Part shown: positions 1-64,000 of the stretch, one piece after another
How positions within the stretch are numbered: the stretch's first letter is position 1
Layout: every line of letters begins with the position of its first letter
Assembly (NCBI RefSeq): GCF_003576345.1
Contig: NZ_QWGB01000005.1
Location: forward strand, 558,001 to 622,000
Length of the DNA stretch: 64,000 nt
Direction of reading: 5' to 3'
Source: Henriciella barbarensis
GTDB lineage: Bacteria > Pseudomonadota > Alphaproteobacteria > Caulobacterales > Hyphomonadaceae
Program-made: the position numbers and the translations under genes
The notes under the pieces: model-generated
The model's input: only the letters and a program-made list of their open reading frames with translations
Told to the model about the DNA's origin: nothing
Databases searched by the model: none

Positions 1-191
1 TCGCGCTCGTCTCCAAGATCATCGGCGACAATGGCGCGAACATCATGGAAGTGGCGCATAACCGGATTGCTCTGGATGTGCCGGCCAAGGGGGCTGAGTT
101 CGACATCCTGATGGAAACACGCGATGCCCAGCACACACAGGACATTATCGACGCGTTGGATCGGGCTGGCTATCCGCCCCGTTCCACTTAG
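1..191 (+). CDS. ilvA: threonine ammonia-lyase, C-terminal ACT domain (5'-truncated by window)
   Basis: Only the last 62 codons lie in the window; the reading frame is open from base 3 to the TAG at 189-191. The peptide reads like the regulatory ACT domain that ends the roughly 400-residue alphaproteobacterial threonine dehydratases: a GDNGANIMEV turn after the first helix, a DVPAKGAEFDILMETRD strand pair, and a helix ending in DALDRAGYPPR. The enzyme is PLP-dependent, deaminates threonine to 2-oxobutanoate and opens isoleucine synthesis; the ACT domain normally senses amino acids. The catalytic domain is not visible, so the assignment rests on the tail alone. A serine/threonine ammonia-lyase of the degradative type is the alternative. 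Confidence 0.75.
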   Translation, partial: ALVSKIIGDNGANIMEVAHNRIALDVPAKGAEFDILMETRDAQHTQDIIDALDRAGYPPRST

Positions 192-286
192 TCTTGCGCT
201 CCATCAAGCCGCAGGTGACAGGCGGGCAAAGCTTGCCTAAGTTCCTCAACTCAAACAGATAAAAGCCTCTGACGGAGACTGCCCAT

Positions 287-1150
287 ATGTTGAAACCTCT
301 CTCTGGCCTCGTTTGCGCGGTTCTGCTGACCGCCTGCAATGCACAGGAGCAGAGCTTCGATGAGTTTTTCCCCTGGGACCCAGAGGCAGAAAACGTCCAG
401 GAGACCGATTCGGGCATTCAATACGTCGTTGTTCGTGAAGGGCCCGAGGACGGCGCTTCCCCGACTATCAACTCCACCGTTCAGGTTTTCTATGAAGGCC
501 GGCTGACCGATGGCAGGACCTTTGACGGCAATTTCGATGAGGGCCGGCCGGCTATTTTTGGCGTCGGTCAGGTCATCCCCGGCTGGACGCAGGGTCTTCA
601 GCTGATGTCTGAAGGCGACGAATACGTGTTCTACATTCCGTCAGATCTTGCCTACGGCGAGAGCCCACGCCCCGGGAGCATCATTAAGCCCGGTGACGAT
701 CTCATCTTCCGCGTTTCGCTCGAGGAGGTCTTCGCACCGACCCCCGCCGATGAAGACGCCTGGAACACCTACACACCATGGGACTCCTCCAATAGCGACA
801 TTCAGTCGACGGAGTCGGGTCTTGAGTATGTCGTTCTGGAAAGCGGCGCTGAAAACGGGGTCAGCCCGGAGCCGAATGATACTGTCGTCGTCCTTTACGA
901 GGGCCGGTTTGCGGAAAGCGGTGAAGTGTTCGACAGCGCATACCAGCGCGGCCAACCCATCATGTTCCAGGCGAATGGCGTCATCCCAGGCTGGCAGGAA
1001 GCGCTGTCAATGATGAAGCCGGGCGACCGCTGGCTCATCCATGTGCCATCAGATATCGCCTATGGTGAGCGCGGCTACCCTGGCGCGATCCCACCGAATT
1101 CGGACCTCAATTTCGAGGTCAAGCTGATTGATGTTCTGCCAACGGAATAA
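287..1150 (+). CDS. lipoprotein with two tandem FKBP-type peptidyl-prolyl isomerase domains
   Basis: The 287-residue product begins with a lipoprotein signal: hydrophobic segment, then LLTAC with the lipidated Cys at 17. Two FKBP domains follow, at about residues 43-148 and 177-284. Both keep typical FKBP landmarks: a VFYEGR or VLYEGR strand, TFDGNF or VFDSAY, VIPGW, and LAYGE or IAYGE near the active site. It should act as a prolyl isomerase/chaperone anchored in the envelope. A shorter linker rich in acidic residues joins the domains. The next gene encodes a second double-FKBP lipoprotein, so the pair probably arose by duplication. Which membrane holds the protein is not certain; residue +2 is Asn, not Asp. 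Confidence 0.85.
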   Translation: MLKPLSGLVCAVLLTACNAQEQSFDEFFPWDPEAENVQETDSGIQYVVVREGPEDGASPTINSTVQVFYEGRLTDGRTFDGNFDEGRPAIFGVGQVIPGWTQGLQLMSEGDEYVFYIPSDLAYGESPRPGSIIKPGDDLIFRVSLEEVFAPTPADEDAWNTYTPWDSSNSDIQSTESGLEYVVLESGAENGVSPEPNDTVVVLYEGRFAESGEVFDSAYQRGQPIMFQANGVIPGWQEALSMMKPGDRWLIHVPSDIAYGERGYPGAIPPNSDLNFEVKLIDVLPTE

Positions 1151-1195
1151 AACTTGCTTGGCAGGCTGCGGATAGACTTGAAGGGGGGCGTCGAT

Positions 1196-2242
1196 ATGGC
1201 TCAACCACAACGCAAGCATGGGCAGTTTGCCAGAGTTCTTACGGGACTCGCGGCCGCAGCCTTTGTTCTGACTGCCTGTGAGACCGCCGCCCCGGCGTCT
1301 CAGACTGAAACACCTGCAGCCGTTGAAGCTGATAGCGAAGCGGCTCTGGCCGCAAAACGCGCGGCGAAGGCGAGCACGCCATGCCCCGACTATGGCCGCG
1401 GGTCTGGGACGTTCCAGCCGCCGTTTCCGGCAAACTGCGCAGGATTGCAGACCACCGAAGGCGGCCTTCGCTGGATCGAGATCGCGCAAGGCCCAGAAGA
1501 TCGCGAGCCGCCCCTCGACGGCGCGACAGTGATCGTCGCTTACGAGGGCTATCTCGCAGAGACCGGCGCCAAGTTCGACAGCTCTTATGATCGTGGCGAA
1601 GCAGCGATCTTCGTGATCGATCAGGTCATCGCTGGCTGGACCGAAATCCTGAAGCGCATGACGCCCGGGGATGAGTGGATCACCCATATTCCGGCAGAGC
1701 TTGCCTATGGCGGCGTATCGCCAAGCGCAGCCATCCCGCCGAACTCAGATCTTGTTTTCAAAATTCGTCTCGACGGCTTTCTCAATGCCGAAGAAGTCGC
1801 AAGCCTGCCGCCGCCCGCTGGCGTCTCCGAAGCGGTATGGGAAGAGTTTTTGCCCTGGGACCGCTCACGCGAAGGCATCCAGCGCCAGCCATCTGGCCTG
1901 ACCTATTTCCAGATTGAGGACGGCGAGAGCGAAGGACCGAACCCGCGCGCAGACGATCTCGTCGCCATCGATTATGAAGCCCGTCTTGCCGAAGACGGCG
2001 CCCTAGTCGCTTCGACATGGGGACGTCAGACACCGCTCGTTGTGCGCGCCGGTGACCTCATTCCAGGTTTCGCGCAATTGCTTAGTCTGATGAAGGAAGG
2101 CGACGTCCTTATCGGTCGTCTCCCGCCGCCGCTCGCCTATGGCGATGCTGGCCTTGAGGACCTCGTGCCGCCCGACGCGTCACTGGTCTATGTGGTCAAC
2201 CTCATTGAGATCAATCCGGAAGTCTCCCAGCCAGAGCGCTAA
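1196..2242 (+). CDS. lipoprotein with two FKBP domains, second domain degenerate
   Basis: I start this at the ATG at 1196 because a strong AAGGGGGG Shine-Dalgarno lies at 1181-1188; an in-frame TTG at 1154 has no such support. The 348-residue product has a hydrophobic signal and LTAC lipobox (Cys28), an Ala-rich linker to about residue 75, then FKBP domains at about 88-198 and 228-342. The first keeps VAYEGY, KFDSSYDRG, VIAGW and LAYGG. The second has lost key features: the FDSS segment reads LVAST and the pocket Trp of VIPGW is Phe (LIPGF), so it may bind rather than isomerise. It lies 45 bp after the first FKBP lipoprotein, likely in one operon, and is followed by a terminator. Confidence 0.85.
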   Translation: MAQPQRKHGQFARVLTGLAAAAFVLTACETAAPASQTETPAAVEADSEAALAAKRAAKASTPCPDYGRGSGTFQPPFPANCAGLQTTEGGLRWIEIAQGPEDREPPLDGATVIVAYEGYLAETGAKFDSSYDRGEAAIFVIDQVIAGWTEILKRMTPGDEWITHIPAELAYGGVSPSAAIPPNSDLVFKIRLDGFLNAEEVASLPPPAGVSEAVWEEFLPWDRSREGIQRQPSGLTYFQIEDGESEGPNPRADDLVAIDYEARLAEDGALVASTWGRQTPLVVRAGDLIPGFAQLLSLMKEGDVLIGRLPPPLAYGDAGLEDLVPPDASLVYVVNLIEINPEVSQPER

Positions 2243-2265
2243 AAGTCCTTCGGAACGGAACCAAA

Positions 2266-2296
2266 AAAGGCGGACCGTGCGGTCCGCCTTTCTTCG
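2266..2296 (+). terminator. intrinsic terminator after the FKBP lipoprotein pair
   Basis: A perfect 11-bp stem (2266-2276 with 2281-2291, AAAGGCGGACC/GGTCCGCCTTT) closes on a GTGC loop and runs into TTTCTTC. The arms carry A-runs on one side and T-runs on the other, so it can work in both directions. It sits between the + strand FKBP genes and the convergent manC. Confidence 0.85.
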
Positions 2297-2319
2297 TTTC
2301 GCAATTTATTTGCCGCGCC

Positions 2320-3348
2320 TCAAGCCCTGGCGAGAGCTTTGACCGACTGGACTGTATGCATGTCGCAGACGAGCGTCTCACCGCCTGCCGCCACGATTAC
2401 GGTATTTTCCCGGCCCGCCACGGAGATCGACGTGTCGGTCGCGCGGATATAGCAATTCTTGCAATCAATGGCTCTCACATTGCCGATGAGGACGTTGCCG
2501 TTCTCGTCCTTTTCGGATCGCTCCCACAGCGCCTGGAAGTCGCCAATATCGCTCCAGCCCATATCGACAGGCACAACTTTCAGATCGTCATGGTGCTCGA
2601 TGATCGCATAGTCGATCGACTGCGAACGGCAGGCCTCAAAGGCGGCCCCTTCAAAGCACGCAGCGGTGCCCTGTCTAGTTTTCGGGATGGCGGCGCTGAC
2701 CGCCTCCAGAATATCCGGCGCATGAGCCTTGAAGGCTTCGATCATGTCGCCTGCACGAAACAAGAAGATACCTGCATTCCAGAAGAAGTTGCCGGAAGCG
2801 ATATAGGATTTTGCCGTTTCAATGTCCGGCTTCTCGACAAAACGTACGACGTCGATGACATCGCCAGACTTGCTGGCCGCTTCGATGTAGCCATAGCCTG
2901 TCGCAGGCGTTTCTGCGATGATCCCGAAGGTTACAACACTGCCCGTCTGCGCGGCTCTCGCGCCCGACAGGATGGCGCGGTGGAACGCGCCGAGGTCTGC
3001 AATGTCATGATCTGCTGGCAGGATCAGGACGAGGTCATCAGCATCTGCGGACAGAGCCGCTGCCGCCACGGGCGCAGCCGAGTTCTTCCCCACAGGCTCC
3101 AGCAGGATGTCGGCTGTCCCAGACAGACCGCTCATAAGGTCGCCATGCCGTTCGGCGCCAATTACCATCGGCCGGCTGAAGGACAATCCGTCGACGGGGG
3201 TCCCCTGAACCCGCGCCAGCGTCACTTCCAGCATTGATGAGGCACCCAACAGGTTCAGAAACTGCTTGGGATGCTGCGGCGTCGAAAGCGGCCAAAGCCG
3301 TGTCCCACTGCCGCCACACAGGACTACCGGTTTTATAGAGATCGTCAT
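2320..3348 (-). CDS. manC: mannose-1-phosphate guanylyltransferase
   Basis: The 342-residue protein starts with the sugar-nucleotidyltransferase signature VLCGGSGTRLWPLS (residues 9-22) followed by the HPKQFL substrate-binding segment, and has LILPADHDI and FVEKPD further on. These identify the GDP-mannose pyrophosphorylase family: mannose-1-phosphate plus GTP gives GDP-mannose. The length matches the monofunctional form; the phosphomannose-isomerase domain of longer ManC/AlgA proteins is absent, so Man-6-P supply is encoded elsewhere. GDP-mannose feeds gmd and fcl a few kilobases away to GDP-L-fucose. It is divergent from rfbC with 105 bp between. Confidence 0.88.
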   Translation of the reverse strand: MTISIKPVVLCGGSGTRLWPLSTPQHPKQFLNLLGASSMLEVTLARVQGTPVDGLSFSRPMVIGAERHGDLMSGLSGTADILLEPVGKNSAAPVAAAALSADADDLVLILPADHDIADLGAFHRAILSGARAAQTGSVVTFGIIAETPATGYGYIEAASKSGDVIDVVRFVEKPDIETAKSYIASGNFFWNAGIFLFRAGDMIEAFKAHAPDILEAVSAAIPKTRQGTAACFEGAAFEACRSQSIDYAIIEHHDDLKVVPVDMGWSDIGDFQALWERSEKDENGNVLIGNVRAIDCKNCYIRATDTSISVAGRENTVIVAAGGETLVCDMHTVQSVKALARA

Positions 3349-3453
3349 CTACGCTTTTCCCTCCACGAACATCTCAAGCCTTTAGGCGTGACACACCCCA
3401 GATTGCAACCAGCGATGGCTTGACCTTCGCTGCGGTGAAGGCAATCAAGCATT

Positions 3454-4026
3454 ATGCCGATTATATCCGTAGACAAGTTCGCGATTCCAGGCCCCGCACG
3501 GCTTCAGCTGAAGCGTGCAGGCGATGAGCGTGGCTGGTTCAGTGAGACCTGGAACGCGAAGGATTGGCTTGAAGCTGGTCTGTCCGAAGAGAAGTGGGTG
3601 CAAGACAATCACGCGTTTTCGGCTGAGCGCGGCACCACGCGCGGCCTCCACTTTCAAGCGCCGCCGCACGCGCAGGCAAAACTGATTCAGGTGATCCGCG
3701 GCCGCATCTTTGATGCAATCGTCGACCTACGTACCGGCTCGCCGACTTTTGGACAATCGGTTTGCCTGGAGCTCAGTAGCGACGCCCCGCAGGCCTTCTA
3801 TGTGCCAGTAGGCTTCGCACATGGCTACCAGACCCTCGCTCCGGATACGCTCGTCTATTACAAGGTCACCGATTATTACGCGCCCCAGACGGAAGGCGGT
3901 CTACTCTGGAATGGAAAAGCGGTGGGCGTAGACTGGCCAATGAAGCAGGACGTCACGCTGTCAAAGCGGGACCATGACTGGCCAGACCTTGATACACTCG
4001 CCTCTCCTTTTCAGTACCTCGCCTGA
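3454..4026 (+). CDS. rfbC: dTDP-4-dehydrorhamnose 3,5-epimerase
   Basis: The 190-residue protein has the cupin-type RmlC layout: RGWFSETWN near residue 26, KWVQDNHAFS, then the TTRGLHFQ segment carrying the catalytic His, and GFAHGYQTL plus YYKVTDYY in the second half. It epimerises C3 and C5 of dTDP-4-keto-6-deoxyglucose in dTDP-L-rhamnose synthesis. Its stop codon overlaps the start of rfbD in a TGATG junction, so the two are translationally coupled. Confidence 0.92.
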   Translation: MPIISVDKFAIPGPARLQLKRAGDERGWFSETWNAKDWLEAGLSEEKWVQDNHAFSAERGTTRGLHFQAPPHAQAKLIQVIRGRIFDAIVDLRTGSPTFGQSVCLELSSDAPQAFYVPVGFAHGYQTLAPDTLVYYKVTDYYAPQTEGGLLWNGKAVGVDWPMKQDVTLSKRDHDWPDLDTLASPFQYLA

Positions 4027-4895
4027 TGGATCGCAGCGCCATCCTCGTGACTGGCGGCGCGGGCCGGCTGGGGCAGGCTCTTGGCCATCTGGGCTGCACT
4101 GCAACGGGCCGCGACGCTCTGGACATCACGGACAGCGCATCGATCAGGCAAGCCATTCATCGATCCAGGCCTTCGCTCGTTATCAATGCGGCGGCCTACA
4201 CGAATGTTGACGGCGCAGAAACCGAGACTGATCGCGCCCACAAGATAAACGCTGCAGGCGCTGGATTGGTCGCTGAGGCCTGCACGGCCGCAGACATTCC
4301 TCTCATCCACATCTCAACCGACATGGTGTTCAGCCAAGGCAGACCGGATCAGCCCGTGAACGAGCAGGCCGATCCCACGCCAAACTCCGTCTATGGCCAA
4401 AGCAAACTCGACGGAGAATTGAAGGTCCGCGCAGCTGGAGGCCATCACTGCATCGCCCGCGTCAGCTGGCTGTTTGCTGGCGAGGGCGAAAGCTTCGTCA
4501 GCAAGATGCTGGCCGTCGCCAAGCAGCGCGATCATCTTCAACTCGTCGATGATGAATATGGCCGCCCAACCCATGTAGAAGCGCTGGCTGGTCATCTTCT
4601 GAAGCTTGCCAGACACATGCTCGACGCGAGCAACGCGCCCACACTCCTGCATCTCGGCCCACCGGAGCCGGTAAACCGGCACGGCTGGGCACGCGAGATA
4701 TTCGATGTGTCAGCTAATTACGGCGGTCCATCGCCCACGATGAGTCCGGTTCCCGGCAGCACTTTTCCAACGCCTGCTCCACGTGCACGTGGTTTGGTTC
4801 TGGATGTCAATCTTGCCGACAGGCTGCTCGGTCCAATGCCAGCCTGGCAGCCAATGAGCGAAACGGTTGTCCGGATAATTCTCGGTAAAGCCTAG
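4026..4895 (+). CDS. rfbD: dTDP-4-dehydrorhamnose reductase
   Basis: The 289-residue SDR-type protein opens with an [14 protein letters not shown] nucleotide-binding loop and has [22 protein letters not shown] and the active-site [11 protein letters not shown] (Tyr-x3-Lys), all typical of RmlD. It carries out the last NAD(P)H-dependent reduction to dTDP-L-rhamnose. It starts inside the rfbC stop and ends tail-to-tail with rfbA: a single CTAG at 4892-4895 provides TAG stops for both strands. Confidence 0.92.
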
Positions 4896-5764
4896 TTCTT
4901 CTGGGTAAGCAGTTTGCGCAGATAGGCGGCGTATTCAGACTTGCCGTAGAAATCCGCGCTTTTCTCCAGCTCGGCCTGCGTGATGAAGCCGCGGTGCAGG
5001 GCAATCTCTTCGGGGCAGCAAACCTTCATGCCCTGGCGCTTTTCGATCGCAGCCACAAACTGGCTTGCATCCAGAAGGCTATCCGGTGTGCCCGTGTCGA
5101 GCCAGGCGAAGCCGCGCCCCAGTGGCTGCACAGACAGCTTGCCTTCTTCCATATAGGTCCGGTTGAGATCAGTGATCTCGAGTTCACCGCGGTCAGACGG
5201 CTTCAGCGCCTTGGCCCGGTCGCATACGCTCGCATCATAGAAATAGAGGCCGGTGACCGCATGGTTCGACTTTGGCTGCTCCGGCTTTTCCTCGATGGAT
5301 ACGGCCCGCCCATCTTCGCCGAACTCCACAACCCCGTAACGTTCAGGGTCGCTGACAGGGTAGGAAAAGACGGTCGCTCCGTCCGAAATGTCAGTTGCCT
5401 TCAAAAGAAGACCGCCAAGGCCGCCGCCATAGAAAATGTTGTCACCGAGGACGAGGGCGCAGGGCTCACCATCAATGATGTCTTCAGCAATGGTGAAAGC
5501 CTGAGCGATGCCTTTCGGCTCTGGCTGGACGCGGAACGTGAAATTCACGCCGAACCGGCTGCCATCACCGAGCAGTCGCTCGAATGCAGGCTGGTCATGC
5601 GGTGTCGTGATGATGATGATGTCCCTGATCCCTGCCAGCATCAGGACGCTGATCGGGTAGTAGACCATCGGCTTGTCGAAAACAGGAAGCAGCTGTTTTG
5701 AGGCTGCCATCGTCATTGGGAACAGGCGAGAGCCGGTCCCCCCGGCCAGAACGATGCCCTTCAT
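4892..5764 (-). CDS. rfbA: glucose-1-phosphate thymidylyltransferase
   Basis: A 290-residue nucleotidyltransferase with the RmlA signature [17 protein letters not shown] at the N-terminus, then [28 protein letters not shown] and the [20 protein letters not shown] block. It makes dTDP-glucose from dTTP and glucose-1-phosphate, the entry point for rfbB, rfbC and rfbD. It is transcribed away from rfbB; the 146 bp between them (5765-5910) should hold two divergent promoters. No space for a terminator exists before rfbD on the other strand. Confidence 0.94.
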
Positions 5765-5910
5765 ACCAAATCCCCTGCTCTACCGATGATCTATGGCCGC
5801 GCTGGCCTCGACTTCAGCGGCGTTCTATGACATCGGGCGTTGAGCATCGTCAAGCTGGCCGCATTGTAGCCAGACCTGCACGATGAGGATAAATTGCACA
5901 CGGACGCGAC

Positions 5911-6927
5911 ATGAATTTTCTCGTAACGGGCGGCGCTGGCTTTATTGGATCAGCTGTTTGCCGGCATCTGGCCGGCGACCTTGGCCACGACGTGACCAAC
6001 CTCGACAGACTGACCTACGCTGCCAATCTTAGCTCGCTAAAGCCAATCGAAGACCTCGAGAATTACAAATTCGTCCAGGGCGACATCTGCGATGAGGCGC
6101 TCGTTTACCGTCTTCTCGTTGAGAACCAGATCGACGCTGTGCTCCACCTCGCCGCAGAAAGCCATGTCGACCGGTCAATTACCGGCCCCGGCGAGTTTAT
6201 CCAGACCAATATTGTCGGCACCAGCACAATGCTTCAGGCCGCTCGCCGCTACTGGGATAAGGACCTCGGCAAATCCGACGGCTTCCGCTTCGTCCACGTC
6301 TCGACAGATGAAGTCTATGGCGACCTTCCGCTCGATTCAGGGATCTTCACCGAAGACTCCCGCTACGAACCATCTTCGCCCTACGCAGCATCGAAAGCCT
6401 CGTCTGACCACCTTGCCCGGGCCTGGGGCCGCACATACGGCCTGCCTGTTATTGTGACAAACTGCTCCAATAATTATGGGCCATACCATTTCCCGGAAAA
6501 ACTGATTCCGCTCGTCATCCTGAATGCGCTCGCCATGAAACCACTGCCCGTCTACGGCAAGGGCGAGAATGTCCGCGACTGGCTGTACGTCGAAGATCAC
6601 GCCAATGCGCTGGCCAAGGTGGCGATCGAGGGCGCGCCGGGCGAAACCTACAATATTGGTAGCAATTCAGAGCGGACCAATCTTCAGGTGGTTGAGGCCA
6701 TCTGCGACCTCATCGACGCGCGCCGTCCAGCGGACAAGCCGCGCCGAGACCTCATTGAATATGTCACAGACCGGCCGGGTCACGACCTTCGCTATGCCAT
6801 TGATGCCAGCAAGATTGAAAACGAGCTGTCCTGGACGTCATCGGTATCATTTGAAGAGGGCCTCGCCCGAACCATCGACTGGTTCATCGAGAATGAGTGG
6901 TGGTGGAAGCCGCTTCAGGCCCGCTAG
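5911..6927 (+). CDS. rfbB: dTDP-glucose 4,6-dehydratase
   Basis: A 338-residue extended SDR with [19 protein letters not shown] at residues 2-20, [22 protein letters not shown] and the catalytic [13 protein letters not shown], followed by [15 protein letters not shown]. These are hallmark RmlB segments. It is NAD-dependent and converts dTDP-glucose to the 4-keto-6-deoxy intermediate. With rfbA, rfbC and rfbD the dTDP-L-rhamnose pathway is complete in 3.5 kb. After its stop a short GCCACG/CGTGGC hairpin (about 6941-6957) lacks a T-tract. Confidence 0.95.
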
Positions 6928-7089
6928 ACCGCCAAAACCGCCGCCACGTCCTGCGTGGCAAAAGCGCGCCACAAATCAATAAACATGCACTTTGTGGGTG
7001 AAGCTGTTGAGCCTGCGTCAGCCCTTCGCTAATGGACTTTGGGGCGGCGCATCTTCTGTGCCCACAAGTTTAGTTACGGGACTGTTTCA

Positions 7090-8160
7090 ATGACAACGAA
7101 AAACAAGACAGCGCTGGTCACTGGCGTGACGGGACAGGATGGGGCGTACCTGGTCGAACTCCTGCTGGAAAAGGGCTATACGGTCCATGGCGTGAAGCGC
7201 CGGTCTTCCTCGTTCAATACTGGCCGCATTGAGCATCTATATCAGGACCCGCATGTCGATGACCCGCGCCTGATCCTTCACTATGGCGACATGACCGATT
7301 CGACGAACCTCATCCGGATCGTCCAGGAATCCCAGCCAGACGAGATCTATAACCTCGCAGCACAGAGCCACGTTCAGGTCTCTTTCGAGACGCCGGAATA
7401 CACCGCGAATGCCGACGCCGTTGGCGCGCTTCGCCTGCTCGAAGCAATCCGCATCCTTGGCCTCGAAAAGAAGACCCGTTTCTATCAGGCCTCGACGTCA
7501 GAACTTTACGGCCTGGTTCAGGAAGTGCCGCAGAGCGAAACCACACCCTTCTATCCACGCAGCCCATATGCGGCCGCGAAACTCTACGCGTACTGGATCG
7601 TCGTGAACTACCGCGAAGCCTATGGCATGCATGCCTCCAACGGCATCCTCTTCAACCATGAGAGCCCCCTGCGCGGCGAAACCTTCGTGACCCGGAAGAT
7701 CACGCGCGCCGCAGCTGCCATCAAGCTTGGCCGTCAGGAAAAGCTCTTCCTCGGCAATCTCGATGCCCAGCGCGACTGGGGCCATGCGCGTGAATATGTC
7801 CGCGGCATGTGGCTGATGATGCAGCAGGACAAGGCCGACGATTACGTACTCGCGACCGGTGAGACGACGCATGTCCGCCAGTTCGTCGAGTGGGCCTTCG
7901 AAGACGTGGGCATCAAGCTCGAATGGAAGGGCAAGGGCGTCGACGAGAAGGGTTACTGCTCCGAGACCGGCAAATGCCTCATCGAGGTGGATCCCCGCTA
8001 TTTCCGCCCGACCGAGGTCGAGCTTCTGCTCGGCGATCCGGCAAAGGCGAAGAAAGTGCTCGGCTGGAGCCATGAAACCTCGCCGCGTGATCTTGCCCGC
8101 GAGATGGTCCAGTCGGATCTCAAAGTGATGCAGAAAGACCCCATCTGGAAGGGTGCCTGA
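7090..8160 (+). CDS. gmd: GDP-mannose 4,6-dehydratase
   Basis: I choose the ATG at 7090 (356 residues), which starts directly ahead of [19 protein letters not shown]; the in-frame extension upstream has no family match. Landmarks include [35 protein letters not shown], the catalytic Tyr in [14 protein letters not shown] and [19 protein letters not shown]. It forms GDP-4-keto-6-deoxymannose from GDP-mannose. Only 2 bp separate it from fcl, so the pair forms a GDP-L-fucose operon. Confidence 0.95.
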
Positions 8161-8162
8161 TC

Positions 8163-9101
8163 ATGTATGACCTCGCTGGAAAACGGGTGTGGGTTGCCGG
8201 CCATCGCGGGATGGTCGGCTCGGCAACCGTGCGCCGTCTGGAGCAGGAAAACTGCGAGGTCATCATCGCTGGCCGCGACAAGGCCAATTTCATCCGTCAG
8301 GATGAGACCGAGAAGCTGCTGGCCGAGATGAAGCCGGACGCCATTGTGGTGGCAGCGGCCAAGGTCGGCGGCATTCTCGCCAACGACACCTATCCGGCAG
8401 ATTTTCTCTACGACAACCTCATGATTGAGGCGAACATCATCAATGCGGCCCACAAGAGCGATGTCGACCGCATCCTGTTCCTTGGCTCCAGCTGCATCTA
8501 CCCGAAGTTCGCAGACCAGCCGATCGTCGAAGAGAGCCTGCTGACCGGCCCGCTTGAGCCAACCAATGAATGGTATGCGATTGCCAAGATCGCGGGCATC
8601 AAGCTCGCCCAGGCCTATCGCAAGCAGTATGGCCGCGACTATGTCTCCGCGATGCCGACCAATCTTTACGGTCCCGGCGACAATTTCGACCTGAAATCCA
8701 GCCATGTGCTGCCCGCCCTCATTCGCAAGGCGCATGAGGCAAAGAAGGCTGGCGCCAGCGAGATCGAGATCTGGGGCACCGGCACGCCGCGCCGTGAATT
8801 CCTTCACTGCGATGACTGCGCCGACGCACTCGTCTTCCTCCTGAAGAACTATTCCGGTTATGAGCACGTGAATGTGGGCTCCGGCACCGACGTCACCATT
8901 CTTGAGCTGATGGAGATGGTCGCAGAAGTGGTCGGCTTCGACGGCAAGATCGTCAAGGATGAGAGCAAGCCTGACGGCACGCCGCGCAAGCTGATGTCAG
9001 CCTCTCGCCTGCGCGATATGGGCTGGGAGCCTTCGATCAGCCTCCGCGATGGTATCGCCTCGACCTATCAGTGGTATCTCGACAATGTGAGCGACGCCTG
9101 A
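8163..9101 (+). CDS. fcl: GDP-L-fucose synthase
   Basis: A 312-residue SDR epimerase-reductase. The VWVAGHRGMVGSATVRRLE loop (residues 10-28), AAAKVGGILANDTYPADFL, FLGSSCIYPK and NEWYAIAKIAGIKL are the signature segments of GDP-4-keto-6-deoxymannose 3,5-epimerase/4-reductase (WcaG/Fcl). It completes GDP-L-fucose with gmd and manC. It ends 72 bp before the convergent sulfotransferase gene; no clear terminator is visible in that gap. Confidence 0.95.
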   Translation: MYDLAGKRVWVAGHRGMVGSATVRRLEQENCEVIIAGRDKANFIRQDETEKLLAEMKPDAIVVAAAKVGGILANDTYPADFLYDNLMIEANIINAAHKSDVDRILFLGSSCIYPKFADQPIVEESLLTGPLEPTNEWYAIAKIAGIKLAQAYRKQYGRDYVSAMPTNLYGPGDNFDLKSSHVLPALIRKAHEAKKAGASEIEIWGTGTPRREFLHCDDCADALVFLLKNYSGYEHVNVGSGTDVTILELMEMVAEVVGFDGKIVKDESKPDGTPRKLMSASRLRDMGWEPSISLRDGIASTYQWYLDNVSDA

Positions 9102-9172
9102 GGCGAACAGCCGACAGGCTGGGTCAGCTGCAGGGGCGCCATTGTGCGTCCCTGATCTACCTGTTCAGTCTT

Positions 9173-10252
9173 CTATCTGAACTTATTGAGGGCGCGGCCC
9201 GCGACATTACGAACCGGCTTCGACATACGGCCGAGCTTGTTCTTCACCCGCAGAAGCCGCCATTTCTGCACCTCCCATGAAGGGAACAGCCTTCCCACAA
9301 GGGCGCGTTCAGCAGACCGCTGCTTGCGCTCCACTCGCAACAGGTGGCTGAAGGCGCGCGCCTCCAGAAGCGCCGCGTGCTTCTGCTCCCGCTCGCGTTT
9401 CAACTGTCCTGACAGATAGGCTTCACGCAGTTCAAGCTCTTCGATCCGGGCCGACTTCGAGGCGATGATCTCGTTAAAGGCCTTCTCGCGCTCTCGCATG
9501 CTCGTCTGCAGGTTGACCTCTTCAACGTCATCCGCGCTCGGAAGCTCGGGGCTGAGAATCTGGCGCTCCATCTTGCTGGTAAAGGCGAACTGGTCGACCC
9601 GCGCATCCGGGCTGCCCGTAAAGCTGTGATCCCGCAACATGTCGCGAACTGTTTCAAACAGCTCATACTCAGGCGCGAGCGCGCGCTCGATCCGCGCGCG
9701 TTCTCTGGAGGTCAGCTGGAGAATCAGCTCGTCGCGATCTCCGACATTCTCTTTCGGCACATCGATCGGGGGCTTGCCCAGAAGCTCTGCCAGATACTTC
9801 ATGGAGGCGTCGATGTCAGACGTATCGCCGATGAAATAGAATGAGTTCAGTATGTTCGAACGCTCTTCAGCGTTGCTCGCACACATCGAGTTTCTATAGA
9901 TGAAGCGGTTGGGAAATTCCGCGAACGACACGATGTCTTGCGGCAAATCCTTATCGCTCTTGCGGCGAAGATGGTAGTAGGACGAAACGAGGTGATCCAA
10001 CGGGTCACGCAGAAGCGTGAACACCTTGTAGTCAGGGTTTCCGATGACTTCCGGCAAGGCATCGGTCAACGCGCCTTCTTCACCAAAAATCGATGAAGCG
10101 AAATGGCTGGTCACGCAGATTTCCTCGCCAGCGCCCTCGCGCAATTCCGTTATGCGTTGGCCCTGCTCGACCCGGTAGAGCTCATACCAGCTTTCGATGA
10201 CGCGTTTGGTGCTGGTGCCCGCCGTCTTCGGAATATGAAAGTGTACGAGCAT
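9173..10252 (-). CDS. PAPS-dependent sulfotransferase family protein with C-terminal coiled coil
   Basis: The 359-residue protein begins with HIPKTAGTS (residues 6-14), the loop that holds the 5'-phosphosulfate of PAPS in carbohydrate sulfotransferases, and has LLRDPLDHLVSSYYH (about 80-94), the matching 3'-phosphate loop. From about 240 to 330 it is a charged predicted coiled coil rich in Glu, Arg and Lys. It has no signal peptide, so sulfation would be cytoplasmic, before export. PAPS could come from cysD/cysNC, and cysQ would clear PAP, both in this window. The nearest glycan substrate genes (gmd/fcl) lie beside it. Acceptor sugar unknown. Confidence 0.75.
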   Translation of the reverse strand: MLVHFHIPKTAGTSTKRVIESWYELYRVEQGQRITELREGAGEEICVTSHFASSIFGEEGALTDALPEVIGNPDYKVFTLLRDPLDHLVSSYYHLRRKSDKDLPQDIVSFAEFPNRFIYRNSMCASNAEERSNILNSFYFIGDTSDIDASMKYLAELLGKPPIDVPKENVGDRDELILQLTSRERARIERALAPEYELFETVRDMLRDHSFTGSPDARVDQFAFTSKMERQILSPELPSADDVEEVNLQTSMREREKAFNEIIASKSARIEELELREAYLSGQLKREREQKHAALLEARAFSHLLRVERKQRSAERALVGRLFPSWEVQKWRLLRVKNKLGRMSKPVRNVAGRALNKFR

Positions 10253-10336
10253 GGAGACCCTATGTCAGGACAACGGAAACAAGGAGTGCCGTGACAACAC
10301 TCGACGGACGCGAAAACCTAGTTGGAGAAACTGAAA

Positions 10337-11341
10337 CTAGCCAGCCTTTGGGTGCGCGAGCAAGGCTTCCATGAACTCATCAGGATTGTCGACACGGATA
10401 TTCTTCGTCCTGCAGCGCTCCGGCTCTGGATCGCCCTCCCAAAGCTTGGCCCCGAGATAGGTTGGCATATTGTATTCCATGCTCAGCATTACGCGTTCGC
10501 GTTCACCCGGGCGCCCGCCGCCATGCAGGCACCGGCATGTATCGGTGAAGATGATCGTGCCCGCTGGTCCGTGATATTCGTGAAGGGCACCATCAGGCAG
10601 CACTGAGTCCTCCTGACGGTCGAGGACGAAGTCAGGTCGCTCGAACAGGACCTCGCAATCCCTTGCAGCCGCTGCCATGAACGGACCGGAATCGGCATCC
10701 ACGTCAGTAATGTAGAGAAAGACTTTCAGCTGCGCACGGTCTTCCGGGTCGAAGTGAAGCCGTTGGGACGATTTGCGGTGAAATTCAGAGTTCTTCGCCA
10801 GTGTCACACCAAAACCGGTCATGATTGGAAACATGCCGAAATACCGGATGACCGGGGCCAGCAGGAGCGGGCTCGTCGCAAGTTTGAAGATCGCGCTATC
10901 GGCCCCGAAGGGTTTTCCCGCCGAGCCCAGGAATTGAAGACTGTCCTTCGACAGAAACTCCCGGCCCGAGGCAATCGCGTCCTGATAGGATCTCAGCCCC
11001 TCCGAGACGGCATCTTTCACCAATTGGTCATGGCTCAGATCGATCGAAGCGTGCGCAATGTCCTGCGGGATCTCGAACTCCGCCGTTTCCGCGGCAAGCG
11101 TCTTCTCAGCGAGATAGCGCCGTCCCAGCGCCTCGCGGCGCGCAATCTCTTCGCTTTTTATGAAGCGGGCCAGTTCATGATACTGCTTGCGCTGTTTCAT
11201 GCTCCCCTGACGGATCACAAAGGAACGCTCGAACACGGCGGCGGAGCGTGAAACCTCCATGAACTGCTCGGCCTTGTTCCGCCAGAAGTCCCGTTCGCCG
11301 ACAAGTTTGTCGACCTTCACGTCCTGCGCTGCATCAGGCAT
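10337..11341 (-). CDS. phytanoyl-CoA dioxygenase (PhyH)-like Fe(II)/2-oxoglutarate oxygenase, copy 1
   Basis: The 334-residue protein has the iron-binding triad expected for the double-stranded beta-helix oxygenases: RLHFDPED gives His196 and Asp198, CLHGGGRP gives His273, and an Arg ten residues later (Arg283) would bind 2-oxoglutarate. The first 90 residues are charged and helical. Known PhyH relatives hydroxylate lipids, natural products or sugar moieties, so hydroxylation of a glycan or its lipid carrier is possible but unproven. The next gene upstream encodes a close paralogue; an identical stretch, LATSPLLLAPVIRYFGMFPI, occurs in both. Confidence 0.7.
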   Translation of the reverse strand: MPDAAQDVKVDKLVGERDFWRNKAEQFMEVSRSAAVFERSFVIRQGSMKQRKQYHELARFIKSEEIARREALGRRYLAEKTLAAETAEFEIPQDIAHASIDLSHDQLVKDAVSEGLRSYQDAIASGREFLSKDSLQFLGSAGKPFGADSAIFKLATSPLLLAPVIRYFGMFPIMTGFGVTLAKNSEFHRKSSQRLHFDPEDRAQLKVFLYITDVDADSGPFMAAAARDCEVLFERPDFVLDRQEDSVLPDGALHEYHGPAGTIIFTDTCRCLHGGGRPGERERVMLSMEYNMPTYLGAKLWEGDPEPERCRTKNIRVDNPDEFMEALLAHPKAG

Positions 11342-11396
11342 GAGCTATCCCGCTCCCTTGATCTGGAGTGTATCCGAACTGGTCGTTTCGCAAGCC

Positions 11397-12458
11397 TTAC
11401 GCGGGCTTGGGGTGCGCCAGCAAGGCTTCGGTGTACTCATTCAGATTATAGTCCCTGACCTTCAGCGTCCGGCAGCGGCGCTCTGGCGTCGGGTCACCCT
11501 CCCAGAGCTTCGAATTGAGATGCGTCGGTATATTGTACTCGATGCTCAGCATGAGGCGCTTCTTGCCGCCGGGCCGGGCACCGGCGTGAAGGCAGCGGCA
11601 CGTATCACAGTAAATCGCCGTACCAGCCGGACCGGTGAATGTGCGGATAGACCCCTCCCGAACTGCCGTATCATCCTGACGGGCCAGTTTGAAATCCGGA
11701 TCATTATAAAGAACGGCGCTGTCTTCGGCCGGGACGGCCATGAACGGGCCGGACGTCTCGTCCACATCAGTGATGTAGAAGAATACCTTCAGCTGCGTGC
11801 GGTCTTCCGGGTCGAAATGCAGGCGCTGTGAAGAATGCGGATAGAACTCTTCATTGCGGGCTGACAGCAGGCCGAAGCCGGTCATGATTGGGAACATGCC
11901 GAAATAGCGAATAACCGGGGCAAGCAGCAACGGGCTTGTCGCCAGCTTGTAGACACCGCCGCTGGCGATAAACGGCCAGCCGGCGTCGCCGACAAATTCG
12001 AGGCTATCCTTGGACAGGAGCTCTTTTCCAGAGTCGATTGCTTCCTGATAGGTATCGCGACACTCTTTGATGGCGTCCTGCACCAGCGGATGATGGCTGA
12101 GATCAACCGACGCAAAGCCATCCTTCTGCAACACGACCAGTTTGGAGGTTTCAGACTCCAGCTTCTGTTCTGCAAGGTATTTTTGACCAAGCTCCCGGCG
12201 CCGCTGGATATCAGCCGCCTTAACTTCCTTCGCCAACGCGTGGTAGGTCTGACGCTGCCGCATCGTGCCTTTGGTCAGAAGGTAGGAACGATCAATCGTA
12301 GGTGTATTCTGGAACTGCTCGGACAGCTTTTCAGCTTCGGCCCGCCAGCGGTTGCGGTCGGTTCGAAGAGCCGCAAGCTCAGCTTCGTAGTCGCGCTCTG
12401 GCGCTTTTGTCGCCTGAGCCGGATCTTCGCCCCGAACGTCCTGATTAACAATAGACAT
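11397..12458 (-). CDS. phytanoyl-CoA dioxygenase (PhyH)-like oxygenase, copy 2
   Basis: I place the start at the ATG at 12458 (353 residues), which has TTGGAG about 13 bases upstream; a longer in-frame start at 12479 is less supported. His214 and Asp216 (RLHFDPED), His291 (CLHAGARP) and Arg301 reproduce the metal and 2-oxoglutarate ligands of copy 1. The N-terminal 100 residues form a longer helical, probably coiled-coil region. The pair are tandem duplicates separated by 55 bp and likely co-transcribed with the sulfotransferase. Divergence is greatest in the N-terminus and around the last strand, which suggests related but distinct substrates, or a heterodimer. Confidence 0.7.
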   Translation of the reverse strand: MSIVNQDVRGEDPAQATKAPERDYEAELAALRTDRNRWRAEAEKLSEQFQNTPTIDRSYLLTKGTMRQRQTYHALAKEVKAADIQRRRELGQKYLAEQKLESETSKLVVLQKDGFASVDLSHHPLVQDAIKECRDTYQEAIDSGKELLSKDSLEFVGDAGWPFIASGGVYKLATSPLLLAPVIRYFGMFPIMTGFGLLSARNEEFYPHSSQRLHFDPEDRTQLKVFFYITDVDETSGPFMAVPAEDSAVLYNDPDFKLARQDDTAVREGSIRTFTGPAGTAIYCDTCRCLHAGARPGGKKRLMLSIEYNIPTHLNSKLWEGDPTPERRCRTLKVRDYNLNEYTEALLAHPKPA

Positions 12459-12599
12459 GCTTAATAAACTCCAACCCACTTGTCGGGAGAATCTCTCACA
12501 GCGTTAAAATGTCAACTACGTAACATCCGCACACCGCTTGCTCTGCCTGCGTAATTGCGTCTACACGGGGACGCACTTTCGACGCTTGAGGATTGCCGC

Positions 12600-13295
12600 A
12601 TGCCAATTGAGAATTCCGCCCATATCGCAGATGCATTTGCCAGGATCGCAGAAAAGAAAATCGAGGTTGGCAGCTTGATCAATATCGGGTCCGGCCGGGG
12701 CGACGATCTGGGTTTCTACAAGTCACATTGGCCAGACATGCAGGCTCTGCTCATCGATATGGACCCCCGTTTCCTCGAGATCTGGGAAAAGCTTGCGGCC
12801 ACCCACGAAGGGACAAAGTACGTCGTATGCGGCGCTTCGTCCGAGGACGGTGAAGGTCAGTTCCTCAAGTCGAACGATGTCGGCGGCGCGCTTTCCAAGG
12901 TCACGGCTGGCGACAATGTTCACACAACCCCGCTGCGGAAGATCGACACCCTCGTCAAGGAATTCGATATGCCGGGGCCGTACTTCATGAAGTTCGACAC
13001 GCACGGCGTGGAGCTCGACATCCTCGCCGGGTGCGAGGAGACACTGAAGAATACGAGCCTCATCATGATGGAGGTCTATAACTTCAAGCTGAATTTCGTG
13101 GACCGCAAGAACCTCACCTTCGATGAGATGTCCCTTCACATGAAGTCGCTCGGCTTTCGCTGCGTAGACATGTGCGATCCGCTTTTCCGGCCCGGTGACC
13201 ATGCGCTCTGGCAGATGCACCTCATCTTCATCAGGGATGATCATCCAATCTGGGAGCGCAGCTCATACGGGACCGGTGCACCGGCGGCCAGCTAA
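12600..13295 (+). CDS. FkbM-family SAM-dependent methyltransferase
   Basis: Read from the ATG at 12600 (231 residues); an upstream TTG at 12555 is less likely because a GAGGA-like site precedes 12600. The SAM-binding loop reads LINIGSGRGDDLGFY, followed by an acidic strand end (LLIDMDPRF). The FkbM-type active-site segment is FMKFDTHGVELDILAGCEETL, which replaces the usual KIDTEGxE with KFDTHGVE. Such enzymes O-methylate sugars or small molecules. It faces away from the PhyH pair (142 bp apart) and precedes a GT2 gene. Confidence 0.75.
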   Translation: MPIENSAHIADAFARIAEKKIEVGSLINIGSGRGDDLGFYKSHWPDMQALLIDMDPRFLEIWEKLAATHEGTKYVVCGASSEDGEGQFLKSNDVGGALSKVTAGDNVHTTPLRKIDTLVKEFDMPGPYFMKFDTHGVELDILAGCEETLKNTSLIMMEVYNFKLNFVDRKNLTFDEMSLHMKSLGFRCVDMCDPLFRPGDHALWQMHLIFIRDDHPIWERSSYGTGAPAAS

Positions 13296-13343
13296 GCGTC
13301 GCCCAGCTGAAGGTCGGCGAGGTCCTTTTTCTTAACCGCAACC

Positions 13344-13387
13344 GAAGATGAGCGGCCTCCCACCTCATGGGTGAACCGCTCGTCTTC
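13344..13387. other. 12-bp stem hairpin in the gap between FkbM and GT2 genes
   Basis: Arms at 13344-13355 and 13376-13387 (GAAGATGAGCGG/CCGCTCGTCTTC) pair with one G-T wobble, and the 20-base loop contains a smaller CCCA/TGGG hairpin. No T-tract follows on either strand, so it is not a standard intrinsic terminator. It may be an RNA processing or attenuation element in the 192-bp gap before the GT2 gene. Confidence 0.4.
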
Positions 13388-13487
13388 AGCTGCGCGACTT
13401 GCCGGGCCTGCTGGATATAGACCTTGCAAGTGCGCCGACGTGCTGAAATCGATTAGTCGACCGGCAGTAAATTAGCAGGAGCAGAAA

Positions 13488-14540
13488 ATGGAGTGGGCAA
13501 GACGCGTGCGCCGTGCTGCGAGTTCAATCCTCCGAGGACGCCGCAAACCCCCGCCAGGACCTCAGACGGCTGAAAAAGCCGTAGTCAGCAACTGGCATGC
13601 GAAGTTGAGCGATGAGCAGCGCCAATACGTCGTCGATCATGCTGTCGATCCCATCCGCCCCGACATCGGACAGGCTGGCGCGCCGCGTCCCCGCCACGCC
13701 TGCCTCGACGCGCGTCCCCGCATCAGCGTGGTTCTGGGCACCCTCAATCGCCGCAAACTACTCGAGAAGTGTATCGCCACCGTGCGCCGCGAGCTCGAAG
13801 GACTTGATGGTGAGATCATCGTTGTCGACGGCGGCTCTAATGATCGTACCATTCCGTGGCTGACCAAGCAGGAGGATGTGATCACCATTCTCCAGTACAA
13901 TCGCTACAAGTCTGGCAACACATCGATGCGTCGGCGCAGCTGGGGCGGCTTCATGAATATGGGCTTCCGCGCCGCCTCGGCCGACTACATCCTGATGATT
14001 TCGGACGATTGCCTCCTGATGCCCGGCGCAATCCGCAACGGCATTGCCCAGATCGAAGCTGCAAAGCAGGCTGGCATTCCCGTCGGGGCCTGCGCCTTCT
14101 ACTTCCGCGACTGGCCAAAGCAAAAACGCTACTACGTCCAGCGCACGATCGGCGGCAACCTGATGCTCAATCACGGCATCTACACGCGCGAGGCCCTCGA
14201 GGCCGCACAATACGCGAATGAAGACGACTATGTTTTCTACAAGTCGGATACCGATCTGTCGCTGAAGATCTGGGATAGCGGCTACGCCATCATCGATGCA
14301 CCGCAGTCAATTTGTGAACACTATGTCGGCATAGAAGAAGAGCTTCGGGCCGGGAATACAGCGCTCATGTCGTATGATCGGTCACAGATGAAGCAGTACT
14401 GGCCAGACCTGGTCACTGATGAAGGCGTGGCAAAAATGGGAAAGATCTATCTTGACCAGCCACCCGGTGATGAAGCGGACAAGACATGGGGCAGGCTGTA
14501 CCGGCAGGAAGAACGAGCCGCCAAGAAAACAAAATCCTAA
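13488..14540 (+). CDS. family 2 glycosyltransferase (GT-A fold)
   Basis: The 350-residue protein has a GT-A core from about residue 78: ISVVLGTLNRRKLLEKCI, IIVVDGGSNDRTI, then the metal-binding ISDDCLLMPGA (Asp-Asp in place of a strict DxD). An AGGAG sits just before the ATG. The N-terminal 75 residues are basic and could lie on the membrane. It should transfer a sugar from a nucleotide donor to the growing glycan; donor and linkage cannot be read. It is 57 bp upstream of the large FkbM-coiled-coil gene. Confidence 0.8.
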   Translation: MEWARRVRRAASSILRGRRKPPPGPQTAEKAVVSNWHAKLSDEQRQYVVDHAVDPIRPDIGQAGAPRPRHACLDARPRISVVLGTLNRRKLLEKCIATVRRELEGLDGEIIVVDGGSNDRTIPWLTKQEDVITILQYNRYKSGNTSMRRRSWGGFMNMGFRAASADYILMISDDCLLMPGAIRNGIAQIEAAKQAGIPVGACAFYFRDWPKQKRYYVQRTIGGNLMLNHGIYTREALEAAQYANEDDYVFYKSDTDLSLKIWDSGYAIIDAPQSICEHYVGIEEELRAGNTALMSYDRSQMKQYWPDLVTDEGVAKMGKIYLDQPPGDEADKTWGRLYRQEERAAKKTKS

Positions 14541-14597
14541 CTTGAAATAGACGCCGCATCGGGCGATCCGGTCCTGTGTTCAAGTTTCCGTAGACGG

Positions 14598-16877
14598 ATG
14601 ACAACCATGGCGCAGCCACAGAAAGAGAATAAGGCCGCAACGGCGAAAACCAGTACGGCTGATCGACGGGCACCTTATCTGCTGAGGGGTGAGTCGCCCG
14701 AGCCAGATATCCAGTCGCTCTTCCAGCTTCTGGCGACACTCCGAGACACGCAGGCCCGGATCGAGCTGAGCGGACTGATCCGCACAAGACTGCGCTCAGT
14801 CTTCCCTGCCGGTTCCGGCAAGACTGGCACGGCCCCGTTGAAGAACGGATTGAGCTTCGATGTGGATCTCGGAGATCTTTTTGGTGCTGAGTTCTACCTC
14901 GGCAACATGAATGAAACCGACGTCCTGAACGCGCTCACCGCAACGCTTCCGGATAATGCCAACACAGTCGATGTCGGTGCCAATTTCGGCCTCTTCGGTG
15001 TTCATGCTGGCCATGTCGCCCAGAAAGGCAAAGTTGTGGCTCTTGAGCCGCTCCCATCAGCGTTTGAACTGCTCGAAAAGAATATCGCGCAGAACGGGTT
15101 GAATGACCGCATCGAGGCCGTGAACGCCGCTGTATCTGAAAGAGGTGGCAAGGCAAAGTTCTTCGTTGCCACTGACGGGGCCTTCAGCGGACTGCGTGAC
15201 ACCGGGCGGTCGCCGGTGCTCGACACGGTGACAGTCGCCAAGGTTGCGCTCGACAGGTGCGCACCTGTGAAGGCGCTGGACCGCATAGACTTCCTCAAGA
15301 TCGATACTGAGGGGCACGAAAACCAGGTGCTTGCGGGCGCCCGCAAGACACTTGAGCGCGCACGCACAGCGCTCGTCATGCTCGAATACAGCCACAAGAA
15401 CCTCACCGCCGAAACGCGGGACAGCCTGCTTGCAGAACTTGAGCCCCTGCTGGATGCCGGTTTCGAGGCCCACCTCTACGATGGCAGTCAGAAGCTGGTT
15501 AAACTCAAGACCGCCGGCGATATCCCACCCGAAACATCAGGCACGGTCTTCCTGGCCGGTGAGGATTGCGCCTGGGCGAAGGACTTCTTCTCTGCGCTAG
15601 TCAATGAAGTTGATGCGACCAGGCCGTCCGCCTCGGATGAGTCCTCCGTCCTGATCCTGCGTGAATTCACCAAGATCCGGAACCAGGTAGCCGACGTTGA
15701 ACGCCTTCAGGCAGCTTTTCCGTCAACTGGCGGCGCCGCGCCAATCTCGAAGCGTGTCCTGAATGAAGTCGCCCGCCTCCAGACTGAAATTGAACGCGCC
15801 GAAACCTATCGCAACGCGCTTCAGGGTCACTACGACAAGGCTGATGCGGAGAGAAACCGGCTACGACAGCAGACCTCGGACCTGAAAGAGGCACTGACCG
15901 AACAGAAAGAACGTATGCAGGCGTTCCAGAAGCTTTCCGATTCGCTTCAGGAAAAGCTGGATGCCCGCGACAGTGAACACCGCCAGAAGATTGCGGATGT
16001 TCGAAGCTCACTTGATCGTCAGCATGAGCGCGCCGAGGAACTAAAAAAGTCGCTTCTGGAATCCATGAGCGCCCAGAACGATCTCCAAGCCGAGCTCGCA
16101 TCCGTCAACGAACGCCTGACCGCTTCGAAGAAGGAATACGCCTCTACCAAGTCGCGCCTGGTCAACGTCGAAGCGCAGGTATCCGATCTCGACACAAAGC
16201 TCGAAAAAGCGAGGAGCGACCGCGACTCTCTCAATGAGCGGGTCGAGGCCTTCCGCAACCTGTCGGCAGATCTTCAGCAGAAGCTGGAAGCGGCGAAGGC
16301 TGGGCAGGAATCAGCGCGCCGGGACTTCGATCTTCTGCTGTCCAAAGAAAAGAGCGCGCATGATCAGACGCGCGTCCGCCTGGAATCCGACCTCGAGAAG
16401 GAAAAGACTGCCCACGCGAAAACCCATCAGGATCTGAAGCAGATCCTCTCGGAAGAGCGGAACGCGCACAAGGGCACGAGAGCGGAGCTCACAAAGGAAA
16501 AAGAGGCCCACGAGAAAACTCATCGTGACCTGAAATATATCATCTCGGAAGAGCGCAACGCCCTCAAACGCGAAAAAGCCGCTCACGAGAAGACCCACCG
16601 CGACCTGAAAGCCATACTGTCCGAGGAACGCAACGCTCACAAGGAAACGCGCAAGCATCTCGAAGTCAGCCGCCAGCTTCGCGCAGATCAGCGCCGTGAG
16701 CTTGACGAAGCCGCCACCAGGCAGGCCGCGCTCGAGGCAGAAATCGCCGCTCTCGCTGCAGAGAAGCAGGCGCTTCAGACCGAGATCAACGAAAAGCGCG
16801 CGCTCGTCCGGGTGATCCAGCAGCGCGAAGCGCTTCACGAAATCGGCCTCGGCAAACACCTCCGCCAGCGCCGCTAG
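14598..16877 (+). CDS. FkbM-family methyltransferase fused to a long coiled-coil tail
   Basis: The 759-residue protein has an FkbM methyltransferase domain at about residues 75-310: TVDVGANFGLFGVHAG (SAM loop), VVALEPLPSAFELLEKN and FLKIDTEGHENQVLAGA. From about residue 395 to the end it is almost unbroken heptad-rich helix, high in Glu, Lys, Arg, Gln and Ala. Between about 595 and 690 a 25-35 residue unit with the core AHEKTHRDLK and SEERNAHK repeats at least three times. Free-standing FkbM enzymes are about 200-280 residues, so the tail is an added module, perhaps for oligomerisation, scaffolding or measuring chain length as coiled coils do in WbdD-type terminators. A second ATG at 14607 is also possible. 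Confidence 0.8.
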   Translation: MTTMAQPQKENKAATAKTSTADRRAPYLLRGESPEPDIQSLFQLLATLRDTQARIELSGLIRTRLRSVFPAGSGKTGTAPLKNGLSFDVDLGDLFGAEFYLGNMNETDVLNALTATLPDNANTVDVGANFGLFGVHAGHVAQKGKVVALEPLPSAFELLEKNIAQNGLNDRIEAVNAAVSERGGKAKFFVATDGAFSGLRDTGRSPVLDTVTVAKVALDRCAPVKALDRIDFLKIDTEGHENQVLAGARKTLERARTALVMLEYSHKNLTAETRDSLLAELEPLLDAGFEAHLYDGSQKLVKLKTAGDIPPETSGTVFLAGEDCAWAKDFFSALVNEVDATRPSASDESSVLILREFTKIRNQVADVERLQAAFPSTGGAAPISKRVLNEVARLQTEIERAETYRNALQGHYDKADAERNRLRQQTSDLKEALTEQKERMQAFQKLSDSLQEKLDARDSEHRQKIADVRSSLDRQHERAEELKKSLLESMSAQNDLQAELASVNERLTASKKEYASTKSRLVNVEAQVSDLDTKLEKARSDRDSLNERVEAFRNLSADLQQKLEAAKAGQESARRDFDLLLSKEKSAHDQTRVRLESDLEKEKTAHAKTHQDLKQILSEERNAHKGTRAELTKEKEAHEKTHRDLKYIISEERNALKREKAAHEKTHRDLKAILSEERNAHKETRKHLEVSRQLRADQRRELDEAATRQAALEAEIAALAAEKQALQTEINEKRALVRVIQQREALHEIGLGKHLRQRR
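16391..16647 (+). repeat. internal coding repeat in the coiled-coil tail
   Basis: Three related units start near 16391, 16494 and 16566. Each encodes a variant of EK-x-AHEKTHRDLK-x-ILSEERNAHK and so forms an in-phase helical repeat. The units differ at many third positions, so they are not a recent slippage product, though spacing between units varies (about 103 and 72 bases). Confidence 0.7.
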
Positions 16878-16895
16878 CGAGCGCCCGAAGCCCCC

Positions 16896-17741
16896 CTACA
16901 TCGCCAGGAAGCCGCCGTCGATGCGGAAGTCCGCGCCGTTGGCATAGGATGAGGCGTCCGACATCAGGAAGGCCGTCGGCCCGACATAGTCTTCGGCGAG
17001 CGCCATGCCGCGCAGGCGGTCATAGTCGCCGCCCCGGCGCAGCGGGATCTTTTTCTCGTAATTGTCGAGGAACTCGCCGTCCTGATTGTTGAAGACGCCG
17101 GCAAAGGTCAGCGTATTGGTGCGCACGCCCTTCGGCCCCCAATAGACCGCCAGATAGCGTGTGAGATTGTAGAGCGCCGACTTCGACGCGCTATAGGCGA
17201 CCGGCTTGTAGAAGGTCTCACCCCGGTCACGCCGGTACTGGTACAGCGACTGGTCAGGCGACACTGTGCCATAGATGGAGGCGACATTGGCGATGGAGCC
17301 CTTGCCCGCTTCCGCCATCGCCTTGCCGAAGACCTGGCAGCACTGGAAGACGCCCTTCACATTGACGTCCATGATCCGCTCCCAGCTCTCGGCCGGGTAA
17401 TCCTCAAAGGGCCCATTCTCTGCCGCCGTTGAGTTTGGCGGGCTGTCGAGCGCGGCATTGTTCACAAGGCCGGACGGCGTGCCGAAATGCTGGGTGATTG
17501 ACTCTAGCGCAGCCTCAAGCGAGGCGCGGTCGGTGACATCGGCCTTGAACGCCTTGATCACCTTGTCGCCGGGCCCGTCCGGAAACGCCTTGGCCGTCGC
17601 TTCATCGCTGGCATTTGGCTCGACAATGGCGACATTCGCGCCGCAGCCGACAAGGCCGTTCGCCATCGCCCGGCCAATCTGGCCATAGCCGCCGGTCACC
17701 ACAATCGTGCGCCCATACAATCCGAAAAGTTTGTCCAGCAT
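16896..17741 (-). CDS. short-chain dehydrogenase/reductase, PtmA-like
   Basis: A complete classical SDR of 281 residues: TGGYGQIG cofactor loop at 16-23, NNAA at 94-97, catalytic Ser155, Tyr183 and Lys187 (YSASK). The C-terminal half, with GVFNNQ, FLMSDASSYANGADF and a final DGG, resembles the PtmA-type dehydrogenases of legionaminic-acid/flagellin-glycan loci as I remember them. It follows the HAD phosphatase with 5 bp between, so it is probably the last gene of the NeuB-led operon. A role in making or modifying the keto-acid sugar precursor is inferred from context; substrate unknown. Confidence 0.75.
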   Translation of the reverse strand: MLDKLFGLYGRTIVVTGGYGQIGRAMANGLVGCGANVAIVEPNASDEATAKAFPDGPGDKVIKAFKADVTDRASLEAALESITQHFGTPSGLVNNAALDSPPNSTAAENGPFEDYPAESWERIMDVNVKGVFQCCQVFGKAMAEAGKGSIANVASIYGTVSPDQSLYQYRRDRGETFYKPVAYSASKSALYNLTRYLAVYWGPKGVRTNTLTFAGVFNNQDGEFLDNYEKKIPLRRGGDYDRLRGMALAEDYVGPTAFLMSDASSYANGADFRIDGGFLAM

Positions 17742-17746
17742 CTTGC

Positions 17747-18265
17747 CTATCCTTCATTGCCTTGGCGCGCCTGCGCAATCGCATCGCAGGCTTCGCGCAC
17801 CGCGCCATCTCCGCCAAGGCGCTTTGTTCTGAATGTCTCGATCGTATCGAGGACGTCGTGAGAATCGCTGACCGATATCGGCAGGTGAACCTTTTGCAGC
17901 ACACCCTTGTCATTGGTGTCATTCCCGATGAACGCCGCCTGCGCGAAGCTGAGGCCGCGTTCTTCCAGGACCTTGGTAAAAGCCGCCACCTTGTCCGGGA
18001 TATTCTGCTGACAATCGATCTTCAGCTTCTTCGCCCGCGCCGTGACGACGGGGTTTTCCTCGGTCGACATGATGAAGCAATAGACGCCGGTCGCCGCGGC
18101 CGCGCGCAGGCCATAGCCTTCGAGGCGCGAGCAGACAACGGCCTCGCGGCCATCCTCGAACACATAGACCTTGTTGTCGGTCATCACCCCGTCGAAATCG
18201 ATGCCGAGTATCTCAACATCGCGCGCCCGCGCGGCAAATTCCGGATCGTCCAGCGACCTGATCAT
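17747..18265 (-). CDS. HAD-family phosphatase, KdsC/KdnC type
   Basis: The 172-residue cap-less HAD protein has the nucleophile motif GIDFDGVMTDNK (Asp23, Asp25), a Ser/Thr motif II (IMSTEEN), Lys92 and the acidic motif GNDTNDK (Asp116, Asp119). Size and NKVYVFEDG segment fit the 3-deoxy-octulosonate-8-phosphate / KDN-9-phosphate phosphatase group. In a NeuB neighbourhood it would dephosphorylate a nonulosonate 9-phosphate before CMP activation; acting as KdsC for Kdo is the alternative. Its start overlaps the stop of the upstream KpsS-like gene by 4 bases. Confidence 0.82.
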   Translation of the reverse strand: MIRSLDDPEFAARARDVEILGIDFDGVMTDNKVYVFEDGREAVVCSRLEGYGLRAAAATGVYCFIMSTEENPVVTARAKKLKIDCQQNIPDKVAAFTKVLEERGLSFAQAAFIGNDTNDKGVLQKVHLPISVSDSHDVLDTIETFRTKRLGGDGAVREACDAIAQARQGNEG

Positions 18266-19986
18266 GGCGTCTCCCCCGCGCAGTCCCGCGCATTCTCATC
18301 ATCTATCGTTTCAAACGGCGCACCAGCAAGGATGCCCTCGCAAATCGCGTCCATATTCGGGTCGGCGTCTGGCTTGGCCAGGCTATAGGCGTCGGCATGA
18401 AGCTGCGTCAGCGGCCACCCGGCAGAGCCGTCCAGCGCTTTTAGCGGAATGCAGCGGCGGAAATAGAAATGGTACACATAGCGCCGCGCCGCTTCGATCT
18501 CGCTATCGGTCAGGGGGTCGAACGTGCCCGGGCTCTCCAGCAGGCGGAAATAGGAGTCCCGGTCATACGCATCGCGCCCGAAACCCTTGCCGCGGATCCA
18601 CGCATCCCCCGCCACCACGACAGGCATGCCGCGCGCTGACAGTTCCATGCCAAGCTTTGTGTTGAAGATCAGCGCGCCCTTGGAAAGCTGCGCAATCGAA
18701 TAGGTGTTGATGTCATTTTCTGGCGAAACCAACCGCACATTCTCCGGCATCTCCGGGAAGGCCGCACGCAGGGCATCGTCCAGCCTGTCAGACGCGCGCG
18801 GGCTGTTCATCACCTCGCCCGGATGACACCGCACCACCAGCTGGCGATCGGGGTGTTTGGCAAACCAGGACACAGTGTCGATCGCCCATTCAATCATGTG
18901 GCCATAGGCCGACTGGGCATAGTTCAGCCGCGCATCCCAGACGACATTCGCCGCCAGCAGATACGTGTCCTTGTCCGGGTCGAGATCCAGCGCAGCATAG
19001 GTCGACTGCAGGCTTTCCGGGTCTCGCCGCTGAAAGGTGATCCAGTCCTGCGCTCCGGTTTCTCGCGACGCGAGATAGGTATCGAGTTCAATCGTTTCGT
19101 CAGCGCTCAGCGCCCGCTGGTTCCAGACGCTTTCTGGCTCATCGATCATCGCGCGGTGATACGTGTCGCCATGCTGATAGATCAGCCGCCCGCGCCGATA
19201 GGCCGGATGCCATGTCACAAGGCGCGTGTCGCTATCGCGTGCCGCTTCGGCAAACTGGCCCTGCGGGACATAGATCCCATGATGGGCCACGATAACGTCA
19301 TACTTATGGGCCTCGATCAGCCTGCGCGCCGCCGCATCGGACAGCCAGGCGGCGGCCAGATAGCGGCTGAAAATCTGCGTCTCCAGATCGCTCGCCCCGA
19401 GATCGCCCTTGCCGAAGAAGCGTAGCGCCCCTGCATAGGCATGCATGACGCGTGGGTCGTCATGCTCAGTGCTGCGATGGTTTTGCCAACGCTCCCCGAA
19501 CGCTTTCGCGTCGGCACGGTCCATCTCATCCAGCACATCAGAAAACTTGCGGACATTAAGCCCAAGCGGCGCACTCACCCGGTTCGCTGCGCCTGTGCAG
19601 GCCCCGCAGAAATCAGGGCCCGGGCCTTCCTTCGCGATGCGCCGCAGACTGGGTGCTAGCGTATGCTCGATCACCTGACAGGCAGGCAGGCCGTCACAAT
19701 AGCCGATATCAACCTTTGCGCCGCGCAGCGTCAGCGCCGCCGCCATCAGCGTATCGACCGTATTTGCCGTGAAATGCAGCCCAAGGCTGGTCGCAATCAG
19801 GATGCGCTTGCCGCCCGCTTTCTCGCGCGCGGCAGCCCAGTCCTGCTCATGCCCGGAAAGCAGAGCGCGCCAGTCAGGGTAAACCCCCGGCCGGCGCGTC
19901 AGACGTTCAAGCCGCCAGCGCCGGACCGGCGCATAGGCTTCAGATTGCCTTACGGCTGTGCGTATGTCGCTGAGAAGCGAGCCCAC
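18262..19986 (-). CDS. KpsS/Capsule_synth-like protein with CxxC pair, paralogue 1
   Basis: The 574-residue protein starts at a GTG 13 bp after the NeuB gene, with an AGAGGG just ahead. The C-terminal half resembles the capsule-polysaccharide (KpsS/LipB-like, Kdo-transferase-related) fold: VVRCHPGEVM, then NTYSIAQLSKGALIFN, LGMELSARGMPVVVAG and a G-K-G-F segment. The N-terminal half holds AHHGIYVPQG and four cysteines at 97, 103, 127 and 130 (CDGLPAC, CGAC). The same four appear in the paralogue at 31548-33224, which hints at a bound metal. It may transfer an acidic keto sugar; substrate unknown. No signal peptide or membrane helix. Confidence 0.65.
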   Translation of the reverse strand: MGSLLSDIRTAVRQSEAYAPVRRWRLERLTRRPGVYPDWRALLSGHEQDWAAAREKAGGKRILIATSLGLHFTANTVDTLMAAALTLRGAKVDIGYCDGLPACQVIEHTLAPSLRRIAKEGPGPDFCGACTGAANRVSAPLGLNVRKFSDVLDEMDRADAKAFGERWQNHRSTEHDDPRVMHAYAGALRFFGKGDLGASDLETQIFSRYLAAAWLSDAAARRLIEAHKYDVIVAHHGIYVPQGQFAEAARDSDTRLVTWHPAYRRGRLIYQHGDTYHRAMIDEPESVWNQRALSADETIELDTYLASRETGAQDWITFQRRDPESLQSTYAALDLDPDKDTYLLAANVVWDARLNYAQSAYGHMIEWAIDTVSWFAKHPDRQLVVRCHPGEVMNSPRASDRLDDALRAAFPEMPENVRLVSPENDINTYSIAQLSKGALIFNTKLGMELSARGMPVVVAGDAWIRGKGFGRDAYDRDSYFRLLESPGTFDPLTDSEIEAARRYVYHFYFRRCIPLKALDGSAGWPLTQLHADAYSLAKPDADPNMDAICEGILAGAPFETIDDENARDCAGETP

Positions 19987-19999
19987 ACCCTCTTACCAA

Positions 20000-21088
20000 T
20001 CAGGCTTTGAGGGCTTCGTTCGCAGCAGCTTCCGTCAGGCCGATGTCTTCAAAGGTGAAGGGCTGGTCATCGGCAACGGCCTTGGTCAGCGTCTTGCCGA
20101 CGAAGACGTCCTGGAAGTAAGGCGCAATGCCGTCACCTGGCGACTTCAGCGCAATATCAGCTTCGGTGATCGTGTGACCGGCTGGCAGATCGCTCGTTGC
20201 GCAGAGCTTCTTGCCCATCTTGATCAGTGGGGCGTGCTCGGAGTCGTAGGTGCGCTTCACACCATCGCCGAGCGCGGCGCGGGCGCGCTGCAGGTCACGG
20301 ACGAGACGGCGCAGGCCGTTTGGCTCCAGCGAGAATGCCTGGTCGGTGCCTTTCCAGGCACGGTTCAGCGTGAAGTGCTTCTCCAGGACGCGGGCGCCGC
20401 ACATATAGCCGAGCATGGCCATGGCGATACCGCTATCGTGGCTGGAGAAACCAATCGGAATCTCGGGGAACTTCTCGCGATAGGTCTCGATGACGCGGAT
20501 GTTCAGCTCTTCAAAGGTCGGCGGATAGCCCGAGGTGCACTGCATGATGCAGATGTTCGGATTGATCGGCATGATCTCGTCATAGACGCGCTGCACGTCT
20601 TCGATCGACGCGCCGCCGGTCGAAATGAACATCGGCTTGCCGAACTTCGCGATGTACTTGATCTGCGGCAGCGTCTTCAGGTCGCCAGAGGCGATCTTGT
20701 AGGCCGGCATGTCGAGGTCTTCGAGGAAGTCCGCGCTCTTATAGTCCCAAGCGGTGGAGAAAAGCGTGATGCCGATTTTCTTGGCATGGTCGCGCAGCTC
20801 GATCCACTCGTCGCGGTCGAACTCGAGCATTTCACGGTGCGCGCCATATGTCGCCGCGTATGCGTTCTCGGAGTTGTACGGCTGGTTGTAGTATTCCTTG
20901 GTGTAAAGCGAGCGATTGTCGCGCTTCTGGAGCTTTACCGAATGCGCGCCTGCAGCTTTCGCCGCATCGAACAGGTCCTTACATTTCTGGACGTCGCCTT
21001 CATGGTTCTGGCCAATCTCGGCGATGACGTACATGTCGTCATTGTCGCTGATCTTGATTCCGTCCACGACCATTTCACGATTAGCCAT
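20000..21088 (-). CDS. NeuB-family nonulosonate synthase (sialic/KDN/legionaminic-type)
   Basis: The 362-residue protein has the NeuB TIM barrel (about 15-275) with VIAEIGQNHEGD, HSVKLQKRDNRSLYT, STAWD, YKIASGDL, FISTGGAS, LQCTSGYP-like MQCTSGYPP, IGFSSHD and EKHFTLNR, and a C-terminal antifreeze-like SAF domain (about 290-355). It condenses phosphoenolpyruvate with a six-carbon sugar to give a nine-carbon 3-deoxy-2-keto acid. Because a KdsC/KdnC-type phosphatase follows, a phosphorylated acceptor such as Man-6-P (KDN route) or ManNAc-6-P is possible. I do not see the UDP-sugar C4/C6 enzymes of the legionaminate or pseudaminate routes nearby. A GAGGG precedes the ATG. It probably heads the operon down to 16896. 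Confidence 0.85.
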   Translation of the reverse strand: MANREMVVDGIKISDNDDMYVIAEIGQNHEGDVQKCKDLFDAAKAAGAHSVKLQKRDNRSLYTKEYYNQPYNSENAYAATYGAHREMLEFDRDEWIELRDHAKKIGITLFSTAWDYKSADFLEDLDMPAYKIASGDLKTLPQIKYIAKFGKPMFISTGGASIEDVQRVYDEIMPINPNICIMQCTSGYPPTFEELNIRVIETYREKFPEIPIGFSSHDSGIAMAMLGYMCGARVLEKHFTLNRAWKGTDQAFSLEPNGLRRLVRDLQRARAALGDGVKRTYDSEHAPLIKMGKKLCATSDLPAGHTITEADIALKSPGDGIAPYFQDVFVGKTLTKAVADDQPFTFEDIGLTEAAANEALKA

Positions 21089-21211
21089 GACTATACCCTC
21101 ATTCTCTCTCGGGAGACTGTGGTCCCCGCCTGCTAGGTTCGCGGGAAGGGCTAGCCCGTTTCCCCGGCGTTTTCAATCGATCATGGATGAATATGACAGC
21201 GTTTATGGACT

Positions 21212-22453
21212 TTAGATCAGTGAACCTGTTGTGACACTCCTCCAGCCTGTGCCGTCGCTGAATATTACACCCGCCCCGGCAGGCAGGTCCGGGACGAAAT
21301 AAAGGGCGCCTGCTCCGGCGTCCGACGCGCTCGGAAGGCTCGCAATCGCCGCGCTGCCCAGCCTTACGGCCCCGGCCACATGCAGGGCACAGCTCGGCGA
21401 AGTCGTGCCAATACCGACCCGGCCAGCCGATGTAATCCGCACTCGCTCATTCACGCCGCCATTGCCCGTCCAGAAGCCAAGCGACATGGGCACGTCGGTC
21501 CCGGAAACAGGCCCATCCACTTGCGCGTTGACCAGCGCGCTCTGGACCCAGTTATCCCCAGCCGCAAATCCGCGAAAGGAGAAGCCGCCGCACCAGTCGC
21601 CTGACTGGACCGGAAGCGGCACATCGAGCGTCCCGCGCGCCCGCTTCTGGATAGAGAAGGATGAATAAGTCGCCGGGTTGGCATAGGTGTCGAGGCTGGC
21701 GGTTGCGAAATAGCCATCCCTCACCACGCTCAAGGTTGATTGATCGTTCGTTGCAGCGGTCTGGTCGATCACGGATAGCCGCCCCGTCGGCGGCCCGCCT
21801 ACGCCAACGTTTGCCGTTGCTGTGTCGACACTAAGTGCTGTGTCGAATGAGGTGCCATCATCACTGGTGCGAAGCTCGAACCCGCCATTCGCTGCAAGAC
21901 CAAACTCTGCCTCCCCAGTAAAACCAGTCTGGAAGACGACCGACGCGACCCTGGTGTCATCTGCCCGGTTGATGATTTTGCGTGCATCGCCCGTCCCCGG
22001 CGTCACATCATCATGGGTCAACAGTTCGGCATCGCTGCGAACCGTCAGCCTGTTGGCAATATCGGCCTCGGAATTGATACCCAGCGTCTCGACAGGCCCG
22101 CTCGCTGTGCCCTGCACGGCTTCCCAACCTTCGCCGGTCAGCACAAAGAGAGACGCCTCGTCTTCTATCCAGGCAAGCCAGCCCTCGCGCGGCGCGATCT
22201 CGATCCAGGCGCCATCCTGAAAGCTCGCCACCGCCCCATCTGCCATGAAGTCCCAGTCATCGCCGGTCTTTTCAGATGGCAGGATGTAGGATGTCGCCGC
22301 CAAGGGCGCTGCGGGCTGGGCCGCTTCGCTCCGGCTCACGACGCTGAGCTGCACGACCGCGTCCAGCCGCCGCAGGCTTTCATTCAGGGTGACATGCTTC
22401 ATCGCCTGATTGGCGGCGAGGTATGAAAGGCCGATACGGGGGGTCTGGTCCAT
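21212..22453 (-). CDS. DUF2793-type protein with tail-fibre-like C-terminus
   Basis: Start taken at the ATG at 22453 (413 residues), preceded by CCGGAG; an in-frame TTG at 22468 overlaps that site. Residues 1-110 match the DUF2793 pattern as I know it from alphaproteobacterial phage and gene-transfer-agent loci: PRIGLSYLAANQAMKHVTLN and DDWDFMADGAVASFQDGAW. The rest is Gly/Ser/Thr/Ala-rich with a RVGIGTTSPSCALHVAG element like those in phage tail fibres and surface adhesins. No signal peptide. It stands alone among glycan genes with no other phage genes nearby. Possibly a secreted or surface-attached fibre that binds the polysaccharide; function unknown. Confidence 0.6.
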   Translation of the reverse strand: MDQTPRIGLSYLAANQAMKHVTLNESLRRLDAVVQLSVVSRSEAAQPAAPLAATSYILPSEKTGDDWDFMADGAVASFQDGAWIEIAPREGWLAWIEDEASLFVLTGEGWEAVQGTASGPVETLGINSEADIANRLTVRSDAELLTHDDVTPGTGDARKIINRADDTRVASVVFQTGFTGEAEFGLAANGGFELRTSDDGTSFDTALSVDTATANVGVGGPPTGRLSVIDQTAATNDQSTLSVVRDGYFATASLDTYANPATYSSFSIQKRARGTLDVPLPVQSGDWCGGFSFRGFAAGDNWVQSALVNAQVDGPVSGTDVPMSLGFWTGNGGVNERVRITSAGRVGIGTTSPSCALHVAGAVRLGSAAIASLPSASDAGAGALYFVPDLPAGAGVIFSDGTGWRSVTTGSLI

Positions 22454-22516
22454 CTGGGGCTCCGGCAATTGACTGGAGCGGTGAACCTAGTCGTGCACCT
22501 TATAAGGTCTGAAAGT

Positions 22517-23362
22517 TCAGCCCTGCCTGGCGAGCGCATCCCTGACAAGACGGGCAAATCCGGGCAGTTCGGATGCGGAAACCTTCTCGCCCGTCCCTGC
22601 TTCTGACCAGCCTTTCGCAAGCTCCCGGGCCAGACCGTCCAGCACCGGAACCTCACCCGTCAGCCCTTTATAGACCGCCCCCAACAGCACCAGTCGCCCT
22701 GCCAGACTCAGATGAACCCCGTCAGGCTGGAACAGCGCCTCACCGCCGACACTGGTCGCCAGCTGCCGCATCAGTCCAGCAAGATCAAATGACGGAACCC
22801 GCCGTTCACGCGCGACGTCGAGCGTCACATCATTCGCGCTCGGACCACCCTTACAGAGCGGCCTTGACCAGTCGAACCGTTCCATCACGCCAGATGCTGT
22901 CGGCGATGTCAGCACCAAGCCAGAAAGCCCAGCATCGACAAGCCGTCCAAGCCTTGCCGACATGAGCGCTTGCAGAGTTTCAGGGGTCAAAGGGTGAGGC
23001 CCGCTATCCTGAAGGGCAAATCGAGTGCCGGATTTCGCGGCGGCCAACTCGATTAGCGCGTCGACTGCGTCACCGTCATCCGGGGAGCCTCCAAAGATCG
23101 CGAAAAGCGGCTTCTCTCCGACTTCGAAAAGTCGGTTCAGACCAAGCTCCGAAAAAAACACTGGCAGAAACACCGCCGGTACACCGTCACTGCACCGTGA
23201 AAATTCGATTTCGCCGGCGAAAATACTGTCGCCAAAAAGAAGGACGGGCGTTCTGTCTCCACACGCCTCCAGCGCGGACCGCCAATACACTTTCCGGCGG
23301 GACTTGGCACCGAGATCCCCCGCCAGCCAGTCGGCCCGAAGGTCGCCCGCCCCAGCACTCAT
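22517..23362 (-). CDS. SGNH/GDSL-type hydrolase-like protein
   Basis: The 281-residue protein has LLFGDSIFAGE near residue 42 (block I with the nucleophile Ser) and PDGVHLSLAGR near residue 227 (block V with Asp and His three apart). Blocks II and III are less clear. There is no signal peptide, so it should be cytoplasmic. Its ATG overlaps the stop of the upstream GT2 gene (TGATG), so the two are coupled. In a glycan cluster it may remove or transfer an O-acyl group; a DUF-like role in chain modification is equally open. Confidence 0.65.
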   Translation of the reverse strand: MSAGAGDLRADWLAGDLGAKSRRKVYWRSALEACGDRTPVLLFGDSIFAGEIEFSRCSDGVPAVFLPVFFSELGLNRLFEVGEKPLFAIFGGSPDDGDAVDALIELAAAKSGTRFALQDSGPHPLTPETLQALMSARLGRLVDAGLSGLVLTSPTASGVMERFDWSRPLCKGGPSANDVTLDVARERRVPSFDLAGLMRQLATSVGGEALFQPDGVHLSLAGRLVLLGAVYKGLTGEVPVLDGLARELAKGWSEAGTGEKVSASELPGFARLVRDALARQG

Positions 23363-24312
23363 CAGCTATTATTGCCGGGCTCGCCGATCAGCTGGATACT
23401 CGGCTTGCGGCCGCGATAGCGCTGGCGAAGGTGGAAATCCTTGTTCATGGTCAGGAGCGGATCGAACATGCCGATATGCTTGGCCATCATCGTGTTATAG
23501 TAATCGCGCGGCAGATTTCTGAAGATCGGCTTCGATGAGTTCATCGAAAGGTCAAACCGCTTGGACAGACGGGTTTTCGCCCAGTCCCATGCTTTTTTCT
23601 TCAGTCTCCACGTCCGGCTCGGCGCGTCATACTGGGCGTAATTCTTCTTGTAGAGCTCATGGAAGCGCTCATGCTTGGCCTGAAGCTTCTTGTAGTCTTC
23701 GCTTTCCTTGTCCTCAGCCCAGTTGCGATAGTGATGGATGGTCACATCGCGGGTGTAGACAACATCGCGGCCTAGGAAGAGCACCTTGGCGGTCAGATCC
23801 GGGTCGATGCCATAGTCTCGGAATTCCTCGCTGAAGCCGCCCACAGCGCGCATGACTTCGGTCGGCAGCATGCCCTGATTGACGTTCAGAATGCCGATTG
23901 GCGAGACGCCGCCAATATAGGGCGCCTTCACAAACGGGCCTTCCTTGTCCTTCACCTTGAGGCCGACCATGCCGATCTTCTTGTTCGCCTGAAGAATGCG
24001 CACCGCCTTGTCGAGGCCGTTATCGACAATCTCATTGTCGTCGCTGACCCAGCAGACATAAGGCGTATCGACCTGCATGAAGACGTCATTATAAGCGCGC
24101 GCCTGACCCAGCAGCTTGCCGACAAAGATCGGGCGCACACGGTCGCTGGCAACTGATTCCAGATACTCGATGGTACCATCGGTCGAACCAGCATCAGTGA
24201 TGTACAGGATGTACGGGATCTTGGTCTCGCGCTGCACGGACTCGACCAGTCTCTTGACCTGGTCACAGCGGTTATAGGTGCCCGCAACGATCGAAAGAAC
24301 GGCATCCGTCAT
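23362..24312 (-). CDS. family 2 glycosyltransferase
   Basis: A 316-residue GT-A protein: LSIVAGTYNRCDQVKRLV at the N-terminus, YITDAGSTDGTIEYL, then VCWVSDDNEIVD, with SDD as the metal site, and VGGFSEEFRDYGIDPDL where GT2 enzymes carry the acceptor and catalytic base region. No membrane helix. It lies between the epimerase gene (20 bp upstream) and the SGNH gene (1-base overlap), so all three are likely co-transcribed. Donor unknown. Confidence 0.82.
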   Translation of the reverse strand: MTDAVLSIVAGTYNRCDQVKRLVESVQRETKIPYILYITDAGSTDGTIEYLESVASDRVRPIFVGKLLGQARAYNDVFMQVDTPYVCWVSDDNEIVDNGLDKAVRILQANKKIGMVGLKVKDKEGPFVKAPYIGGVSPIGILNVNQGMLPTEVMRAVGGFSEEFRDYGIDPDLTAKVLFLGRDVVYTRDVTIHHYRNWAEDKESEDYKKLQAKHERFHELYKKNYAQYDAPSRTWRLKKKAWDWAKTRLSKRFDLSMNSSKPIFRNLPRDYYNTMMAKHIGMFDPLLTMNKDFHLRQRYRGRKPSIQLIGEPGNNS

Positions 24313-24331
24313 TCAATTATTCCCATAGTTT

Positions 24332-25300
24332 TCAGGACTGTTGTGTCTTGAACCAGTCCGCATAGCGTTTCAATCCCGCCTCGATGCTGACCTTTGGTGA
24401 AAAACCAAGATCGCTTCGAAGGTGTGTCGCATCCGCGACCAGGTGCACCGGGTCACCGGAGCGCGCCTTGCCGTTAAAGCTCAACGGCGTGTCATATCCA
24501 GCAGCCTTGACCAACATGGAAGCCAGCTCGCGCACAGAAATCGCAGTGCCGCTACCGCCATTGAACAGGCGTACCGTGCCTTCGCCGCCGGGTTTTGCCG
24601 ACAGCATGGCGAGAATCGCGGCCGCGTCATCGACATGTACGAAGTCGCGCGTCTCTTCCCCGCTGCCCCAAAGGTCGAGCGTCGTTTCCGGGTCAGCGCT
24701 CACGCGGCGCATGATATCCCAGAGAAGCTGCTTGCGAAGGCCTTCGCCGAAAATGGAAAACAGCCGCACGATCGACACATCGAGACCATTCATGCGCGCT
24801 TCGCCGGTCACCAGCTCCTCGCAGACATGCTTGTGCAGTCCATAGGGCGACATGGCTTCACACGGGTCGGTTTCCGACAGGCGGTCTTTGCCCTGATTGC
24901 CATAGACGGCCGCAGACGACACAAGCACCAGCCGCGCCTCGGGCGCTTCCTCGCGAATGAAATCGAGGATCTCGACCGTGCTGCCAACCGACAGGTTGAA
25001 GTCGCCGCGCGGATCATCCCAGGACCGCCCGACAGACGCCCCGCCAGCGGCATGGATGATAACATCGGGCTTGCCATGATCGGCCATGGCCGCGTGGAAA
25101 AGCTGGCGCTGGATCAGGCCTTCGGCATGGTGGACATTGCCCTCGCGCACGAAGGCGCCCTGCGGCGCACCAAGCCCAAGCGTCACAACCTTCCAGCCCC
25201 CCGACGCCATCAGGCGGGCGGTCGCGGCGCCAAGAAAACCGCCACCCCCGGCAATCATTACAAGGCCGGGTGACGTACTATTTCCGCCAGTCGTCGTCAC
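24332..25300 (-). CDS. NAD-dependent sugar epimerase/dehydratase (extended SDR)
   Basis: A 322-residue extended SDR: GGGGFLGAATARL (residues 18-30), VIIHAAGGASVGRSW, LVSSAAVYGNQG and the catalytic SPYGLHK. TRDFVHVDDAA is the usual C-terminal substrate segment. It probably acts on a nucleotide sugar (4-epimerase, 4,6-dehydratase or 4-ketoreductase class); the exact reaction cannot be read. The start at 25300 has GAGGAG about 13 bases upstream and lies inside the last codons of a decayed methyltransferase tail, see the pseudogene entry. Confidence 0.8.
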   Translation of the reverse strand: MTTTGGNSTSPGLVMIAGGGGFLGAATARLMASGGWKVVTLGLGAPQGAFVREGNVHHAEGLIQRQLFHAAMADHGKPDVIIHAAGGASVGRSWDDPRGDFNLSVGSTVEILDFIREEAPEARLVLVSSAAVYGNQGKDRLSETDPCEAMSPYGLHKHVCEELVTGEARMNGLDVSIVRLFSIFGEGLRKQLLWDIMRRVSADPETTLDLWGSGEETRDFVHVDDAAAILAMLSAKPGGEGTVRLFNGGSGTAISVRELASMLVKAAGYDTPLSFNGKARSGDPVHLVADATHLRSDLGFSPKVSIEAGLKRYADWFKTQQS

Positions 25301-25334
25301 GGCGTGGCTCCTCGGTTTGAAGTTCGAATGTCCG
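25278..25334 (-). pseudogene. remnant 3' end of a methyltransferase gene
   Basis: The last 18 codons and stop of this minus-strand frame read RTFELQTEEPRRDDDWRK, very like the tail FEPLQIEEPRREDYWRK of the methyltransferase ending at 26167. At DNA level 33 of the first 42 positions from the stop match. Nothing upstream of about 25340 resembles the rest of that gene. I read it as the stump left when a segment with the FkbM gene at 25444 entered between a methyltransferase and the epimerase. Confidence 0.6.
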
Positions 25335-25443
25335 CATTATCGACGCCGCCCCCCTCCAGCAACTACAGAAACCGGGTATTCTCAGTTGCCGCAATCTGCG
25401 CATACATGAAACTCTCTTAGAAACAGCGTGCATTAGCCAGTCA

Positions 25444-26061
25444 ATGAATCTTACATATCTCAAAAACGCCCATCAATTCAGAACCATAATTGATATCGGC
25501 GCGAACGATGGCGCTTTCGGCGCTTACCTGCAGCGTTTTTTTGAGGCTGAGAAAGTCATCGCCTTCGAGCCACAGGCAAAGCATCGCCCGGAACTCGAGA
25601 GCCGCGGGTTTGAAGTCCACACGGTCGCCGTGAGCGATAAATCCGGCACGGCATCCCTGAGTGTCACTGAGGCCGATTCGGCTTCCTCTCTTCTTCCTGT
25701 CGCCGATGTCACGAAAGCCGAGTGGGGCGAACTCGTTTCTGTCGTTGGCGCAGAAGACGTGCGAACGGAATTGTTGGACAATTGCATCGACGGCAAGTTT
25801 GACGATGAGCTTCTGATCAAGATTGACGCTCAAGGGTTCGAGACTGAAATTATTGACGGCGGCAAAGCCACTTTCGGGCGAGCGTCCTGCGTTCTCGTCG
25901 AAGTCAGTTTTCTGCCCATCTATGACGGGCAAGGGCTATTCAATGACGTTCACCAACGGCTCGACCAGCTTGGTTTTCGTCTGAGCGGCTTTAGAAGCCA
26001 GCATGATTCAGCTGCAGACGGTCGCCCACTCTTTGCGCACGCGGTTTACGAGAAACACTGA
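25444..26061 (+). CDS. FkbM-family methyltransferase
   Basis: The 205-residue protein has RTIIDIGANDGAFGAYL (SAM loop), KVIAFEPQAKHRPEL, and LIKIDAQGFETEIIDGG, the FkbM active-site segment with Ala replacing the usual Thr. It is the only plus-strand gene within a 14-kb minus-strand run (16.9-30.6 kb) and is flanked on both sides by methyltransferase 3' ends, which suggests insertion. Likely O-methylation of a glycan residue. Confidence 0.78.
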   Translation: MNLTYLKNAHQFRTIIDIGANDGAFGAYLQRFFEAEKVIAFEPQAKHRPELESRGFEVHTVAVSDKSGTASLSVTEADSASSLLPVADVTKAEWGELVSVVGAEDVRTELLDNCIDGKFDDELLIKIDAQGFETEIIDGGKATFGRASCVLVEVSFLPIYDGQGLFNDVHQRLDQLGFRLSGFRSQHDSAADGRPLFAHAVYEKH

Positions 26062-26166
26062 CACCTGGCGTCGGGAGATTAGTCGATAAAGGCGTCTTCA
26101 AATGAAGAATGGCCGCCCCTCTAAGCATCGCGACCCAGGTCGCTCATCAGCAGATCGGTCGCGCTC

Positions 26167-26880
26167 CTATTTCCGCCAATAGTCCTCGCGGCGCGGCTCT
26201 TCAATCTGTAGCGGTTCAAATCCGGGAACGCTGACCGCATCATGGGTCAAAAGCCAGATACCACGGCGCGGATGACGGGTTTCAAGATCCCGGAAGTCAT
26301 CATGCTCGACGGGCAGTTTGCACTCATAAACGTTGCTGAAGCCTGCCGCCCACATACCGCGCTCAAGCGCAGCACGGCTCAGGATCATCGCGAGCGGCTG
26401 GATACCTTGCGTCGCGTTGGGGTTCTCACGGGCGACACGCCCGATGAAATCGCCATCCGGCACGATCATGGTTTCCAGAAGCATTGCCTTACCGGCCATC
26501 GCCCCCATCATGCGGAGCGCGCGAAGCGGGTTTTCGAGATGATAGAGAATACCGAAAGACAAGGCGAAATCGCGCGGCGCCAAGGCATCGGACGTTGCGC
26601 AATTGTCGAAATCGAACACGCTGAAGTCACAGCCGGGCGCCCGTCTTCGACCGACCTCCGCAACTTCCTGGCGCCCTTCAAGCGCCATCACGTTCAGGTC
26701 TGAATGGTTAAGACGCTTGGCAAACCAGCCCGGCCCTGCCCCGAAGTCATAAGCGGTTTCCAGCGTCATGCCAGATGAGCGCAAGGCTTTCAGAACCTTA
26801 TCGGCGATGGCCCAACGTGCCTCATTGATGGCGATGTAATTGTCTACATCAAACAGCGCAGTTGCAGGCACCTGGCTCAT
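26167..26880 (-). CDS. class I SAM-dependent methyltransferase
   Basis: A 237-residue Rossmann methyltransferase: YDFGAGPGWFAKRL (motif I, about residues 43-56), NVMALEGRQE (acidic end of strand 2), and FALSFGILYHLENPLRAL (motif IV region). Resembles the DUF1698/Methyltransf-type proteins found with exporter genes. The start overlaps the Wzt stop by 4 bases, so it is coupled to the ABC exporter. It could cap or decorate the chain; in some ABC-exported O antigens a methyl or phosphomethyl terminator is read by the Wzt C-terminal domain. Confidence 0.75.
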   Translation of the reverse strand: MSQVPATALFDVDNYIAINEARWAIADKVLKALRSSGMTLETAYDFGAGPGWFAKRLNHSDLNVMALEGRQEVAEVGRRRAPGCDFSVFDFDNCATSDALAPRDFALSFGILYHLENPLRALRMMGAMAGKAMLLETMIVPDGDFIGRVARENPNATQGIQPLAMILSRAALERGMWAAGFSNVYECKLPVEHDDFRDLETRHPRRGIWLLTHDAVSVPGFEPLQIEEPRREDYWRK

Positions 26881-28226
26881 GACTCGCGCTCCGTTGACCA
26901 GTCCATGCGAGGACGTAGCCCGCCCGGGAAATTGCGGGAATAGCGTCCGCGCGCACGCTGAAGATCATCGCCCTGCGGCTCATAGACTGAGAAGGACACA
27001 GCGTTATCGACACTCTGATGGCGGACCATCGGGTCTGCTGTCACCATTGCGACGGTCACATAGTGCAGCCCTTCATTGAGAAGATTTGGCGGGATCTGCG
27101 CGCGGCTTTTGTAACGGCCGGGCTCGTTGATCGCCCCCGGATAGTCCCCGTCGGTGAAGGCGACGACGAACATCAGGTCGCCGATTTCATTCCTGACGTG
27201 AAGGGCTGGCTCGACACGTTTATCGGCCTGCAGGACATCATATGCGATCTCGATGGCGCAGGGCATATCGATCTTGACCGAGCGCGCAATCTGGCCGGCA
27301 TCATCAAGAACGCGCGCCGTTACCAGTTCTGCAACAGGGCCTTCTGCTTCGGCCTCAAGCAGACTGCTCGCCTTTGGCCCCTCGGCCTTGGCGTCTTTCT
27401 TCTTCTCGTCCGTTTTCGTCTCGGTCTTTTCCGGCGCCTGATAGGTCGCAGCGACATTCATCATCTGCGCCTCATAGGCTTCGGTCACGCTCATGACATC
27501 GTCGTCCATGACAACTTCACCATGATCGATCCAGATGCAGCGGTCGCAGAAACGCCGGATGGCACCGGTTGAGTGCGAAACGAAAACCAGGGTGCGGTCA
27601 TGGCCGGTAATCTCATCCATTCGCTGCAGGCACTTCTTCTGGAAGGCCGCGTCGCCGACAGAGAGGACTTCGTCCAGCATCAGGATGTCGGGGTCGAGAT
27701 GGGCCGCAACAGAGAAGCCGAGACGCGCGCGCATACCGGTTGAATAGGTCTCTACCGGCTCCTCAATAAACCGGCCGATCTCGGAGAAGGCGACGATCTC
27801 ATCCATGCGCCGGTCGATTTCCTTGCGCGTCAGACCGTGCAGCGCGGCATTGAGATAGACGTTCTGGCGCCCGGTCATCTTGGGATTGAAGCCTGTCCCC
27901 ACCTCGAGCAGTGAGGTTGCCCGGCCATAGATGAAGGCTTCACCGTCGCTTGGATTGAGCACGCGAGAGAGGATTTTCAGCAGCGTCGATTTACCGGCGC
28001 CATTGTGACCCATGATACCGACGCGGTCACCTGACCAGACCTTGAAGCTGACGCCTTTGAGCGCGTGGTAGTGAGTGTCCTTGAACGTGTTCCCATCCTT
28101 GTCGGTCCGGGTCACGGGCGAGGTCATCTTGTAGCGCTTGGACAGGCCGCGCACGTCCATGACCAGCTTGCGCTCATCATCACCGGCCGCCGCTTCGGGC
28201 GCAGATTGTGGCAGGGTATCAGGCAT
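26877..28226 (-). CDS. wzt: polysaccharide ABC transporter ATP-binding protein with carbohydrate-binding C-terminus
   Basis: The 449-residue protein carries Walker A GHNGAGKST (73-81), signature YSTGMRARLGFS, Walker B ILMLDEVLSVGD and switch FVSHS. The segment HYHALKGVSFKVWSGDRVGI is typical of Wzt/KpsT/TagH ATPases. After a charged Lys/Glu linker (about 270-295) comes a beta-rich domain of about 150 residues, like the Wzt domain that recognises the chain end before export. I use the ATG at 28226, whose A is also the last base of the permease stop (TGATG); a GTG one codon earlier is the alternative. Confidence 0.88.
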   Translation of the reverse strand: MPDTLPQSAPEAAAGDDERKLVMDVRGLSKRYKMTSPVTRTDKDGNTFKDTHYHALKGVSFKVWSGDRVGIMGHNGAGKSTLLKILSRVLNPSDGEAFIYGRATSLLEVGTGFNPKMTGRQNVYLNAALHGLTRKEIDRRMDEIVAFSEIGRFIEEPVETYSTGMRARLGFSVAAHLDPDILMLDEVLSVGDAAFQKKCLQRMDEITGHDRTLVFVSHSTGAIRRFCDRCIWIDHGEVVMDDDVMSVTEAYEAQMMNVAATYQAPEKTETKTDEKKKDAKAEGPKASSLLEAEAEGPVAELVTARVLDDAGQIARSVKIDMPCAIEIAYDVLQADKRVEPALHVRNEIGDLMFVVAFTDGDYPGAINEPGRYKSRAQIPPNLLNEGLHYVTVAMVTADPMVRHQSVDNAVSFSVYEPQGDDLQRARGRYSRNFPGGLRPRMDWSTERES

Positions 28227-29062
28227 CACACTCGCTCAGCGTAGCTTTTGGCAACCCGGTCAAGAAGCAGCAGGCCCACAATGGTAAAGCCGACCGCCAT
28301 GATCGCGGAGACACCGAGAGACATCCAGTCGACATGCTCTGGCGCAAAGAGCGCGCCGCGCAAGCCGGTCAGCACGCCGACCATCGGGTTGAGATTATAG
28401 TAGGTCTGGACAACCTCTGGCAGGATCTGTTTCGAAAACAGCACCGGCGAGAGGAAAAGGCCAAGATAGACGGCCGTCTCGAGGAATTTCGAATTGTCCT
28501 GATGGATGAGATAGAGCGCCGAAAAGAGCACGCCGATGCCGAAGGCGAGCAGGAACATCACCGCTGTCACCGGCACCATGGCGAAAATTTCCCATGACAG
28601 GGGCACACCAAGATAGAGCTGGAAGGCGATCACGGCCGCCGAGATGATGAAGATATCGACCCAGCGCGCCGCGATCACCGAGATCGGGCTGAGGATCAGC
28701 GGGAAGTAGACCTTCTTGGAAATCCCGGAGTCGAGCCGTAACGACCCTGCCGACTGAATCACCATTTCGGCCCATAGGAACCAGAAACACAGCCCGCTGA
28801 AGATGAAGAGCGGGTATGGGATCTGCGCCCCAAGATTGGCCGCCGACATATTGCGGATGAAGACCAGCGCCAGCGCCATGATGGCCGGCCGGATGAAGCC
28901 CCAGACAATGCTGATCGGCGAATTCAGTATGCGCGAGCGGATGTTCCGGTTGATCATTTGCGCCAGCAGGACCCGGAACTTCCAGATTTCAGGCAGGCTC
29001 AGTATGCCGACAGGTCGCTGCGGCCTGATATGGATCACGGGCTGGTTCGACGGTGTGGACAT
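28226..29062 (-). CDS. wzm: polysaccharide ABC transporter permease
   Basis: The 278-residue protein has about six predicted membrane helices after a short cytoplasmic N-terminus with LLAQMINRNIRSRILNSP, the amphipathic region found in Wzm/KpsM/TagG proteins. PLIFSGLCFWFLWAEM-like and LGVPLSWEIF segments fit that family. With Wzt it should move finished, lipid-linked glycan across the inner membrane. It is 10 bp after the GT4 gene and coupled to wzt. Confidence 0.88.
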   Translation of the reverse strand: MSTPSNQPVIHIRPQRPVGILSLPEIWKFRVLLAQMINRNIRSRILNSPISIVWGFIRPAIMALALVFIRNMSAANLGAQIPYPLFIFSGLCFWFLWAEMVIQSAGSLRLDSGISKKVYFPLILSPISVIAARWVDIFIISAAVIAFQLYLGVPLSWEIFAMVPVTAVMFLLAFGIGVLFSALYLIHQDNSKFLETAVYLGLFLSPVLFSKQILPEVVQTYYNLNPMVGVLTGLRGALFAPEHVDWMSLGVSAIMAVGFTIVGLLLLDRVAKSYAERV

Positions 29063-29072
29063 CTCGGAAGGT

Positions 29073-30584
29073 CTAGCTCCGCAGCTTCCGGCGAATGAAA
29101 TCCTTCAGCCGGAACAGGAAATTCTGTGACGCAAGTTGCGCGCGTGCGCGTGGAGAATCAATGGCCGACTGCATGCTTGCAATCCGTTCACGTCTCTCTG
29201 CCTCATCACTGGCCGGATCGTAATCGAGGAAACGCTGACGCATCTCCGGCGGCGCCTTGGCGAGCGTTGCCTGAACGAGGAGCTTGTCGCTCTTCGCCGC
29301 AAAGGCAGAATTGCTTTCGGCGATCATGCCGCCAATCCGCGCAAGGTCCTCCGGGTTTTCGCGCAGTGACAGGCGCGTATTCCCAAGCCAGCGGTCAAAG
29401 CTTTCCTGCGTGACATGCGGGTGTTCGCCGATTTCATCGAACAGGGCTGGCGCCGCCTGCGCGATGACCGCGCCGGCGTCATGACGCGCCGGATCAAAAC
29501 GTGTGGCGGTGAAACGGGCGATCTCCATGAAGGTGCGCGCCCGGTCGGCAACATAGGCGGCGTGCTTGCTGGACGCCTTCGCAAGGCTGGGGCGTTTGGG
29601 CGGGTCTGCAACGAAACGCTCCAGCGCGCTCGCCAGCGACTCCACATCATTCGGGTCAAAGAAGACCGAGTCCGCTGGCGACTGTTCACGGTGGACAGGA
29701 ATGTCCGAAAGGAGCCCCGGCAGGCCCAGCGCACGCGATTCCTCGACGAAAGTGCTCCAGCCTTCAAAGAGGCTAGGCTGCACGAAGCCCCGCGCGCCCT
29801 TGAGGAGCGCGAGTTGCTCGTCGCGGCTGATCCGGTCTGTAATCGTGACACGGCGGGCCACATCCGCGCGCGCGAGCAGGTCACGGATGCTGGCGGCATA
29901 GTCCGGCCAGCGCGTGTCCTCGATGGCCCCGGTCATCACGACATGCACATCAAGCCCTGGCCGGGCGGCCAGCGCCTCGACGATCTGAAGGTGGTTCTTG
30001 TGGCGCCAGAACTGGTTGCAGACGATCAGATAGTCGTCAGGAACGTGGAAGCGCGCGCGCACTGTGTCGGTATCGCCGCTGCCTTCCTGCCAGAAACCTT
30101 CATCGAAGACGGCCGGGAAGTGAAAGATCTTCCAGTGGTCCTTCTCAAAATCGGGGAACAGCTTTGCGGTGTCTTCAATCGCCTGCTGGCTCGAGAAGAC
30201 GCAGGCCGCCGGGCCACGCGCAAGTTCCCTGTACTGAAGGAAGCGTCGGGCCTGCTCTTCTGGCGGAAACAGTTCTGGATAGTGCTGACACTGCCAGTCA
30301 GGGATCCAGCCAGCCCAGGGCGCGCCGAAGGGTGCTTCTGGCAGCTGCGTCGCTGGATAGACAAAATCGAGCTTCAGGGACGCGGCTTTTGCGAAAGGCG
30401 CAATCTCGTCGGCAAGGCCTGCGTGTTCTGCAGCGATTTCCTCAGCCTGGGGCGTACTGGTCAGGAACGTAATATGAGGTTGCTCACCCTCAGGCAGGGT
30501 GCGCAGCATGCGCGCGATGTTGAGAACATAGTTCACACCGCCCATCCATGCCGGGTTATAGAATATGCGCAGCCCAATTTTCAT
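29073..30584 (-). CDS. family 4-type glycosyltransferase (GT-B fold)
   Basis: I start at the ATG at 30584 (503 residues), which has AGGAGC six bases upstream; an ATG at 30629 lacks a good site. N-terminal lobe: IGLRIFYNPAWMGGVNYVLN. C-terminal lobe: DYLIVCNQFWRHKNHLQIVEAL (donor loop start) and GFVQPSLFEGWSTFVEESRAL, where the E-x7-E motif of GT4 retaining enzymes sits. About 100 extra residues follow the fold. It leads the wzm-wzt-methyltransferase operon and is divergent from the acyltransferase gene, with 175 bp between that should hold both promoters. Confidence 0.82.
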   Translation of the reverse strand: MKIGLRIFYNPAWMGGVNYVLNIARMLRTLPEGEQPHITFLTSTPQAEEIAAEHAGLADEIAPFAKAASLKLDFVYPATQLPEAPFGAPWAGWIPDWQCQHYPELFPPEEQARRFLQYRELARGPAACVFSSQQAIEDTAKLFPDFEKDHWKIFHFPAVFDEGFWQEGSGDTDTVRARFHVPDDYLIVCNQFWRHKNHLQIVEALAARPGLDVHVVMTGAIEDTRWPDYAASIRDLLARADVARRVTITDRISRDEQLALLKGARGFVQPSLFEGWSTFVEESRALGLPGLLSDIPVHREQSPADSVFFDPNDVESLASALERFVADPPKRPSLAKASSKHAAYVADRARTFMEIARFTATRFDPARHDAGAVIAQAAPALFDEIGEHPHVTQESFDRWLGNTRLSLRENPEDLARIGGMIAESNSAFAAKSDKLLVQATLAKAPPEMRQRFLDYDPASDEAERRERIASMQSAIDSPRARAQLASQNFLFRLKDFIRRKLRS

Positions 30585-30759
30585 GGGAGCTCCTGAGCTT
30601 GTTTCGCGTAAGGTGCGAGGCGTTATCAATGCTCGTTAGATGCGTAAAGCCATTTGCTCAAGCCACGGCGCTACAGCGCGCCCGGAAGCGCTGAATGCTG
30701 GACTTGATCCATGGCAAATAGAAAACTAACGCTGTGGGGCTGGTGAGGGAGAGCAACAC

Positions 30760-31461
30760 ATGCGCGGCGCACTGTACCCGGATGATCACGCGTTCGCGGA
30801 AGGTCTTGTTTACCCAAAAGTCGCTTCACTGAGCGAAGCTGCGGGCCACATCCCCGACAATGAAGCCGATGCTCAGCGCCTTCTGGACGTGTGGACGCGT
30901 TTCTCGAAGGGCGCTGTCCTGGATGACAACGTCAAACTCGGCATCAAGGCGCGCCTGATCAATGGCGGAGCGCCAGAAAACGTCCGCATACATGGCCCGA
31001 CCGCGATCCGCGGAATCCTGAAGGCCGAAGGCGACGCAACCATCCACATCGGCAAATACACCTATGTTGGCGACGACACGATCCTGTCGGCGTCGCAATC
31101 GATCACAATTGGCCAGGCAACCCTGCTGGCGCACGGCGTTCAGCTGTTCGACAATGACTCGCACCCGACCCATGCCGATCAAAGGGAAATCCAGTTCCGC
31201 CGCATGCTAGGCGACAAACGGGTCGCAATTCCCCTCGAAATCCGATCAAAGCCGATTTCTATTGGCAGCCGCTGCTGGATCGGCCTGGGGAGCGCCGTGA
31301 TGAAAGGCGTCACGATCGGTGACGATACAGTGGTCGCGGCCCAGTCAGTCGTCACGAGCGACCTGCCCGCAGGCGTCGTGGCCGCAGGAAATCCCGCAAA
31401 GGTTGTCAGGGAGCTCAGACCAGACGAGCGACTGCCCACACCTAACCCGCCCGGCGGCTGA
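30760..31461 (+). CDS. hexapeptide-repeat acyltransferase
   Basis: The 233-residue protein shows left-handed beta-helix hexapeptide repeats from about residue 70 to the end (IHIGKYTYVGDDTIL, ITIGQATLLAHGV, ISIGSRCWIGLGSAVMKGV, VTIGDDTVVAAQSVV) and the usual VVAAGNPAKVVREL close. FDNDSHPT contains the His expected to be catalytic. This is the maltose/galactoside O-acetyltransferase-like (LbH-MAT) group. It is first in a seven-gene plus-strand run, with GAGGGAGA before the ATG, and probably O-acetylates a sugar of the exported glycan. Confidence 0.82.
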   Translation: MRGALYPDDHAFAEGLVYPKVASLSEAAGHIPDNEADAQRLLDVWTRFSKGAVLDDNVKLGIKARLINGGAPENVRIHGPTAIRGILKAEGDATIHIGKYTYVGDDTILSASQSITIGQATLLAHGVQLFDNDSHPTHADQREIQFRRMLGDKRVAIPLEIRSKPISIGSRCWIGLGSAVMKGVTIGDDTVVAAQSVVTSDLPAGVVAAGNPAKVVRELRPDERLPTPNPPGG

Positions 31462-31547
31462 CCTCTTGGTCAATCACTGATTGATCCGGCCGCCTATAAT
31501 GTCCCAGTATCCGGCCAACGGCGAAGAATGGAAGTAACTAAGCGCTT

Positions 31548-33224
31548 ATGTCCTCGAAACTGAAAATGCCGCCACGCTTCAAAGGCGCCACCAAGCCTTT
31601 CACCCCTGAGAAAGGGTTTGCGTCGTGGCCAGACCTGATCACCGCGTCGAATGGCCAGTGGGAAGCTGATGTGAAGTCAGCCGCAGGTCCGCGCGTCCTG
31701 ATCGGGTCCAATACCGGCATGCATGGCGCGGTGACCAATCTTGATGGCGTACTTGCTGCCGGCCTTACAAAGGCGGGCGCTCAAGTGGGCCGCGTTTTCT
31801 GCGACGGCTCCATGCCGGCCTGTCTCATGCCGACCTATAGCGACGCGACACCGCCAGACATGATCGCCGAGTTCGGCCTGGTGAACCGCCTCTGCAAGGC
31901 CTGTTTCAATCGCGGCACCAACAATCATCGCCCAATGGGCCTGCCTGAGTTTCGCTATTCCGACTATTTGAAACCTGAAGACTTCAGCGAAGCACAATCA
32001 CTTGCGGCGAGCGTCGACCTGTCCGCCCTGTCAGAATGGACGCTGGACGACATCGCGGTCGGCGAACACGCGCTGGCTGGCGCGCTTCGCTACTATGCGA
32101 CAGGCGACCTTGAAGGACAGCCGCGCGCAGAAGAGGTGCAGCGCCGCTATCTTGAGGGCGCGATCCTCACCAAGCGCGTCTATGAGCGCATCATCGCGGC
32201 CTGGAAGCCAGAAGTCTGCGTGCTCCATCATGGCATCTACAGCCCGCAAGGCATTGCCGCCGATGTCTGCCGCAAGGCTGGCGTCCGCGTGGTGACCTGG
32301 GTCGTCGCCTACCGGAAGAACTGTTTCATCTTCAGCCATGACGACACCTATCATCACACCATGATGAGCGAGCCGGTCGAGACATGGGAAGAGCTCGACA
32401 TGTCAGAAGCGGTCCGCGACGAAGTGCGCGCTTATCTGGAAAGCCGGGCCAGCGGCGGTAAGGACTGGATCTATTTTCACGAAGAACCGGATTCGGACTT
32501 CAAATCCTTTGCCGAGAAGAAGGGCATCGACCTTTCAAAGCCTGTCGTCTCTATGCTGACCAACGTCATGTGGGACGCTCAGCTGCATTATCCGGCCAAT
32601 GCCTTTCCGGGCATGAAGGACTGGATCATCGATTCGATCCGCTACTTCATCGACCGGCCAGATCTGGAAGTCGTCATCCGTGTTCACCCTGCCGAAGTGC
32701 GCGGTGCGATCCCGTCCCGCCAGCGCGTTGTGGACGAAGTGAAGAAGGCTTTTCCGGACCTGCCGCGCCATATCCACATCATCGAACCCGATGAGGATGC
32801 GAGCACCTATGCGCTGGCACACGCCTCCAACGCGGTCATCATCTATGGCACCAAGATGGGCACAGAGCTCACACCGCTCGGCAAGCCTGTCATCGTGGCC
32901 GGTGAAGCGTGGATCCGCAACAAGGGCGTGACGCAGGACGCCAGCGACAAGCCGCATTACTTCAAGCTGCTGAACCAGCTTCCGGCCGCACCGGGCCAGT
33001 GGGCCCCGGACCGCGAGCGCGCGCTGCGCTATGCGTATCATTTCTTCTTCCGCCGGATGATCCCGCTGCCTTTCCTGCAGCCAAACGGGACAGGCGCCAT
33101 GTTCGACATCGAAGTGCCAAGCGTCGATGACCTCGCCCCCGGCAAATGGCCGGGACTGGACACTATAACTCAGGGCATCCTCACCGGCGCCCCCTTTGTC
33201 TTCAACGCAGAGCACCAGGGATAG
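31548..33224 (+). CDS. KpsS/Capsule_synth-like protein with CxxC pair, paralogue 2
   Basis: A 558-residue paralogue of the protein at 18262-19986 along its full length. Shared features: four cysteines (85, 92, 116, 119: CDGSMPAC and CKAC), LHHGIYSPQG, VVIRVHPAEVRG, ASTYALAHASNAVIIYG, MGTELTPLGKPVIVAGEAWIRNKG and the YAYHFFFRRMIPL end segment. The C-terminal half is KpsS-like. Having two copies, one in each half of the locus, suggests two successive transfers of similar residues or two acceptors. Cytoplasmic, no membrane helix. Glycosyltransferase activity is inferred from the fold only. Confidence 0.65.
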   Translation: MSSKLKMPPRFKGATKPFTPEKGFASWPDLITASNGQWEADVKSAAGPRVLIGSNTGMHGAVTNLDGVLAAGLTKAGAQVGRVFCDGSMPACLMPTYSDATPPDMIAEFGLVNRLCKACFNRGTNNHRPMGLPEFRYSDYLKPEDFSEAQSLAASVDLSALSEWTLDDIAVGEHALAGALRYYATGDLEGQPRAEEVQRRYLEGAILTKRVYERIIAAWKPEVCVLHHGIYSPQGIAADVCRKAGVRVVTWVVAYRKNCFIFSHDDTYHHTMMSEPVETWEELDMSEAVRDEVRAYLESRASGGKDWIYFHEEPDSDFKSFAEKKGIDLSKPVVSMLTNVMWDAQLHYPANAFPGMKDWIIDSIRYFIDRPDLEVVIRVHPAEVRGAIPSRQRVVDEVKKAFPDLPRHIHIIEPDEDASTYALAHASNAVIIYGTKMGTELTPLGKPVIVAGEAWIRNKGVTQDASDKPHYFKLLNQLPAAPGQWAPDRERALRYAYHFFFRRMIPLPFLQPNGTGAMFDIEVPSVDDLAPGKWPGLDTITQGILTGAPFVFNAEHQG

Positions 33225-33232
33225 GATTCCTA

Positions 33233-34759
33233 ATGAGCTTCAGGGTACCTTTGTTCGTCGACCAGGCGATCCGCTTCGTCCGGCGCAATTTGCCCAAGCG
33301 CAAGTTCCAGCCCCGCGATGGCATCGAGAGCGAGTCATGCTCTGCCAAGATGCTAAAGCTCTCAAGGTTCAAGAACGGCGTCGCGATACATCGCCCGGAA
33401 GACAAGAGCGAACAGGAGCAATTGCTCAACCCGTTTGGGGACCCGTGGATCTCACGAGAGGCGCACAATCCGTACATCCCGACCATGACGGGCTCGCTGA
33501 TCGCCTTCCTGAACTCCAAGGTCGGCAAGATGGGAACGCCTCTACGTGGCGGCCCGGAAGTCACACACGCCTATACTCGCTATTCCGGCTACTCGGCCAG
33601 CAATTATCACTATGATGAGAGCGTCTGTAAGCTGACGATGAAGATGCCCGCCTTCGAGAAGATGCGGGAAGTCTTCAAGCGAAAGGGGCTGAACAAGCGC
33701 TTCATCGGCTATGCCGTTCTGAACTATGACGACGGCTACCTTTTCGGCCCGAATGCAGGCCTTCCTGAAGAATATTACGTCCACAATCCGGACGGAAGTC
33801 TCGAGCCGAAGCACCGCCTGAAATTTGTCGAAGGCCCTGCGCTCGATGCTGAAGGCTGCGTTTTCGATATTCGCAGACCAGAGGTGCGTGCGGCACTTTG
33901 CAATCGCGTCCTCGAAATCATGGTTGCCAATGAGATCGATGCCGTCCTGATCGATTACGCCGTCCGCCGCTATGGTTTCGGCGCGCCGAGCCTCATCTTC
34001 GACATGCCGAAAGACTGGTTCCCGAACTTTCAGGAGAACCAGATACTGTTGTTCCGCGAACTCCATGCGCTGCTCAAGGAGAATGGAAAAACACTTTTCC
34101 TGAACGGCACGATGCTCGACAGCATCCTCGTCACCGAGCCGCAGCTGGTGCGCCAGTATCTCAAAATATCAGACGGCATGTTCTGGGAGCAGCCTTTCCG
34201 CTGGGAATGGCGCAACTATGAACGCGACGGCATCGACTATTATGACCGCCTGCAGCAGTTCTTCGACAATTCTCACGTCATGAAGAAACAGCTCATCGTG
34301 AAGTCCGGCACCTACCGGTTTCATGGCACCGAAGACAAGATTTCAGGCTGGACCAAACGCTTCCAGATGACAGATGCCGGTATCGAGCGTCATCTGGCTG
34401 AATATCTGACCTGCTTCTTCATGCTGTATGCGAACAGGCATTTCGACGTCCTGTTCCATACGCATCCGGCGAAGTTCTTCGATATCTACACGAGCGAAGC
34501 CTATTTCGACATCTGGTCCAAACGGGTCGGTCAGGGCGTCACAAAGCGCGTGCGCTATTCGAAGCATGTGCACATGCGCGAGTTCGAGAATGCCTTTGTC
34601 TTCGTGAACAATACGCTGGACCCGCTCGATCTCGATCCATCCGTGGTCGAGGGCGAATTCTCGCAACCGATACCGGCGATCACGCTGGAGCCGCTCTCCG
34701 GCAAGATCGTCATGAAGGACGAGCTTGCGGCAATTGAAGGCGGCGCAGCCACCAATTGA
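33233..34759 (+). CDS. putative cytoplasmic glycoside-hydrolase-like TIM-barrel protein
   Basis: I start at the ATG at 33233 (508 residues), 8 bp after the KpsS-like gene and behind AGGGATAGGA. I do not recognise a named family with confidence. The middle (about 200-400) looks like a TIM barrel of the hypothetical glycosidase group: FDIRRPEVRAALCNRVLEI, then VLIDYAVRRYG and TLFLNGTMLDS; the end contains FVFVNNTLDPLDLDP, like the short beta domain following such barrels. There is no signal peptide, which is unusual for a hydrolase; it may trim or edit glycan intermediates inside the cell, or be a non-hydrolytic relative. Confidence 0.45.
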   Translation: MSFRVPLFVDQAIRFVRRNLPKRKFQPRDGIESESCSAKMLKLSRFKNGVAIHRPEDKSEQEQLLNPFGDPWISREAHNPYIPTMTGSLIAFLNSKVGKMGTPLRGGPEVTHAYTRYSGYSASNYHYDESVCKLTMKMPAFEKMREVFKRKGLNKRFIGYAVLNYDDGYLFGPNAGLPEEYYVHNPDGSLEPKHRLKFVEGPALDAEGCVFDIRRPEVRAALCNRVLEIMVANEIDAVLIDYAVRRYGFGAPSLIFDMPKDWFPNFQENQILLFRELHALLKENGKTLFLNGTMLDSILVTEPQLVRQYLKISDGMFWEQPFRWEWRNYERDGIDYYDRLQQFFDNSHVMKKQLIVKSGTYRFHGTEDKISGWTKRFQMTDAGIERHLAEYLTCFFMLYANRHFDVLFHTHPAKFFDIYTSEAYFDIWSKRVGQGVTKRVRYSKHVHMREFENAFVFVNNTLDPLDLDPSVVEGEFSQPIPAITLEPLSGKIVMKDELAAIEGGAATN

Positions 34760-34841
34760 CCTTGCCGGGGCTGGCTTTAATCGGCTAGCACCGGGACGCG
34801 CGCAGCCGCCGCGCGGGTAAAGACGATCACAGGAGCTGTCA

Positions 34842-36305
34842 TTGCTGGACACATTCGATCCGCAGAACGTGAAATCCCTGATCAATGGAGAGGCCGTTTC
34901 CAGTCAGACCACGTCTGACATCCTCAGCCCCCACACCGGACAGCCGATCGCCAAGCTGCACCATGGCGGCGCAGACGAAGTCGAGAAGGCCGTCGCTGCC
35001 GCAAAGGCTGCGCAGAAAGCCTGGGCCGATACGCCCGCTGTCCAGCGCGGACAGATCCTGCACGCCGCCTGCAATTTGATCGAAGCACGCGCCGAAGAAC
35101 TTTCGAAGATCGTCGCTGAAGAAGCTGGCAAGCCGCTCTCGGCGGCGATGGGTGAGACGACCGGCTCTGTCATGTGCGGCCGCTTCTATGCTGGCGAAGG
35201 CCAGCGCCTTTTCGGGCGCACCATGCCGTCCGGCGCGCCGAACAAGTCCTGCATGACGGTCCGCCAGCCTTGCGGTGTTGCGGCCCTGATTGCCGCCGCC
35301 AACACCCCGGCCCCGAACTTTGCCTGGAAGGTTTTCCCGGCCCTCATCTGCGGCAATGCCGTCGTGCTGAAGCCTGCGGAAGATACCCCGCTTTCGGCTG
35401 ACTGGATGGCCCGCGCGCTTATCGAAGCAGGTGTGCCTGCAGGCGTGATGAACGTCGTTCAGGGCCTCGGCCAGGAAGTCGGCCCTCCGCTGACCGCTCA
35501 TAAGGACGTTGACGTCATCTCGTTCACCGGCTCGACCCGTGTCGGCCGCGAGATCGCCGGCAAGGCAGGCGCGGACCTCAAGAAAGTCTCGCTGGAGCTT
35601 GGCGGCAAGAACGCTTTCATCGTCTGCGATGATGCCGACATCGAAAAGGCCGTCCACTGGGCCTCTCTCTCTGCCTTCTCCAATGCGGGCCAGCGCTGCG
35701 CGTCGGGCAGCCGCTTCATCGTCATGGACGCCGTCTATGACAAGTTCGTAGGCGCCTTCGTTGCCAAGGCAAACTCCCTCAAGGCCGGTGTTGGCGACGA
35801 TTGTGAGCTTGGCCCGGTCATCAATGAGCGCCAGCTGAACAACATGCTGAGCGCCATTGAGCGCGCCAAGGGCGAAGGCGCCAAGGTGCTTTGCGGCGGC
35901 GAGCGTATAGACGGCGACCTTTCAGGCGGCTTCTACCTGCAGGCGACACTGATCGAAGGCTCTCCGGCGGACTCCCACCTTTCGACCACAGAGCTCTTCG
36001 GCCCGGTCGGCGCGATCTACAAGGTTTCGAGCTTTGAAGAGGCCGTCGCCCTTGCCAATGACAGCCCATACGGCCTCACCGGCACCATCCACACGACAAG
36101 CTGGGACCGCGCCTGGACGTTCACGAAAGAGCTCAGCACCGGTGTCGCTGTCGTCAATGCAGGTACGTTCGGCTCAGAGCCGCACATGCCATTCGGTGGG
36201 CTTCGGGCGTCTGGTAATGGCACGCGGGAGCCGGGCACCGAAGCGCTGGACGTCTACACAGAGCTGAAAGACATCTACCTCATCACCGAACCGGGACGGC
36301 TCTAG
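34842..36305 (+). CDS. NAD(P)-dependent aldehyde dehydrogenase
   Basis: A 487-residue ALDH. It starts at TTG 34842 because AGGAG lies at 34831-34835 and no ATG or GTG fits. Catalytic residues are in place: Asn154, Lys177 (VVLKPAE), Glu252 (LELGGKN) and the nucleophile Cys286 (GQRCASGS), with FTGSTRVGREIA before. It oxidises an aldehyde to an acid. Four bp upstream of the NeuA-like gene and followed by transketolase, it is probably part of sugar synthesis, for example oxidising an aldehyde group of a sugar or the transketolase product. Substrate unknown. Confidence 0.85.
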   Translation: MLDTFDPQNVKSLINGEAVSSQTTSDILSPHTGQPIAKLHHGGADEVEKAVAAAKAAQKAWADTPAVQRGQILHAACNLIEARAEELSKIVAEEAGKPLSAAMGETTGSVMCGRFYAGEGQRLFGRTMPSGAPNKSCMTVRQPCGVAALIAAANTPAPNFAWKVFPALICGNAVVLKPAEDTPLSADWMARALIEAGVPAGVMNVVQGLGQEVGPPLTAHKDVDVISFTGSTRVGREIAGKAGADLKKVSLELGGKNAFIVCDDADIEKAVHWASLSAFSNAGQRCASGSRFIVMDAVYDKFVGAFVAKANSLKAGVGDDCELGPVINERQLNNMLSAIERAKGEGAKVLCGGERIDGDLSGGFYLQATLIEGSPADSHLSTTELFGPVGAIYKVSSFEEAVALANDSPYGLTGTIHTTSWDRAWTFTKELSTGVAVVNAGTFGSEPHMPFGGLRASGNGTREPGTEALDVYTELKDIYLITEPGRL

Positions 36306-36309
36306 GCTC

Positions 36310-37077
36310 ATGACAACGGCGTCTTCCCCCAGCTGTATCGCGCTCATCCCGGCTCGCTCTGGCTCAAAGCGCGTGCCGCACAAGAATATTGCGCCGCTCA
36401 TGGGCCACCCGCTGATCGCCTATACGATCGCGGCGGCCAAGCAGTCAGGTGTGTTTGGGCGGGTCATCGTCTCCACCGACTCCCATGATTATGCGAAAGT
36501 CGCCCGCCACTATGGCGCGGAGACGCCCTTCATGCGCCCGCCGGAATTTTCTGGCGACAAGTCCCCCGACATTGACTGGATCCAGCATGCGCTGCGCTGG
36601 TTTGCAGACCAGGGCGAAGCCTATGACGCGTTCGCCCTGCTGCGCCCGACCAGTCCGTGCCGCCTGCCATCGACCATCCAGCGCGCCTGGGACCAGTTCA
36701 CCCGCCAGGAAGGCGTCGACAGCCTTCGCGCGGTAGAGCCCTGCGCCCAGCATCCCGGCAAGATGTGGGTCGTGCGGGGTGAGCGGATGCACCCGCTCAT
36801 GCCGATGCAGCCGGAAGAGATCACGCCGTACCACTCAACCCAGTATCCAGGCCTGCCGCGCGTCTATGCCCAGAATGCGAGCCTTGAGATTGCCTGGTCG
36901 CGCGTCGCGCTGGAAGCTGGCACGATCGCTGGCGAGGTGCTGACGCCTTTCCTGACTTCGGGGTCGGAAGGTCTTGACGTGAACTCCCCGCGTGACTGGC
37001 GCCTCCTTGAAATGATGGTCGAGGATGGCGAAGCCGAACTGCCGAAAATCGAACAACCCGCCTGGCAAGGCGACTGA
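36310..37077 (+). CDS. neuA: acylneuraminate (CMP-nonulosonate) cytidylyltransferase
   Basis: The 255-residue protein starts ALIPARSGSKRVPHKNI (about residue 13), the CTP-binding loop of CMP-sialate synthetases, followed by VIVSTDSHDYAKVA, LLRPTSPCRLPSTI and VYAQNASLEIAW. It joins CMP to the anomeric hydroxyl of a 3-deoxy-2-keto acid. It likely activates the NeuB product. Distinct from the KdsB-like protein at 43742. Start ATG 36310; in one transcript with ALDH (4 bp) and transketolase (25 bp). The NeuA name is for the family; sugar specificity is not known. Confidence 0.82.
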   Translation: MTTASSPSCIALIPARSGSKRVPHKNIAPLMGHPLIAYTIAAAKQSGVFGRVIVSTDSHDYAKVARHYGAETPFMRPPEFSGDKSPDIDWIQHALRWFADQGEAYDAFALLRPTSPCRLPSTIQRAWDQFTRQEGVDSLRAVEPCAQHPGKMWVVRGERMHPLMPMQPEEITPYHSTQYPGLPRVYAQNASLEIAWSRVALEAGTIAGEVLTPFLTSGSEGLDVNSPRDWRLLEMMVEDGEAELPKIEQPAWQGD

Positions 37078-37102
37078 ACCGAAAATCTGAGGATACGACC
37101 CC

Positions 37103-39016
37103 ATGGGTGACCTGATTACCGAAGCCGTCTCCGGCACACTTTATTACCTCGACAAGCCGGCCTTTGCGCGCGTGCAGGAGTGCAATGCTTCCGCAGAGCA
37201 GCGCACCAGCCTCTTTGCCGACATGGCGCGCCTCAACACGCTCTACATGATCGCAAATGCAGGCTCCGGCCATATCGGCTCCAGCTTCTCGAGCATGGAT
37301 GTGGTCGCCTGGCTCTATCTCAATGAGATGAAGGGCGAGGATCTCTACTTCTCTTCCAAGGGCCATGACGCGCCCGGCCTTTATGCCGTGCTGACCGCGC
37401 TCGACGTGCTGCCGTTCGACAGTATCCACAAACTTCGCAAGATTGACGGCCTGCCGGGTCACCCGGATGTCGGCGTTGCGGGCATGGTTACCAATACCGG
37501 CTCGCTCGGCATGGGTATTTCGAAGGCCAAAGGCATGGCGTTTGCCAACCGGATGCTGGACAAGCCAGCGCGCATCTATGTGATGACGGGCGACGGTGAG
37601 CTGCAGGAAGGTCAGATCTGGGAATCGCTGATCTCTGCTGCAAACAACGGCGACTCCGAAGTCACCGTCATCGTTGACCACAACAAGATCCAGTCGGACT
37701 ATTCGGTGGAACGCACCTCCAGCCTCGGTGACCTGGAAGCGAAATTCAACTCCTTCGGCTGGCACACCCAGAGCATCGATGGACACGACATCGACGCCAT
37801 GCGCGACGCTCTCACTGCGGCCCGTCAGGACGAGAAGCGCCCAAGCGTGATCATTGCGAACACGATCAAGGGCAAGGGCGTGAGCTTCATGGAAGGCGTC
37901 TCGGTCGACAGCGACGTCGAGCGCTTCCAGTTCCACTCCGGCGCTCCGCAGGCCGAAGACTATACCCTCGGCGCGCAGGAGCTTATTTCCCGCATCCTCG
38001 ACGGCCACAAGGCCGCTGGCCTGCCAGAGCCTGAATTCGAAACAATCGAGCGCCCTGCTGCGCCGCAGGGCGGCAACCCGGTCAAGCTGTTCCCGTCCTA
38101 TACGGCAGCGCTGCTGGACCAGGCAAAACGCAATGACAAGCTGGTCGCCCTCGATGCAGACCTTGTTCTCGACATGGGTCTCGAGCCTTTCCGCGATACA
38201 CATCCTGACCGCTTCGTCGAATGCGGTATCGCAGAGATGGACATGGTCAGCCAGGCTGGCGGCATGGCACTTAAGGGCCTCCTGCCTGTCGTGCACTCTT
38301 TCTCCTGCTTCCTGTCGACCCGTCCGAACGAGCAGATCTACAACAATGCCACCGAGCACACGAAAATCGTCTATGTCGGCGGCCTTTCCGGCGCGCTTCC
38401 GGGCGGCCCGGGCCACTCCCACCAGTCGGTGCGCGAGATTTCAGCCCTCGGCTCTATCCCGAAAATGGCGATGGTCGAACCGGCCCACCCGGATGAGGTC
38501 GCCCCGCTGCTCGACTGGTGCCTGAACACGCATGACGGTCCGTCCTTCCTGCGCCTTGTCTCCATTCCTTATGAGACCGCCTATGAAGCGGATGCCAGCT
38601 GGACCCCGGCCGCAGGTCAGGGCCGTGTCGCGCGCAAGGGTGATGGCAGCGCCGTCCTCATCGCGTCCGGCCTCGTCGGCACCGCGCAGGCCCTCAAGGC
38701 TGCAGACCGTCTTGCCGGTGAGGGCGTCGACGCCACTGTCATCTCCCTGCCCTTCCTCAACATCGTGGATGGCGAATGGCTGGCGAAGACGATTGGCGAT
38801 GCGAAGCTCGTTGCGACAATCGATAACCATTATCGCCGCTATGGTCAGGGCGATGCTGTCGCGACCGCGCTTGCCGAAGCAGGCGCGCTGTCAGGTTGCA
38901 AATTCGTCCGCCTCGGCCTCGACCTGACCCCGCCATCCGGCACCAATGATCAGGTGCTGAAAGCGGTTGGCCTCGATGACGAAACCATCGCAGCAGCGGT
39001 ACAAGCCGTGCTCTAG
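37103..39016 (+). CDS. transketolase, full length
   Basis: All three transketolase domains are in one 637-residue chain: TPP domain (about 30-300) with His57, SSKGHDAPG, LPGHPDVG, and GDGELQEGQIWES to Asn194; pyrimidine domain (about 315-480) with ECGIAEMDMVSQAGGMA; C-terminal domain to the end. It moves two-carbon ketol units between sugar phosphates. The gene order ALDH-NeuA-TK and strong coupling suggest a dedicated role in an unusual keto sugar. It lacks the close look of the housekeeping Calvin/pentose-pathway enzyme (for example the typical YFSSKGH replaces the LSxGH motif). A shared housekeeping function cannot be ruled out. Confidence 0.85.
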   Translation: MGDLITEAVSGTLYYLDKPAFARVQECNASAEQRTSLFADMARLNTLYMIANAGSGHIGSSFSSMDVVAWLYLNEMKGEDLYFSSKGHDAPGLYAVLTALDVLPFDSIHKLRKIDGLPGHPDVGVAGMVTNTGSLGMGISKAKGMAFANRMLDKPARIYVMTGDGELQEGQIWESLISAANNGDSEVTVIVDHNKIQSDYSVERTSSLGDLEAKFNSFGWHTQSIDGHDIDAMRDALTAARQDEKRPSVIIANTIKGKGVSFMEGVSVDSDVERFQFHSGAPQAEDYTLGAQELISRILDGHKAAGLPEPEFETIERPAAPQGGNPVKLFPSYTAALLDQAKRNDKLVALDADLVLDMGLEPFRDTHPDRFVECGIAEMDMVSQAGGMALKGLLPVVHSFSCFLSTRPNEQIYNNATEHTKIVYVGGLSGALPGGPGHSHQSVREISALGSIPKMAMVEPAHPDEVAPLLDWCLNTHDGPSFLRLVSIPYETAYEADASWTPAAGQGRVARKGDGSAVLIASGLVGTAQALKAADRLAGEGVDATVISLPFLNIVDGEWLAKTIGDAKLVATIDNHYRRYGQGDAVATALAEAGALSGCKFVRLGLDLTPPSGTNDQVLKAVGLDDETIAAAVQAVL

Positions 39017-39117
39017 GTCTTTTCACTGATGCCCGGCCGGTCTCTCTCGCAGAGACCGGCTGGACGTCCGGCTTCCCGCAAACCATGATCTGGCTTGCCT
39101 GACTGGAGTAGCAGACC

Positions 39118-40197
39118 TTGGTTGCCGCATCGCCTTTCCGCGCCAGCGTCATCATCGTGAACTATAATGGCGGCGAGCTTATCCAGTCCGCCATCGACCA
39201 CCTGAAACAACAGACGCTGAAACCACTCGAAGTGCTGGTGGTGGACAATGCCTCGAGCGATGGCTCTGCCGACCGGCTGGATCTCTCTGGCCTCGATGGC
39301 GCCCGCCTCATGCGCATGGATGACAATCTTGGTTTTGCAGGCGGCAACAATGTCGCCGCGAAGGAAGCGGCCGGCGACTGGCTCATCCTGCTTAATCCCG
39401 ACACCGAACCGCATGCCGACTGGATCGAAACGCTGGCCGATGCCACGCAGCGCTATCCGAACGTGACCCAGTTTGCGAGCGCCCAGTTCGACGCTGAAGA
39501 CCCGAACCGTCTTGATGGGACGGGTGACTGTTATTCGGTCTTCGGCTTTCCATGGCGCGGCGGCTTCGGCGCGAAGGCGAGCGACCTTCCAGAAGAAGGC
39601 GAGTGCTTCTCGCCCTGCGGCGCCACGGCCATGATCCGCAAGGATATCTTCCTTGGCGCGGACGGTTTCGATGAGAGCTTCTTCTGCTATTGCGAGGATG
39701 TCGATCTTGGCTATCGCCTCCGCCTTGCGGGCGAGCGGTGCATCTTCGTGCCGCGTGCCATCGTGCGCCATCATGGCAGCGCCATTACGGGCCTTCGCAG
39801 TGATTTCACCGTCCGCCAGGGAACGCGCAACCGCCTGACCACCTATCTGAAGAACACGCCGCTCCTTCTGCTCATTGCGAGCATGCCGGGGCATATCCTG
39901 TTGACACTTTATCTCTATGTCTCAGCCCTCGGAAAGCCGCGCGCAAAGTCGATCCGGCGGGGCCTGTCCGAAGCATTTGGCCGGTTTGGCGATACGATGA
40001 AGGCCCGCCGAAAAGTGCAGCGCGAGAAGAAGCTCTCCAGCTGGCAGATTTCCCGCGCCATGCACTGGAGCCCGATTACGCTCAGCCGCCGTCGCCCGCA
40101 TGTCTGGCGCGCGCGCCGCTATCCAGCGCCGGGCACCAGCCTTTCAGGCGATGCCAGAAACCCGACGGACAAGCCTTCCGCTCCGTCAACGCACTAG
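39118..40197 (+). CDS. family 2 glycosyltransferase, rhamnosyltransferase (WbbL)-like
   Basis: Starts at TTG 39118 with GGAG nine bases upstream; no nearer ATG. The 359-residue protein has ASVIIVNYNGGELIQSAI, VLVVDNASSDGSADRL, GFAGGNNVAAKEA, LLNPDTEPHADW (metal-binding DTE) and GFDESFFCYCEDVDLGYRL, the WbbL/RfbF pattern found in rhamnosyl-like transferases. After residue 255 a hydrophobic segment (LLLLIASMPGHILLTLYLYV) could touch the membrane. dTDP-rhamnose made in the window is a plausible donor. It ends tail-to-tail with the next gene at a shared CTAG (40194-40197). Confidence 0.8.
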   Translation: MVAASPFRASVIIVNYNGGELIQSAIDHLKQQTLKPLEVLVVDNASSDGSADRLDLSGLDGARLMRMDDNLGFAGGNNVAAKEAAGDWLILLNPDTEPHADWIETLADATQRYPNVTQFASAQFDAEDPNRLDGTGDCYSVFGFPWRGGFGAKASDLPEEGECFSPCGATAMIRKDIFLGADGFDESFFCYCEDVDLGYRLRLAGERCIFVPRAIVRHHGSAITGLRSDFTVRQGTRNRLTTYLKNTPLLLLIASMPGHILLTLYLYVSALGKPRAKSIRRGLSEAFGRFGDTMKARRKVQREKKLSSWQISRAMHWSPITLSRRRPHVWRARRYPAPGTSLSGDARNPTDKPSAPSTH

Positions 40198-40529
40198 GTG
40201 GCGCTGTCAGGCGCCTTCACTTCACCAGCACGAGCAGCTGCTTCGAACGCCGCCCGCCGGATTTCGGCAATGATCGACCCAACGCAAGCCATGATAAGGC
40301 CCAGCGAGAAAAGCCCGCTCGATATTGCGACGGTTATCCAGCCGCCGACGCCGTAGTCATTCCCGCCAATCTGGCGACCTGTGTATTCGCTATACGTCGG
40401 CGGCTCGGCTGCACCCATTACCATGAAGCCGACGACCATTCCGGCGAACGCCAAACCCATAAGCGCAAGCCCTATCCCCGTCGTCTGAACCTTGTCGTCG
40501 TCAGGCAACGCCGGTCTATTCCATTCCAT
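40194..40529 (-). CDS. small membrane protein, unknown
   Basis: A 111-residue protein with two predicted membrane helices (about 17-40, GIGLALMGLAFAGMVVGFMV, and 62-90, GGWITVAISSGLFSLGLIM) and a charged Ala/Glu-rich C-terminal tail. I do not recognise the family. It is the last gene before the glycan cluster on this strand; 220 bp upstream is the end of cysNC. The ORF is conserved-looking in codon use, but it has no strong Shine-Dalgarno (only GAAGG near the ATG). Possibly genuine but unassigned. Confidence 0.55.
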   Translation of the reverse strand: MEWNRPALPDDDKVQTTGIGLALMGLAFAGMVVGFMVMGAAEPPTYSEYTGRQIGGNDYGVGGWITVAISSGLFSLGLIMACVGSIIAEIRRAAFEAAARAGEVKAPDSAT

Positions 40530-40690
40530 GTGATTCCTTCACTGTTCAATCTTCTCGACCCATGCAAAGCGTATAGGGCGACGGGCGAACTTGCTCTAAA
40601 GTGTGGACAAATGAAACCCCGAAAACGGCACGAATTCGGCGATCAACTGTCCGCAGCTTGTCGGACGGTTGAAGGCCGGTTGATCGGCCC

Positions 40691-40720
40691 TAAACCTATA
40701 TAATATCTATATTTTATCAA
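40691..40720. promoter_or_regulatory. AT-rich island between cysNC and the small membrane gene
   Basis: A 30-bp stretch with only four G/C bases stands out in GC-rich surroundings: it contains TATATAATAT and TATATTTT. It may be a -10 element for the minus-strand membrane gene (about 160-190 bp away) or a protein-binding site. Short inverted repeats (GTCCG/CGGAC and GGCCG/CGGCC) lie just below at about 40650-40690. No direction can be fixed. Confidence 0.35.
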
Positions 40721-40749
40721 TCGTCCGATAGAATGCCCTGACCGGGGGT

Positions 40750-42654
40750 CTAGCCCCCGATCAGACCAGCCTGCTCCAGCCGTGAGATAATCAGCTCTGC
40801 AGCTTCTTCCGGGGCCATCTTGTCAGCGTCTATATGCATCTCTGGATCTGTCGGCGCTTCATAGGGGCTGTCGATACCGGTGAAGTTCTTGATCTCACCA
40901 GCCCGCGCCTTCTTGTAGAGGCCTTTGACATCGCGGCTTTCGGCAACATCCAGCGGCACATCGACAAAGACTTCCCAGAACTCGCCATCCTCGACCATCT
41001 GGCGCACGATACGCCGCTCGGCCCGGAATGGTGAGATAAAGGAAACGAGCACGATCAGGCCTGCATCCAGCATGAGCTTGGCGACCTCGCCAACGCGGCG
41101 AATATTCTCGACGCGGTCAGCATCGGTAAAGCCAAGGTCATTGTTGAGGCCGTGGCGGACATTGTCGCCGTCGAGCGTGTAGGTGTGCTTGCCCATGGCC
41201 GCGAGGCGCTTTTCGACAAGGTTTGCCACGGTCGACTTGCCAGCGCCAGAAAGCCCCGTAAACCAGAGCATGACCGGCTTCTGGCCCTTCATGGAGGCCC
41301 GCAGGTCCTTGCCCACATCGAGAGACTGACGATGGATGTTGGAGGCACGGCGGAGCGCAAAGTTAATCAGGCCAAGGCCCACCGTTTCATTCGTCATCCG
41401 GTCGATGACGATGAACCCGCCCATTCGGCGGTTAATATCGTAAGGGTCGAACGCGACTTCACGGTCGAGGGCGACATTGACGACGCCGATCTCATTGAGG
41501 CCCAGCGTCTTGGCCGCTTCATGCGCACGGGTGTTCACATCGATACGGTGGCGCTGTTCGGTGACCTGCATCTGGCATTCACGCGCACCGATCTTCATCA
41601 CATAGGACCGGCCGGGCAGCATCGGGCTGTCCGACATCCAGATCATGGTCGTCTGGAACTGATCAGAAACTTCTGCAGGCGACTTGTCCGCGCAGATGAC
41701 ATCGCCGCGCGAGATATCGATCTCGTCTTCCAGCGTCAGCGTCACTGACTGGCCTTCGACCGCCTCATCAAGGTCGTTGCCCATGGTCACGACGCGGGCA
41801 ACCTTGCTGGTCTTGCCAGATGGCAGAGAGCGTACGCCATCGCCCGGCTTGATCGTGCCGGACACGACCTGACCGGCAAAGCCGCGGAAATCGAGATTGG
41901 GGCGGTTCACCCACTGGACCGGCATGCGGAAAGGCTGCTCCTGCGCGTCCGAGGCGATCTCGACCGTATCGAGATATTCCATCAGCGGCGGGCCATCATA
42001 CCAGAGCGTGTTCTCGCTGCTGGTGACGACATTGTCGCCGGCGAGCGCCGACACCGGGATGGCCTGGATGTGCTCGAAGCCGAAATCGGACGCAAAATCG
42101 CGATAGTCCGCCTCGATCTCATCGAAGACGTCGCGGTCATAACCGACAAGGTCCATCTTGTTGATACAGAGGACGACGTTGCGGATACCCAGAAGGGAAA
42201 CGATAAAGCTGTGACGGCGTGTCTGCGTCAGCACGCCCTTGCGCGCATCAATCATCACAATGGCAAGGTCAGCCGTCGAGGCACCTGTCGCCATGTTTCG
42301 GGTATATTGCTCATGGCCCGGCGTGTCGGCGACAATGAACTTGCGCCGGTCGGTGGAGAAGAAGCGATAGGCGACGTCGATCGTGATCCCCTGCTCACGC
42401 TCTGCGGCAAGGCCGTCGACCAGAAGCGCGAAGTCGATCTCTTCGCCCTGCGTGCCGAACTTCTTGGACTCATTCTTCAGCGAGGCGAGCTGGTCGTCGA
42501 AGATCATCTTCGACTCGTAGAGGAGCCGGCCGATCAGGGTCGACTTGCCATCATCGACAGAGCCGCAGGTGATGAAGCGCAGGAGCGACTTCTTCAGCTG
42601 GCTGTCGAGATATTCCTCGATATTCGCGAAATCCGGGGCTGCGTAACCGTCCAT
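40750..42654 (-). CDS. cysNC: bifunctional sulfate adenylyltransferase large subunit / APS kinase
   Basis: The 634-residue protein joins a CysN GTPase (to about residue 430) and a CysC kinase (about 450-634). CysN part: [43 protein letters not shown]. CysC part: [33 protein letters not shown] and [16 protein letters not shown]. The product makes PAPS from ATP, GTP and sulfate together with CysD. Its start overlaps the cysD stop by one base. In a glycan locus with a sulfotransferase this fusion is best read as PAPS supply for sulfation, though assimilation is also possible. Confidence 0.95.
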
Positions 42655-43556
42655 CAGAAATAGCCCTCCTGCTTTTTCATTTCCATGGAGGCAGGCGCAT
42701 CCTTGTCGATGGCGCGGCCTTCACGCTCAGACGTCGTGGTGCGCAGCATTTCCTCGATGATCTCTGTGATGGAAGAGGCTTCGGACTCGACAGCGCCGGT
42801 CAGCGGATAGCAGCCAAGCGTGCGGAACCGCACCTTCTTCATTTCAGGCTTCTCGCCGGGCTCCAGCGGCAGGCGGTCATCATCGACCATCACCATGATG
42901 CCGTCGCGTTCGACCACAGGGCGCTCATCAGCAAAATAGAGCGGCACGATGTCGATATTCTCCTGATAGATGTACTGCCAGATATCGAGCTCGGTCCAGT
43001 TGGAGATAGGGAAGACGCGGACGCTTTCCCCCGGCTTGATCCGCGCATTGTAGAGCGACCAGAGCTCCGGGCGCTGATTCTTCGGGTCCCAGCGATGCTG
43101 GGCTGAGCGGAACGAGAAAATGCGCTCCTTGGCGCGCGACTTTTCCTCGTCGCGGCGCGCCCCGCCGATGGCTGCGTCGAACTTGTATTTGGTCAGTGCC
43201 TGCTTCAGCGACTGCGTCTTCATGATGTCGGTGTGGACCGCAGACCCATGACTGAAAGGCCCGACGCCCTGCTCAACACCTTCCTCATTGATATGGACCA
43301 GAAGATCGATGTTCGGATCGTCCTTCAGCGCATCGCGAAACGCGATCATCTCGCGAAACTTCCATGTCGTATCGACATGCAGCAGCGGGAACGGAATCGG
43401 CCCCGGATGGAACGCCTTGCGCGCGAGGTGCAGCAGGACAGAGCTGTCCTTGCCGATGGAATACATCATCACCGGATTCTGCATCGAGGCTGCCACTTCA
43501 CGCAGGATGTGGATGCTCTCGGCTTCGAGCCGGTCGAGATGGGTCAGTGTCGTCAT
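42654..43556 (-). CDS. cysD: sulfate adenylyltransferase small subunit
   Basis: Start taken at ATG 43556 (300 residues), the normal N-terminus [20 protein letters not shown] for CysD; the frame extends to 43607 without a match. The PP-loop [17 protein letters not shown] binds ATP; later come [27 protein letters not shown] and [11 protein letters not shown]. It works with CysN to form APS. Its coding run leads the sulfation operon (cysD-cysNC). A weak Shine-Dalgarno is present. The gap to kdsB (185 bp) holds two divergent promoters. Confidence 0.95.
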
Positions 43557-43741
43557 GATTAGTCCGGTTTGTGGCCAGGTCGCGGCTAGGTAACAAGCAC
43601 GTCTCAAGCCAACAATACAGGGACGGTCAAGTCAGACACGGCGTTTACTAAACTTGCGCCTTTTCTGGGCAAAGTGCGAAGCTTGACGAAACGCCTTCTC
43701 CCGCGCAGACCGCAGGCAGGATTTCCAGAGGCAGCTGGCCA

Positions 43742-44557
43742 ATGAAAACACTAATCGTCATCCCCGCGCGGATCGGATCGACCCGGTTTCCGGCAAAGCC
43801 GCTGCACCAGATTGCGGGCCATTCGCTGGTGTCCCGCGTCGCTGATGTGGCCGCCCGCGTCGCTGCGGCACGCTCAGACATATCCTATGTCATCGCAACC
43901 GACGACAGCGCCATTATGGACCATGCCGCAGAGATTGGCGCGCCCGCCGTGATGACCGACCCGGACCTACCATCGGGCACAGACCGCGCCCTCGCTGCCG
44001 CCCACGCGCAGGATGAGGCGCCAGACTTCATCCTGAACCTTCAGGGCGACGCACCTTTTACCCCGCCCGCCTATCTCGAAGCGCTGATTGAGGCCGCCAC
44101 CACGACGACCGCCGATGTCGTCACACCTGTCGTCCAGCTCGATTGGACCGCCCTCGACACGATCCGCGACCAGAAGGCACGTGAGCCTTTCAGCGGGACG
44201 AGCTGCATCAGGCGCAGCGATGGTATGGCGCTGTGGTTTTCCAAACAGATCATCCCGGCCATCCGCAAGGAAGAGAAGCTCCGCGCCGTTGGGCCGCTCT
44301 CACCCGTCTTCCGCCATATCGGGCTTTACGGGTTCCGCATGGCCGCGCTTGAACGTTTTGCGAGCTTGCCCCTCGGCCACTATGAAGAGCTGGAAGGCCT
44401 CGAACAGCTTCGCTTCCTCGAAAACGGCATGAGCATCATGACGGTCGCCGTCGAGCCCGGCGCGAATGCGATGTGGGGTATAGACACGCCTGAAGATGCC
44501 CGCTTTGCAGAAGACCTCATCGCCGAGAGCGGCGACCCCATGGAGGCGCCCCGCTAA
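43742..44557 (+). CDS. kdsB: CMP-Kdo-synthetase-like cytidylyltransferase (variant)
   Basis: A 271-residue protein with VIPARIGSTRFPAKPL (CTP loop), ATDD, SGTDRALAA, a GDAP motif at 102-105 and a late RHIGLYGFRM. The family normally has a Glu in GDEP; here it is Ala104. The length (about 250 is common) and that change suggest a paralogue with a different 3-deoxy-ulosonic acid, perhaps a Kdo derivative. It is the first of four co-directional genes, overlapping the histidine phosphatase start by one base. Housekeeping KdsB function is possible because kdsD also lies in the window. Confidence 0.72.
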   Translation: MKTLIVIPARIGSTRFPAKPLHQIAGHSLVSRVADVAARVAAARSDISYVIATDDSAIMDHAAEIGAPAVMTDPDLPSGTDRALAAAHAQDEAPDFILNLQGDAPFTPPAYLEALIEAATTTTADVVTPVVQLDWTALDTIRDQKAREPFSGTSCIRRSDGMALWFSKQIIPAIRKEEKLRAVGPLSPVFRHIGLYGFRMAALERFASLPLGHYEELEGLEQLRFLENGMSIMTVAVEPGANAMWGIDTPEDARFAEDLIAESGDPMEAPR

Positions 44558-45180
44558 TGGCCCGCACCCTCTACATCGTCCGCCACGGCAATACATTCGA
44601 CAAGGGCGACACCGTCACCCGTGTCGGCGCCCGGACCGATCTTGCGCTTTCCAGGTCTGGAGAGGCGCAGGCCACCGCGCTTGGCGCTCATTTTCGTGAC
44701 AGGGGCATCGCATTTAGCCAAGCCATCGCCGGCCCGCTGAAGCGTACGCGTCAGACGGCTGATGCCATCCTCTCGGCGCAGGCAAACCCGCCAGAGCTGG
44801 AGATCGGCAACTTCCTGCGCGAGATCGATTACGGCCCGGACGAGAACAAGCCCGAAGACGAGGTCATTGCCCGCATCGGTAAGGACGCGCTCGACGCGTG
44901 GGAGCGCGAGGCGGTGCCGCCACCCGGCTGGCGCTTCGACCCTGCCGCGATAGAAGGCCAGTGGCAGAGCCTGTTCGCCAAGCTCGCCAAGTCCGCGGGC
45001 GACGGCCCGGTCCTGATTGTGACGAGTAATGGTATCGCCCGCTTCGCCCTGACTGCCGCCGGGCTGAAGCCTGACAGCACCCGTCACGACAATCTCAAAC
45101 TGAAAACTGGCGCTTACGGCATTTTCCATCTCGATGAGGCTGGCGACGTCTCTCTTGCCGACTGGAATATCCGCCCCTGA
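44557..45180 (+). CDS. histidine phosphatase family protein
   Basis: The 207-residue protein opens with LYIVRHGNTF, the RHG motif of phosphoglycerate-mutase-like phosphatases, and has LSRSGEAQATALGAHF and AGPLKRTRQTADAIL, the usual second Arg region. DGPVLIVTSNGIARF is where the second catalytic His would normally be (SHG); here it is SNG, so this residue appears substituted. Coupled to the kdsB-like gene by overlap (TAATG), with GGAGG upstream. It could remove phosphate from a sugar intermediate. Activity uncertain. Confidence 0.72.
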   Translation: MARTLYIVRHGNTFDKGDTVTRVGARTDLALSRSGEAQATALGAHFRDRGIAFSQAIAGPLKRTRQTADAILSAQANPPELEIGNFLREIDYGPDENKPEDEVIARIGKDALDAWEREAVPPPGWRFDPAAIEGQWQSLFAKLAKSAGDGPVLIVTSNGIARFALTAAGLKPDSTRHDNLKLKTGAYGIFHLDEAGDVSLADWNIRP

Positions 45181-45259
45181 GCCGCAGACGGAGAGTTGCC
45201 GCGCGCCTGCGGACTGGTTACCCGAAGGGCTTGTTTCTGCCGGTCCAGAGGCCCCGCTG

Positions 45260-46222
45260 ATGAAAGCGTTGCGTTTCGCAATCCTCGGAAAAAGTCCCCT
45301 CGCGGTCGAGCGCCTCAAAGCGATCGAAGCCAGCGAGGACGCACGTATTGTGCGCAGCTTTTCCGCCGCCCAGGTCAGCCGCTTTGAAGACGCTGACTGG
45401 TCCAGCCTGCTCAATCGCAATCAAGTCGATGCGCTGATCCTTGCCCTCCCCGCAGAGCAGGCGGCCGATGCCGCCCGCCGCGCGCTTCTGGCGGGCATCC
45501 ACGTCCTCAGTGAGCTTCCCGGCGGTCTCACCGTTGAAGACATTATCAATCTGCGCGAAGCCGAAACAAAGAGCCGCGCCATCCTGAAATTCGGCTGTTC
45601 GCTGCGTTATCACGCCAGCGTGCGTGCGGCCGAAGATCTTGTGCGGACGAGGCCTTATGGCGAACTGCTGACCGCGCGCGCCGTCTATGGCCATGCCGGG
45701 TATCCCGGCGCCGACGCAGAAAAGCATGGCGTTCTGCTTGGTCATGGCATCCATATGCTGGATCTGCTGCACGTCTTCTTTGGCCCGTTTGAGAGTGTGA
45801 AGGCCATGTGCGCGGACGGGCGCGGCGGGAATGCGAACCTCTTCGCCATGCTGAAGTCGGGCAGCGGCGCCATTGCGCAACTTCACGCGTCAGCGACGTC
45901 CTGGCGCCAGACCTTCCGGCTCGAGCTTGGCTATGAGCGCGGCTATGTCTGGCTGGACGGGCACCTTCCCGGTCTGGAGGACTATGGTCCGGAAATGTTG
46001 ATCCACGCCCAGCTCATACAGGATGGGAGCGGGCGGGATCTTCCCAATCCCGACGAAACAGTCACCGAGTTCGAGCGGGTCGACTTTGCCGACCAGGAGC
46101 TTTCGGAATTCATCGAGGCCGTGACCGGCAGCGCGTCCCTGCATCATGGAACGAGCCGCCACGCTTTTGACGCCATGAATATCGCGCAGCGTATTTGCGC
46201 GGCTACTGAAACATGGGCATAA
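45260..46222 (+). CDS. Gfo/Idh/MocA-like oxidoreductase, degenerate active site
   Basis: Read from ATG 45260 (320 residues), after AGAGG; the longer frame from 45134 overlaps the phosphatase gene. The fold is recognisable (LPAEQAADAARRALLAGIHVL, GVLLGHGIHMLDLLHVF with the late His and Asp), but two hallmarks are altered: the N-terminal GxGxxG reads ILGKSPLAVER, and the EKP lysine is replaced (Glu85-Leu86-Pro87). It may not be a standard NAD-dependent dehydrogenase. Its place between a sugar phosphatase and cysQ suggests it modifies or binds a glycan precursor. Confidence 0.65.
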   Translation: MKALRFAILGKSPLAVERLKAIEASEDARIVRSFSAAQVSRFEDADWSSLLNRNQVDALILALPAEQAADAARRALLAGIHVLSELPGGLTVEDIINLREAETKSRAILKFGCSLRYHASVRAAEDLVRTRPYGELLTARAVYGHAGYPGADAEKHGVLLGHGIHMLDLLHVFFGPFESVKAMCADGRGGNANLFAMLKSGSGAIAQLHASATSWRQTFRLELGYERGYVWLDGHLPGLEDYGPEMLIHAQLIQDGSGRDLPNPDETVTEFERVDFADQELSEFIEAVTGSASLHHGTSRHAFDAMNIAQRICAATETWA

Positions 46223-46260
46223 GCGCCGCGGACCGACATTCCCGCCCTACAGGAGACGGC

Positions 46261-47064
46261 ATGACGAGGATTACAGGTGAACAGCTGGCGCGCATTGCGC
46301 TCGACGCAGGCAAGCTGGTGATGGAAATCTATTCGACCGACTTTAATGTCGAGCGGAAAGATGATGCCTCCCCGGTCACTGAAGCAGACGCCAAGGCCGA
46401 AATCCTGATCCTCGATGGGTTGAAGGCAGCTGAGCCGGACCTCAAGGTGATCGCAGAGGAGTCCGTTTCGGCAGGCAACGTCCCGGAGCACGGCCATCGG
46501 TTCGCCCTAGTTGACCCGCTGGACGGCACGCGCGAGTTCATCAACCGCAATGGTCAGTTCACCGTGAACATTGGCATCATCGAACATGGAAAGCCTGTGA
46601 TGGGCGTCGTCTATGCCCCGGCCCTCAACCGCCTCTTCGTTGCCGATGGCCCGGACAGCGCCTGGCAGGCTGACGTCAAACCGGGCGCACCGGTTCCGTC
46701 AGAAGATGCGCGCCGCCCGCTGCATATCCGCAAATGCCCCGATGCTGGCGTCACCGCCATCGCGTCGAAGTCTCACCGCTCACCAGAGACCGACGGCTTC
46801 CTGAAAAAGTTCAAGGTCGATGAGATCATCTCGGCAGGCTCATCACTTAAATTTTGCCTGCTTGGCGCGGGCGAGGCTGACCTCTATCCGCGCATGGGCC
46901 GCACCATGGAATGGGACACCGCCGCCGGTCAGGCCGTCGCGGAGGCTGCAGGCGCAGTGGTCCTCACTGAAGACGGCGCACCGCTGCGCTATGGCAAGCG
47001 CGAGCGCGGCTACGACAATCCGCATTTCATCGTCTATGGGGATGTGTCGCCGGTCACCGCTTAG
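46261..47064 (+). CDS. cysQ: 3'(2'),5'-bisphosphate nucleotidase
   Basis: Start at ATG 46261 (267 residues) behind AGGAG at 46251-46255. Inositol-monophosphatase fold motifs: SPVTEADAKAE, IAEES, DPLDGTREFINRNGQFTVNIG (metal-binding DP-x-DGT), and MEWDTAAGQAVAEAAG. CysQ hydrolyses PAP, the product of PAPS-using enzymes, to AMP. Together with cysD, cysNC and the sulfotransferase it completes a sulfation cycle. The stop overlaps the galE stop tail-to-tail (TTAG at 47061-47064). Confidence 0.92.
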   Translation: MTRITGEQLARIALDAGKLVMEIYSTDFNVERKDDASPVTEADAKAEILILDGLKAAEPDLKVIAEESVSAGNVPEHGHRFALVDPLDGTREFINRNGQFTVNIGIIEHGKPVMGVVYAPALNRLFVADGPDSAWQADVKPGAPVPSEDARRPLHIRKCPDAGVTAIASKSHRSPETDGFLKKFKVDEIISAGSSLKFCLLGAGEADLYPRMGRTMEWDTAAGQAVAEAAGAVVLTEDGAPLRYGKRERGYDNPHFIVYGDVSPVTA

Positions 47065-48056
47065 TTGTCGGGGCGGGATTTGTGATTGTCCTTCTGGTGC
47101 CAGGCCCAGGCCGTCTCCAGGATCGTATCGATATCTGAACGCTGCGGGCGCCAGCCCAACACGCGTTCAGCCTTTGCAGCCGAGGCAACGAGCGATGGCG
47201 GATCACCCGGACGCCGCGCGCCGGACTGCCGCGGCACGGACTTGCCAGCGACACGCGATACAGCGTCCGCGAGCTCGCTGACTGACACGCCCCGGCCCGT
47301 CCCTAGATTGAAGACATCACTCTCGCCGCCGGCATCGAGATAGTCGAGCGCACGCCAGTGAGCATCCGCAAGGTCACTGACATGCACATAGTCGCGGACC
47401 GGCGTGCCGTCGCGCGTGTCGAAATCTGTCCCGTTGATCGTGAACGTGAAGGTGCCATCCATGGCGCCCATAATGGCCAGTGGAATAACGTGCGGTTCGG
47501 GATCATGGCGCTCGCCAATCTCGCCTGCCGGGTCTGCGCCGCCTGCATTGAAATAACGAAGGATCACTGATTTCAGCCCATGCGCCATGCCAAAATCGCG
47601 GATCATGCGCTCGGCGATCATCTTGGACGCGCCATAGGGATTGATTGGCGCCTGCGGCGTTTCTTCGGTGATCAGCTCTTCATGAACGCCATAGGTCGCG
47701 CAGGAAGATGAGAAGACGAGCCTGCGCACATCAGCGGCCCGCATCGCCTCAAGCAGGCTGAGCGTGCCCGCCACGTTGTTTTGATAATAGATTTCCGGCT
47801 GCTTCATCGACTCGGCGACGTAAGCAAAGGCCGCGAAATGCGCGACCGCGTCCGGCTTCGCGTCTCTCAGGACCTCGGTCAGCTTTGCCGTATCGTGCAG
47901 GTCCCCCTCGATCAGTTCACCCCAGCGCACAAAATCCCGCCAGCCGCGCGAGAGGTTATCATAGACCACGATGTTCCAGCCAGCCTCAGCAAAAGCCTTG
48001 CAGCTATGGCTGCCGACATAGCCAGCCCCGCCGGTTACGAGCACGGTTTTGGTCAT
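47061..48056 (-). CDS. galE: UDP-glucose 4-epimerase
   Basis: A 331-residue extended SDR with VLVTGGAGYVGSHSCKAF at the N-terminus, HFAAFAYVAESM, FSSSCATYGVHE and the catalytic NPYGASKMIAERM; RDYVHVSDLADAH and LGTGRGVSVSEL complete the GalE pattern. It interconverts UDP-glucose and UDP-galactose (or the N-acetyl forms) and could supply UDP-galactose to the glycan. It is transcribed towards cysQ and is separate from the sulfation operon. A terminator at 48138-48168 lies just upstream, serving the TonB receptor gene. Confidence 0.93.
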   Translation of the reverse strand: MTKTVLVTGGAGYVGSHSCKAFAEAGWNIVVYDNLSRGWRDFVRWGELIEGDLHDTAKLTEVLRDAKPDAVAHFAAFAYVAESMKQPEIYYQNNVAGTLSLLEAMRAADVRRLVFSSSCATYGVHEELITEETPQAPINPYGASKMIAERMIRDFGMAHGLKSVILRYFNAGGADPAGEIGERHDPEPHVIPLAIMGAMDGTFTFTINGTDFDTRDGTPVRDYVHVSDLADAHWRALDYLDAGGESDVFNLGTGRGVSVSELADAVSRVAGKSVPRQSGARRPGDPPSLVASAAKAERVLGWRPQRSDIDTILETAWAWHQKDNHKSRPDN

Positions 48057-48137
48057 TTGCGCGGCCCCTTCACCTGAACGCTAATCTCGACAGAAGGCCT
48101 ACCGTCTCCAGCGCGGAATTCAAACCTCAAACCCGAA

Positions 48138-48168
48138 TGCAGAAAAGGCGGCACCGAAGTGCCGCCTT
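48138..48168 (-). terminator. intrinsic terminator after the TonB-dependent receptor gene
   Basis: On the minus strand a 10-bp stem AAGGCGGCAC/GTGCCGCCTT closes on TTCG, the extra-stable UUCG tetraloop, and is followed by TTTTCT. It lies 31 bp past the receptor stop and before galE. Arms are 48145-48154 and 48159-48168. Confidence 0.88.
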
Positions 48169-48198
48169 CCCCCGATTTCTTTAGTTTCGAAACCCGGC

Positions 48199-51033
48199 CT
48201 AGTTGCCGCCGAAACGCTTTGTCAGGCTGATCTTGAAAGTCCGGCCAAACGGATTGTGCGTGTACGGGTCATAGTTCAATTCGAACTGGGCGAATGGCGG
48301 GTCTTCGTCGGTGACGTTGACCACCGAAAGACCAAGATCGAGATCGTAGTCCGACCGCCAAGTGTAGAAGACATCGAAGGTCGTCTGGCTGTCGATGTCG
48401 GAGTTCCCATTGCCTGTGAGATCGCCACGTTCATCATCATAAGAGTCGATGTACCGCATCACACCACGAATGTTGTGGTTGCCGAACATATAGTTGGCAA
48501 ACAGGTTCGCTTTGATCTGCGGCAGGGAACGCGAGAAGTTCGATCTGTTGAACTGATCGACGCGGTCACCCCCCGGAATGATGGCGTCCTCGATCTGGAA
48601 GTCGTCCACGTCATATTCGAAGACGTATGTCGCTTCGCCACCGAGGGTGAACTCACCCCGGCCTGCGTCCCAGACCTGCTCAGCACGAAGATCGATACCG
48701 GACGTCTGAATGTCCGGACCGTTCACGACATTTGTCGTGATACGAGCGATCTCGTTCGGCTCGTTGATGCCGTTGCTGTTATTATCGGTGAAGGTGACCC
48801 GGTTTAGGATCGCCGCCTGCTGATTGCCAGCAGCAATTGCCGCGAGGGCCGCACCAACAATCGACGCCTGATCTTCAACGATGATCGGATCCTTGAAGTC
48901 GAAATTGTAATAGTCAGCCGAAGCCGTGAAACCATTACCATTGTCGAACAGTGCACCGAAGTTGAAGCTGAAGGCCGATTCCGGGTCCAGCTGTGGGTTA
49001 CCGAACTGATCAACCGCTTTGAATGCGCTGGTCGGTGCAACGAATTGCAGCGTCGTGACCTGTCCAGAAAGCTGGTTCAGCGTTGGGCCACGGAACGAGC
49101 TCTGAGCAGAACCGCGAAGTGCGAAACCGTCGGACACCTGCCACTTGGCCGCGACCTTCGGGTCAAAGGTTGAACCCACGTCGCCGCCATAATCTTCGTA
49201 GCGGACAGCAAACTGCATATCCACATCTTCGAAGAGTGGCACCTGAAGTTCACCGAAAGCCGCATAGATGGTCTGGCTTTCATCGAACGGCGTCGTGCCC
49301 GCAAGGAAGGAGAACGGACCCGTTCCGCCCGGACCCGGATTCTGCGTGAGGTCAGTCACTTCATTCGGGTCGACTTCATAGCTCTCCCGGCGGACCTGAA
49401 CGCCAGCAGCCCAACCAATCTCACCGCCAGCAGCCTGAACACCGCTGAGTCCCGACAGGGTTGCGTCGAAGACTGTCAGATTCGTCGTCACGACTGAGCC
49501 GACACCGTCCGTCATCCATTCAGCGAGGGTTGAGGAGTTCTCAAGCCCCGGAACGTAGTTCGGGTTGGCCTGGCCGGTAATGGCACTCGACTGAATCGCA
49601 TTGGAGAATGGATTGTAATATTCACAATCACCCTGACCCGCGACTGCACCCGCCGGGATCGCACCCGTGTTTGCATCACCACAGACACCAAAGCCCTGAA
49701 GCGCGATGGTCAGGCCGTTGATGTAGGTATCATTGGTAATCCGCTCACCTTCGGTTTGCGACCAGGTAAGCGCCGTATCCCAGTTCACACCGTTTGAGAA
49801 CTGACCATCGAACTGACCACCGAGGCGGTAGCTCTCATAGGTCCGGAAGCCTTCCTGTGCCCCGCCCGTGCCGGGGAAACCACCCCAACCGAATGACCGG
49901 CCGATATAGAGTGCAGCCAGTGTGCCCGCGGGAAATGCGGTGGGATTGTCGGCCCTGTACTGGGCGAAACCCGGATGGGAGGCTGGCACCACCTGGTTGG
50001 TCAGAACCTGTGGCGGGTAGGAAGGTGATGTCTTCCACTCAGGCACATCCGAGTAACCATAGAGCGCCTCAAGGTGCATGTTCACGCCATTCGCGAACTC
50101 GCGATTGTACTCAGAGAAAACCTGGTAGCGTTCTTCTTCTTCAACGAGGTTGTCGAATTGCGTGAACTGGAAACGGCATGTGCCAACGACGATGCCGCCG
50201 ACATCCGTACATCCATTATCGCCAACCGCACCGGCGATCGGACCGACGCCCGTGCCGGTAAAGCCGAGCGGGACATAATAGCCGGGGTTGGACAGGGAAG
50301 ACCAACCACCAACAGGGTTCTCGCTGAACGGCACGATTGCCCAGTCTTTTTCGAGCAGCGAGACTTCGCTGCGCTTGTTGTAACCAACAGACGTGACCCA
50401 GCCCCAGTTTTCGCCCTGGAGACCGTAAGTAGCATTGATGTTGTAGTTCCCGTCCGTGCCTTCAAATGTTGAGTAGTCGCCGCCGACCTCAAAGCCTTCG
50501 AAGTCGTCACGGGTGATAAAGTTCACAACGCCAGCGATGGCGTCAGACCCGTAAATCGCGGCTGCACCGTCTTTCAGCACCTCGATCCGGCCGACAGCGG
50601 CGGTCGGAATCATGTTCGTGTCGACGAAGAGCTGCGCCTGTTCGCCAATTGCGTATGGGTGGAAGGTCTGGCGACGGCCGTTGATGAGCACCAACGTCCG
50701 TGCCGGGCCAAGACCCCGCAGGTTGATGTTCGACGTACCTTCAAGACCGTTCGATGCGAACTGGTTGGTCTGGCTGTCTGTACCGGACGAGACGCCAAGA
50801 TTGCGGATCAGTTCGGTGATGGTGGGTGACCCTTCGAGCTGGAGATCACCAGCTGTCAGAACATCGACAGGCAGGGCGGCGTCTTCCGGCGTACCGGCAA
50901 TCGCAGACCCCGTGACGGTGACGGTCTGCTGGCGCAGTGTGTCGTCATCTCCGTCTTCCTGGGCGTATGCAGCACCGGCTGCGCTTAGCGCAAACACCGA
51001 CGTCGCAAGCAGCCACTTGTTCGTAGTTTTCAT
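48199..51033 (-). CDS. TonB-dependent outer-membrane receptor
   Basis: The 944-residue protein has a signal peptide ending AAYAQ (cleavage about residue 24), a plug domain (about 50-180) with LINGRRQTFHPYAIG and VEVLKDGAAAIYGSDAIAGVVNFI-type segment, and a long barrel closing with FGRTFKISLTKRFGG. Barrel loops are rich in Asn, Asp, Gly and aromatic residues, as in the IroN/FepA-like and sugar/peptide-uptake receptors of Caulobacterales. GGGAGG precedes the ATG. Ligand not known; it is separate from the glycan locus and has its own terminator. Confidence 0.9.
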   Translation of the reverse strand: MKTTNKWLLATSVFALSAAGAAYAQEDGDDDTLRQQTVTVTGSAIAGTPEDAALPVDVLTAGDLQLEGSPTITELIRNLGVSSGTDSQTNQFASNGLEGTSNINLRGLGPARTLVLINGRRQTFHPYAIGEQAQLFVDTNMIPTAAVGRIEVLKDGAAAIYGSDAIAGVVNFITRDDFEGFEVGGDYSTFEGTDGNYNINATYGLQGENWGWVTSVGYNKRSEVSLLEKDWAIVPFSENPVGGWSSLSNPGYYVPLGFTGTGVGPIAGAVGDNGCTDVGGIVVGTCRFQFTQFDNLVEEEERYQVFSEYNREFANGVNMHLEALYGYSDVPEWKTSPSYPPQVLTNQVVPASHPGFAQYRADNPTAFPAGTLAALYIGRSFGWGGFPGTGGAQEGFRTYESYRLGGQFDGQFSNGVNWDTALTWSQTEGERITNDTYINGLTIALQGFGVCGDANTGAIPAGAVAGQGDCEYYNPFSNAIQSSAITGQANPNYVPGLENSSTLAEWMTDGVGSVVTTNLTVFDATLSGLSGVQAAGGEIGWAAGVQVRRESYEVDPNEVTDLTQNPGPGGTGPFSFLAGTTPFDESQTIYAAFGELQVPLFEDVDMQFAVRYEDYGGDVGSTFDPKVAAKWQVSDGFALRGSAQSSFRGPTLNQLSGQVTTLQFVAPTSAFKAVDQFGNPQLDPESAFSFNFGALFDNGNGFTASADYYNFDFKDPIIVEDQASIVGAALAAIAAGNQQAAILNRVTFTDNNSNGINEPNEIARITTNVVNGPDIQTSGIDLRAEQVWDAGRGEFTLGGEATYVFEYDVDDFQIEDAIIPGGDRVDQFNRSNFSRSLPQIKANLFANYMFGNHNIRGVMRYIDSYDDERGDLTGNGNSDIDSQTTFDVFYTWRSDYDLDLGLSVVNVTDEDPPFAQFELNYDPYTHNPFGRTFKISLTKRFGGN

Positions 51034-51160
51034 GTGTCGTTTCCTCCCAAATACTGGACGATCCGCTCTTTTGGCGGCGGATTCCCGTTGATCACTGCTG
51101 ATTTGGAAGTCGAATTCAATCGCAATTCGGTGTTGCGGTGCCGCAAAAATACCTGACCAC

Positions 51161-51176
51161 TTCGATAGCTATCGAA
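51161..51176. promoter_or_regulatory. 16-bp perfect palindrome between receptor and selO genes
   Basis: TTCGATAGCTATCGAA is a perfect inverted repeat in the 261-bp divergent gap between the TonB receptor (minus) and selO (plus). A second palindrome CCTATAGG lies 12 bases further (51188-51195). Together they look like an operator or overlapping promoter pair. No regulator gene sits beside them. Confidence 0.45.
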
Positions 51177-51294
51177 ACTGATAGGTCCCTATAGGTAAAG
51201 CTGACTGGTATTCACTTTCACGCTTTGGCCTTCCGCGGGGTCATTTTTGCCTCTTCGGCTTGCTGCACCCGACAAAAACTGTCATCAGGCCGCC

Positions 51295-52728
51295 ATGCAT
51301 TATCAGGCCGCGCCCGCTTTCCTCGCCCTGGCTGACGCCTTCGCAGACGCAGCAGAACCCGCGCACTTTCAGACCTCCGTGTTGCGATTTCGCAACACTC
51401 GCTGGGATGAGCGCGTCGGATTAGGGCAGCTGACGCCGGAAGCATGGGCAAATCACTTCGCCAGATTTCGTCCGCTCCCGGACAATATCGAGACGCCGCT
51501 CGCCATGCGGTATCACGGGCATCAATTCGGCGTGTACAACCCGGAGCTCGGTGATGGCCGCGGCTTCCTGTTTGCGCAGCTTCGCGACGATCAAGGCCGT
51601 CTGCTGGACCTTGGAACGAAAGGGTCAGGCCAGACGCGCTGGTCGAGACAAGGCGATGGCCGCCTCACGCTCAAGGGCGGGGTCCGTGAAGTCCTCGCCG
51701 CGCAATACCTTGAAGCGCACGGCGTAAAGACGTCCAAACCGTTCAGCCTGATCGAGACGGGCGAAGAGCTTGCCCGCAATGATGAGCCCTCGCCTGCCCG
51801 CAGCGCCGTGCTCACCCGCCTGTCGCACAGCCATATCCGCTTCGGCACTTTCCAACGCGCCGCTTCGATGGGGGAGACCGAAAATCTTGCCCGCCTCATT
51901 CGCTATTGCTGCGAAGTCTATTATCCCGACGCGGTGGACGAAGACATTTCCGTCATGGCGCCTGCCCTCCTGCACCGCATAACAGAGCAGACGGCCCGCA
52001 TGGTCGCCCAGTGGATGGCGACCGGCTTCGTGCACGGCGTGATGAACACCGACAATTTCAACATTACCGGTGAGAGCTTCGATTACGGGCCGTGGCGCTT
52101 CCTGCCAGAGTCGGACCCGAATTTCACGGCCGCCTATTTCGACCAGCAAGGCCTTTATCGCTTCGGCCGCCAGCCGACGCAGGGGCTCTGGGCGCTGCAA
52201 CAGCTCGCCATTGCGATGTCGCCTGTCTGTGACACTGACCCGCTTGGCGAAGCGCTCCAAGCTTATGAGCCCGCCTATCAGGCTGCCCTTGCCGAACATA
52301 ACCTCAAACTCTTCGGCCTGCAGTCATCAGGCGACCTGCATGATGACCTCGTCTGGCTGCAGGCGCTCTATACCTGGATGTCGGAAACGCGCGCGCCTTG
52401 GCCGCAGGTCTTCTTTGACTGGTTCTGCGGCAGCGAAAGCGAAGCACGGGCCGCCAAAAGCCCCATCGCTTCCATGTATGCAGACGCAGGTTTCGCCCCG
52501 GTGAGAGACGGAATGTTCGCCCGCAATCCGGACCGACCAGAGCGCCTGTCGCATGCCTATTGGCAGCGCGAAAAGCCGATCTCTCTTCTCTATGATGAGG
52601 TCGAGGCGATCTGGGCCCCGATTGCAGAGCGCGATGACTGGAGCCTGTTTGAACAGACGCTCAAGGACATCGACGCGGCCAGAGAGGCGCTCGACATCAC
52701 TTTTGAACCTTCCGCCCAAAAGGCATAA
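51295..52728 (+). CDS. selO: protein adenylyltransferase SelO (YdiU/UPF0061 family)
   Basis: Start at ATG 51295 (477 residues); an in-frame TTG at 51247 has no good site. SelO segments: RYHGHQFGVYNPELGDGRG, LDLGTKGSGQTRWSRQGDG, ETGEELARN, HSHIRFGTF and HGVMNTDNFNITGESFDYGP, with the pseudokinase-like active site. SelO transfers AMP to protein Ser/Thr/Tyr, and was linked to oxidative-stress response. Single gene, divergent from the TonB receptor. Confidence 0.92.
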   Translation: MHYQAAPAFLALADAFADAAEPAHFQTSVLRFRNTRWDERVGLGQLTPEAWANHFARFRPLPDNIETPLAMRYHGHQFGVYNPELGDGRGFLFAQLRDDQGRLLDLGTKGSGQTRWSRQGDGRLTLKGGVREVLAAQYLEAHGVKTSKPFSLIETGEELARNDEPSPARSAVLTRLSHSHIRFGTFQRAASMGETENLARLIRYCCEVYYPDAVDEDISVMAPALLHRITEQTARMVAQWMATGFVHGVMNTDNFNITGESFDYGPWRFLPESDPNFTAAYFDQQGLYRFGRQPTQGLWALQQLAIAMSPVCDTDPLGEALQAYEPAYQAALAEHNLKLFGLQSSGDLHDDLVWLQALYTWMSETRAPWPQVFFDWFCGSESEARAAKSPIASMYADAGFAPVRDGMFARNPDRPERLSHAYWQREKPISLLYDEVEAIWAPIAERDDWSLFEQTLKDIDAAREALDITFEPSAQKA

Positions 52729-52833
52729 GCTGCCCCTGCGGCAATAAATGTCGCTGCGCCGCAGCAAAATTTGTGTCAAATGCGCCCCGGTGCGATAGAT
52801 ACATGGCGCAAGAGTCGCCCGGAGGGATAGAAA

Positions 52834-54519
52834 ATGGACGGTACAGCCGCAGAAAAGATTTCACCTGTGATGGACGGCCTGCTTCCTGCGATGAAGGAAG
52901 CCGTGGTCAGCCTCGAAGCCTTTGGCGAAGATGCGAAGGCCGCGATGCGCGCCCGCCTCGCCCCGGAAGGCAAGATCGACCGCAAACTGCTCGACCATCA
53001 CCAGCATTCGGCCCACGGCCTGGCTTGGGTCATCACCTATGTCGAAACGCTGCGCGAGACGGCCGACTGGGCTGACCGCATGACGGCAGAGGGCAAGTTC
53101 GGTGAAATCGAGCAGCTTCTCTCACAGGTCCTTTTCTCGGAGTATTGCGCCCAGCTGATCGGCGGCATCCCGATGAACCAGGGTGAGATCATCCGCCCAT
53201 CCGACATCGGAGTCTCGAAGGACGGCATGGAGCGCCTGTTAGAGCCTGCCGTCCAGCGCTTCCTCACCGAAGGCAAGACGACCGAGGTCATGGCCGCCGC
53301 CGCAAAGCACCTGCCCGACGCCCTGTCGCGCGCCACGGTGGAAGAGACCGGCCTCGACGAAACCCTCAACATGATCCGCGACCAGTTCCGCCGTTTTGCG
53401 ACCGACCGGATCCTCCCGCACGCCCATGAGTGGCATCTGAAGAACGAATACATTCCGATGCCGATCGTCGAAGAGATGGCAGAGCTTGGCGTCTTTGGCC
53501 TCACCATCCCGGAGGAGTTCGGCGGCCTCGGCATGGACAAGACGGCCATGTGCGTCGTCTCCGAGGAGCTCAGCCGCGGCTATATCGGCACCGGCTCGCT
53601 CGGCACGCGGTCAGAGATTGCAGCGGAGCTGATCCTGATCGGCGGCACCGATGCCCAGAAGCAGAAATTCCTGCCGGCCATCTCCTCCGGCGACATCCTG
53701 CCAACGGCTGTCTTCACTGAACCGAATACCGGCTCTGATCTCGGCGCGCTGAAGACCCGCGCAGTGAAAGACGGCGACACCTACAAGATCACTGGCAACA
53801 AGACCTGGATCACCCACCCGGTCCGCGCCGACATGATGACGGTGCTCGCGCGCACGGACCCGGCGACGAATAATTTCTCCGGCCTCTCAATGTTCCTGGC
53901 TGAAAAGCCACGCGGCGATGATGCTAACCCCTTCCCCGCAGACGGCATGACCGGCGGTGAGATCGAGGTGCTCGGCTATCGCGGCATGAAAGAGTACGAG
54001 ATCAGCTTCGATGAGTTCGACGTGCCCGCCGCCAATTTGCTGGGTGAGACCGAAGGCATGGGCTTCCGTCACCTGATGGCGACCTTTGAAAGCGCCCGCA
54101 TCCAGACCGCTGCCCGCGCCATCGGCGTTGGTCAGAACGCGTTCGAACTCGGCCTGAAATACGCCATCGACCGCGAACAGTTCGGCCGCTCCATCTTTGA
54201 GTTTCCACGCGTCGCCAACAAGCTCGTCATGATGGCCGCTGAACTGATCGGTGTGCGCCAGCTCACCTATTATTCAGCCCGCCAGAAAGACAGCGGCAAA
54301 CGCTGCGACCTCGAAGCCGGCATGGCCAAACTCCTTGGCGCCCGCGTCGCATGGGCCGCCGCCGACAACGCCGTCCAGATCCACGGCGGCAACGGCTTCG
54401 CGCTGGAATACCCGGTCAGCCGCGTCCTCCAGGACGCCCGCATCCTCAATATCTTCGAAGGCGCTGGCGAAGTTCAGGCCATGGTGATCGCGCGGCGGCT
54501 GGTTGAAGGCGGGAATTAG
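52834..54519 (+). CDS. mcd: acyl-CoA dehydrogenase, probable (2S)-methylsuccinyl-CoA dehydrogenase
   Basis: The 561-residue protein has an extra N-terminal region (about 1-170, HGLAWVITYVETLRETADWA, IIRPSDIGVSKDG) that ordinary 380-residue acyl-CoA dehydrogenases lack but the Mcd enzymes of the ethylmalonyl-CoA pathway have. The core (about 185-555) shows ELGVFGLTIPEEFGGLGMDK, TEPNTGSDLGALKTRA, ITGNKTWIT, IHGGNGFALEYPVSRVLQD and the acidic FEGAGEVQ end. FAD-dependent oxidation of methylsuccinyl-CoA to mesaconyl-CoA lets the cell grow on C2 compounds. GGAGGG precedes the ATG. A long-chain acyl-CoA dehydrogenase is the alternative. Confidence 0.75.
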   Translation: MDGTAAEKISPVMDGLLPAMKEAVVSLEAFGEDAKAAMRARLAPEGKIDRKLLDHHQHSAHGLAWVITYVETLRETADWADRMTAEGKFGEIEQLLSQVLFSEYCAQLIGGIPMNQGEIIRPSDIGVSKDGMERLLEPAVQRFLTEGKTTEVMAAAAKHLPDALSRATVEETGLDETLNMIRDQFRRFATDRILPHAHEWHLKNEYIPMPIVEEMAELGVFGLTIPEEFGGLGMDKTAMCVVSEELSRGYIGTGSLGTRSEIAAELILIGGTDAQKQKFLPAISSGDILPTAVFTEPNTGSDLGALKTRAVKDGDTYKITGNKTWITHPVRADMMTVLARTDPATNNFSGLSMFLAEKPRGDDANPFPADGMTGGEIEVLGYRGMKEYEISFDEFDVPAANLLGETEGMGFRHLMATFESARIQTAARAIGVGQNAFELGLKYAIDREQFGRSIFEFPRVANKLVMMAAELIGVRQLTYYSARQKDSGKRCDLEAGMAKLLGARVAWAAADNAVQIHGGNGFALEYPVSRVLQDARILNIFEGAGEVQAMVIARRLVEGGN

Positions 54520-54567
54520 GCACCTCTGTCTTTCGACCGGCTAGCCGAAAAGCGGAACTCTACGGCA

Positions 54568-54620
54568 TGCGTCACCCTCGACGGGCGAAAGCCCGTCTGA
54601 GGGACCATCACCTGTCATCG
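54568..54620. repeat. 53-bp direct repeat, copy 1, with internal hairpin
   Basis: Matches the segment at 54779-54831 at 48 of 53 positions. Contains the near-palindrome CCTCGACGGGCGAAAGCCCGTCTGAGG (ACGGGC/GCCCGT stem), so it folds as a short hairpin in either strand. Part of the REP-like cluster after mcd. Confidence 0.75.
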
Positions 54621-54654
54621 CCGCCCGACGCAACATCCCAGGTCAGATGATGGA

Positions 54655-54682
54655 CGCTCAGACCGCGTCCCGCGGTCGAGCG
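54655..54682. repeat. hairpin CGCTC-GACCGCG / CGCGGTC-GAGCG
   Basis: Arms 54655-54667 and 54671-54682 pair over 12 bp with one unpaired A and a 3-base loop. Sits between the two 53-bp repeat copies. Possibly part of an mcd transcription end; there is no clean T-run after it. Confidence 0.5.
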
Positions 54683-54778
54683 TGACGCAAGTTTAGAAGG
54701 TTTCATCCTCCCTCTCCGCTGACCCCTGCGCAGGCATCTTCGGAATGAAACGCGTTTGAGTATGTAGTGTCCAAGGTG

Positions 54779-54831
54779 TGCGTCACCCTCGACGGGCGAA
54801 GGTCCGTCTGAGGGTCCATCTCCTGCCATCG
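54779..54831. repeat. 53-bp direct repeat, copy 2
   Basis: Second copy of the 54568-54620 element, with five differences; one (GCCCGT to GTCCGT) weakens the hairpin. The distance of 211 bases between copies is filled by unrelated sequence and one hairpin. Confidence 0.75.
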
Positions 54832-54859
54832 AAATTCGTCCTGGCGCTATCAACTCTAT

Positions 54860-54953
54860 CGTCATCCCGGCCTTGAGCCGGGAGCCAGAGAAAACGAAGC
54901 GCGACGCAGCAGCTGGGTCCCGGTCTTGCGCAAGAACGCAAACCAGGATGACG
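54860..54953. repeat. REP-like imperfect inverted repeat (94 bp)
   Basis: Outer arms CGTCATCC/GGATGACG (54860-54867 and 54946-54953) enclose CCGGCC..GCCGGGAGCCAG and CTGGGTCCCGG, the pattern of the dispersed alphaproteobacterial REP elements that begin CGTCATCCCGG. It can form a long branched hairpin. No ORF inside. Confidence 0.6.
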
Positions 54954-55475
54954 GCGAGGCAGGGCTGTCGGACAAAACAAATCCATCCCCACCCTCTAGA
55001 GCCTAGCGCATACTACACGCCTCCCATCACCAGACAGGGCGGTCCGGACCGACCGGGTGGAGATGGTTCTCGTTGATGCTGCACGTGCCGGCACTGACCC
55101 CGGCGCGCGCAGGCAGAAGCGGGAGGGCTCATGCGCGGCAATGCTGACCATGAGCGGAGTGCGAAGGTGACCGGTGCTGCCGGCGGGGTGTAACGCCCCT
55201 GCCATGCGGTCGGCGTCATGTGGGGTAATCAGTGCTGCGCAGGCTGTCCTGCGTACGAAAATGTTTCCGAGACGGGCCGGGAGTGAGACATCCGAACGGC
55301 CGACACCCTTCGCAGGGCGCGTCCATGGCGCACGCTCTACAGCCACGCCGAAAGGCTGGCATTACCTATAGCGTCCACCCTGGACGCGCCCGGCCCTGTC
55401 ACTGCAGGGCGAGACGACAAGCGTACCGCCAGCGGGAACCCCGTATGGCGATATTGGTGTTTGAGTTTTAGTGTC
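54954..55475. other. about 520 bp without a credible gene
   Basis: GC-rich sequence between two REP-like repeats. Short frames on both strands (up to 116 codons) show no start site, no domain and biased composition, so I do not call a gene. It might be a decayed element or structured RNA region; it has several short hairpins but I recognise no named RNA. Confidence 0.5.
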
Positions 55476-55560
55476 CGCTCACCCCGGCGCAGGCCGGGGT
55501 CTCGTGAAACAGGCGCAGCACTCAATCTGGCTGAGAGCCCGGCCTGCGCCGGGATGAGCG
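55476..55560. repeat. inverted repeat with 23-bp arms
   Basis: Arms 55476-55498 and 55538-55560 (CGCTCACCCCGGCGCAGGCCGGG and its complement with one mismatch) enclose a 39-bp loop, giving a strong 85-bp hairpin. Each arm also has its own GC-rich inner palindrome. Similar CGCTCATCCCGGCGC elements are dispersed in alphaproteobacterial genomes. Confidence 0.7.
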
Positions 55561-55643
55561 AATGTATCAGACGCTGCAGCCCTGAGCCCGCTCCATGAGA
55601 GGCGCGCCAGCAGCACCGAGACGGGAGCAAACCTGAAAGGAGC

Positions 55644-57110
55644 CTATTCAGAAGCATTCCCCACAAGGTCGCGCACGCCATTTAAGAGGCGTTCGGCAAG
55701 GCCCTCGCCCACTTCTTCAGGGTCAGCGAACTCATTCTCGGCGAGCATGTTGGCTTCGCCATTTATCTCGGCTTCTTCAAACAGGCGGAGAGAGCGCCCC
55801 TCGCCCTTTAGCGCAGTGATCGCGCCGATTAGCGACCCGCCTGTGGCCTCCAATGCGTCGGAAAGCTCAGCTTTGCTGACGCCAAGGTGCTCGCTGACAA
55901 GGCGCGCGCGCAAATTGGAGATAGAGGCCCTGATCTCGTCCGGCTCCCCGCACTGGGCGGCCTCGACGGCGAGATCGGTTTCGGTATCGAAGCCCATGGA
56001 GCGGTTGTTCAGATTGGAGGAGCCGACACGGATCAACTCATCGTCGAGGATCAGAATCTTGGCGTGCACATAGATCGGAGATTCACTCGTCGTGACCGGA
56101 TAATAGGCCGCGAACCGGTTATATGGGTCGTTCGCCCAGAGGTGTTCCAGCATGCGCACACGTGCCCCATCCATCGCCTTCTGGCGCAGCCACCCTTCTG
56201 CGTTTCGCGGAAGGATGAGAACGATTTCTGGTCCGTCGTCCTCCTGCAGGCGTTCGGCCATTGCGTGGACCAGTTTGGCGGAGGCGAGATACTGGCTCTC
56301 GATGTAGAGCGTGTCTTTCGCTCGCGCGATGGCCTCAAGATAGAGCGCCTCAATCTCGCGGACTTCATCGAAATCCGAGAAGCCGGGAAAGGTGCGGGCC
56401 AGCGCAACCGGCACGTTGCTCCAGGTCAGGTCGAGGCCCGGCCAGACGGGGTCATTGTCGCATTGCGGCGGCGGCAGCTTCTCGCCCGTCGAGCGCAGCC
56501 ATCGCTCACGCGCCACGTCCCCCAGCGCGCAGGCGATGTCGCCGGAGACGGCCACGGTTGCGTCGTGCCAGGGCTTCGGCATCTCGCTTTCGCCGGGCAG
56601 CGTGCGGCAGGGCTGGTCATCGAGATGCTCGCACGTGTCCCAGCGGCCCGCTGTCATGTCGATGCCGCCGCAGAAGGCCACCTGGTCGTCGATGACAATG
56701 ATCTTGGAGTGATGGGCTGCCCCGACGGGGTGCGTGGAATCGAGCTGGAAATGGAAATTGTCGTTGAACCGCATCGGACGAACGCCGATCGGCACCATGC
56801 CGCGCAGCACAGATTGCATCGCCCCGACATTCCATTTCAGCATGTAAAGCTGAAGCTGTTCGCGTTCATTGGTGATCCAAGACAGAAACTCGCCGAGCTG
56901 GTTGGGTCCATCGAGGGTCTGTTCGTCTGGTTCGAACTCAATTCGTGTGTCGAAATCCCAACCGATCATCATGATCGTCTTTTCGGCGTTCAGCATCGCT
57001 TCCTTGACGGACCTGAAATAGTCCCGGCCTTCGAGGATGATGCGCAGCTTGTCAGCATTTTCGATACGTTGGCAGGTTTTCCCCGGAACCAGCAAATTCT
57101 CAACAGCCAT
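55644..57110 (-). CDS. phospholipase D family protein (cardiolipin-synthase-like)
   Basis: I place the start at ATG 57110 (488 residues) with a GGAAACGGGG-like site upstream; the frame continues to 57284 but would then run over the start of the rraB-like gene. Two PLD active sites are seen: HHSKIIVIDDQVAFCGGIDM (HxK-x4-D) and HAKILILDDELIRVGSSNLNNRS. Order and spacing fit the PLD superfamily, with no N-terminal membrane helix, unlike ClsA. It may hydrolyse or transfer phosphatidyl groups. Divergent from the next gene. Confidence 0.82.
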   Translation of the reverse strand: MAVENLLVPGKTCQRIENADKLRIILEGRDYFRSVKEAMLNAEKTIMMIGWDFDTRIEFEPDEQTLDGPNQLGEFLSWITNEREQLQLYMLKWNVGAMQSVLRGMVPIGVRPMRFNDNFHFQLDSTHPVGAAHHSKIIVIDDQVAFCGGIDMTAGRWDTCEHLDDQPCRTLPGESEMPKPWHDATVAVSGDIACALGDVARERWLRSTGEKLPPPQCDNDPVWPGLDLTWSNVPVALARTFPGFSDFDEVREIEALYLEAIARAKDTLYIESQYLASAKLVHAMAERLQEDDGPEIVLILPRNAEGWLRQKAMDGARVRMLEHLWANDPYNRFAAYYPVTTSESPIYVHAKILILDDELIRVGSSNLNNRSMGFDTETDLAVEAAQCGEPDEIRASISNLRARLVSEHLGVSKAELSDALEATGGSLIGAITALKGEGRSLRLFEEAEINGEANMLAENEFADPEEVGEGLAERLLNGVRDLVGNASE

Positions 57111-57258
57111 GTCTGCGGCGTCCCCGTTTCCTGCCTTCTGCATTATGATGGCGATAGCGTTCGCTATCCAGTAACGCAGCTGCTGGCGCTGGGTTGCCCG
57201 CCTTCGCTGATGGGCTGGTTTCTGCCATAAGGCGCGCGAGGAATTTGAAGGTAAGACT

Positions 57259-57603
57259 ATGGACGAAGCAGACTGGAACTTCACCGAGCAACAGGCAGAG
57301 ACGGTCTATACATGTGAGCAGCTCCGCGATTCCAAAGGCGTGAAGCCGCATAGCGAGATCATGCTGGACCTTTTCTTCGTGCCGATCGAGGGCGAAGAGG
57401 CCCGCCGCGCGGCGTTCGAAAAGGCGTTGGAAACGTTCGGCTATCAGCCGGGCGAGGCTGAGAATGAAAACGAGGTTGCCGCCTCAATCGGGCCGATCCC
57501 CTTTACACCGCAAGATATCTGGCTGCATGAGGAACGCACGACCAAGATGGCGCTGGCCCGCGGCTTCAGGCCGGACGGCTGGGGCTTCGCTGAACCGGAA
57601 TAG
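57259..57603 (+). CDS. RraB-like regulator of ribonuclease E
   Basis: A small acidic protein of 114 residues with DLFFVPIEGEEARRAAFEKALETFGY, then TPQDIWLHEERTTKMALARGF and a final RPDGWGF. Size, charge and the closing YDGW-like segment fit the RraB family (PF06877), which inhibits RNase E. Similarity is weak, so the function is tentative. It is divergent from the PLD gene and 46 bp before kdsD. Confidence 0.5.
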   Translation: MDEADWNFTEQQAETVYTCEQLRDSKGVKPHSEIMLDLFFVPIEGEEARRAAFEKALETFGYQPGEAENENEVAASIGPIPFTPQDIWLHEERTTKMALARGFRPDGWGFAEPE

Positions 57604-57649
57604 GCGCTGTCCTGATCAAAAGGGCGCGCGAAAGTTGGAGAGACGGCAC

Positions 57650-58618
57650 ATGTCATCTGGACCGGACAAAGACATCGAAACCGCCCGCCGGGTCGTGCAG
57701 ATCGAACGCGAGGCGCTGGACGCGCTCGCAAACAGTCTCGATGACAGCTTTTCGGCTGCCGTCGACGCGATCGTGGCCTGCAAGGGCTATTTCATCGTCG
57801 CAGGCGTCGGCAAGTCCGGCCATATCGGCCAGAAGATCGCCGCAACCATGGCATCGACAGGCACGCCCTCCTTTTTTCTCCACCCGACCGAGGCCAGCCA
57901 TGGTGACCTCGGCATGGTACGCCCCGATAGCGTGGTTCTCGCCATCTCCTATTCGGGCGAAACGCGCGAGCTGATCGATCTCCTTCGCTATTGCCGGTCA
58001 CACGATGTGACACTCATCGCGATGACCCGCTCGGCTGACAGCCTGCTTGGCCGCAATGCCGATATCCTTCTGGCGCTGCCTGAGCATGAAGAAGCCTGCC
58101 CGAACGGTCTTGCGCCAACCTCTTCGACCACGATGACACTCGTCATGGGCGATGCGCTGGCGGTGGCGCTTATGGCGCGGCGTGGCTTCAGCCGGGAAGA
58201 TTTCGGCGCGCGTCACCCGGGCGGCAAGCTCGGCAAAGCGCTTCACACGGTTGCCGACTATCTCATGTCCCGTGATGCGAGCCCGCCAGTCATCGCGCAG
58301 GATGCAGGTCTTCGAGACGTCATTCAGGCTATCGCAGAGGGCCGACAGGGCTGTGTTGCTGTCGTCGATGCGGACGGGCGCTACACGGGCATTATCACGG
58401 ACGGCGATCTTCGCCGCTATATGCAGGATGCCAGCGAAGCAGGCACCGCGCGCGAAATGATGACGCGCGGCGGCAAGACGTTCGTCAAGGGTGACCGCAT
58501 CGCCCTCGTCGTTGATGTGATGACCAAACTCCGGATCGCGAACGGGTTCGTCCTGGATGATGGAAAGCCGGTCGGCATCATTCACACCAAGGACCTTCTG
58601 GAAGAAGGCTACATCTAG
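57650..58618 (+). CDS. kdsD: arabinose-5-phosphate isomerase
   Basis: The start is ATG 57650 (322 residues), behind TTGGAG; the longer frame to 57464 runs over rraB. SIS domain (about 35-180): VAGVGKSGHIGQKIAATMASTGTPSFFLHPTEASHGDLG and SYSGETRELI; two CBS domains (about 205-320) end in HTKDLLEEGYI. KdsD converts Ru5P to Ara5P, the first step of Kdo synthesis for lipid A core. Its presence supports that the cell makes Kdo, so the KdsB-like protein could be housekeeping. Confidence 0.93.
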   Translation: MSSGPDKDIETARRVVQIEREALDALANSLDDSFSAAVDAIVACKGYFIVAGVGKSGHIGQKIAATMASTGTPSFFLHPTEASHGDLGMVRPDSVVLAISYSGETRELIDLLRYCRSHDVTLIAMTRSADSLLGRNADILLALPEHEEACPNGLAPTSSTTMTLVMGDALAVALMARRGFSREDFGARHPGGKLGKALHTVADYLMSRDASPPVIAQDAGLRDVIQAIAEGRQGCVAVVDADGRYTGIITDGDLRRYMQDASEAGTAREMMTRGGKTFVKGDRIALVVDVMTKLRIANGFVLDDGKPVGIIHTKDLLEEGYI

Positions 58619-58652
58619 CAGAGGGCCGGTCGCGGCTCGTTTCAGGCTCGTC

Positions 58653-59150
58653 ATGGAAAACGTCGACGTCGATATCGTTCACAGCATTGAACTGGCCGTA
58701 GCGCCAGTCTTCCTGATTGCGGGTATTGGTGCGCTCCTCACCGTGCTGACGAACCGGCTTGGCCGTACGGTTGACCGCTCCCGCGCTCTGGAAATGGAAC
58801 TGATGGTTGAGGGCGCGATGGAAAGTCATCCGCGCTGGCGCGCTGAAATCATTCTGCTCGACCGGCGCATCTCATGGATTAACCGGGCGATCGTGCTGTC
58901 GACCGCGGCGATGCTGCTTATCTGTCTCGTCATTGTGACGCTGTTCACCGGCCAGCTCTTCAATCTCAGTGTCGGCATCCCGGTCTCGGTCCTCTTCATC
59001 ATGACGATGGGCGCGCTCATCACCGCGACAGGCAGCTTCCTCTGGGAGATTCACCTTGCCGCAGCGATGATCCGCGTGCGTACCGACGTTCTGCAGCGGG
59101 CGCGTCCAGTCGCACGGCCGAAGGTGCGTTTCTGGAAACGCTGGAAGTAG
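58653..59150 (+). CDS. DUF2721 family membrane protein
   Basis: From ATG 58653 (165 residues); the frame before it has no family match. The protein has three predicted membrane helices (about 12-32, 75-100, 105-130), LLTVLTNRLGRTVDRSRALE near the start, ILLDRRISWINRAI between them, and a basic tail ending in FWKRWK. This fits the DUF2721 family. Function unknown. It ends 2 bp before the 3' end of rnpB on the other strand. Confidence 0.75.
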   Translation: MENVDVDIVHSIELAVAPVFLIAGIGALLTVLTNRLGRTVDRSRALEMELMVEGAMESHPRWRAEIILLDRRISWINRAIVLSTAAMLLICLVIVTLFTGQLFNLSVGIPVSVLFIMTMGALITATGSFLWEIHLAAAMIRVRTDVLQRARPVARPKVRFWKRWK

Positions 59151-59152
59151 GC

Positions 59153-59528
59153 TGACCAGACGGCCTGTAAGCCGGGTTCTGTCCAGCGCCTTGCGGCGCC
59201 TGTGCAGTCATTCCTCTGGGAGCCCTGTCGCCAGGACCCTCACGCGACACACCCGGGGCGCGGGCTGGAAACGGCCCATGCGCACCCCCTATTCGGTCTT
59301 GCTCCAGGCGGGGTTTACCATGCCAGGGACGTTACCGCCCCCGCGGTGGGCTCTTACCCCACCCTTTCACCCTTACTCCGGACGAATCCGGAGCGGTCTG
59401 CTCTCTGTGGCACTTTCCCTCGGCTCACGCCGGGCGGACGTTATCCGCCGCCTTGTTTCCATGGAGCCCGGACTTTCCTCCAGCATAGCCTTGTGAGCCA
59501 TACCAGCGACTGCCCGGCCGTCTGGTCA
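59153..59528 (-). ncRNA. rnpB: RNase P RNA, class A
   Basis: On the minus strand the sequence has the class A landmarks in order: GAGGAAAGTCCGGGCTCC near the 5' end, AGGGTGAAAGGGTGGGGTAAGAG, and ACAGAACCCGGCTTACAGG at the 3' end. A 13-bp P1 helix pairs 59153-59165 with 59516-59528 (TGACCAGACGGCC/GGCCGTCTGGTCA), which sets both ends to within a few bases. It is the catalytic RNA that processes tRNA 5' ends. Confidence 0.95.
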
Positions 59529-59743
59529 GGGCGCCCCTATACGCCAGAATATCCCCACCCGCCAGATCGCGTGTAAGATCCCCGGATTACCGGAAACAGT
59601 ACGCACATGGTGATGTCCTCTTCAAAGTCTTGCCATGCGAGCAAGGACCCACGGAAATCGTGTTTGATGGCAGGCCGCTATGGCGTCACGGGCCGGGCTG
59701 ATCCATGCTGCGCAGATCAACGCAGCCTATGCAGGGGAGCCCG

Positions 59744-60685
59744 ATGGAGGCCTGGCTGACCAAACTGCCCATGCCGCAATTCATGCGGGAGTGGATCATT
59801 CTTCCGCTTTGGCGTGCCATTGTCAGGCTCTCACGCCCGGAAGTCCGTATCGTGACGGGCGGGATCAGTTTCTACGCGCTCTTCTCTATTTTCCCGCTCA
59901 TCTATCTCACGCTGACCCTTCTCTTCTCGCTACTTCCTCATGACCTTTCGGGCGCGCTGTCGAATACGGTGGACCAGGTGCTGACCTCTGCCGTCGCCCC
60001 GCTACAGCAGGCTGACCTCGCAACGATCCGGGACTCTACACCGCAGGGCCTCACCATCCGGGCGATAGGTGCAATCCTTATCGTTCTTTATACCGCGACA
60101 TCCGGAGCCAAGGCTGCCATTACCGGCATCCGCATGGTGGCAGGCAGCGAGCGACGTTCAAACATCATCCGCTTTCAGGGCGTGTCCCTGCTGATGACGA
60201 CGCTCCTCATCCTCATCGTGTGGCTGCTTGGCGCGCTACAGCTTCTGATGTCATTTGCCACCGAACGCGAAGGCTTCATCGCCTTCTCGCTGGCCCGCGA
60301 CATTTCCAGATTTGCCGCCCAGCTCTGGCTTGGTAAATTCGTCGCCTGCTTTGTGATCTTCTACCTGATCATCTCGCTCTCACTATATGGCCGTATCAGT
60401 TCAGGCCGCTCCATGATGCTGGGCGCGGCGGCGGGGGCGTTCAGCTGGAGCATCGCGACCTGGGCCTATCACCTTTACCTGCGCATATCGGTGCTCGACA
60501 CATTCTACGGTGCGCTGGCTTCGGTGATCCTCGGTTTCATCTGGCTTGTGGTGTCGGTATCGTCGCTCCTGCTCGGGGCCGCACTCAGCGTGGAGTGGTC
60601 AAAACTGCTCTCTGAAGAACCGCCCGAGACCGAAACCCTGGCAGACGATCTGCTTCAAGGCGAGGCTGATCAGACCGCAGAGTAA
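59744..60685 (+). CDS. YihY/UPF0761 (BrkB) family inner-membrane protein
   Basis: Start at ATG 59744 (313 residues) behind AGGGGAG. The protein has five or six membrane helices, beginning with ISFYALFSIFPLIYLTLTLLF, with ATSGAKAAITGIRMVAG and VLDTFYGALASVILGFIW as conserved segments. The family, formerly mislabelled RNase BN, is of unknown transport role. Its last 16 bases overlap the amidase gene on the other strand. About 215 bp between rnpB and this gene shows no other feature. Confidence 0.88.
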   Translation: MEAWLTKLPMPQFMREWIILPLWRAIVRLSRPEVRIVTGGISFYALFSIFPLIYLTLTLLFSLLPHDLSGALSNTVDQVLTSAVAPLQQADLATIRDSTPQGLTIRAIGAILIVLYTATSGAKAAITGIRMVAGSERRSNIIRFQGVSLLMTTLLILIVWLLGALQLLMSFATEREGFIAFSLARDISRFAAQLWLGKFVACFVIFYLIISLSLYGRISSGRSMMLGAAAGAFSWSIATWAYHLYLRISVLDTFYGALASVILGFIWLVVSVSSLLLGAALSVEWSKLLSEEPPETETLADDLLQGEADQTAE

Positions 60686-61353
60686 GCCAACGCCACTGCC
60701 GCCGCCAGGGCTCGCACCTCGGCGCTCTCTATTCCATCGACGCGAGCAGGCAGCCAGCGGCGCTGAAAAGCTGTGATCGCGGCGGCAGGGTCGTTCACAT
60801 CATAACCGATCGCGCGCAAGGACGTCTCAGCGGGCCGGTCCGGCGCGTCGACCTCCTTGGGCCAGATGCCAATGCCGGCTTCGGCAAGCCGCTGCCAGGG
60901 GAAGTGCTCCCCCGGGTCCGCCTTGCGGGCCGGCGCGATATCGCTGTGTCCGACAATACGGTCCGCCGGGATATCCCAGCGGGCTATGATCGCTTTCGAC
61001 AGCGCGATGACAGCTTCGATCTGCGCATCCGGATAGTCCGGCAGGCTGCCATCGCTCGCGGGCCAGTCATGACCACCATTGATGATCTCTATGCCGATGG
61101 AGCGGGAATTGAGGTCTTCGTCGCCTTGCCAGCTGGACACGCCTGCATGCCATGCCCTTTTGTCTTCATCCACGAGCTGGAGGATTTCGCCGTTTTCGCG
61201 CACCACATAATGCGCCGATACGCCGGCATCCTTGTCGCAAAGCCGCTCAATCGCCGCGTCGCCTGTTTCCATCCCGGTATAGTGCAGCACCAGCATGTCG
61301 AGCGGTGCCTCGCGATCATTGAAGTTCGGGCTGGAGAGGCGTTTGATCTTCAT
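60670..61353 (-). CDS. N-acetylmuramoyl-L-alanine amidase (Amidase_2)
   Basis: The 227-residue protein shows the zinc amidase pattern: DMLVLHYTGM (first His), SAHYVVRENG, HAGVSSWQG, RSIGIEIIN and VGHSDIAPARKADPGEHFPW (second His and catalytic region). It has a C-terminal segment (about 175-225) like the peptidoglycan-binding region of AmiD/AmpDh proteins. No signal peptide is obvious, so it may act on recycled cytoplasmic muropeptides (AmpD role). Overlaps the EamA gene by 4 bases and BrkB by 16. Confidence 0.88.
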   Translation of the reverse strand: MKIKRLSSPNFNDREAPLDMLVLHYTGMETGDAAIERLCDKDAGVSAHYVVRENGEILQLVDEDKRAWHAGVSSWQGDEDLNSRSIGIEIINGGHDWPASDGSLPDYPDAQIEAVIALSKAIIARWDIPADRIVGHSDIAPARKADPGEHFPWQRLAEAGIGIWPKEVDAPDRPAETSLRAIGYDVNDPAAAITAFQRRWLPARVDGIESAEVRALAAAVALAYSAV

Positions 61354-62249
61354 TTCGCGACACGTGCTTTCTCAGGCAGCGCAGCCTCTGGCAGGGACTT
61401 GTTCCGGCGAAGCGCGATCACGAACACACCGCTTAGGGAGATCGCCGCTCCGACAATCAGGCGCAAGGTAAGCGGTTCGCCAAGCAGGCTGACAGCAAGG
61501 ACCACGCCCCAGATCGGTGTCATGAGCGTCAGCGGCGAAAGGAGCGAGATGTCGTATTTTTTGATGAGATAATAGTAAGCGCCATGGCCGAAAACGCTGA
61601 CGCCTAGCACCGCGAACACGGTCGCAATCCAGACAAACCAGCCGCCGCCAACAAATGCCTCGACCTGGCCTCCTTCCGTCAGGAAGGAGAAAATCAGGAG
61701 CGGCCCAAAGCTGAATAGCCCGAGCCAGGCCTGAAGCTGCAGCGCGCTGATTGGCGCCATCTTCTTCATCAGGATGCCGCCGGACGCGCCGATGAAGGCA
61801 GAGATGATCACATAGATGAGACCGAAGCTGACCGAGAAGCTACCGGGATCGAAAGCGATCAGGGTCACACCGGCAAAAGCCAGCATGATGCCGAGCCCCC
61901 GCCTCCAGCCGACTTTCTCACCCAGGAAAGCCATACTCATCAATGTGGCGAAAGGCACGCCCAGCTGCCCGGTAACGGAGACAGCGCTCGCTTCGGCATT
62001 GGCGAGCCCCATGAAAAGAAGCGCAAAATGCACCGCCCCCATACACATGGAGATGGCGAACAGGGTCAGCATCTGTTTGGGAGCTGGAAACAGGAATGGA
62101 ATGAGGACGAGTGCAATCCCGGCAAAGCGCACGGCCGCGAAGAAGACGGGCGGTACGGCCGCGTCAGCGACGACCCAGCGGGTCACGACAAGGTTCAGCC
62201 CCCAGACAAAGCAGACGGCGAAGAGAAGCAGAAAATCGCGGAAACCCAT
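61350..62249 (-). CDS. EamA/DMT-superfamily transporter
   Basis: A 299-residue protein with about ten predicted membrane helices in two EamA repeats (about 5-135 and 145-285): LLFAVCFVWGLNLVVTRWVV and GVTLIAFDPGSF close the first half, GAYYYLIKKYDISLLSPLTLMTPIWGVVL the second. Likely exports a small metabolite or amino acid; substrate unknown. Coupled to the amidase gene. Confidence 0.88.
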   Translation of the reverse strand: MGFRDFLLLFAVCFVWGLNLVVTRWVVADAAVPPVFFAAVRFAGIALVLIPFLFPAPKQMLTLFAISMCMGAVHFALLFMGLANAEASAVSVTGQLGVPFATLMSMAFLGEKVGWRRGLGIMLAFAGVTLIAFDPGSFSVSFGLIYVIISAFIGASGGILMKKMAPISALQLQAWLGLFSFGPLLIFSFLTEGGQVEAFVGGGWFVWIATVFAVLGVSVFGHGAYYYLIKKYDISLLSPLTLMTPIWGVVLAVSLLGEPLTLRLIVGAAISLSGVFVIALRRNKSLPEAALPEKARVAK

Positions 62250-62307
62250 GACAGGCGCTGTAGCAGTGTTTCGATGCGCGCGTCACCGTCTTTCGCCGGG
62301 GAAAACC

Positions 62308-62724
62308 CTAGCTCGGGCGAACCTGATCATACGGACTATCGAGCGAGAAGGCTGGCACACGGGCGATAAATTCCGCGCCATTGTCAGACACGAATGTGTA
62401 GCTGCCACTCATCATACCGGAGGGCGCAGCCAGCGGCGCGCCGGACGAATACCGGAACGTGTCGCCCGGCTCAAGCCGCGGCGTCTGGCCCACTACGCCC
62501 TCGCCATCGACGGTCTGACGCCTGCCGAAGCTGTCGATAATGTCCCAGTGCCGAAGCGTCAGCGTCCAGGTCGTGTCGGACCCGTTTTCCATTTCAATCG
62601 TGTAGGCCCAGACAAAGCGGCCCTTCGCTGGCGCGGATTCCTCATCGAGGAATTTCGGTGTGACGGCGATCTTCATGCCATCGGTGACCGCTTCAAACCG
62701 GGCCAGTTTTCCAGACGTTGCCAT
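62308..62724 (-). CDS. apaG: ApaG protein
   Basis: The 138-residue protein is a single ApaG/DUF525 domain: FVWAYTIEMENGSDTTWTL, LRHWDIIDSFGR, GEGVVGQTPRLEPGDTFRYSSG and MMSGSYTFVSDNG. It has a fibronectin-III-like fold and is linked to Co/Mg homeostasis or ApaH function. The first 30 residues are an extension. It is 18 bp after metZ, so likely co-transcribed. Confidence 0.92.
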   Translation of the reverse strand: MATSGKLARFEAVTDGMKIAVTPKFLDEESAPAKGRFVWAYTIEMENGSDTTWTLTLRHWDIIDSFGRRQTVDGEGVVGQTPRLEPGDTFRYSSGAPLAAPSGMMSGSYTFVSDNGAEFIARVPAFSLDSPYDQVRPS

Positions 62725-62742
62725 GCGCTTTTGCCCTTCCGC

Positions 62743-63939
62743 CTAGCCGTTCATCGCCGAGAGAGCGGAGAGAATATCCGCTTCAAGATCGCCAGCATCT
62801 TCAAGACCGACAGAAATGCGGATCCAGCTTTCATCAAGGCCCATGGAGGCGCGCTCTTCTTCATTCAGGGCGCGATGGGTGGTCGACGCCGGATGGCAGG
62901 CCAGCGATTTGGTGTCGCCGAGATTGTTGGAGATGTCGACCAGCGTCAGCGCATTCAGCACACGGAAGGCTTCAGGCCGGCCGCCTTTGATCGAAAAGGC
63001 GATCAGCGTGCCGCCTTCTTCCATCTGCTTTGCGTGGACGTCGTGATGCGGGTGGTCGCTGCGGCCCGGATAGCGGACAGCCGCCACGTTTTCGTGGCCA
63101 GCAATCGCGTCAGCGAGACGCGCGGCATTCTTGCTGGCCTGACGCACGCGCAGGTCGAGCGTCTCAAGCCCCTTCAGGACAACCCACGCATTGAATGGCG
63201 AAGCTGCGGGCCCCGTATGACGCAACCACGGGTCGATGAATTCTTCCATCCAGTCCGACGGACCGAGGATCGCGCCAGCAAGCACGCGGCCCTGCCCGTC
63301 CATATGCTTGGTGGCCGAATAGACAGAGATGTCAGCGCCAAGCTCAAGCGGTCGCTGCAGGATAGGCGTGGCGAATACGTTATCGACAATCAGCCTGGCG
63401 CCGGCCCTGTGCGCAAGCTCTGCTACGGCGGCGATGTCCACTGCTTCGAGGAGCGGATTGGAGGGCGACTCGATGAGCACATAATTGGCAGGACGCGACA
63501 GCGCTTTCTTCCAGGCTTCGAGATCGGATCCCTGAACGAATTCGGTCTCCACCCCGTAGCGCGGCAGGATGGTCTGGCAGATGACCCGGCAGGAGCCAAA
63601 CAGCGCGCTCGCCGCCACAACGCGGTCGCCCTGCCCGACCGGCGCAATCAGCGCGGACGAAATTGCGGCCATGCCGGACGCGGTGACCCGGGCGGTCTCC
63701 GCCCCTTCAAGCATTGCGAGGCGGTTTTCCAGCATGCGGACCGTCGGGTTCGCATAGCGCGAATAGACATAACCTTCTTCATCGCCGGACATGCGACGCG
63801 CAGCCTGCTCGGCGCTGTCATACGCATAGCCGGAGGTCAGGAAGATCGCTTCGGAGGTCTCTCCGAACTCGGACCGCATCGTGCCACCGCGGACGAGTTT
63901 CGTCGCCGGCTTCCAGTCCTTGCCATCTTCAGCCGCCAT
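62743..63939 (-). CDS. metZ: O-succinylhomoserine sulfhydrylase
   Basis: The start is ATG 63939 (398 residues), with GGAAGG nine bases before; two upstream in-frame ATGs have poorer sites. It is a PLP enzyme of the cystathionine-gamma-synthase family: YSRYANPT, SGMAAI, ASALFGSCRVI, DNVFATPILQRPLELGADISVYSATKHMDGQGR with the Schiff-base Lys. The HMDGQGRV segment is typical of MetZ, which makes homocysteine directly from O-succinylhomoserine and sulfide. The window ends 61 bases upstream, so any leader is only partly seen. Confidence 0.9.
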   Translation of the reverse strand: MAAEDGKDWKPATKLVRGGTMRSEFGETSEAIFLTSGYAYDSAEQAARRMSGDEEGYVYSRYANPTVRMLENRLAMLEGAETARVTASGMAAISSALIAPVGQGDRVVAASALFGSCRVICQTILPRYGVETEFVQGSDLEAWKKALSRPANYVLIESPSNPLLEAVDIAAVAELAHRAGARLIVDNVFATPILQRPLELGADISVYSATKHMDGQGRVLAGAILGPSDWMEEFIDPWLRHTGPAASPFNAWVVLKGLETLDLRVRQASKNAARLADAIAGHENVAAVRYPGRSDHPHHDVHAKQMEEGGTLIAFSIKGGRPEAFRVLNALTLVDISNNLGDTKSLACHPASTTHRALNEEERASMGLDESWIRISVGLEDAGDLEADILSALSAMNG

Positions 63940-64000
63940 GGACTTCATCCTTCCAAACATGAGCGGTCCGTCTTAAGCCTCTTGGCGGAAAAGGATCAAG

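Follow-up and report, generated by a model that had tools for sequence, protein, structure and literature searches.

Transketolase genes linked to a putative CMP-ulosonate pathway in Henriciella barbarensis, other bacteria and phage contigs

Gene content of the Henriciella locus

The window analysed here is a 64,000-nucleotide stretch of the Henriciella barbarensis genome, in which the Pfam scan covered 50 open reading frames (ORFs). As the preliminary description had stated, and as the ORF calls with Pfam and NCBIfam matches confirmed, a NeuB-family synthase, a HAD phosphatase and an SDR lie on the left of the Wzm/Wzt exporter genes, and an ALDH, a NeuA-like cytidylyltransferase (CMPT) and a transketolase (TKT) lie on the right (Table 1). 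The intergenic distances between the window ORFs are 4 bp for ALDH-CMPT and 25 bp for CMPT-TKT. The TKT (637 aa) is indeed complete, with each of the three transketolase domains matched. In 16896..40197 the Pfam scan recognised neither an aminotransferase nor a hydrolysing 2-epimerase nor an acetyltransferase of the sialate type, in agreement with the same description, which had seen no UDP-sugar enzymes there. The complete dehydratase, aminotransferase, acetyltransferase and hydrolase set for pseudaminic (Pse) or legionaminic acid was not recognised in the cluster, where only one GalE-like epimerase/dehydratase-fold gene and one hexapeptide gene were observed. GDP-mannose genes are present in the window.

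Table 1. Features of the window, with their matches and proposed roles.
Feature	Position	Strand	Match	Proposed role or remark
SDR	16896..17741	-	Pfam adh_short_C2, E 3.5e-40	proposed C8 dehydrogenase of ulosonic acid
KdsC-type HAD phosphatase	17747..18265	-	NCBIfam, below cut-off	proposed 9-phosphate removal from NeuB product
Glycosyltransferase (GT) U574	18262..19986	-	Foldseek on AlphaFold model	KpsC-like candidate ulosonate transferase
NeuB-family synthase with SAF domain	20000..21088	-	PF03102, E 4e-73	TKT-linked clade
Wzt exporter ATPase	26877..28229	-	Pfam ABC_tran; Wzt_C match below cut-off	
Wzm exporter permease	28226..29062	-	Pfam ABC2_membrane	
Hexapeptide acyltransferase-like gene	30760..31461			
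Second KpsC-like GT (Capsule_synth)	31548..33224	+	PF05159, E 8.7e-07	
ALDH	34842..36305	+	PF00171, E 8e-155	proposed C7-aldehyde oxidation
CMPT, NeuA/PseF-like CMP-ulosonate cytidylyltransferase	36310..37077	+	PF02348, E 8.7e-22	
TKT, 637 aa	37103..39016	+	all three transketolase domains (Pfam)	dedicated, no phosphate clamp (by alignment)
Separate KdsB	43742..44557			

The Henriciella NeuB, KdsC-type HAD and NeuA-like CMPT resemble the enzymes of the Kdn/Neu5Ac 9-phosphate route, but all three score below the named NCBIfam equivalog cut-offs. The NeuB reached 264 bits against N-acetylneuraminate synthase TIGR03569 (cut-off 399.65) and 224 bits against the PseI equivalog (cut-off 340), and the CMPT reached 136 bits against the PseF equivalog (cut-off 206, E 1.1e-39). 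The HAD had no Pfam match; its NCBIfam scores were 106 bits for the KdsC model (E 1.5e-30, cut-off 208) and 78 bits for the KDN-9-P phosphatase model (E 6.8e-22, cut-off 180), and its sequence matches in the PDB were 3mmz and KdsC chains. The CMPT matched the PDB NeuA 9ftb with E 1.9e-26. KdsB models matched it over residues 8-82 alone, below the cut-off, and KdsB was rejected as its identity because a separate KdsB gene is present (Table 1).

The position of Arg314 in Neisseria NeuB, which presumably sits near the N-acetyl group, is Ser in the window NeuB and in six TKT-linked NeuBs (L014, L016, L074, L075, L076 and L081), in an alignment from which the G132 and G808 NeuBs were left out. NanE was not found. 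One Epimerase_2 gene lies elsewhere in the Henriciella genome, so a ManNAc-derived start could still be used. The KDN-like start that had been proposed fits the presence of the HAD, the absence of NanE, the GDP-mannose genes and the change of Arg314 to Ser, all of which support it indirectly.

The SDR is distantly related to gluconate 5-dehydrogenase and to KduD, whose NCBIfam models it matches well short of their cut-offs, and it is far under every named subfamily cut-off shown; its adjacency to NeuB, CMPT and TKT is conserved across loci. The preliminary description had likened it to PtmA, the function of which is not settled in the accessible parts of PMC4481668 and PMC13130089. The ALDH family is a broad one, and the best NCBIfam model for this member, 2,5-dioxovalerate dehydrogenase, matched below the cut-off. 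GT U574 gave no Pfam and no NCBIfam match. When its AlphaFold model (pLDDT 84.9) was compared by Foldseek, KpsC chains took the first five places, with E between 2.6e-07 and 3.7e-07, and further GT-B proteins followed closely, starting at E 5e-07. KpsC, a Kdo transferase, shares ~13% identity with it, and the TM is 0.33 by query, against 0.54 by target. On the basis of this model, U574 is proposed as a KpsC-like candidate transferase for the ulosonate. The second GT is a paralogue of U574 (34% identical), and its homologues adjoin TKT in G132 and G808.

An accessory transketolase with an altered active site

The Henriciella genome contains another, separate transketolase, and among 105 genomes of the family the window TKT was found in 9, with no match at E 1e-100 in the other 96. 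It was therefore rejected as a housekeeping gene, and the objection that it might be the sole housekeeping copy fails. Alignment to human TKT (site table) showed that the ThDP centre is retained, with the active-site His, the GDG...N motif and the Glu found in the human and E. coli enzymes, whereas the GEDGP motif of these two enzymes gives way to GPGHSHQ. The human positions S345, H416 and R474, which we take to be phosphate-binding residues of sugar-phosphate transketolases, are D, L and S in all 10 of the aligned bacterial clade members. Human R318 aligns to F330 of the window TKT, in a column that is reliable against human TKT only and not against Henriciella's own housekeeping TKT. As judged from these residues, the TKT lacks the sugar-phosphate clamp. 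The engineered E. coli transketolase S385Y/D469T/R520Q is reportedly used for non-phosphorylated substrates. Its mutated positions (5hht) were matched to D357, P436 and S487 of the window TKT.

To our knowledge, the Kdn/Neu5Ac 9-phosphate route uses neither an SDR nor a TKT nor an ALDH, and no transketolase is known from any pathway of sialic-acid-like sugars. No report of one in a CMP-ulosonate or nonulosonic pathway was found among the open-licence papers that the search covered; in the accessible part of PMC12342839, transketolase and a nonulosonic cluster appear as separate matters.

Linkage and co-occurrence in bacteria and phage contigs

The search for the same gene set in other genomes, suggested earlier as a check, found it, or parts of it, linked in L014, L016, G808 and others. 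NeuB-GT-HAD-SDR-ALDH-CMPT-TKT form one run in L016, L014 has the same order with ~0.8 kb ahead of TKT, and L014/L077 likewise carry the pathway genes as one run. Since the run is unbroken in the relatives L016 and L014, the Henriciella operon is a split one, which we attribute to a rearrangement. In G132, G808, G384 and G401, each from a different family, some or all of these genes also lie close together, but differently arranged. G808 has a NeuB-HAD-SDR-ALDH-CMPT operon with TKT-GT ~18 kb away, and its NeuB is only 40% identical; G401 has no adjacent CMPT. These runs and clusters argue that the linkage is not due to chance. Streptomyces has adjacent NeuB-SDR-TKT with no adjoining CMPT. In the class sample of 385 genomes, the TKT clade was found in 4, a fifth match (G334, 32%) being set aside from the count. 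The NeuB clade (at least 61% identity) was found in 5 of the 385, including 4/4 of the TKT-clade genomes, which represent four families, and a gap in NeuB identity from 61% to 39% sets this clade apart.

G308 has kept NeuB-SDR-CMPT-GT, with no TKT found, and most Chloroflexi loci among the 50 CMPT loci have SDR, CMPT and NeuB without TKT or ALDH; the SDR therefore need not serve TKT. Of the 50 CMPT loci, 6 gave an ALDH match, and every one of these 6 has TKT. A search at E 1e-90 gave no ALDH in G384 or G401, which rules out a diacid as the shared product. CysC matches in Chloroflexi were considered as a sign of a phosphonate/MeOPN route, which was rejected: in L026, the one locus checked, CysC is fused to ATP sulfurylase with a sulfotransferase near, making sulfate activation likelier.

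SDR, CMPT and TKT occur together on nine phage contigs, eight of which also have NeuB. A NeuB scan gave 39 viral contigs, and the 31 with 4.5 kb available beyond NeuB were judged. The clade TKT was present in 6 of the 16 judged contigs with SDR, compared with 0 of the 15 without SDR, and on phage contigs it occurred only together with SDR. SDR without TKT was observed on 10 of the 31 (8 with CMPT and 2 without), and NeuB of related clades without TKT on 25. The gene sets thus look nested: NeuB and CMPT, then with SDR, TKT and ALDH added in turn. Most phages with NeuB and CMPT only form a separate NeuB branch and are therefore weaker evidence for the pathway order.

The nesting is restricted to the clade TKT. 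Split viral transketolases (L108-L118, L120-L126 and repeats) score ~50-160 bits, compared with 214-757 for the TKT clade, and were not counted, being regarded as a different family; they are mostly without an SDR match, which was found in L108, L111, L112 and L124 and in none of the rest. The C-terminal domain is missing from viral TKT forms, and a model of the viral form matches human TKT. The viral TKT of L119 has a gap at one active-site His.

Proposed pathway and alternatives

The preliminary description had proposed that a single dedicated pathway, transketolase included, makes an unusual CMP-activated ulosonic acid. Conserved linkage and co-occurrence support this strongly, and the genes very probably encode a dedicated TKT-dependent CMP-ulosonate pathway, while its exact chemistry can be put forward only tentatively. 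Our best explanation, to which we give a probability of roughly 0.4, is a surface-glycan CMP-ulosonate pathway in which the SDR and TKT would cleave the side chain.

We infer the following chemical steps. NeuB would use PEP and a hexose 6-phosphate, most likely Man-6-P, to form Kdn-9-P or a close relative, and the HAD would take off the phosphate. The CMPT would form the CMP sugar before or after the SDR, TKT and ALDH steps. Oxidation of the side-chain C8 hydroxyl by the SDR would give a HOCH2-CO-CHOH- ketose end, which by Fischer reasoning from the Kdn configuration should be D-threo, as accepted by transketolases. The TKT would then detach a glycolaldehyde unit made up of C8 and C9, and what remains would be a C7 aldehyde; no acceptor of this C2 unit is known to us. 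Where a lineage has the ALDH, C7 would be oxidised to a carboxylate, giving 3-deoxy-hept-2-ulosaric acid, a C7 diacid. The CMP-linked acid would be consumed by the KpsC-like transferases, and the glycan exported by Wzm/Wzt. Without ALDH the pathway would stop at the aldehyde, and without TKT at the keto sugar.

The preliminary description had instead given TKT and ALDH the task of making or oxidising an unusual acceptor. This is not favoured, since the nested sets and the loss of the phosphate clamp suggest that it is the ulosonic acid that is remodelled. Remodelling in the opposite direction, in which the TKT attaches a C2 unit (hydroxyacetyl), taken for example from hydroxypyruvate, to an ulosonate or precursor aldehyde and the SDR reduces the ketone to give a longer or branched sugar, would use identical enzymes and reversible chemistry; the clamp loss suits a non-phosphorylated acceptor, and loci without ALDH exist. 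However, an SDR acting after the TKT would be expected only where the TKT is present, and the reverse was seen in the viral contigs, G308 and Chloroflexi. The source of the aldehyde is also not evident, and we consider elongation unlikely. A TKT acting upstream to shorten or extend a ketose, with NeuB condensing the resulting unusual aldose with PEP, would agree with the NeuB-SDR-TKT adjacency in Streptomyces and the distinct NeuB clade. Related NeuBs without TKT on most of the judged phage contigs (25/31), the G308 locus and the lost sugar-phosphate clamp make this less likely still.

Side-chain cleavage could also be followed by oxidation of the glycolaldehyde, rather than the sugar, by the ALDH, yielding glycolate and leaving a C7 aldehyde or its hydrate. 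The breadth of the ALDH family, the TKT genomes without this ALDH and the lack of any C2 acceptor known to us are consistent with such a course, but the best ALDH models act on keto-acid semialdehydes (2,5-dioxovalerate), though below the cut-off, and we hold it slightly more improbable than the upstream role of TKT. A standard sialate-type pathway with a housekeeping TKT and ALDH nearby by chance is very improbable. NeuB, HAD and NeuA-like genes are common, as are the TKT and ALDH families, but the genome has a separate transketolase, the TKT is accessory in its distribution and altered in its active site, the linkage extends across several families and phages, and the co-occurrence of TKT and NeuB in the class sample already contradicts it.

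Returning to side-chain cleavage with oxidation of the sugar, the SDR and a phosphate-independent TKT may act as an enzymatic counterpart of periodate trimming, cutting the nonulosonic side chain by two carbons, with the ALDH capping the end in some lineages, and this module may be common to alphaproteobacteria, an actinomycete and tailed phages; taken jointly, we put both forward more hesitantly than the cleavage itself. If true, ThDP-dependent side-chain cleavage would be a new reaction type in nonulosonic acid biosynthesis, the product would define a new CMP-sugar class, and phages would be shown to carry a four-gene CMP-sugar pathway. The presence of SDR, TKT and ALDH in NeuB clusters would then predict the extent of side-chain processing, which is a testable rule. 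Dha, the 3-deoxy-D-lyxo-hept-2-ulosaric acid of plant RG-II, is a C7 diacid ulosonic acid like the proposed product. Its configuration is D-lyxo, whereas by our own reasoning the product predicted from Kdn would be L-arabino.

Acinetobacter EpaA/EpaB, AciE and ElaABC combine an adh_short_C2 SDR (EpaB, AciE) with a CTP_transf_3 protein (EpaA) and change C8, according to the accessible parts of PMC12053666 and PMC9676051. In the former, EpaA and EpaB convert Pse into its C8 epimer, as observed by NMR, which serves as a precedent for the pathway proposed here, and epaA/epaB are borne by Caudoviricetes prophages. As far as these sources go, the Acinetobacter systems epimerise C8, whereas the sets described here also contain a transketolase and frequently an ALDH, and the two are likened by domain family and not by sequence. 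Two Acinetobacter phage SDR matches (2 of 36 records) were rejected as epaB, since they lie among aromatic-degradation genes and do not resemble it. In the contigs checked, the phage module adjoins head genes, and it perhaps alters the host surface sugar or the phage's own particles.

Gene content of the cluster and distribution of the transketolase

A variant of CMP-ulosonate biosynthesis with a dedicated transketolase (TKT) is real and conserved. A search of open-licence papers returned no description of such a TKT-containing pathway, and the variant is apparently undescribed in that literature. ORF calls and Pfam/NCBIfam searches placed every gene named in the preliminary description at its claimed position, with the claimed gaps. 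The window spans C11:558001-622000 of a host genome of 3.33 Mb in 14 contigs. The cluster region also contains further glycosyltransferases (GTs), methyltransferases and the Wzm/Wzt exporter. Outside the cluster, the window carries genes for dTDP-rhamnose, GDP-mannose/GDP-fucose, KdsB and the KdsD family; with KdsB present, Kdo therefore has a separate CMP synthetase. The DUF2793 family is known from phages. The gene with the weak GHL15 match has a counterpart in the other Henriciella loci (L011-L013 and L079). CysNC-like, PAPS-reductase-family and sulfotransferase-like genes flank the cluster on its two sides, and sulfate modification of its glycan is possible.

Features of the cluster and its flanks in the window
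Feature	Position	Remark
Flanking genes	40750-43607 and 9173-10252	CysNC-like, PAPS-reductase-family, sulfotransferase-like
SDR	16896-17741	
HAD (KdsC-type phosphatase)	17747-18265	
U574 (KpsC-like GT)	18262-19986	34% identity to 31548-33224
NeuB synthase	20000-21088	
DUF2793 gene	21212-22468	flanked by NeuB and a GT
Second KpsC-like GT	31548-33224	34% identity to U574
Weak GHL15 match	33146-34759	below cut-off; between second KpsC-like GT and ALDH
ALDH	34842-36305	
CMPT (cytidylyltransferase)	36310-37077	
TKT	37103-39016	

The window TKT was rejected as the housekeeping copy, because another transketolase is encoded in this genome, in a 657 aa frame from C11:1026797 onward, and because matches to the window TKT are rare in the family (9 of 105 genomes at E 1e-100, own included). 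A DXS-like match lies on C7. In the class sample, with three candidates scored per genome, 5 of 385 genomes had a TKT match at E 1e-70; four, own included, were members of the window-type clade, the split 32% match of G334 being excluded. At E 1e-110, 5 of 398 genomes of the phylum sample matched, own included. NeuB was found in 50 of the 385 class genomes at E 1e-50, and the scores dropped from 471 to 207 bits past the fifth genome (at least 61% identity in these five, at most 39% in the remainder). All four TKT-clade genomes belong to these five, with four families represented. The chance of four random genomes all falling there is 5/C(385,4), about 6e-9 (calculated by hand, ignoring kinship). 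An exception to this co-occurrence is G308, whose same-clade locus reads NeuB (62%)-SDR-CMPT-GT with no TKT; it may either have lost TKT or make the keto sugar as end product.

Gene order in bacterial and viral loci

The CMPT query against genome contigs gave 50 loci. Its counterparts in Henriciella algicola, in H. marina and in one Henriciella MAG are 98% identical, which is the basis for placing the window in Henriciella. ALDH matches (E 1e-8) were confined to L011-L016 among these loci, all of which had TKT. The order in a Hellea MAG (L016) is NeuB-GT-HAD-SDR-ALDH-CMPT-TKT; L014 has the same order, but with about 0.8 kb preceding TKT, and L076 (G063) has the full set with one additional ORF separating SDR and ALDH. 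Henriciella has its break between SDR and ALDH, the halves lying on opposite strands with the exporter in the middle. In the other Henriciella loci the right half was seen, the flank sequence ending short of NeuB, and the 5.2 kb contig of L015/L078 holds ALDH-CMPT-TKT only.

Related arrangements occur in genomes of other families. G132 has GT-TKT-CMPT-ALDH then SDR-HAD, with a NeuB orthologue (63%) about 200 kb off. G808 has an operon NeuB-HAD-SDR-ALDH-CMPT, its NeuB only 40% identical; its TKT-GT lies on that contig too, at a distance of about 18 kb, accompanied by homologues of Wzm/Wzt and a further KpsC-like GT. G384 has NeuB-SDR-CMPT-TKT with a general HAD_2 gene close by, and G401 has NeuB-(one other ORF)-SDR-TKT with CMPT absent beside them; neither genome had a window-type ALDH match at E 1e-90. 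The megaplasmid of Streptomyces sp. NBC_01237 (L081) carries NeuB (47%)-SDR (41%)-TKT (49%), and within 15 kb flanks CMPT, HAD and ALDH had no match at E 0.01. Neighbouring genes were read as hydroxyphenylglycine/NRPS-like. P450, O-methyltransferase, AMP-binding, glyoxalase-family and aminotransferase genes are adjacent, and the locus perhaps makes a natural product that bears an unusual sugar or an acid resembling a sugar.

Three IMG/VR scans for NeuB or TKT of the window clade placed clade TKT on nine viral contigs (L104, L105, L106, L107, L119, L132, L133, L134, which is cut, and L174), seven of them distinct once the near-duplicate pairs L106/L107 and L133/L134 are each counted as one. SDR and CMPT occur on every one of the nine contigs, NeuB on eight. 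An FkbM methyltransferase mostly comes next. In the three annotated contigs used for the head-gene neighbourhood, the operon is flanked by terminase large subunit and portal (L104) or followed by portal genes (L107, L119). The NeuB scan, with self-chosen thresholds, gave 39 contigs, none with ALDH. Among the 31 with 4.5 kb past NeuB, 6 had NeuB+CMPT+SDR+TKT, 8 NeuB+CMPT+SDR, 13 NeuB+CMPT, 1 NeuB+CMPT+HAD, 2 NeuB+SDR and 1 NeuB alone. Viral contigs with NeuB+CMPT only or NeuB+SDR+CMPT are many more than those with TKT. Marine virus AG-345-L05 (MH319754.1, 149 kb) has an SDR match at 84998-85597 with 37% identity to the window SDR (E 9e-34).

In the NeuB tree (74 rows, many forks weak), 8 of 9 bacterial TKT members grouped (support 85/85); this group includes G308, whereas G808 falls outside it. 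Most Chloroflexi rows were separate, and most NeuB+CMPT-only phages had their own branch. Viral TKT and SDR-only members were intermingled, as if TKT had been gained or lost several times.

Transketolase active site and proposed chemistry

The active-site His residues, GDG...N and catalytic Glu of human TKT have aligned counterparts in the window TKT. Human R318, S345, H416 and R474, which hold the substrate phosphate, align with F330, D357, L428 and S487, the R318 column being unreliable in the alignment to the genome's own housekeeping TKT. The last three positions are D, L and S in all ten bacterial members aligned (window, L014, L016, L073, L074, L075, L076, L078, L081 and L089) and S, H and R in the housekeeping TKT; four viral members have D, then L, M or F, then C or a gap. 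The bacterial members also have P at D424 and GPGHSHQ in place of the GEDGP stretch. These altered residues and the motif argue for a non-phosphorylated substrate, short of proof. The viral enzymes, at about 370-440 aa, have no C-terminal domain; the L106 model (pLDDT 71) matched human TKT (E 2.7e-22), and L119 has an alignment gap at one active-site His.

The nesting of NeuB+CMPT, +SDR, +TKT and +ALDH suggests the order of action. We infer a scheme in which SDR would oxidize C8 of Kdn or Neu5Ac. By Fischer reasoning, the resulting 8-keto end (HOCH2-CO-CHOH-CHOH) would have the configuration of D-fructose C1-C4, and thus be a normal transketolase donor. TKT cleavage would leave a C7 aldehyde on the ring, which ALDH would convert to the acid. 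Legionaminic and pseudaminic acid would not be usable, because the 9-OH is missing. EpaA/EpaB, in which an SDR of the same Pfam family stands beside a CTP_transf_3 protein and C8 of a nonulosonic acid is altered (PMC12053666), is a precedent for SDR action at C8. In the window and six other TKT-linked NeuBs aligned, Ser replaces Arg314 of Neisseria NeuB. NanE was not found in the genome, which has one Epimerase_2 gene away from the cluster.

Motifs of the TKT-linked SDRs recur in SDRs of Chloroflexi that are located with CMPT and NeuB and no TKT. The U574 model (pLDDT 84.9) had KpsC chains as best matches, by a narrow lead and with low TM by query, and many Chloroflexi loci contain distant relatives (20-21% identity). 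Chloroflexi loci L017-L030 have SDR, CMPT (often a HAD fusion), usually NeuB and such a GT relative; L026 additionally has ATP sulfurylase-APS kinase and sulfotransferase, which suggests a sulfated ulosonic acid glycan.
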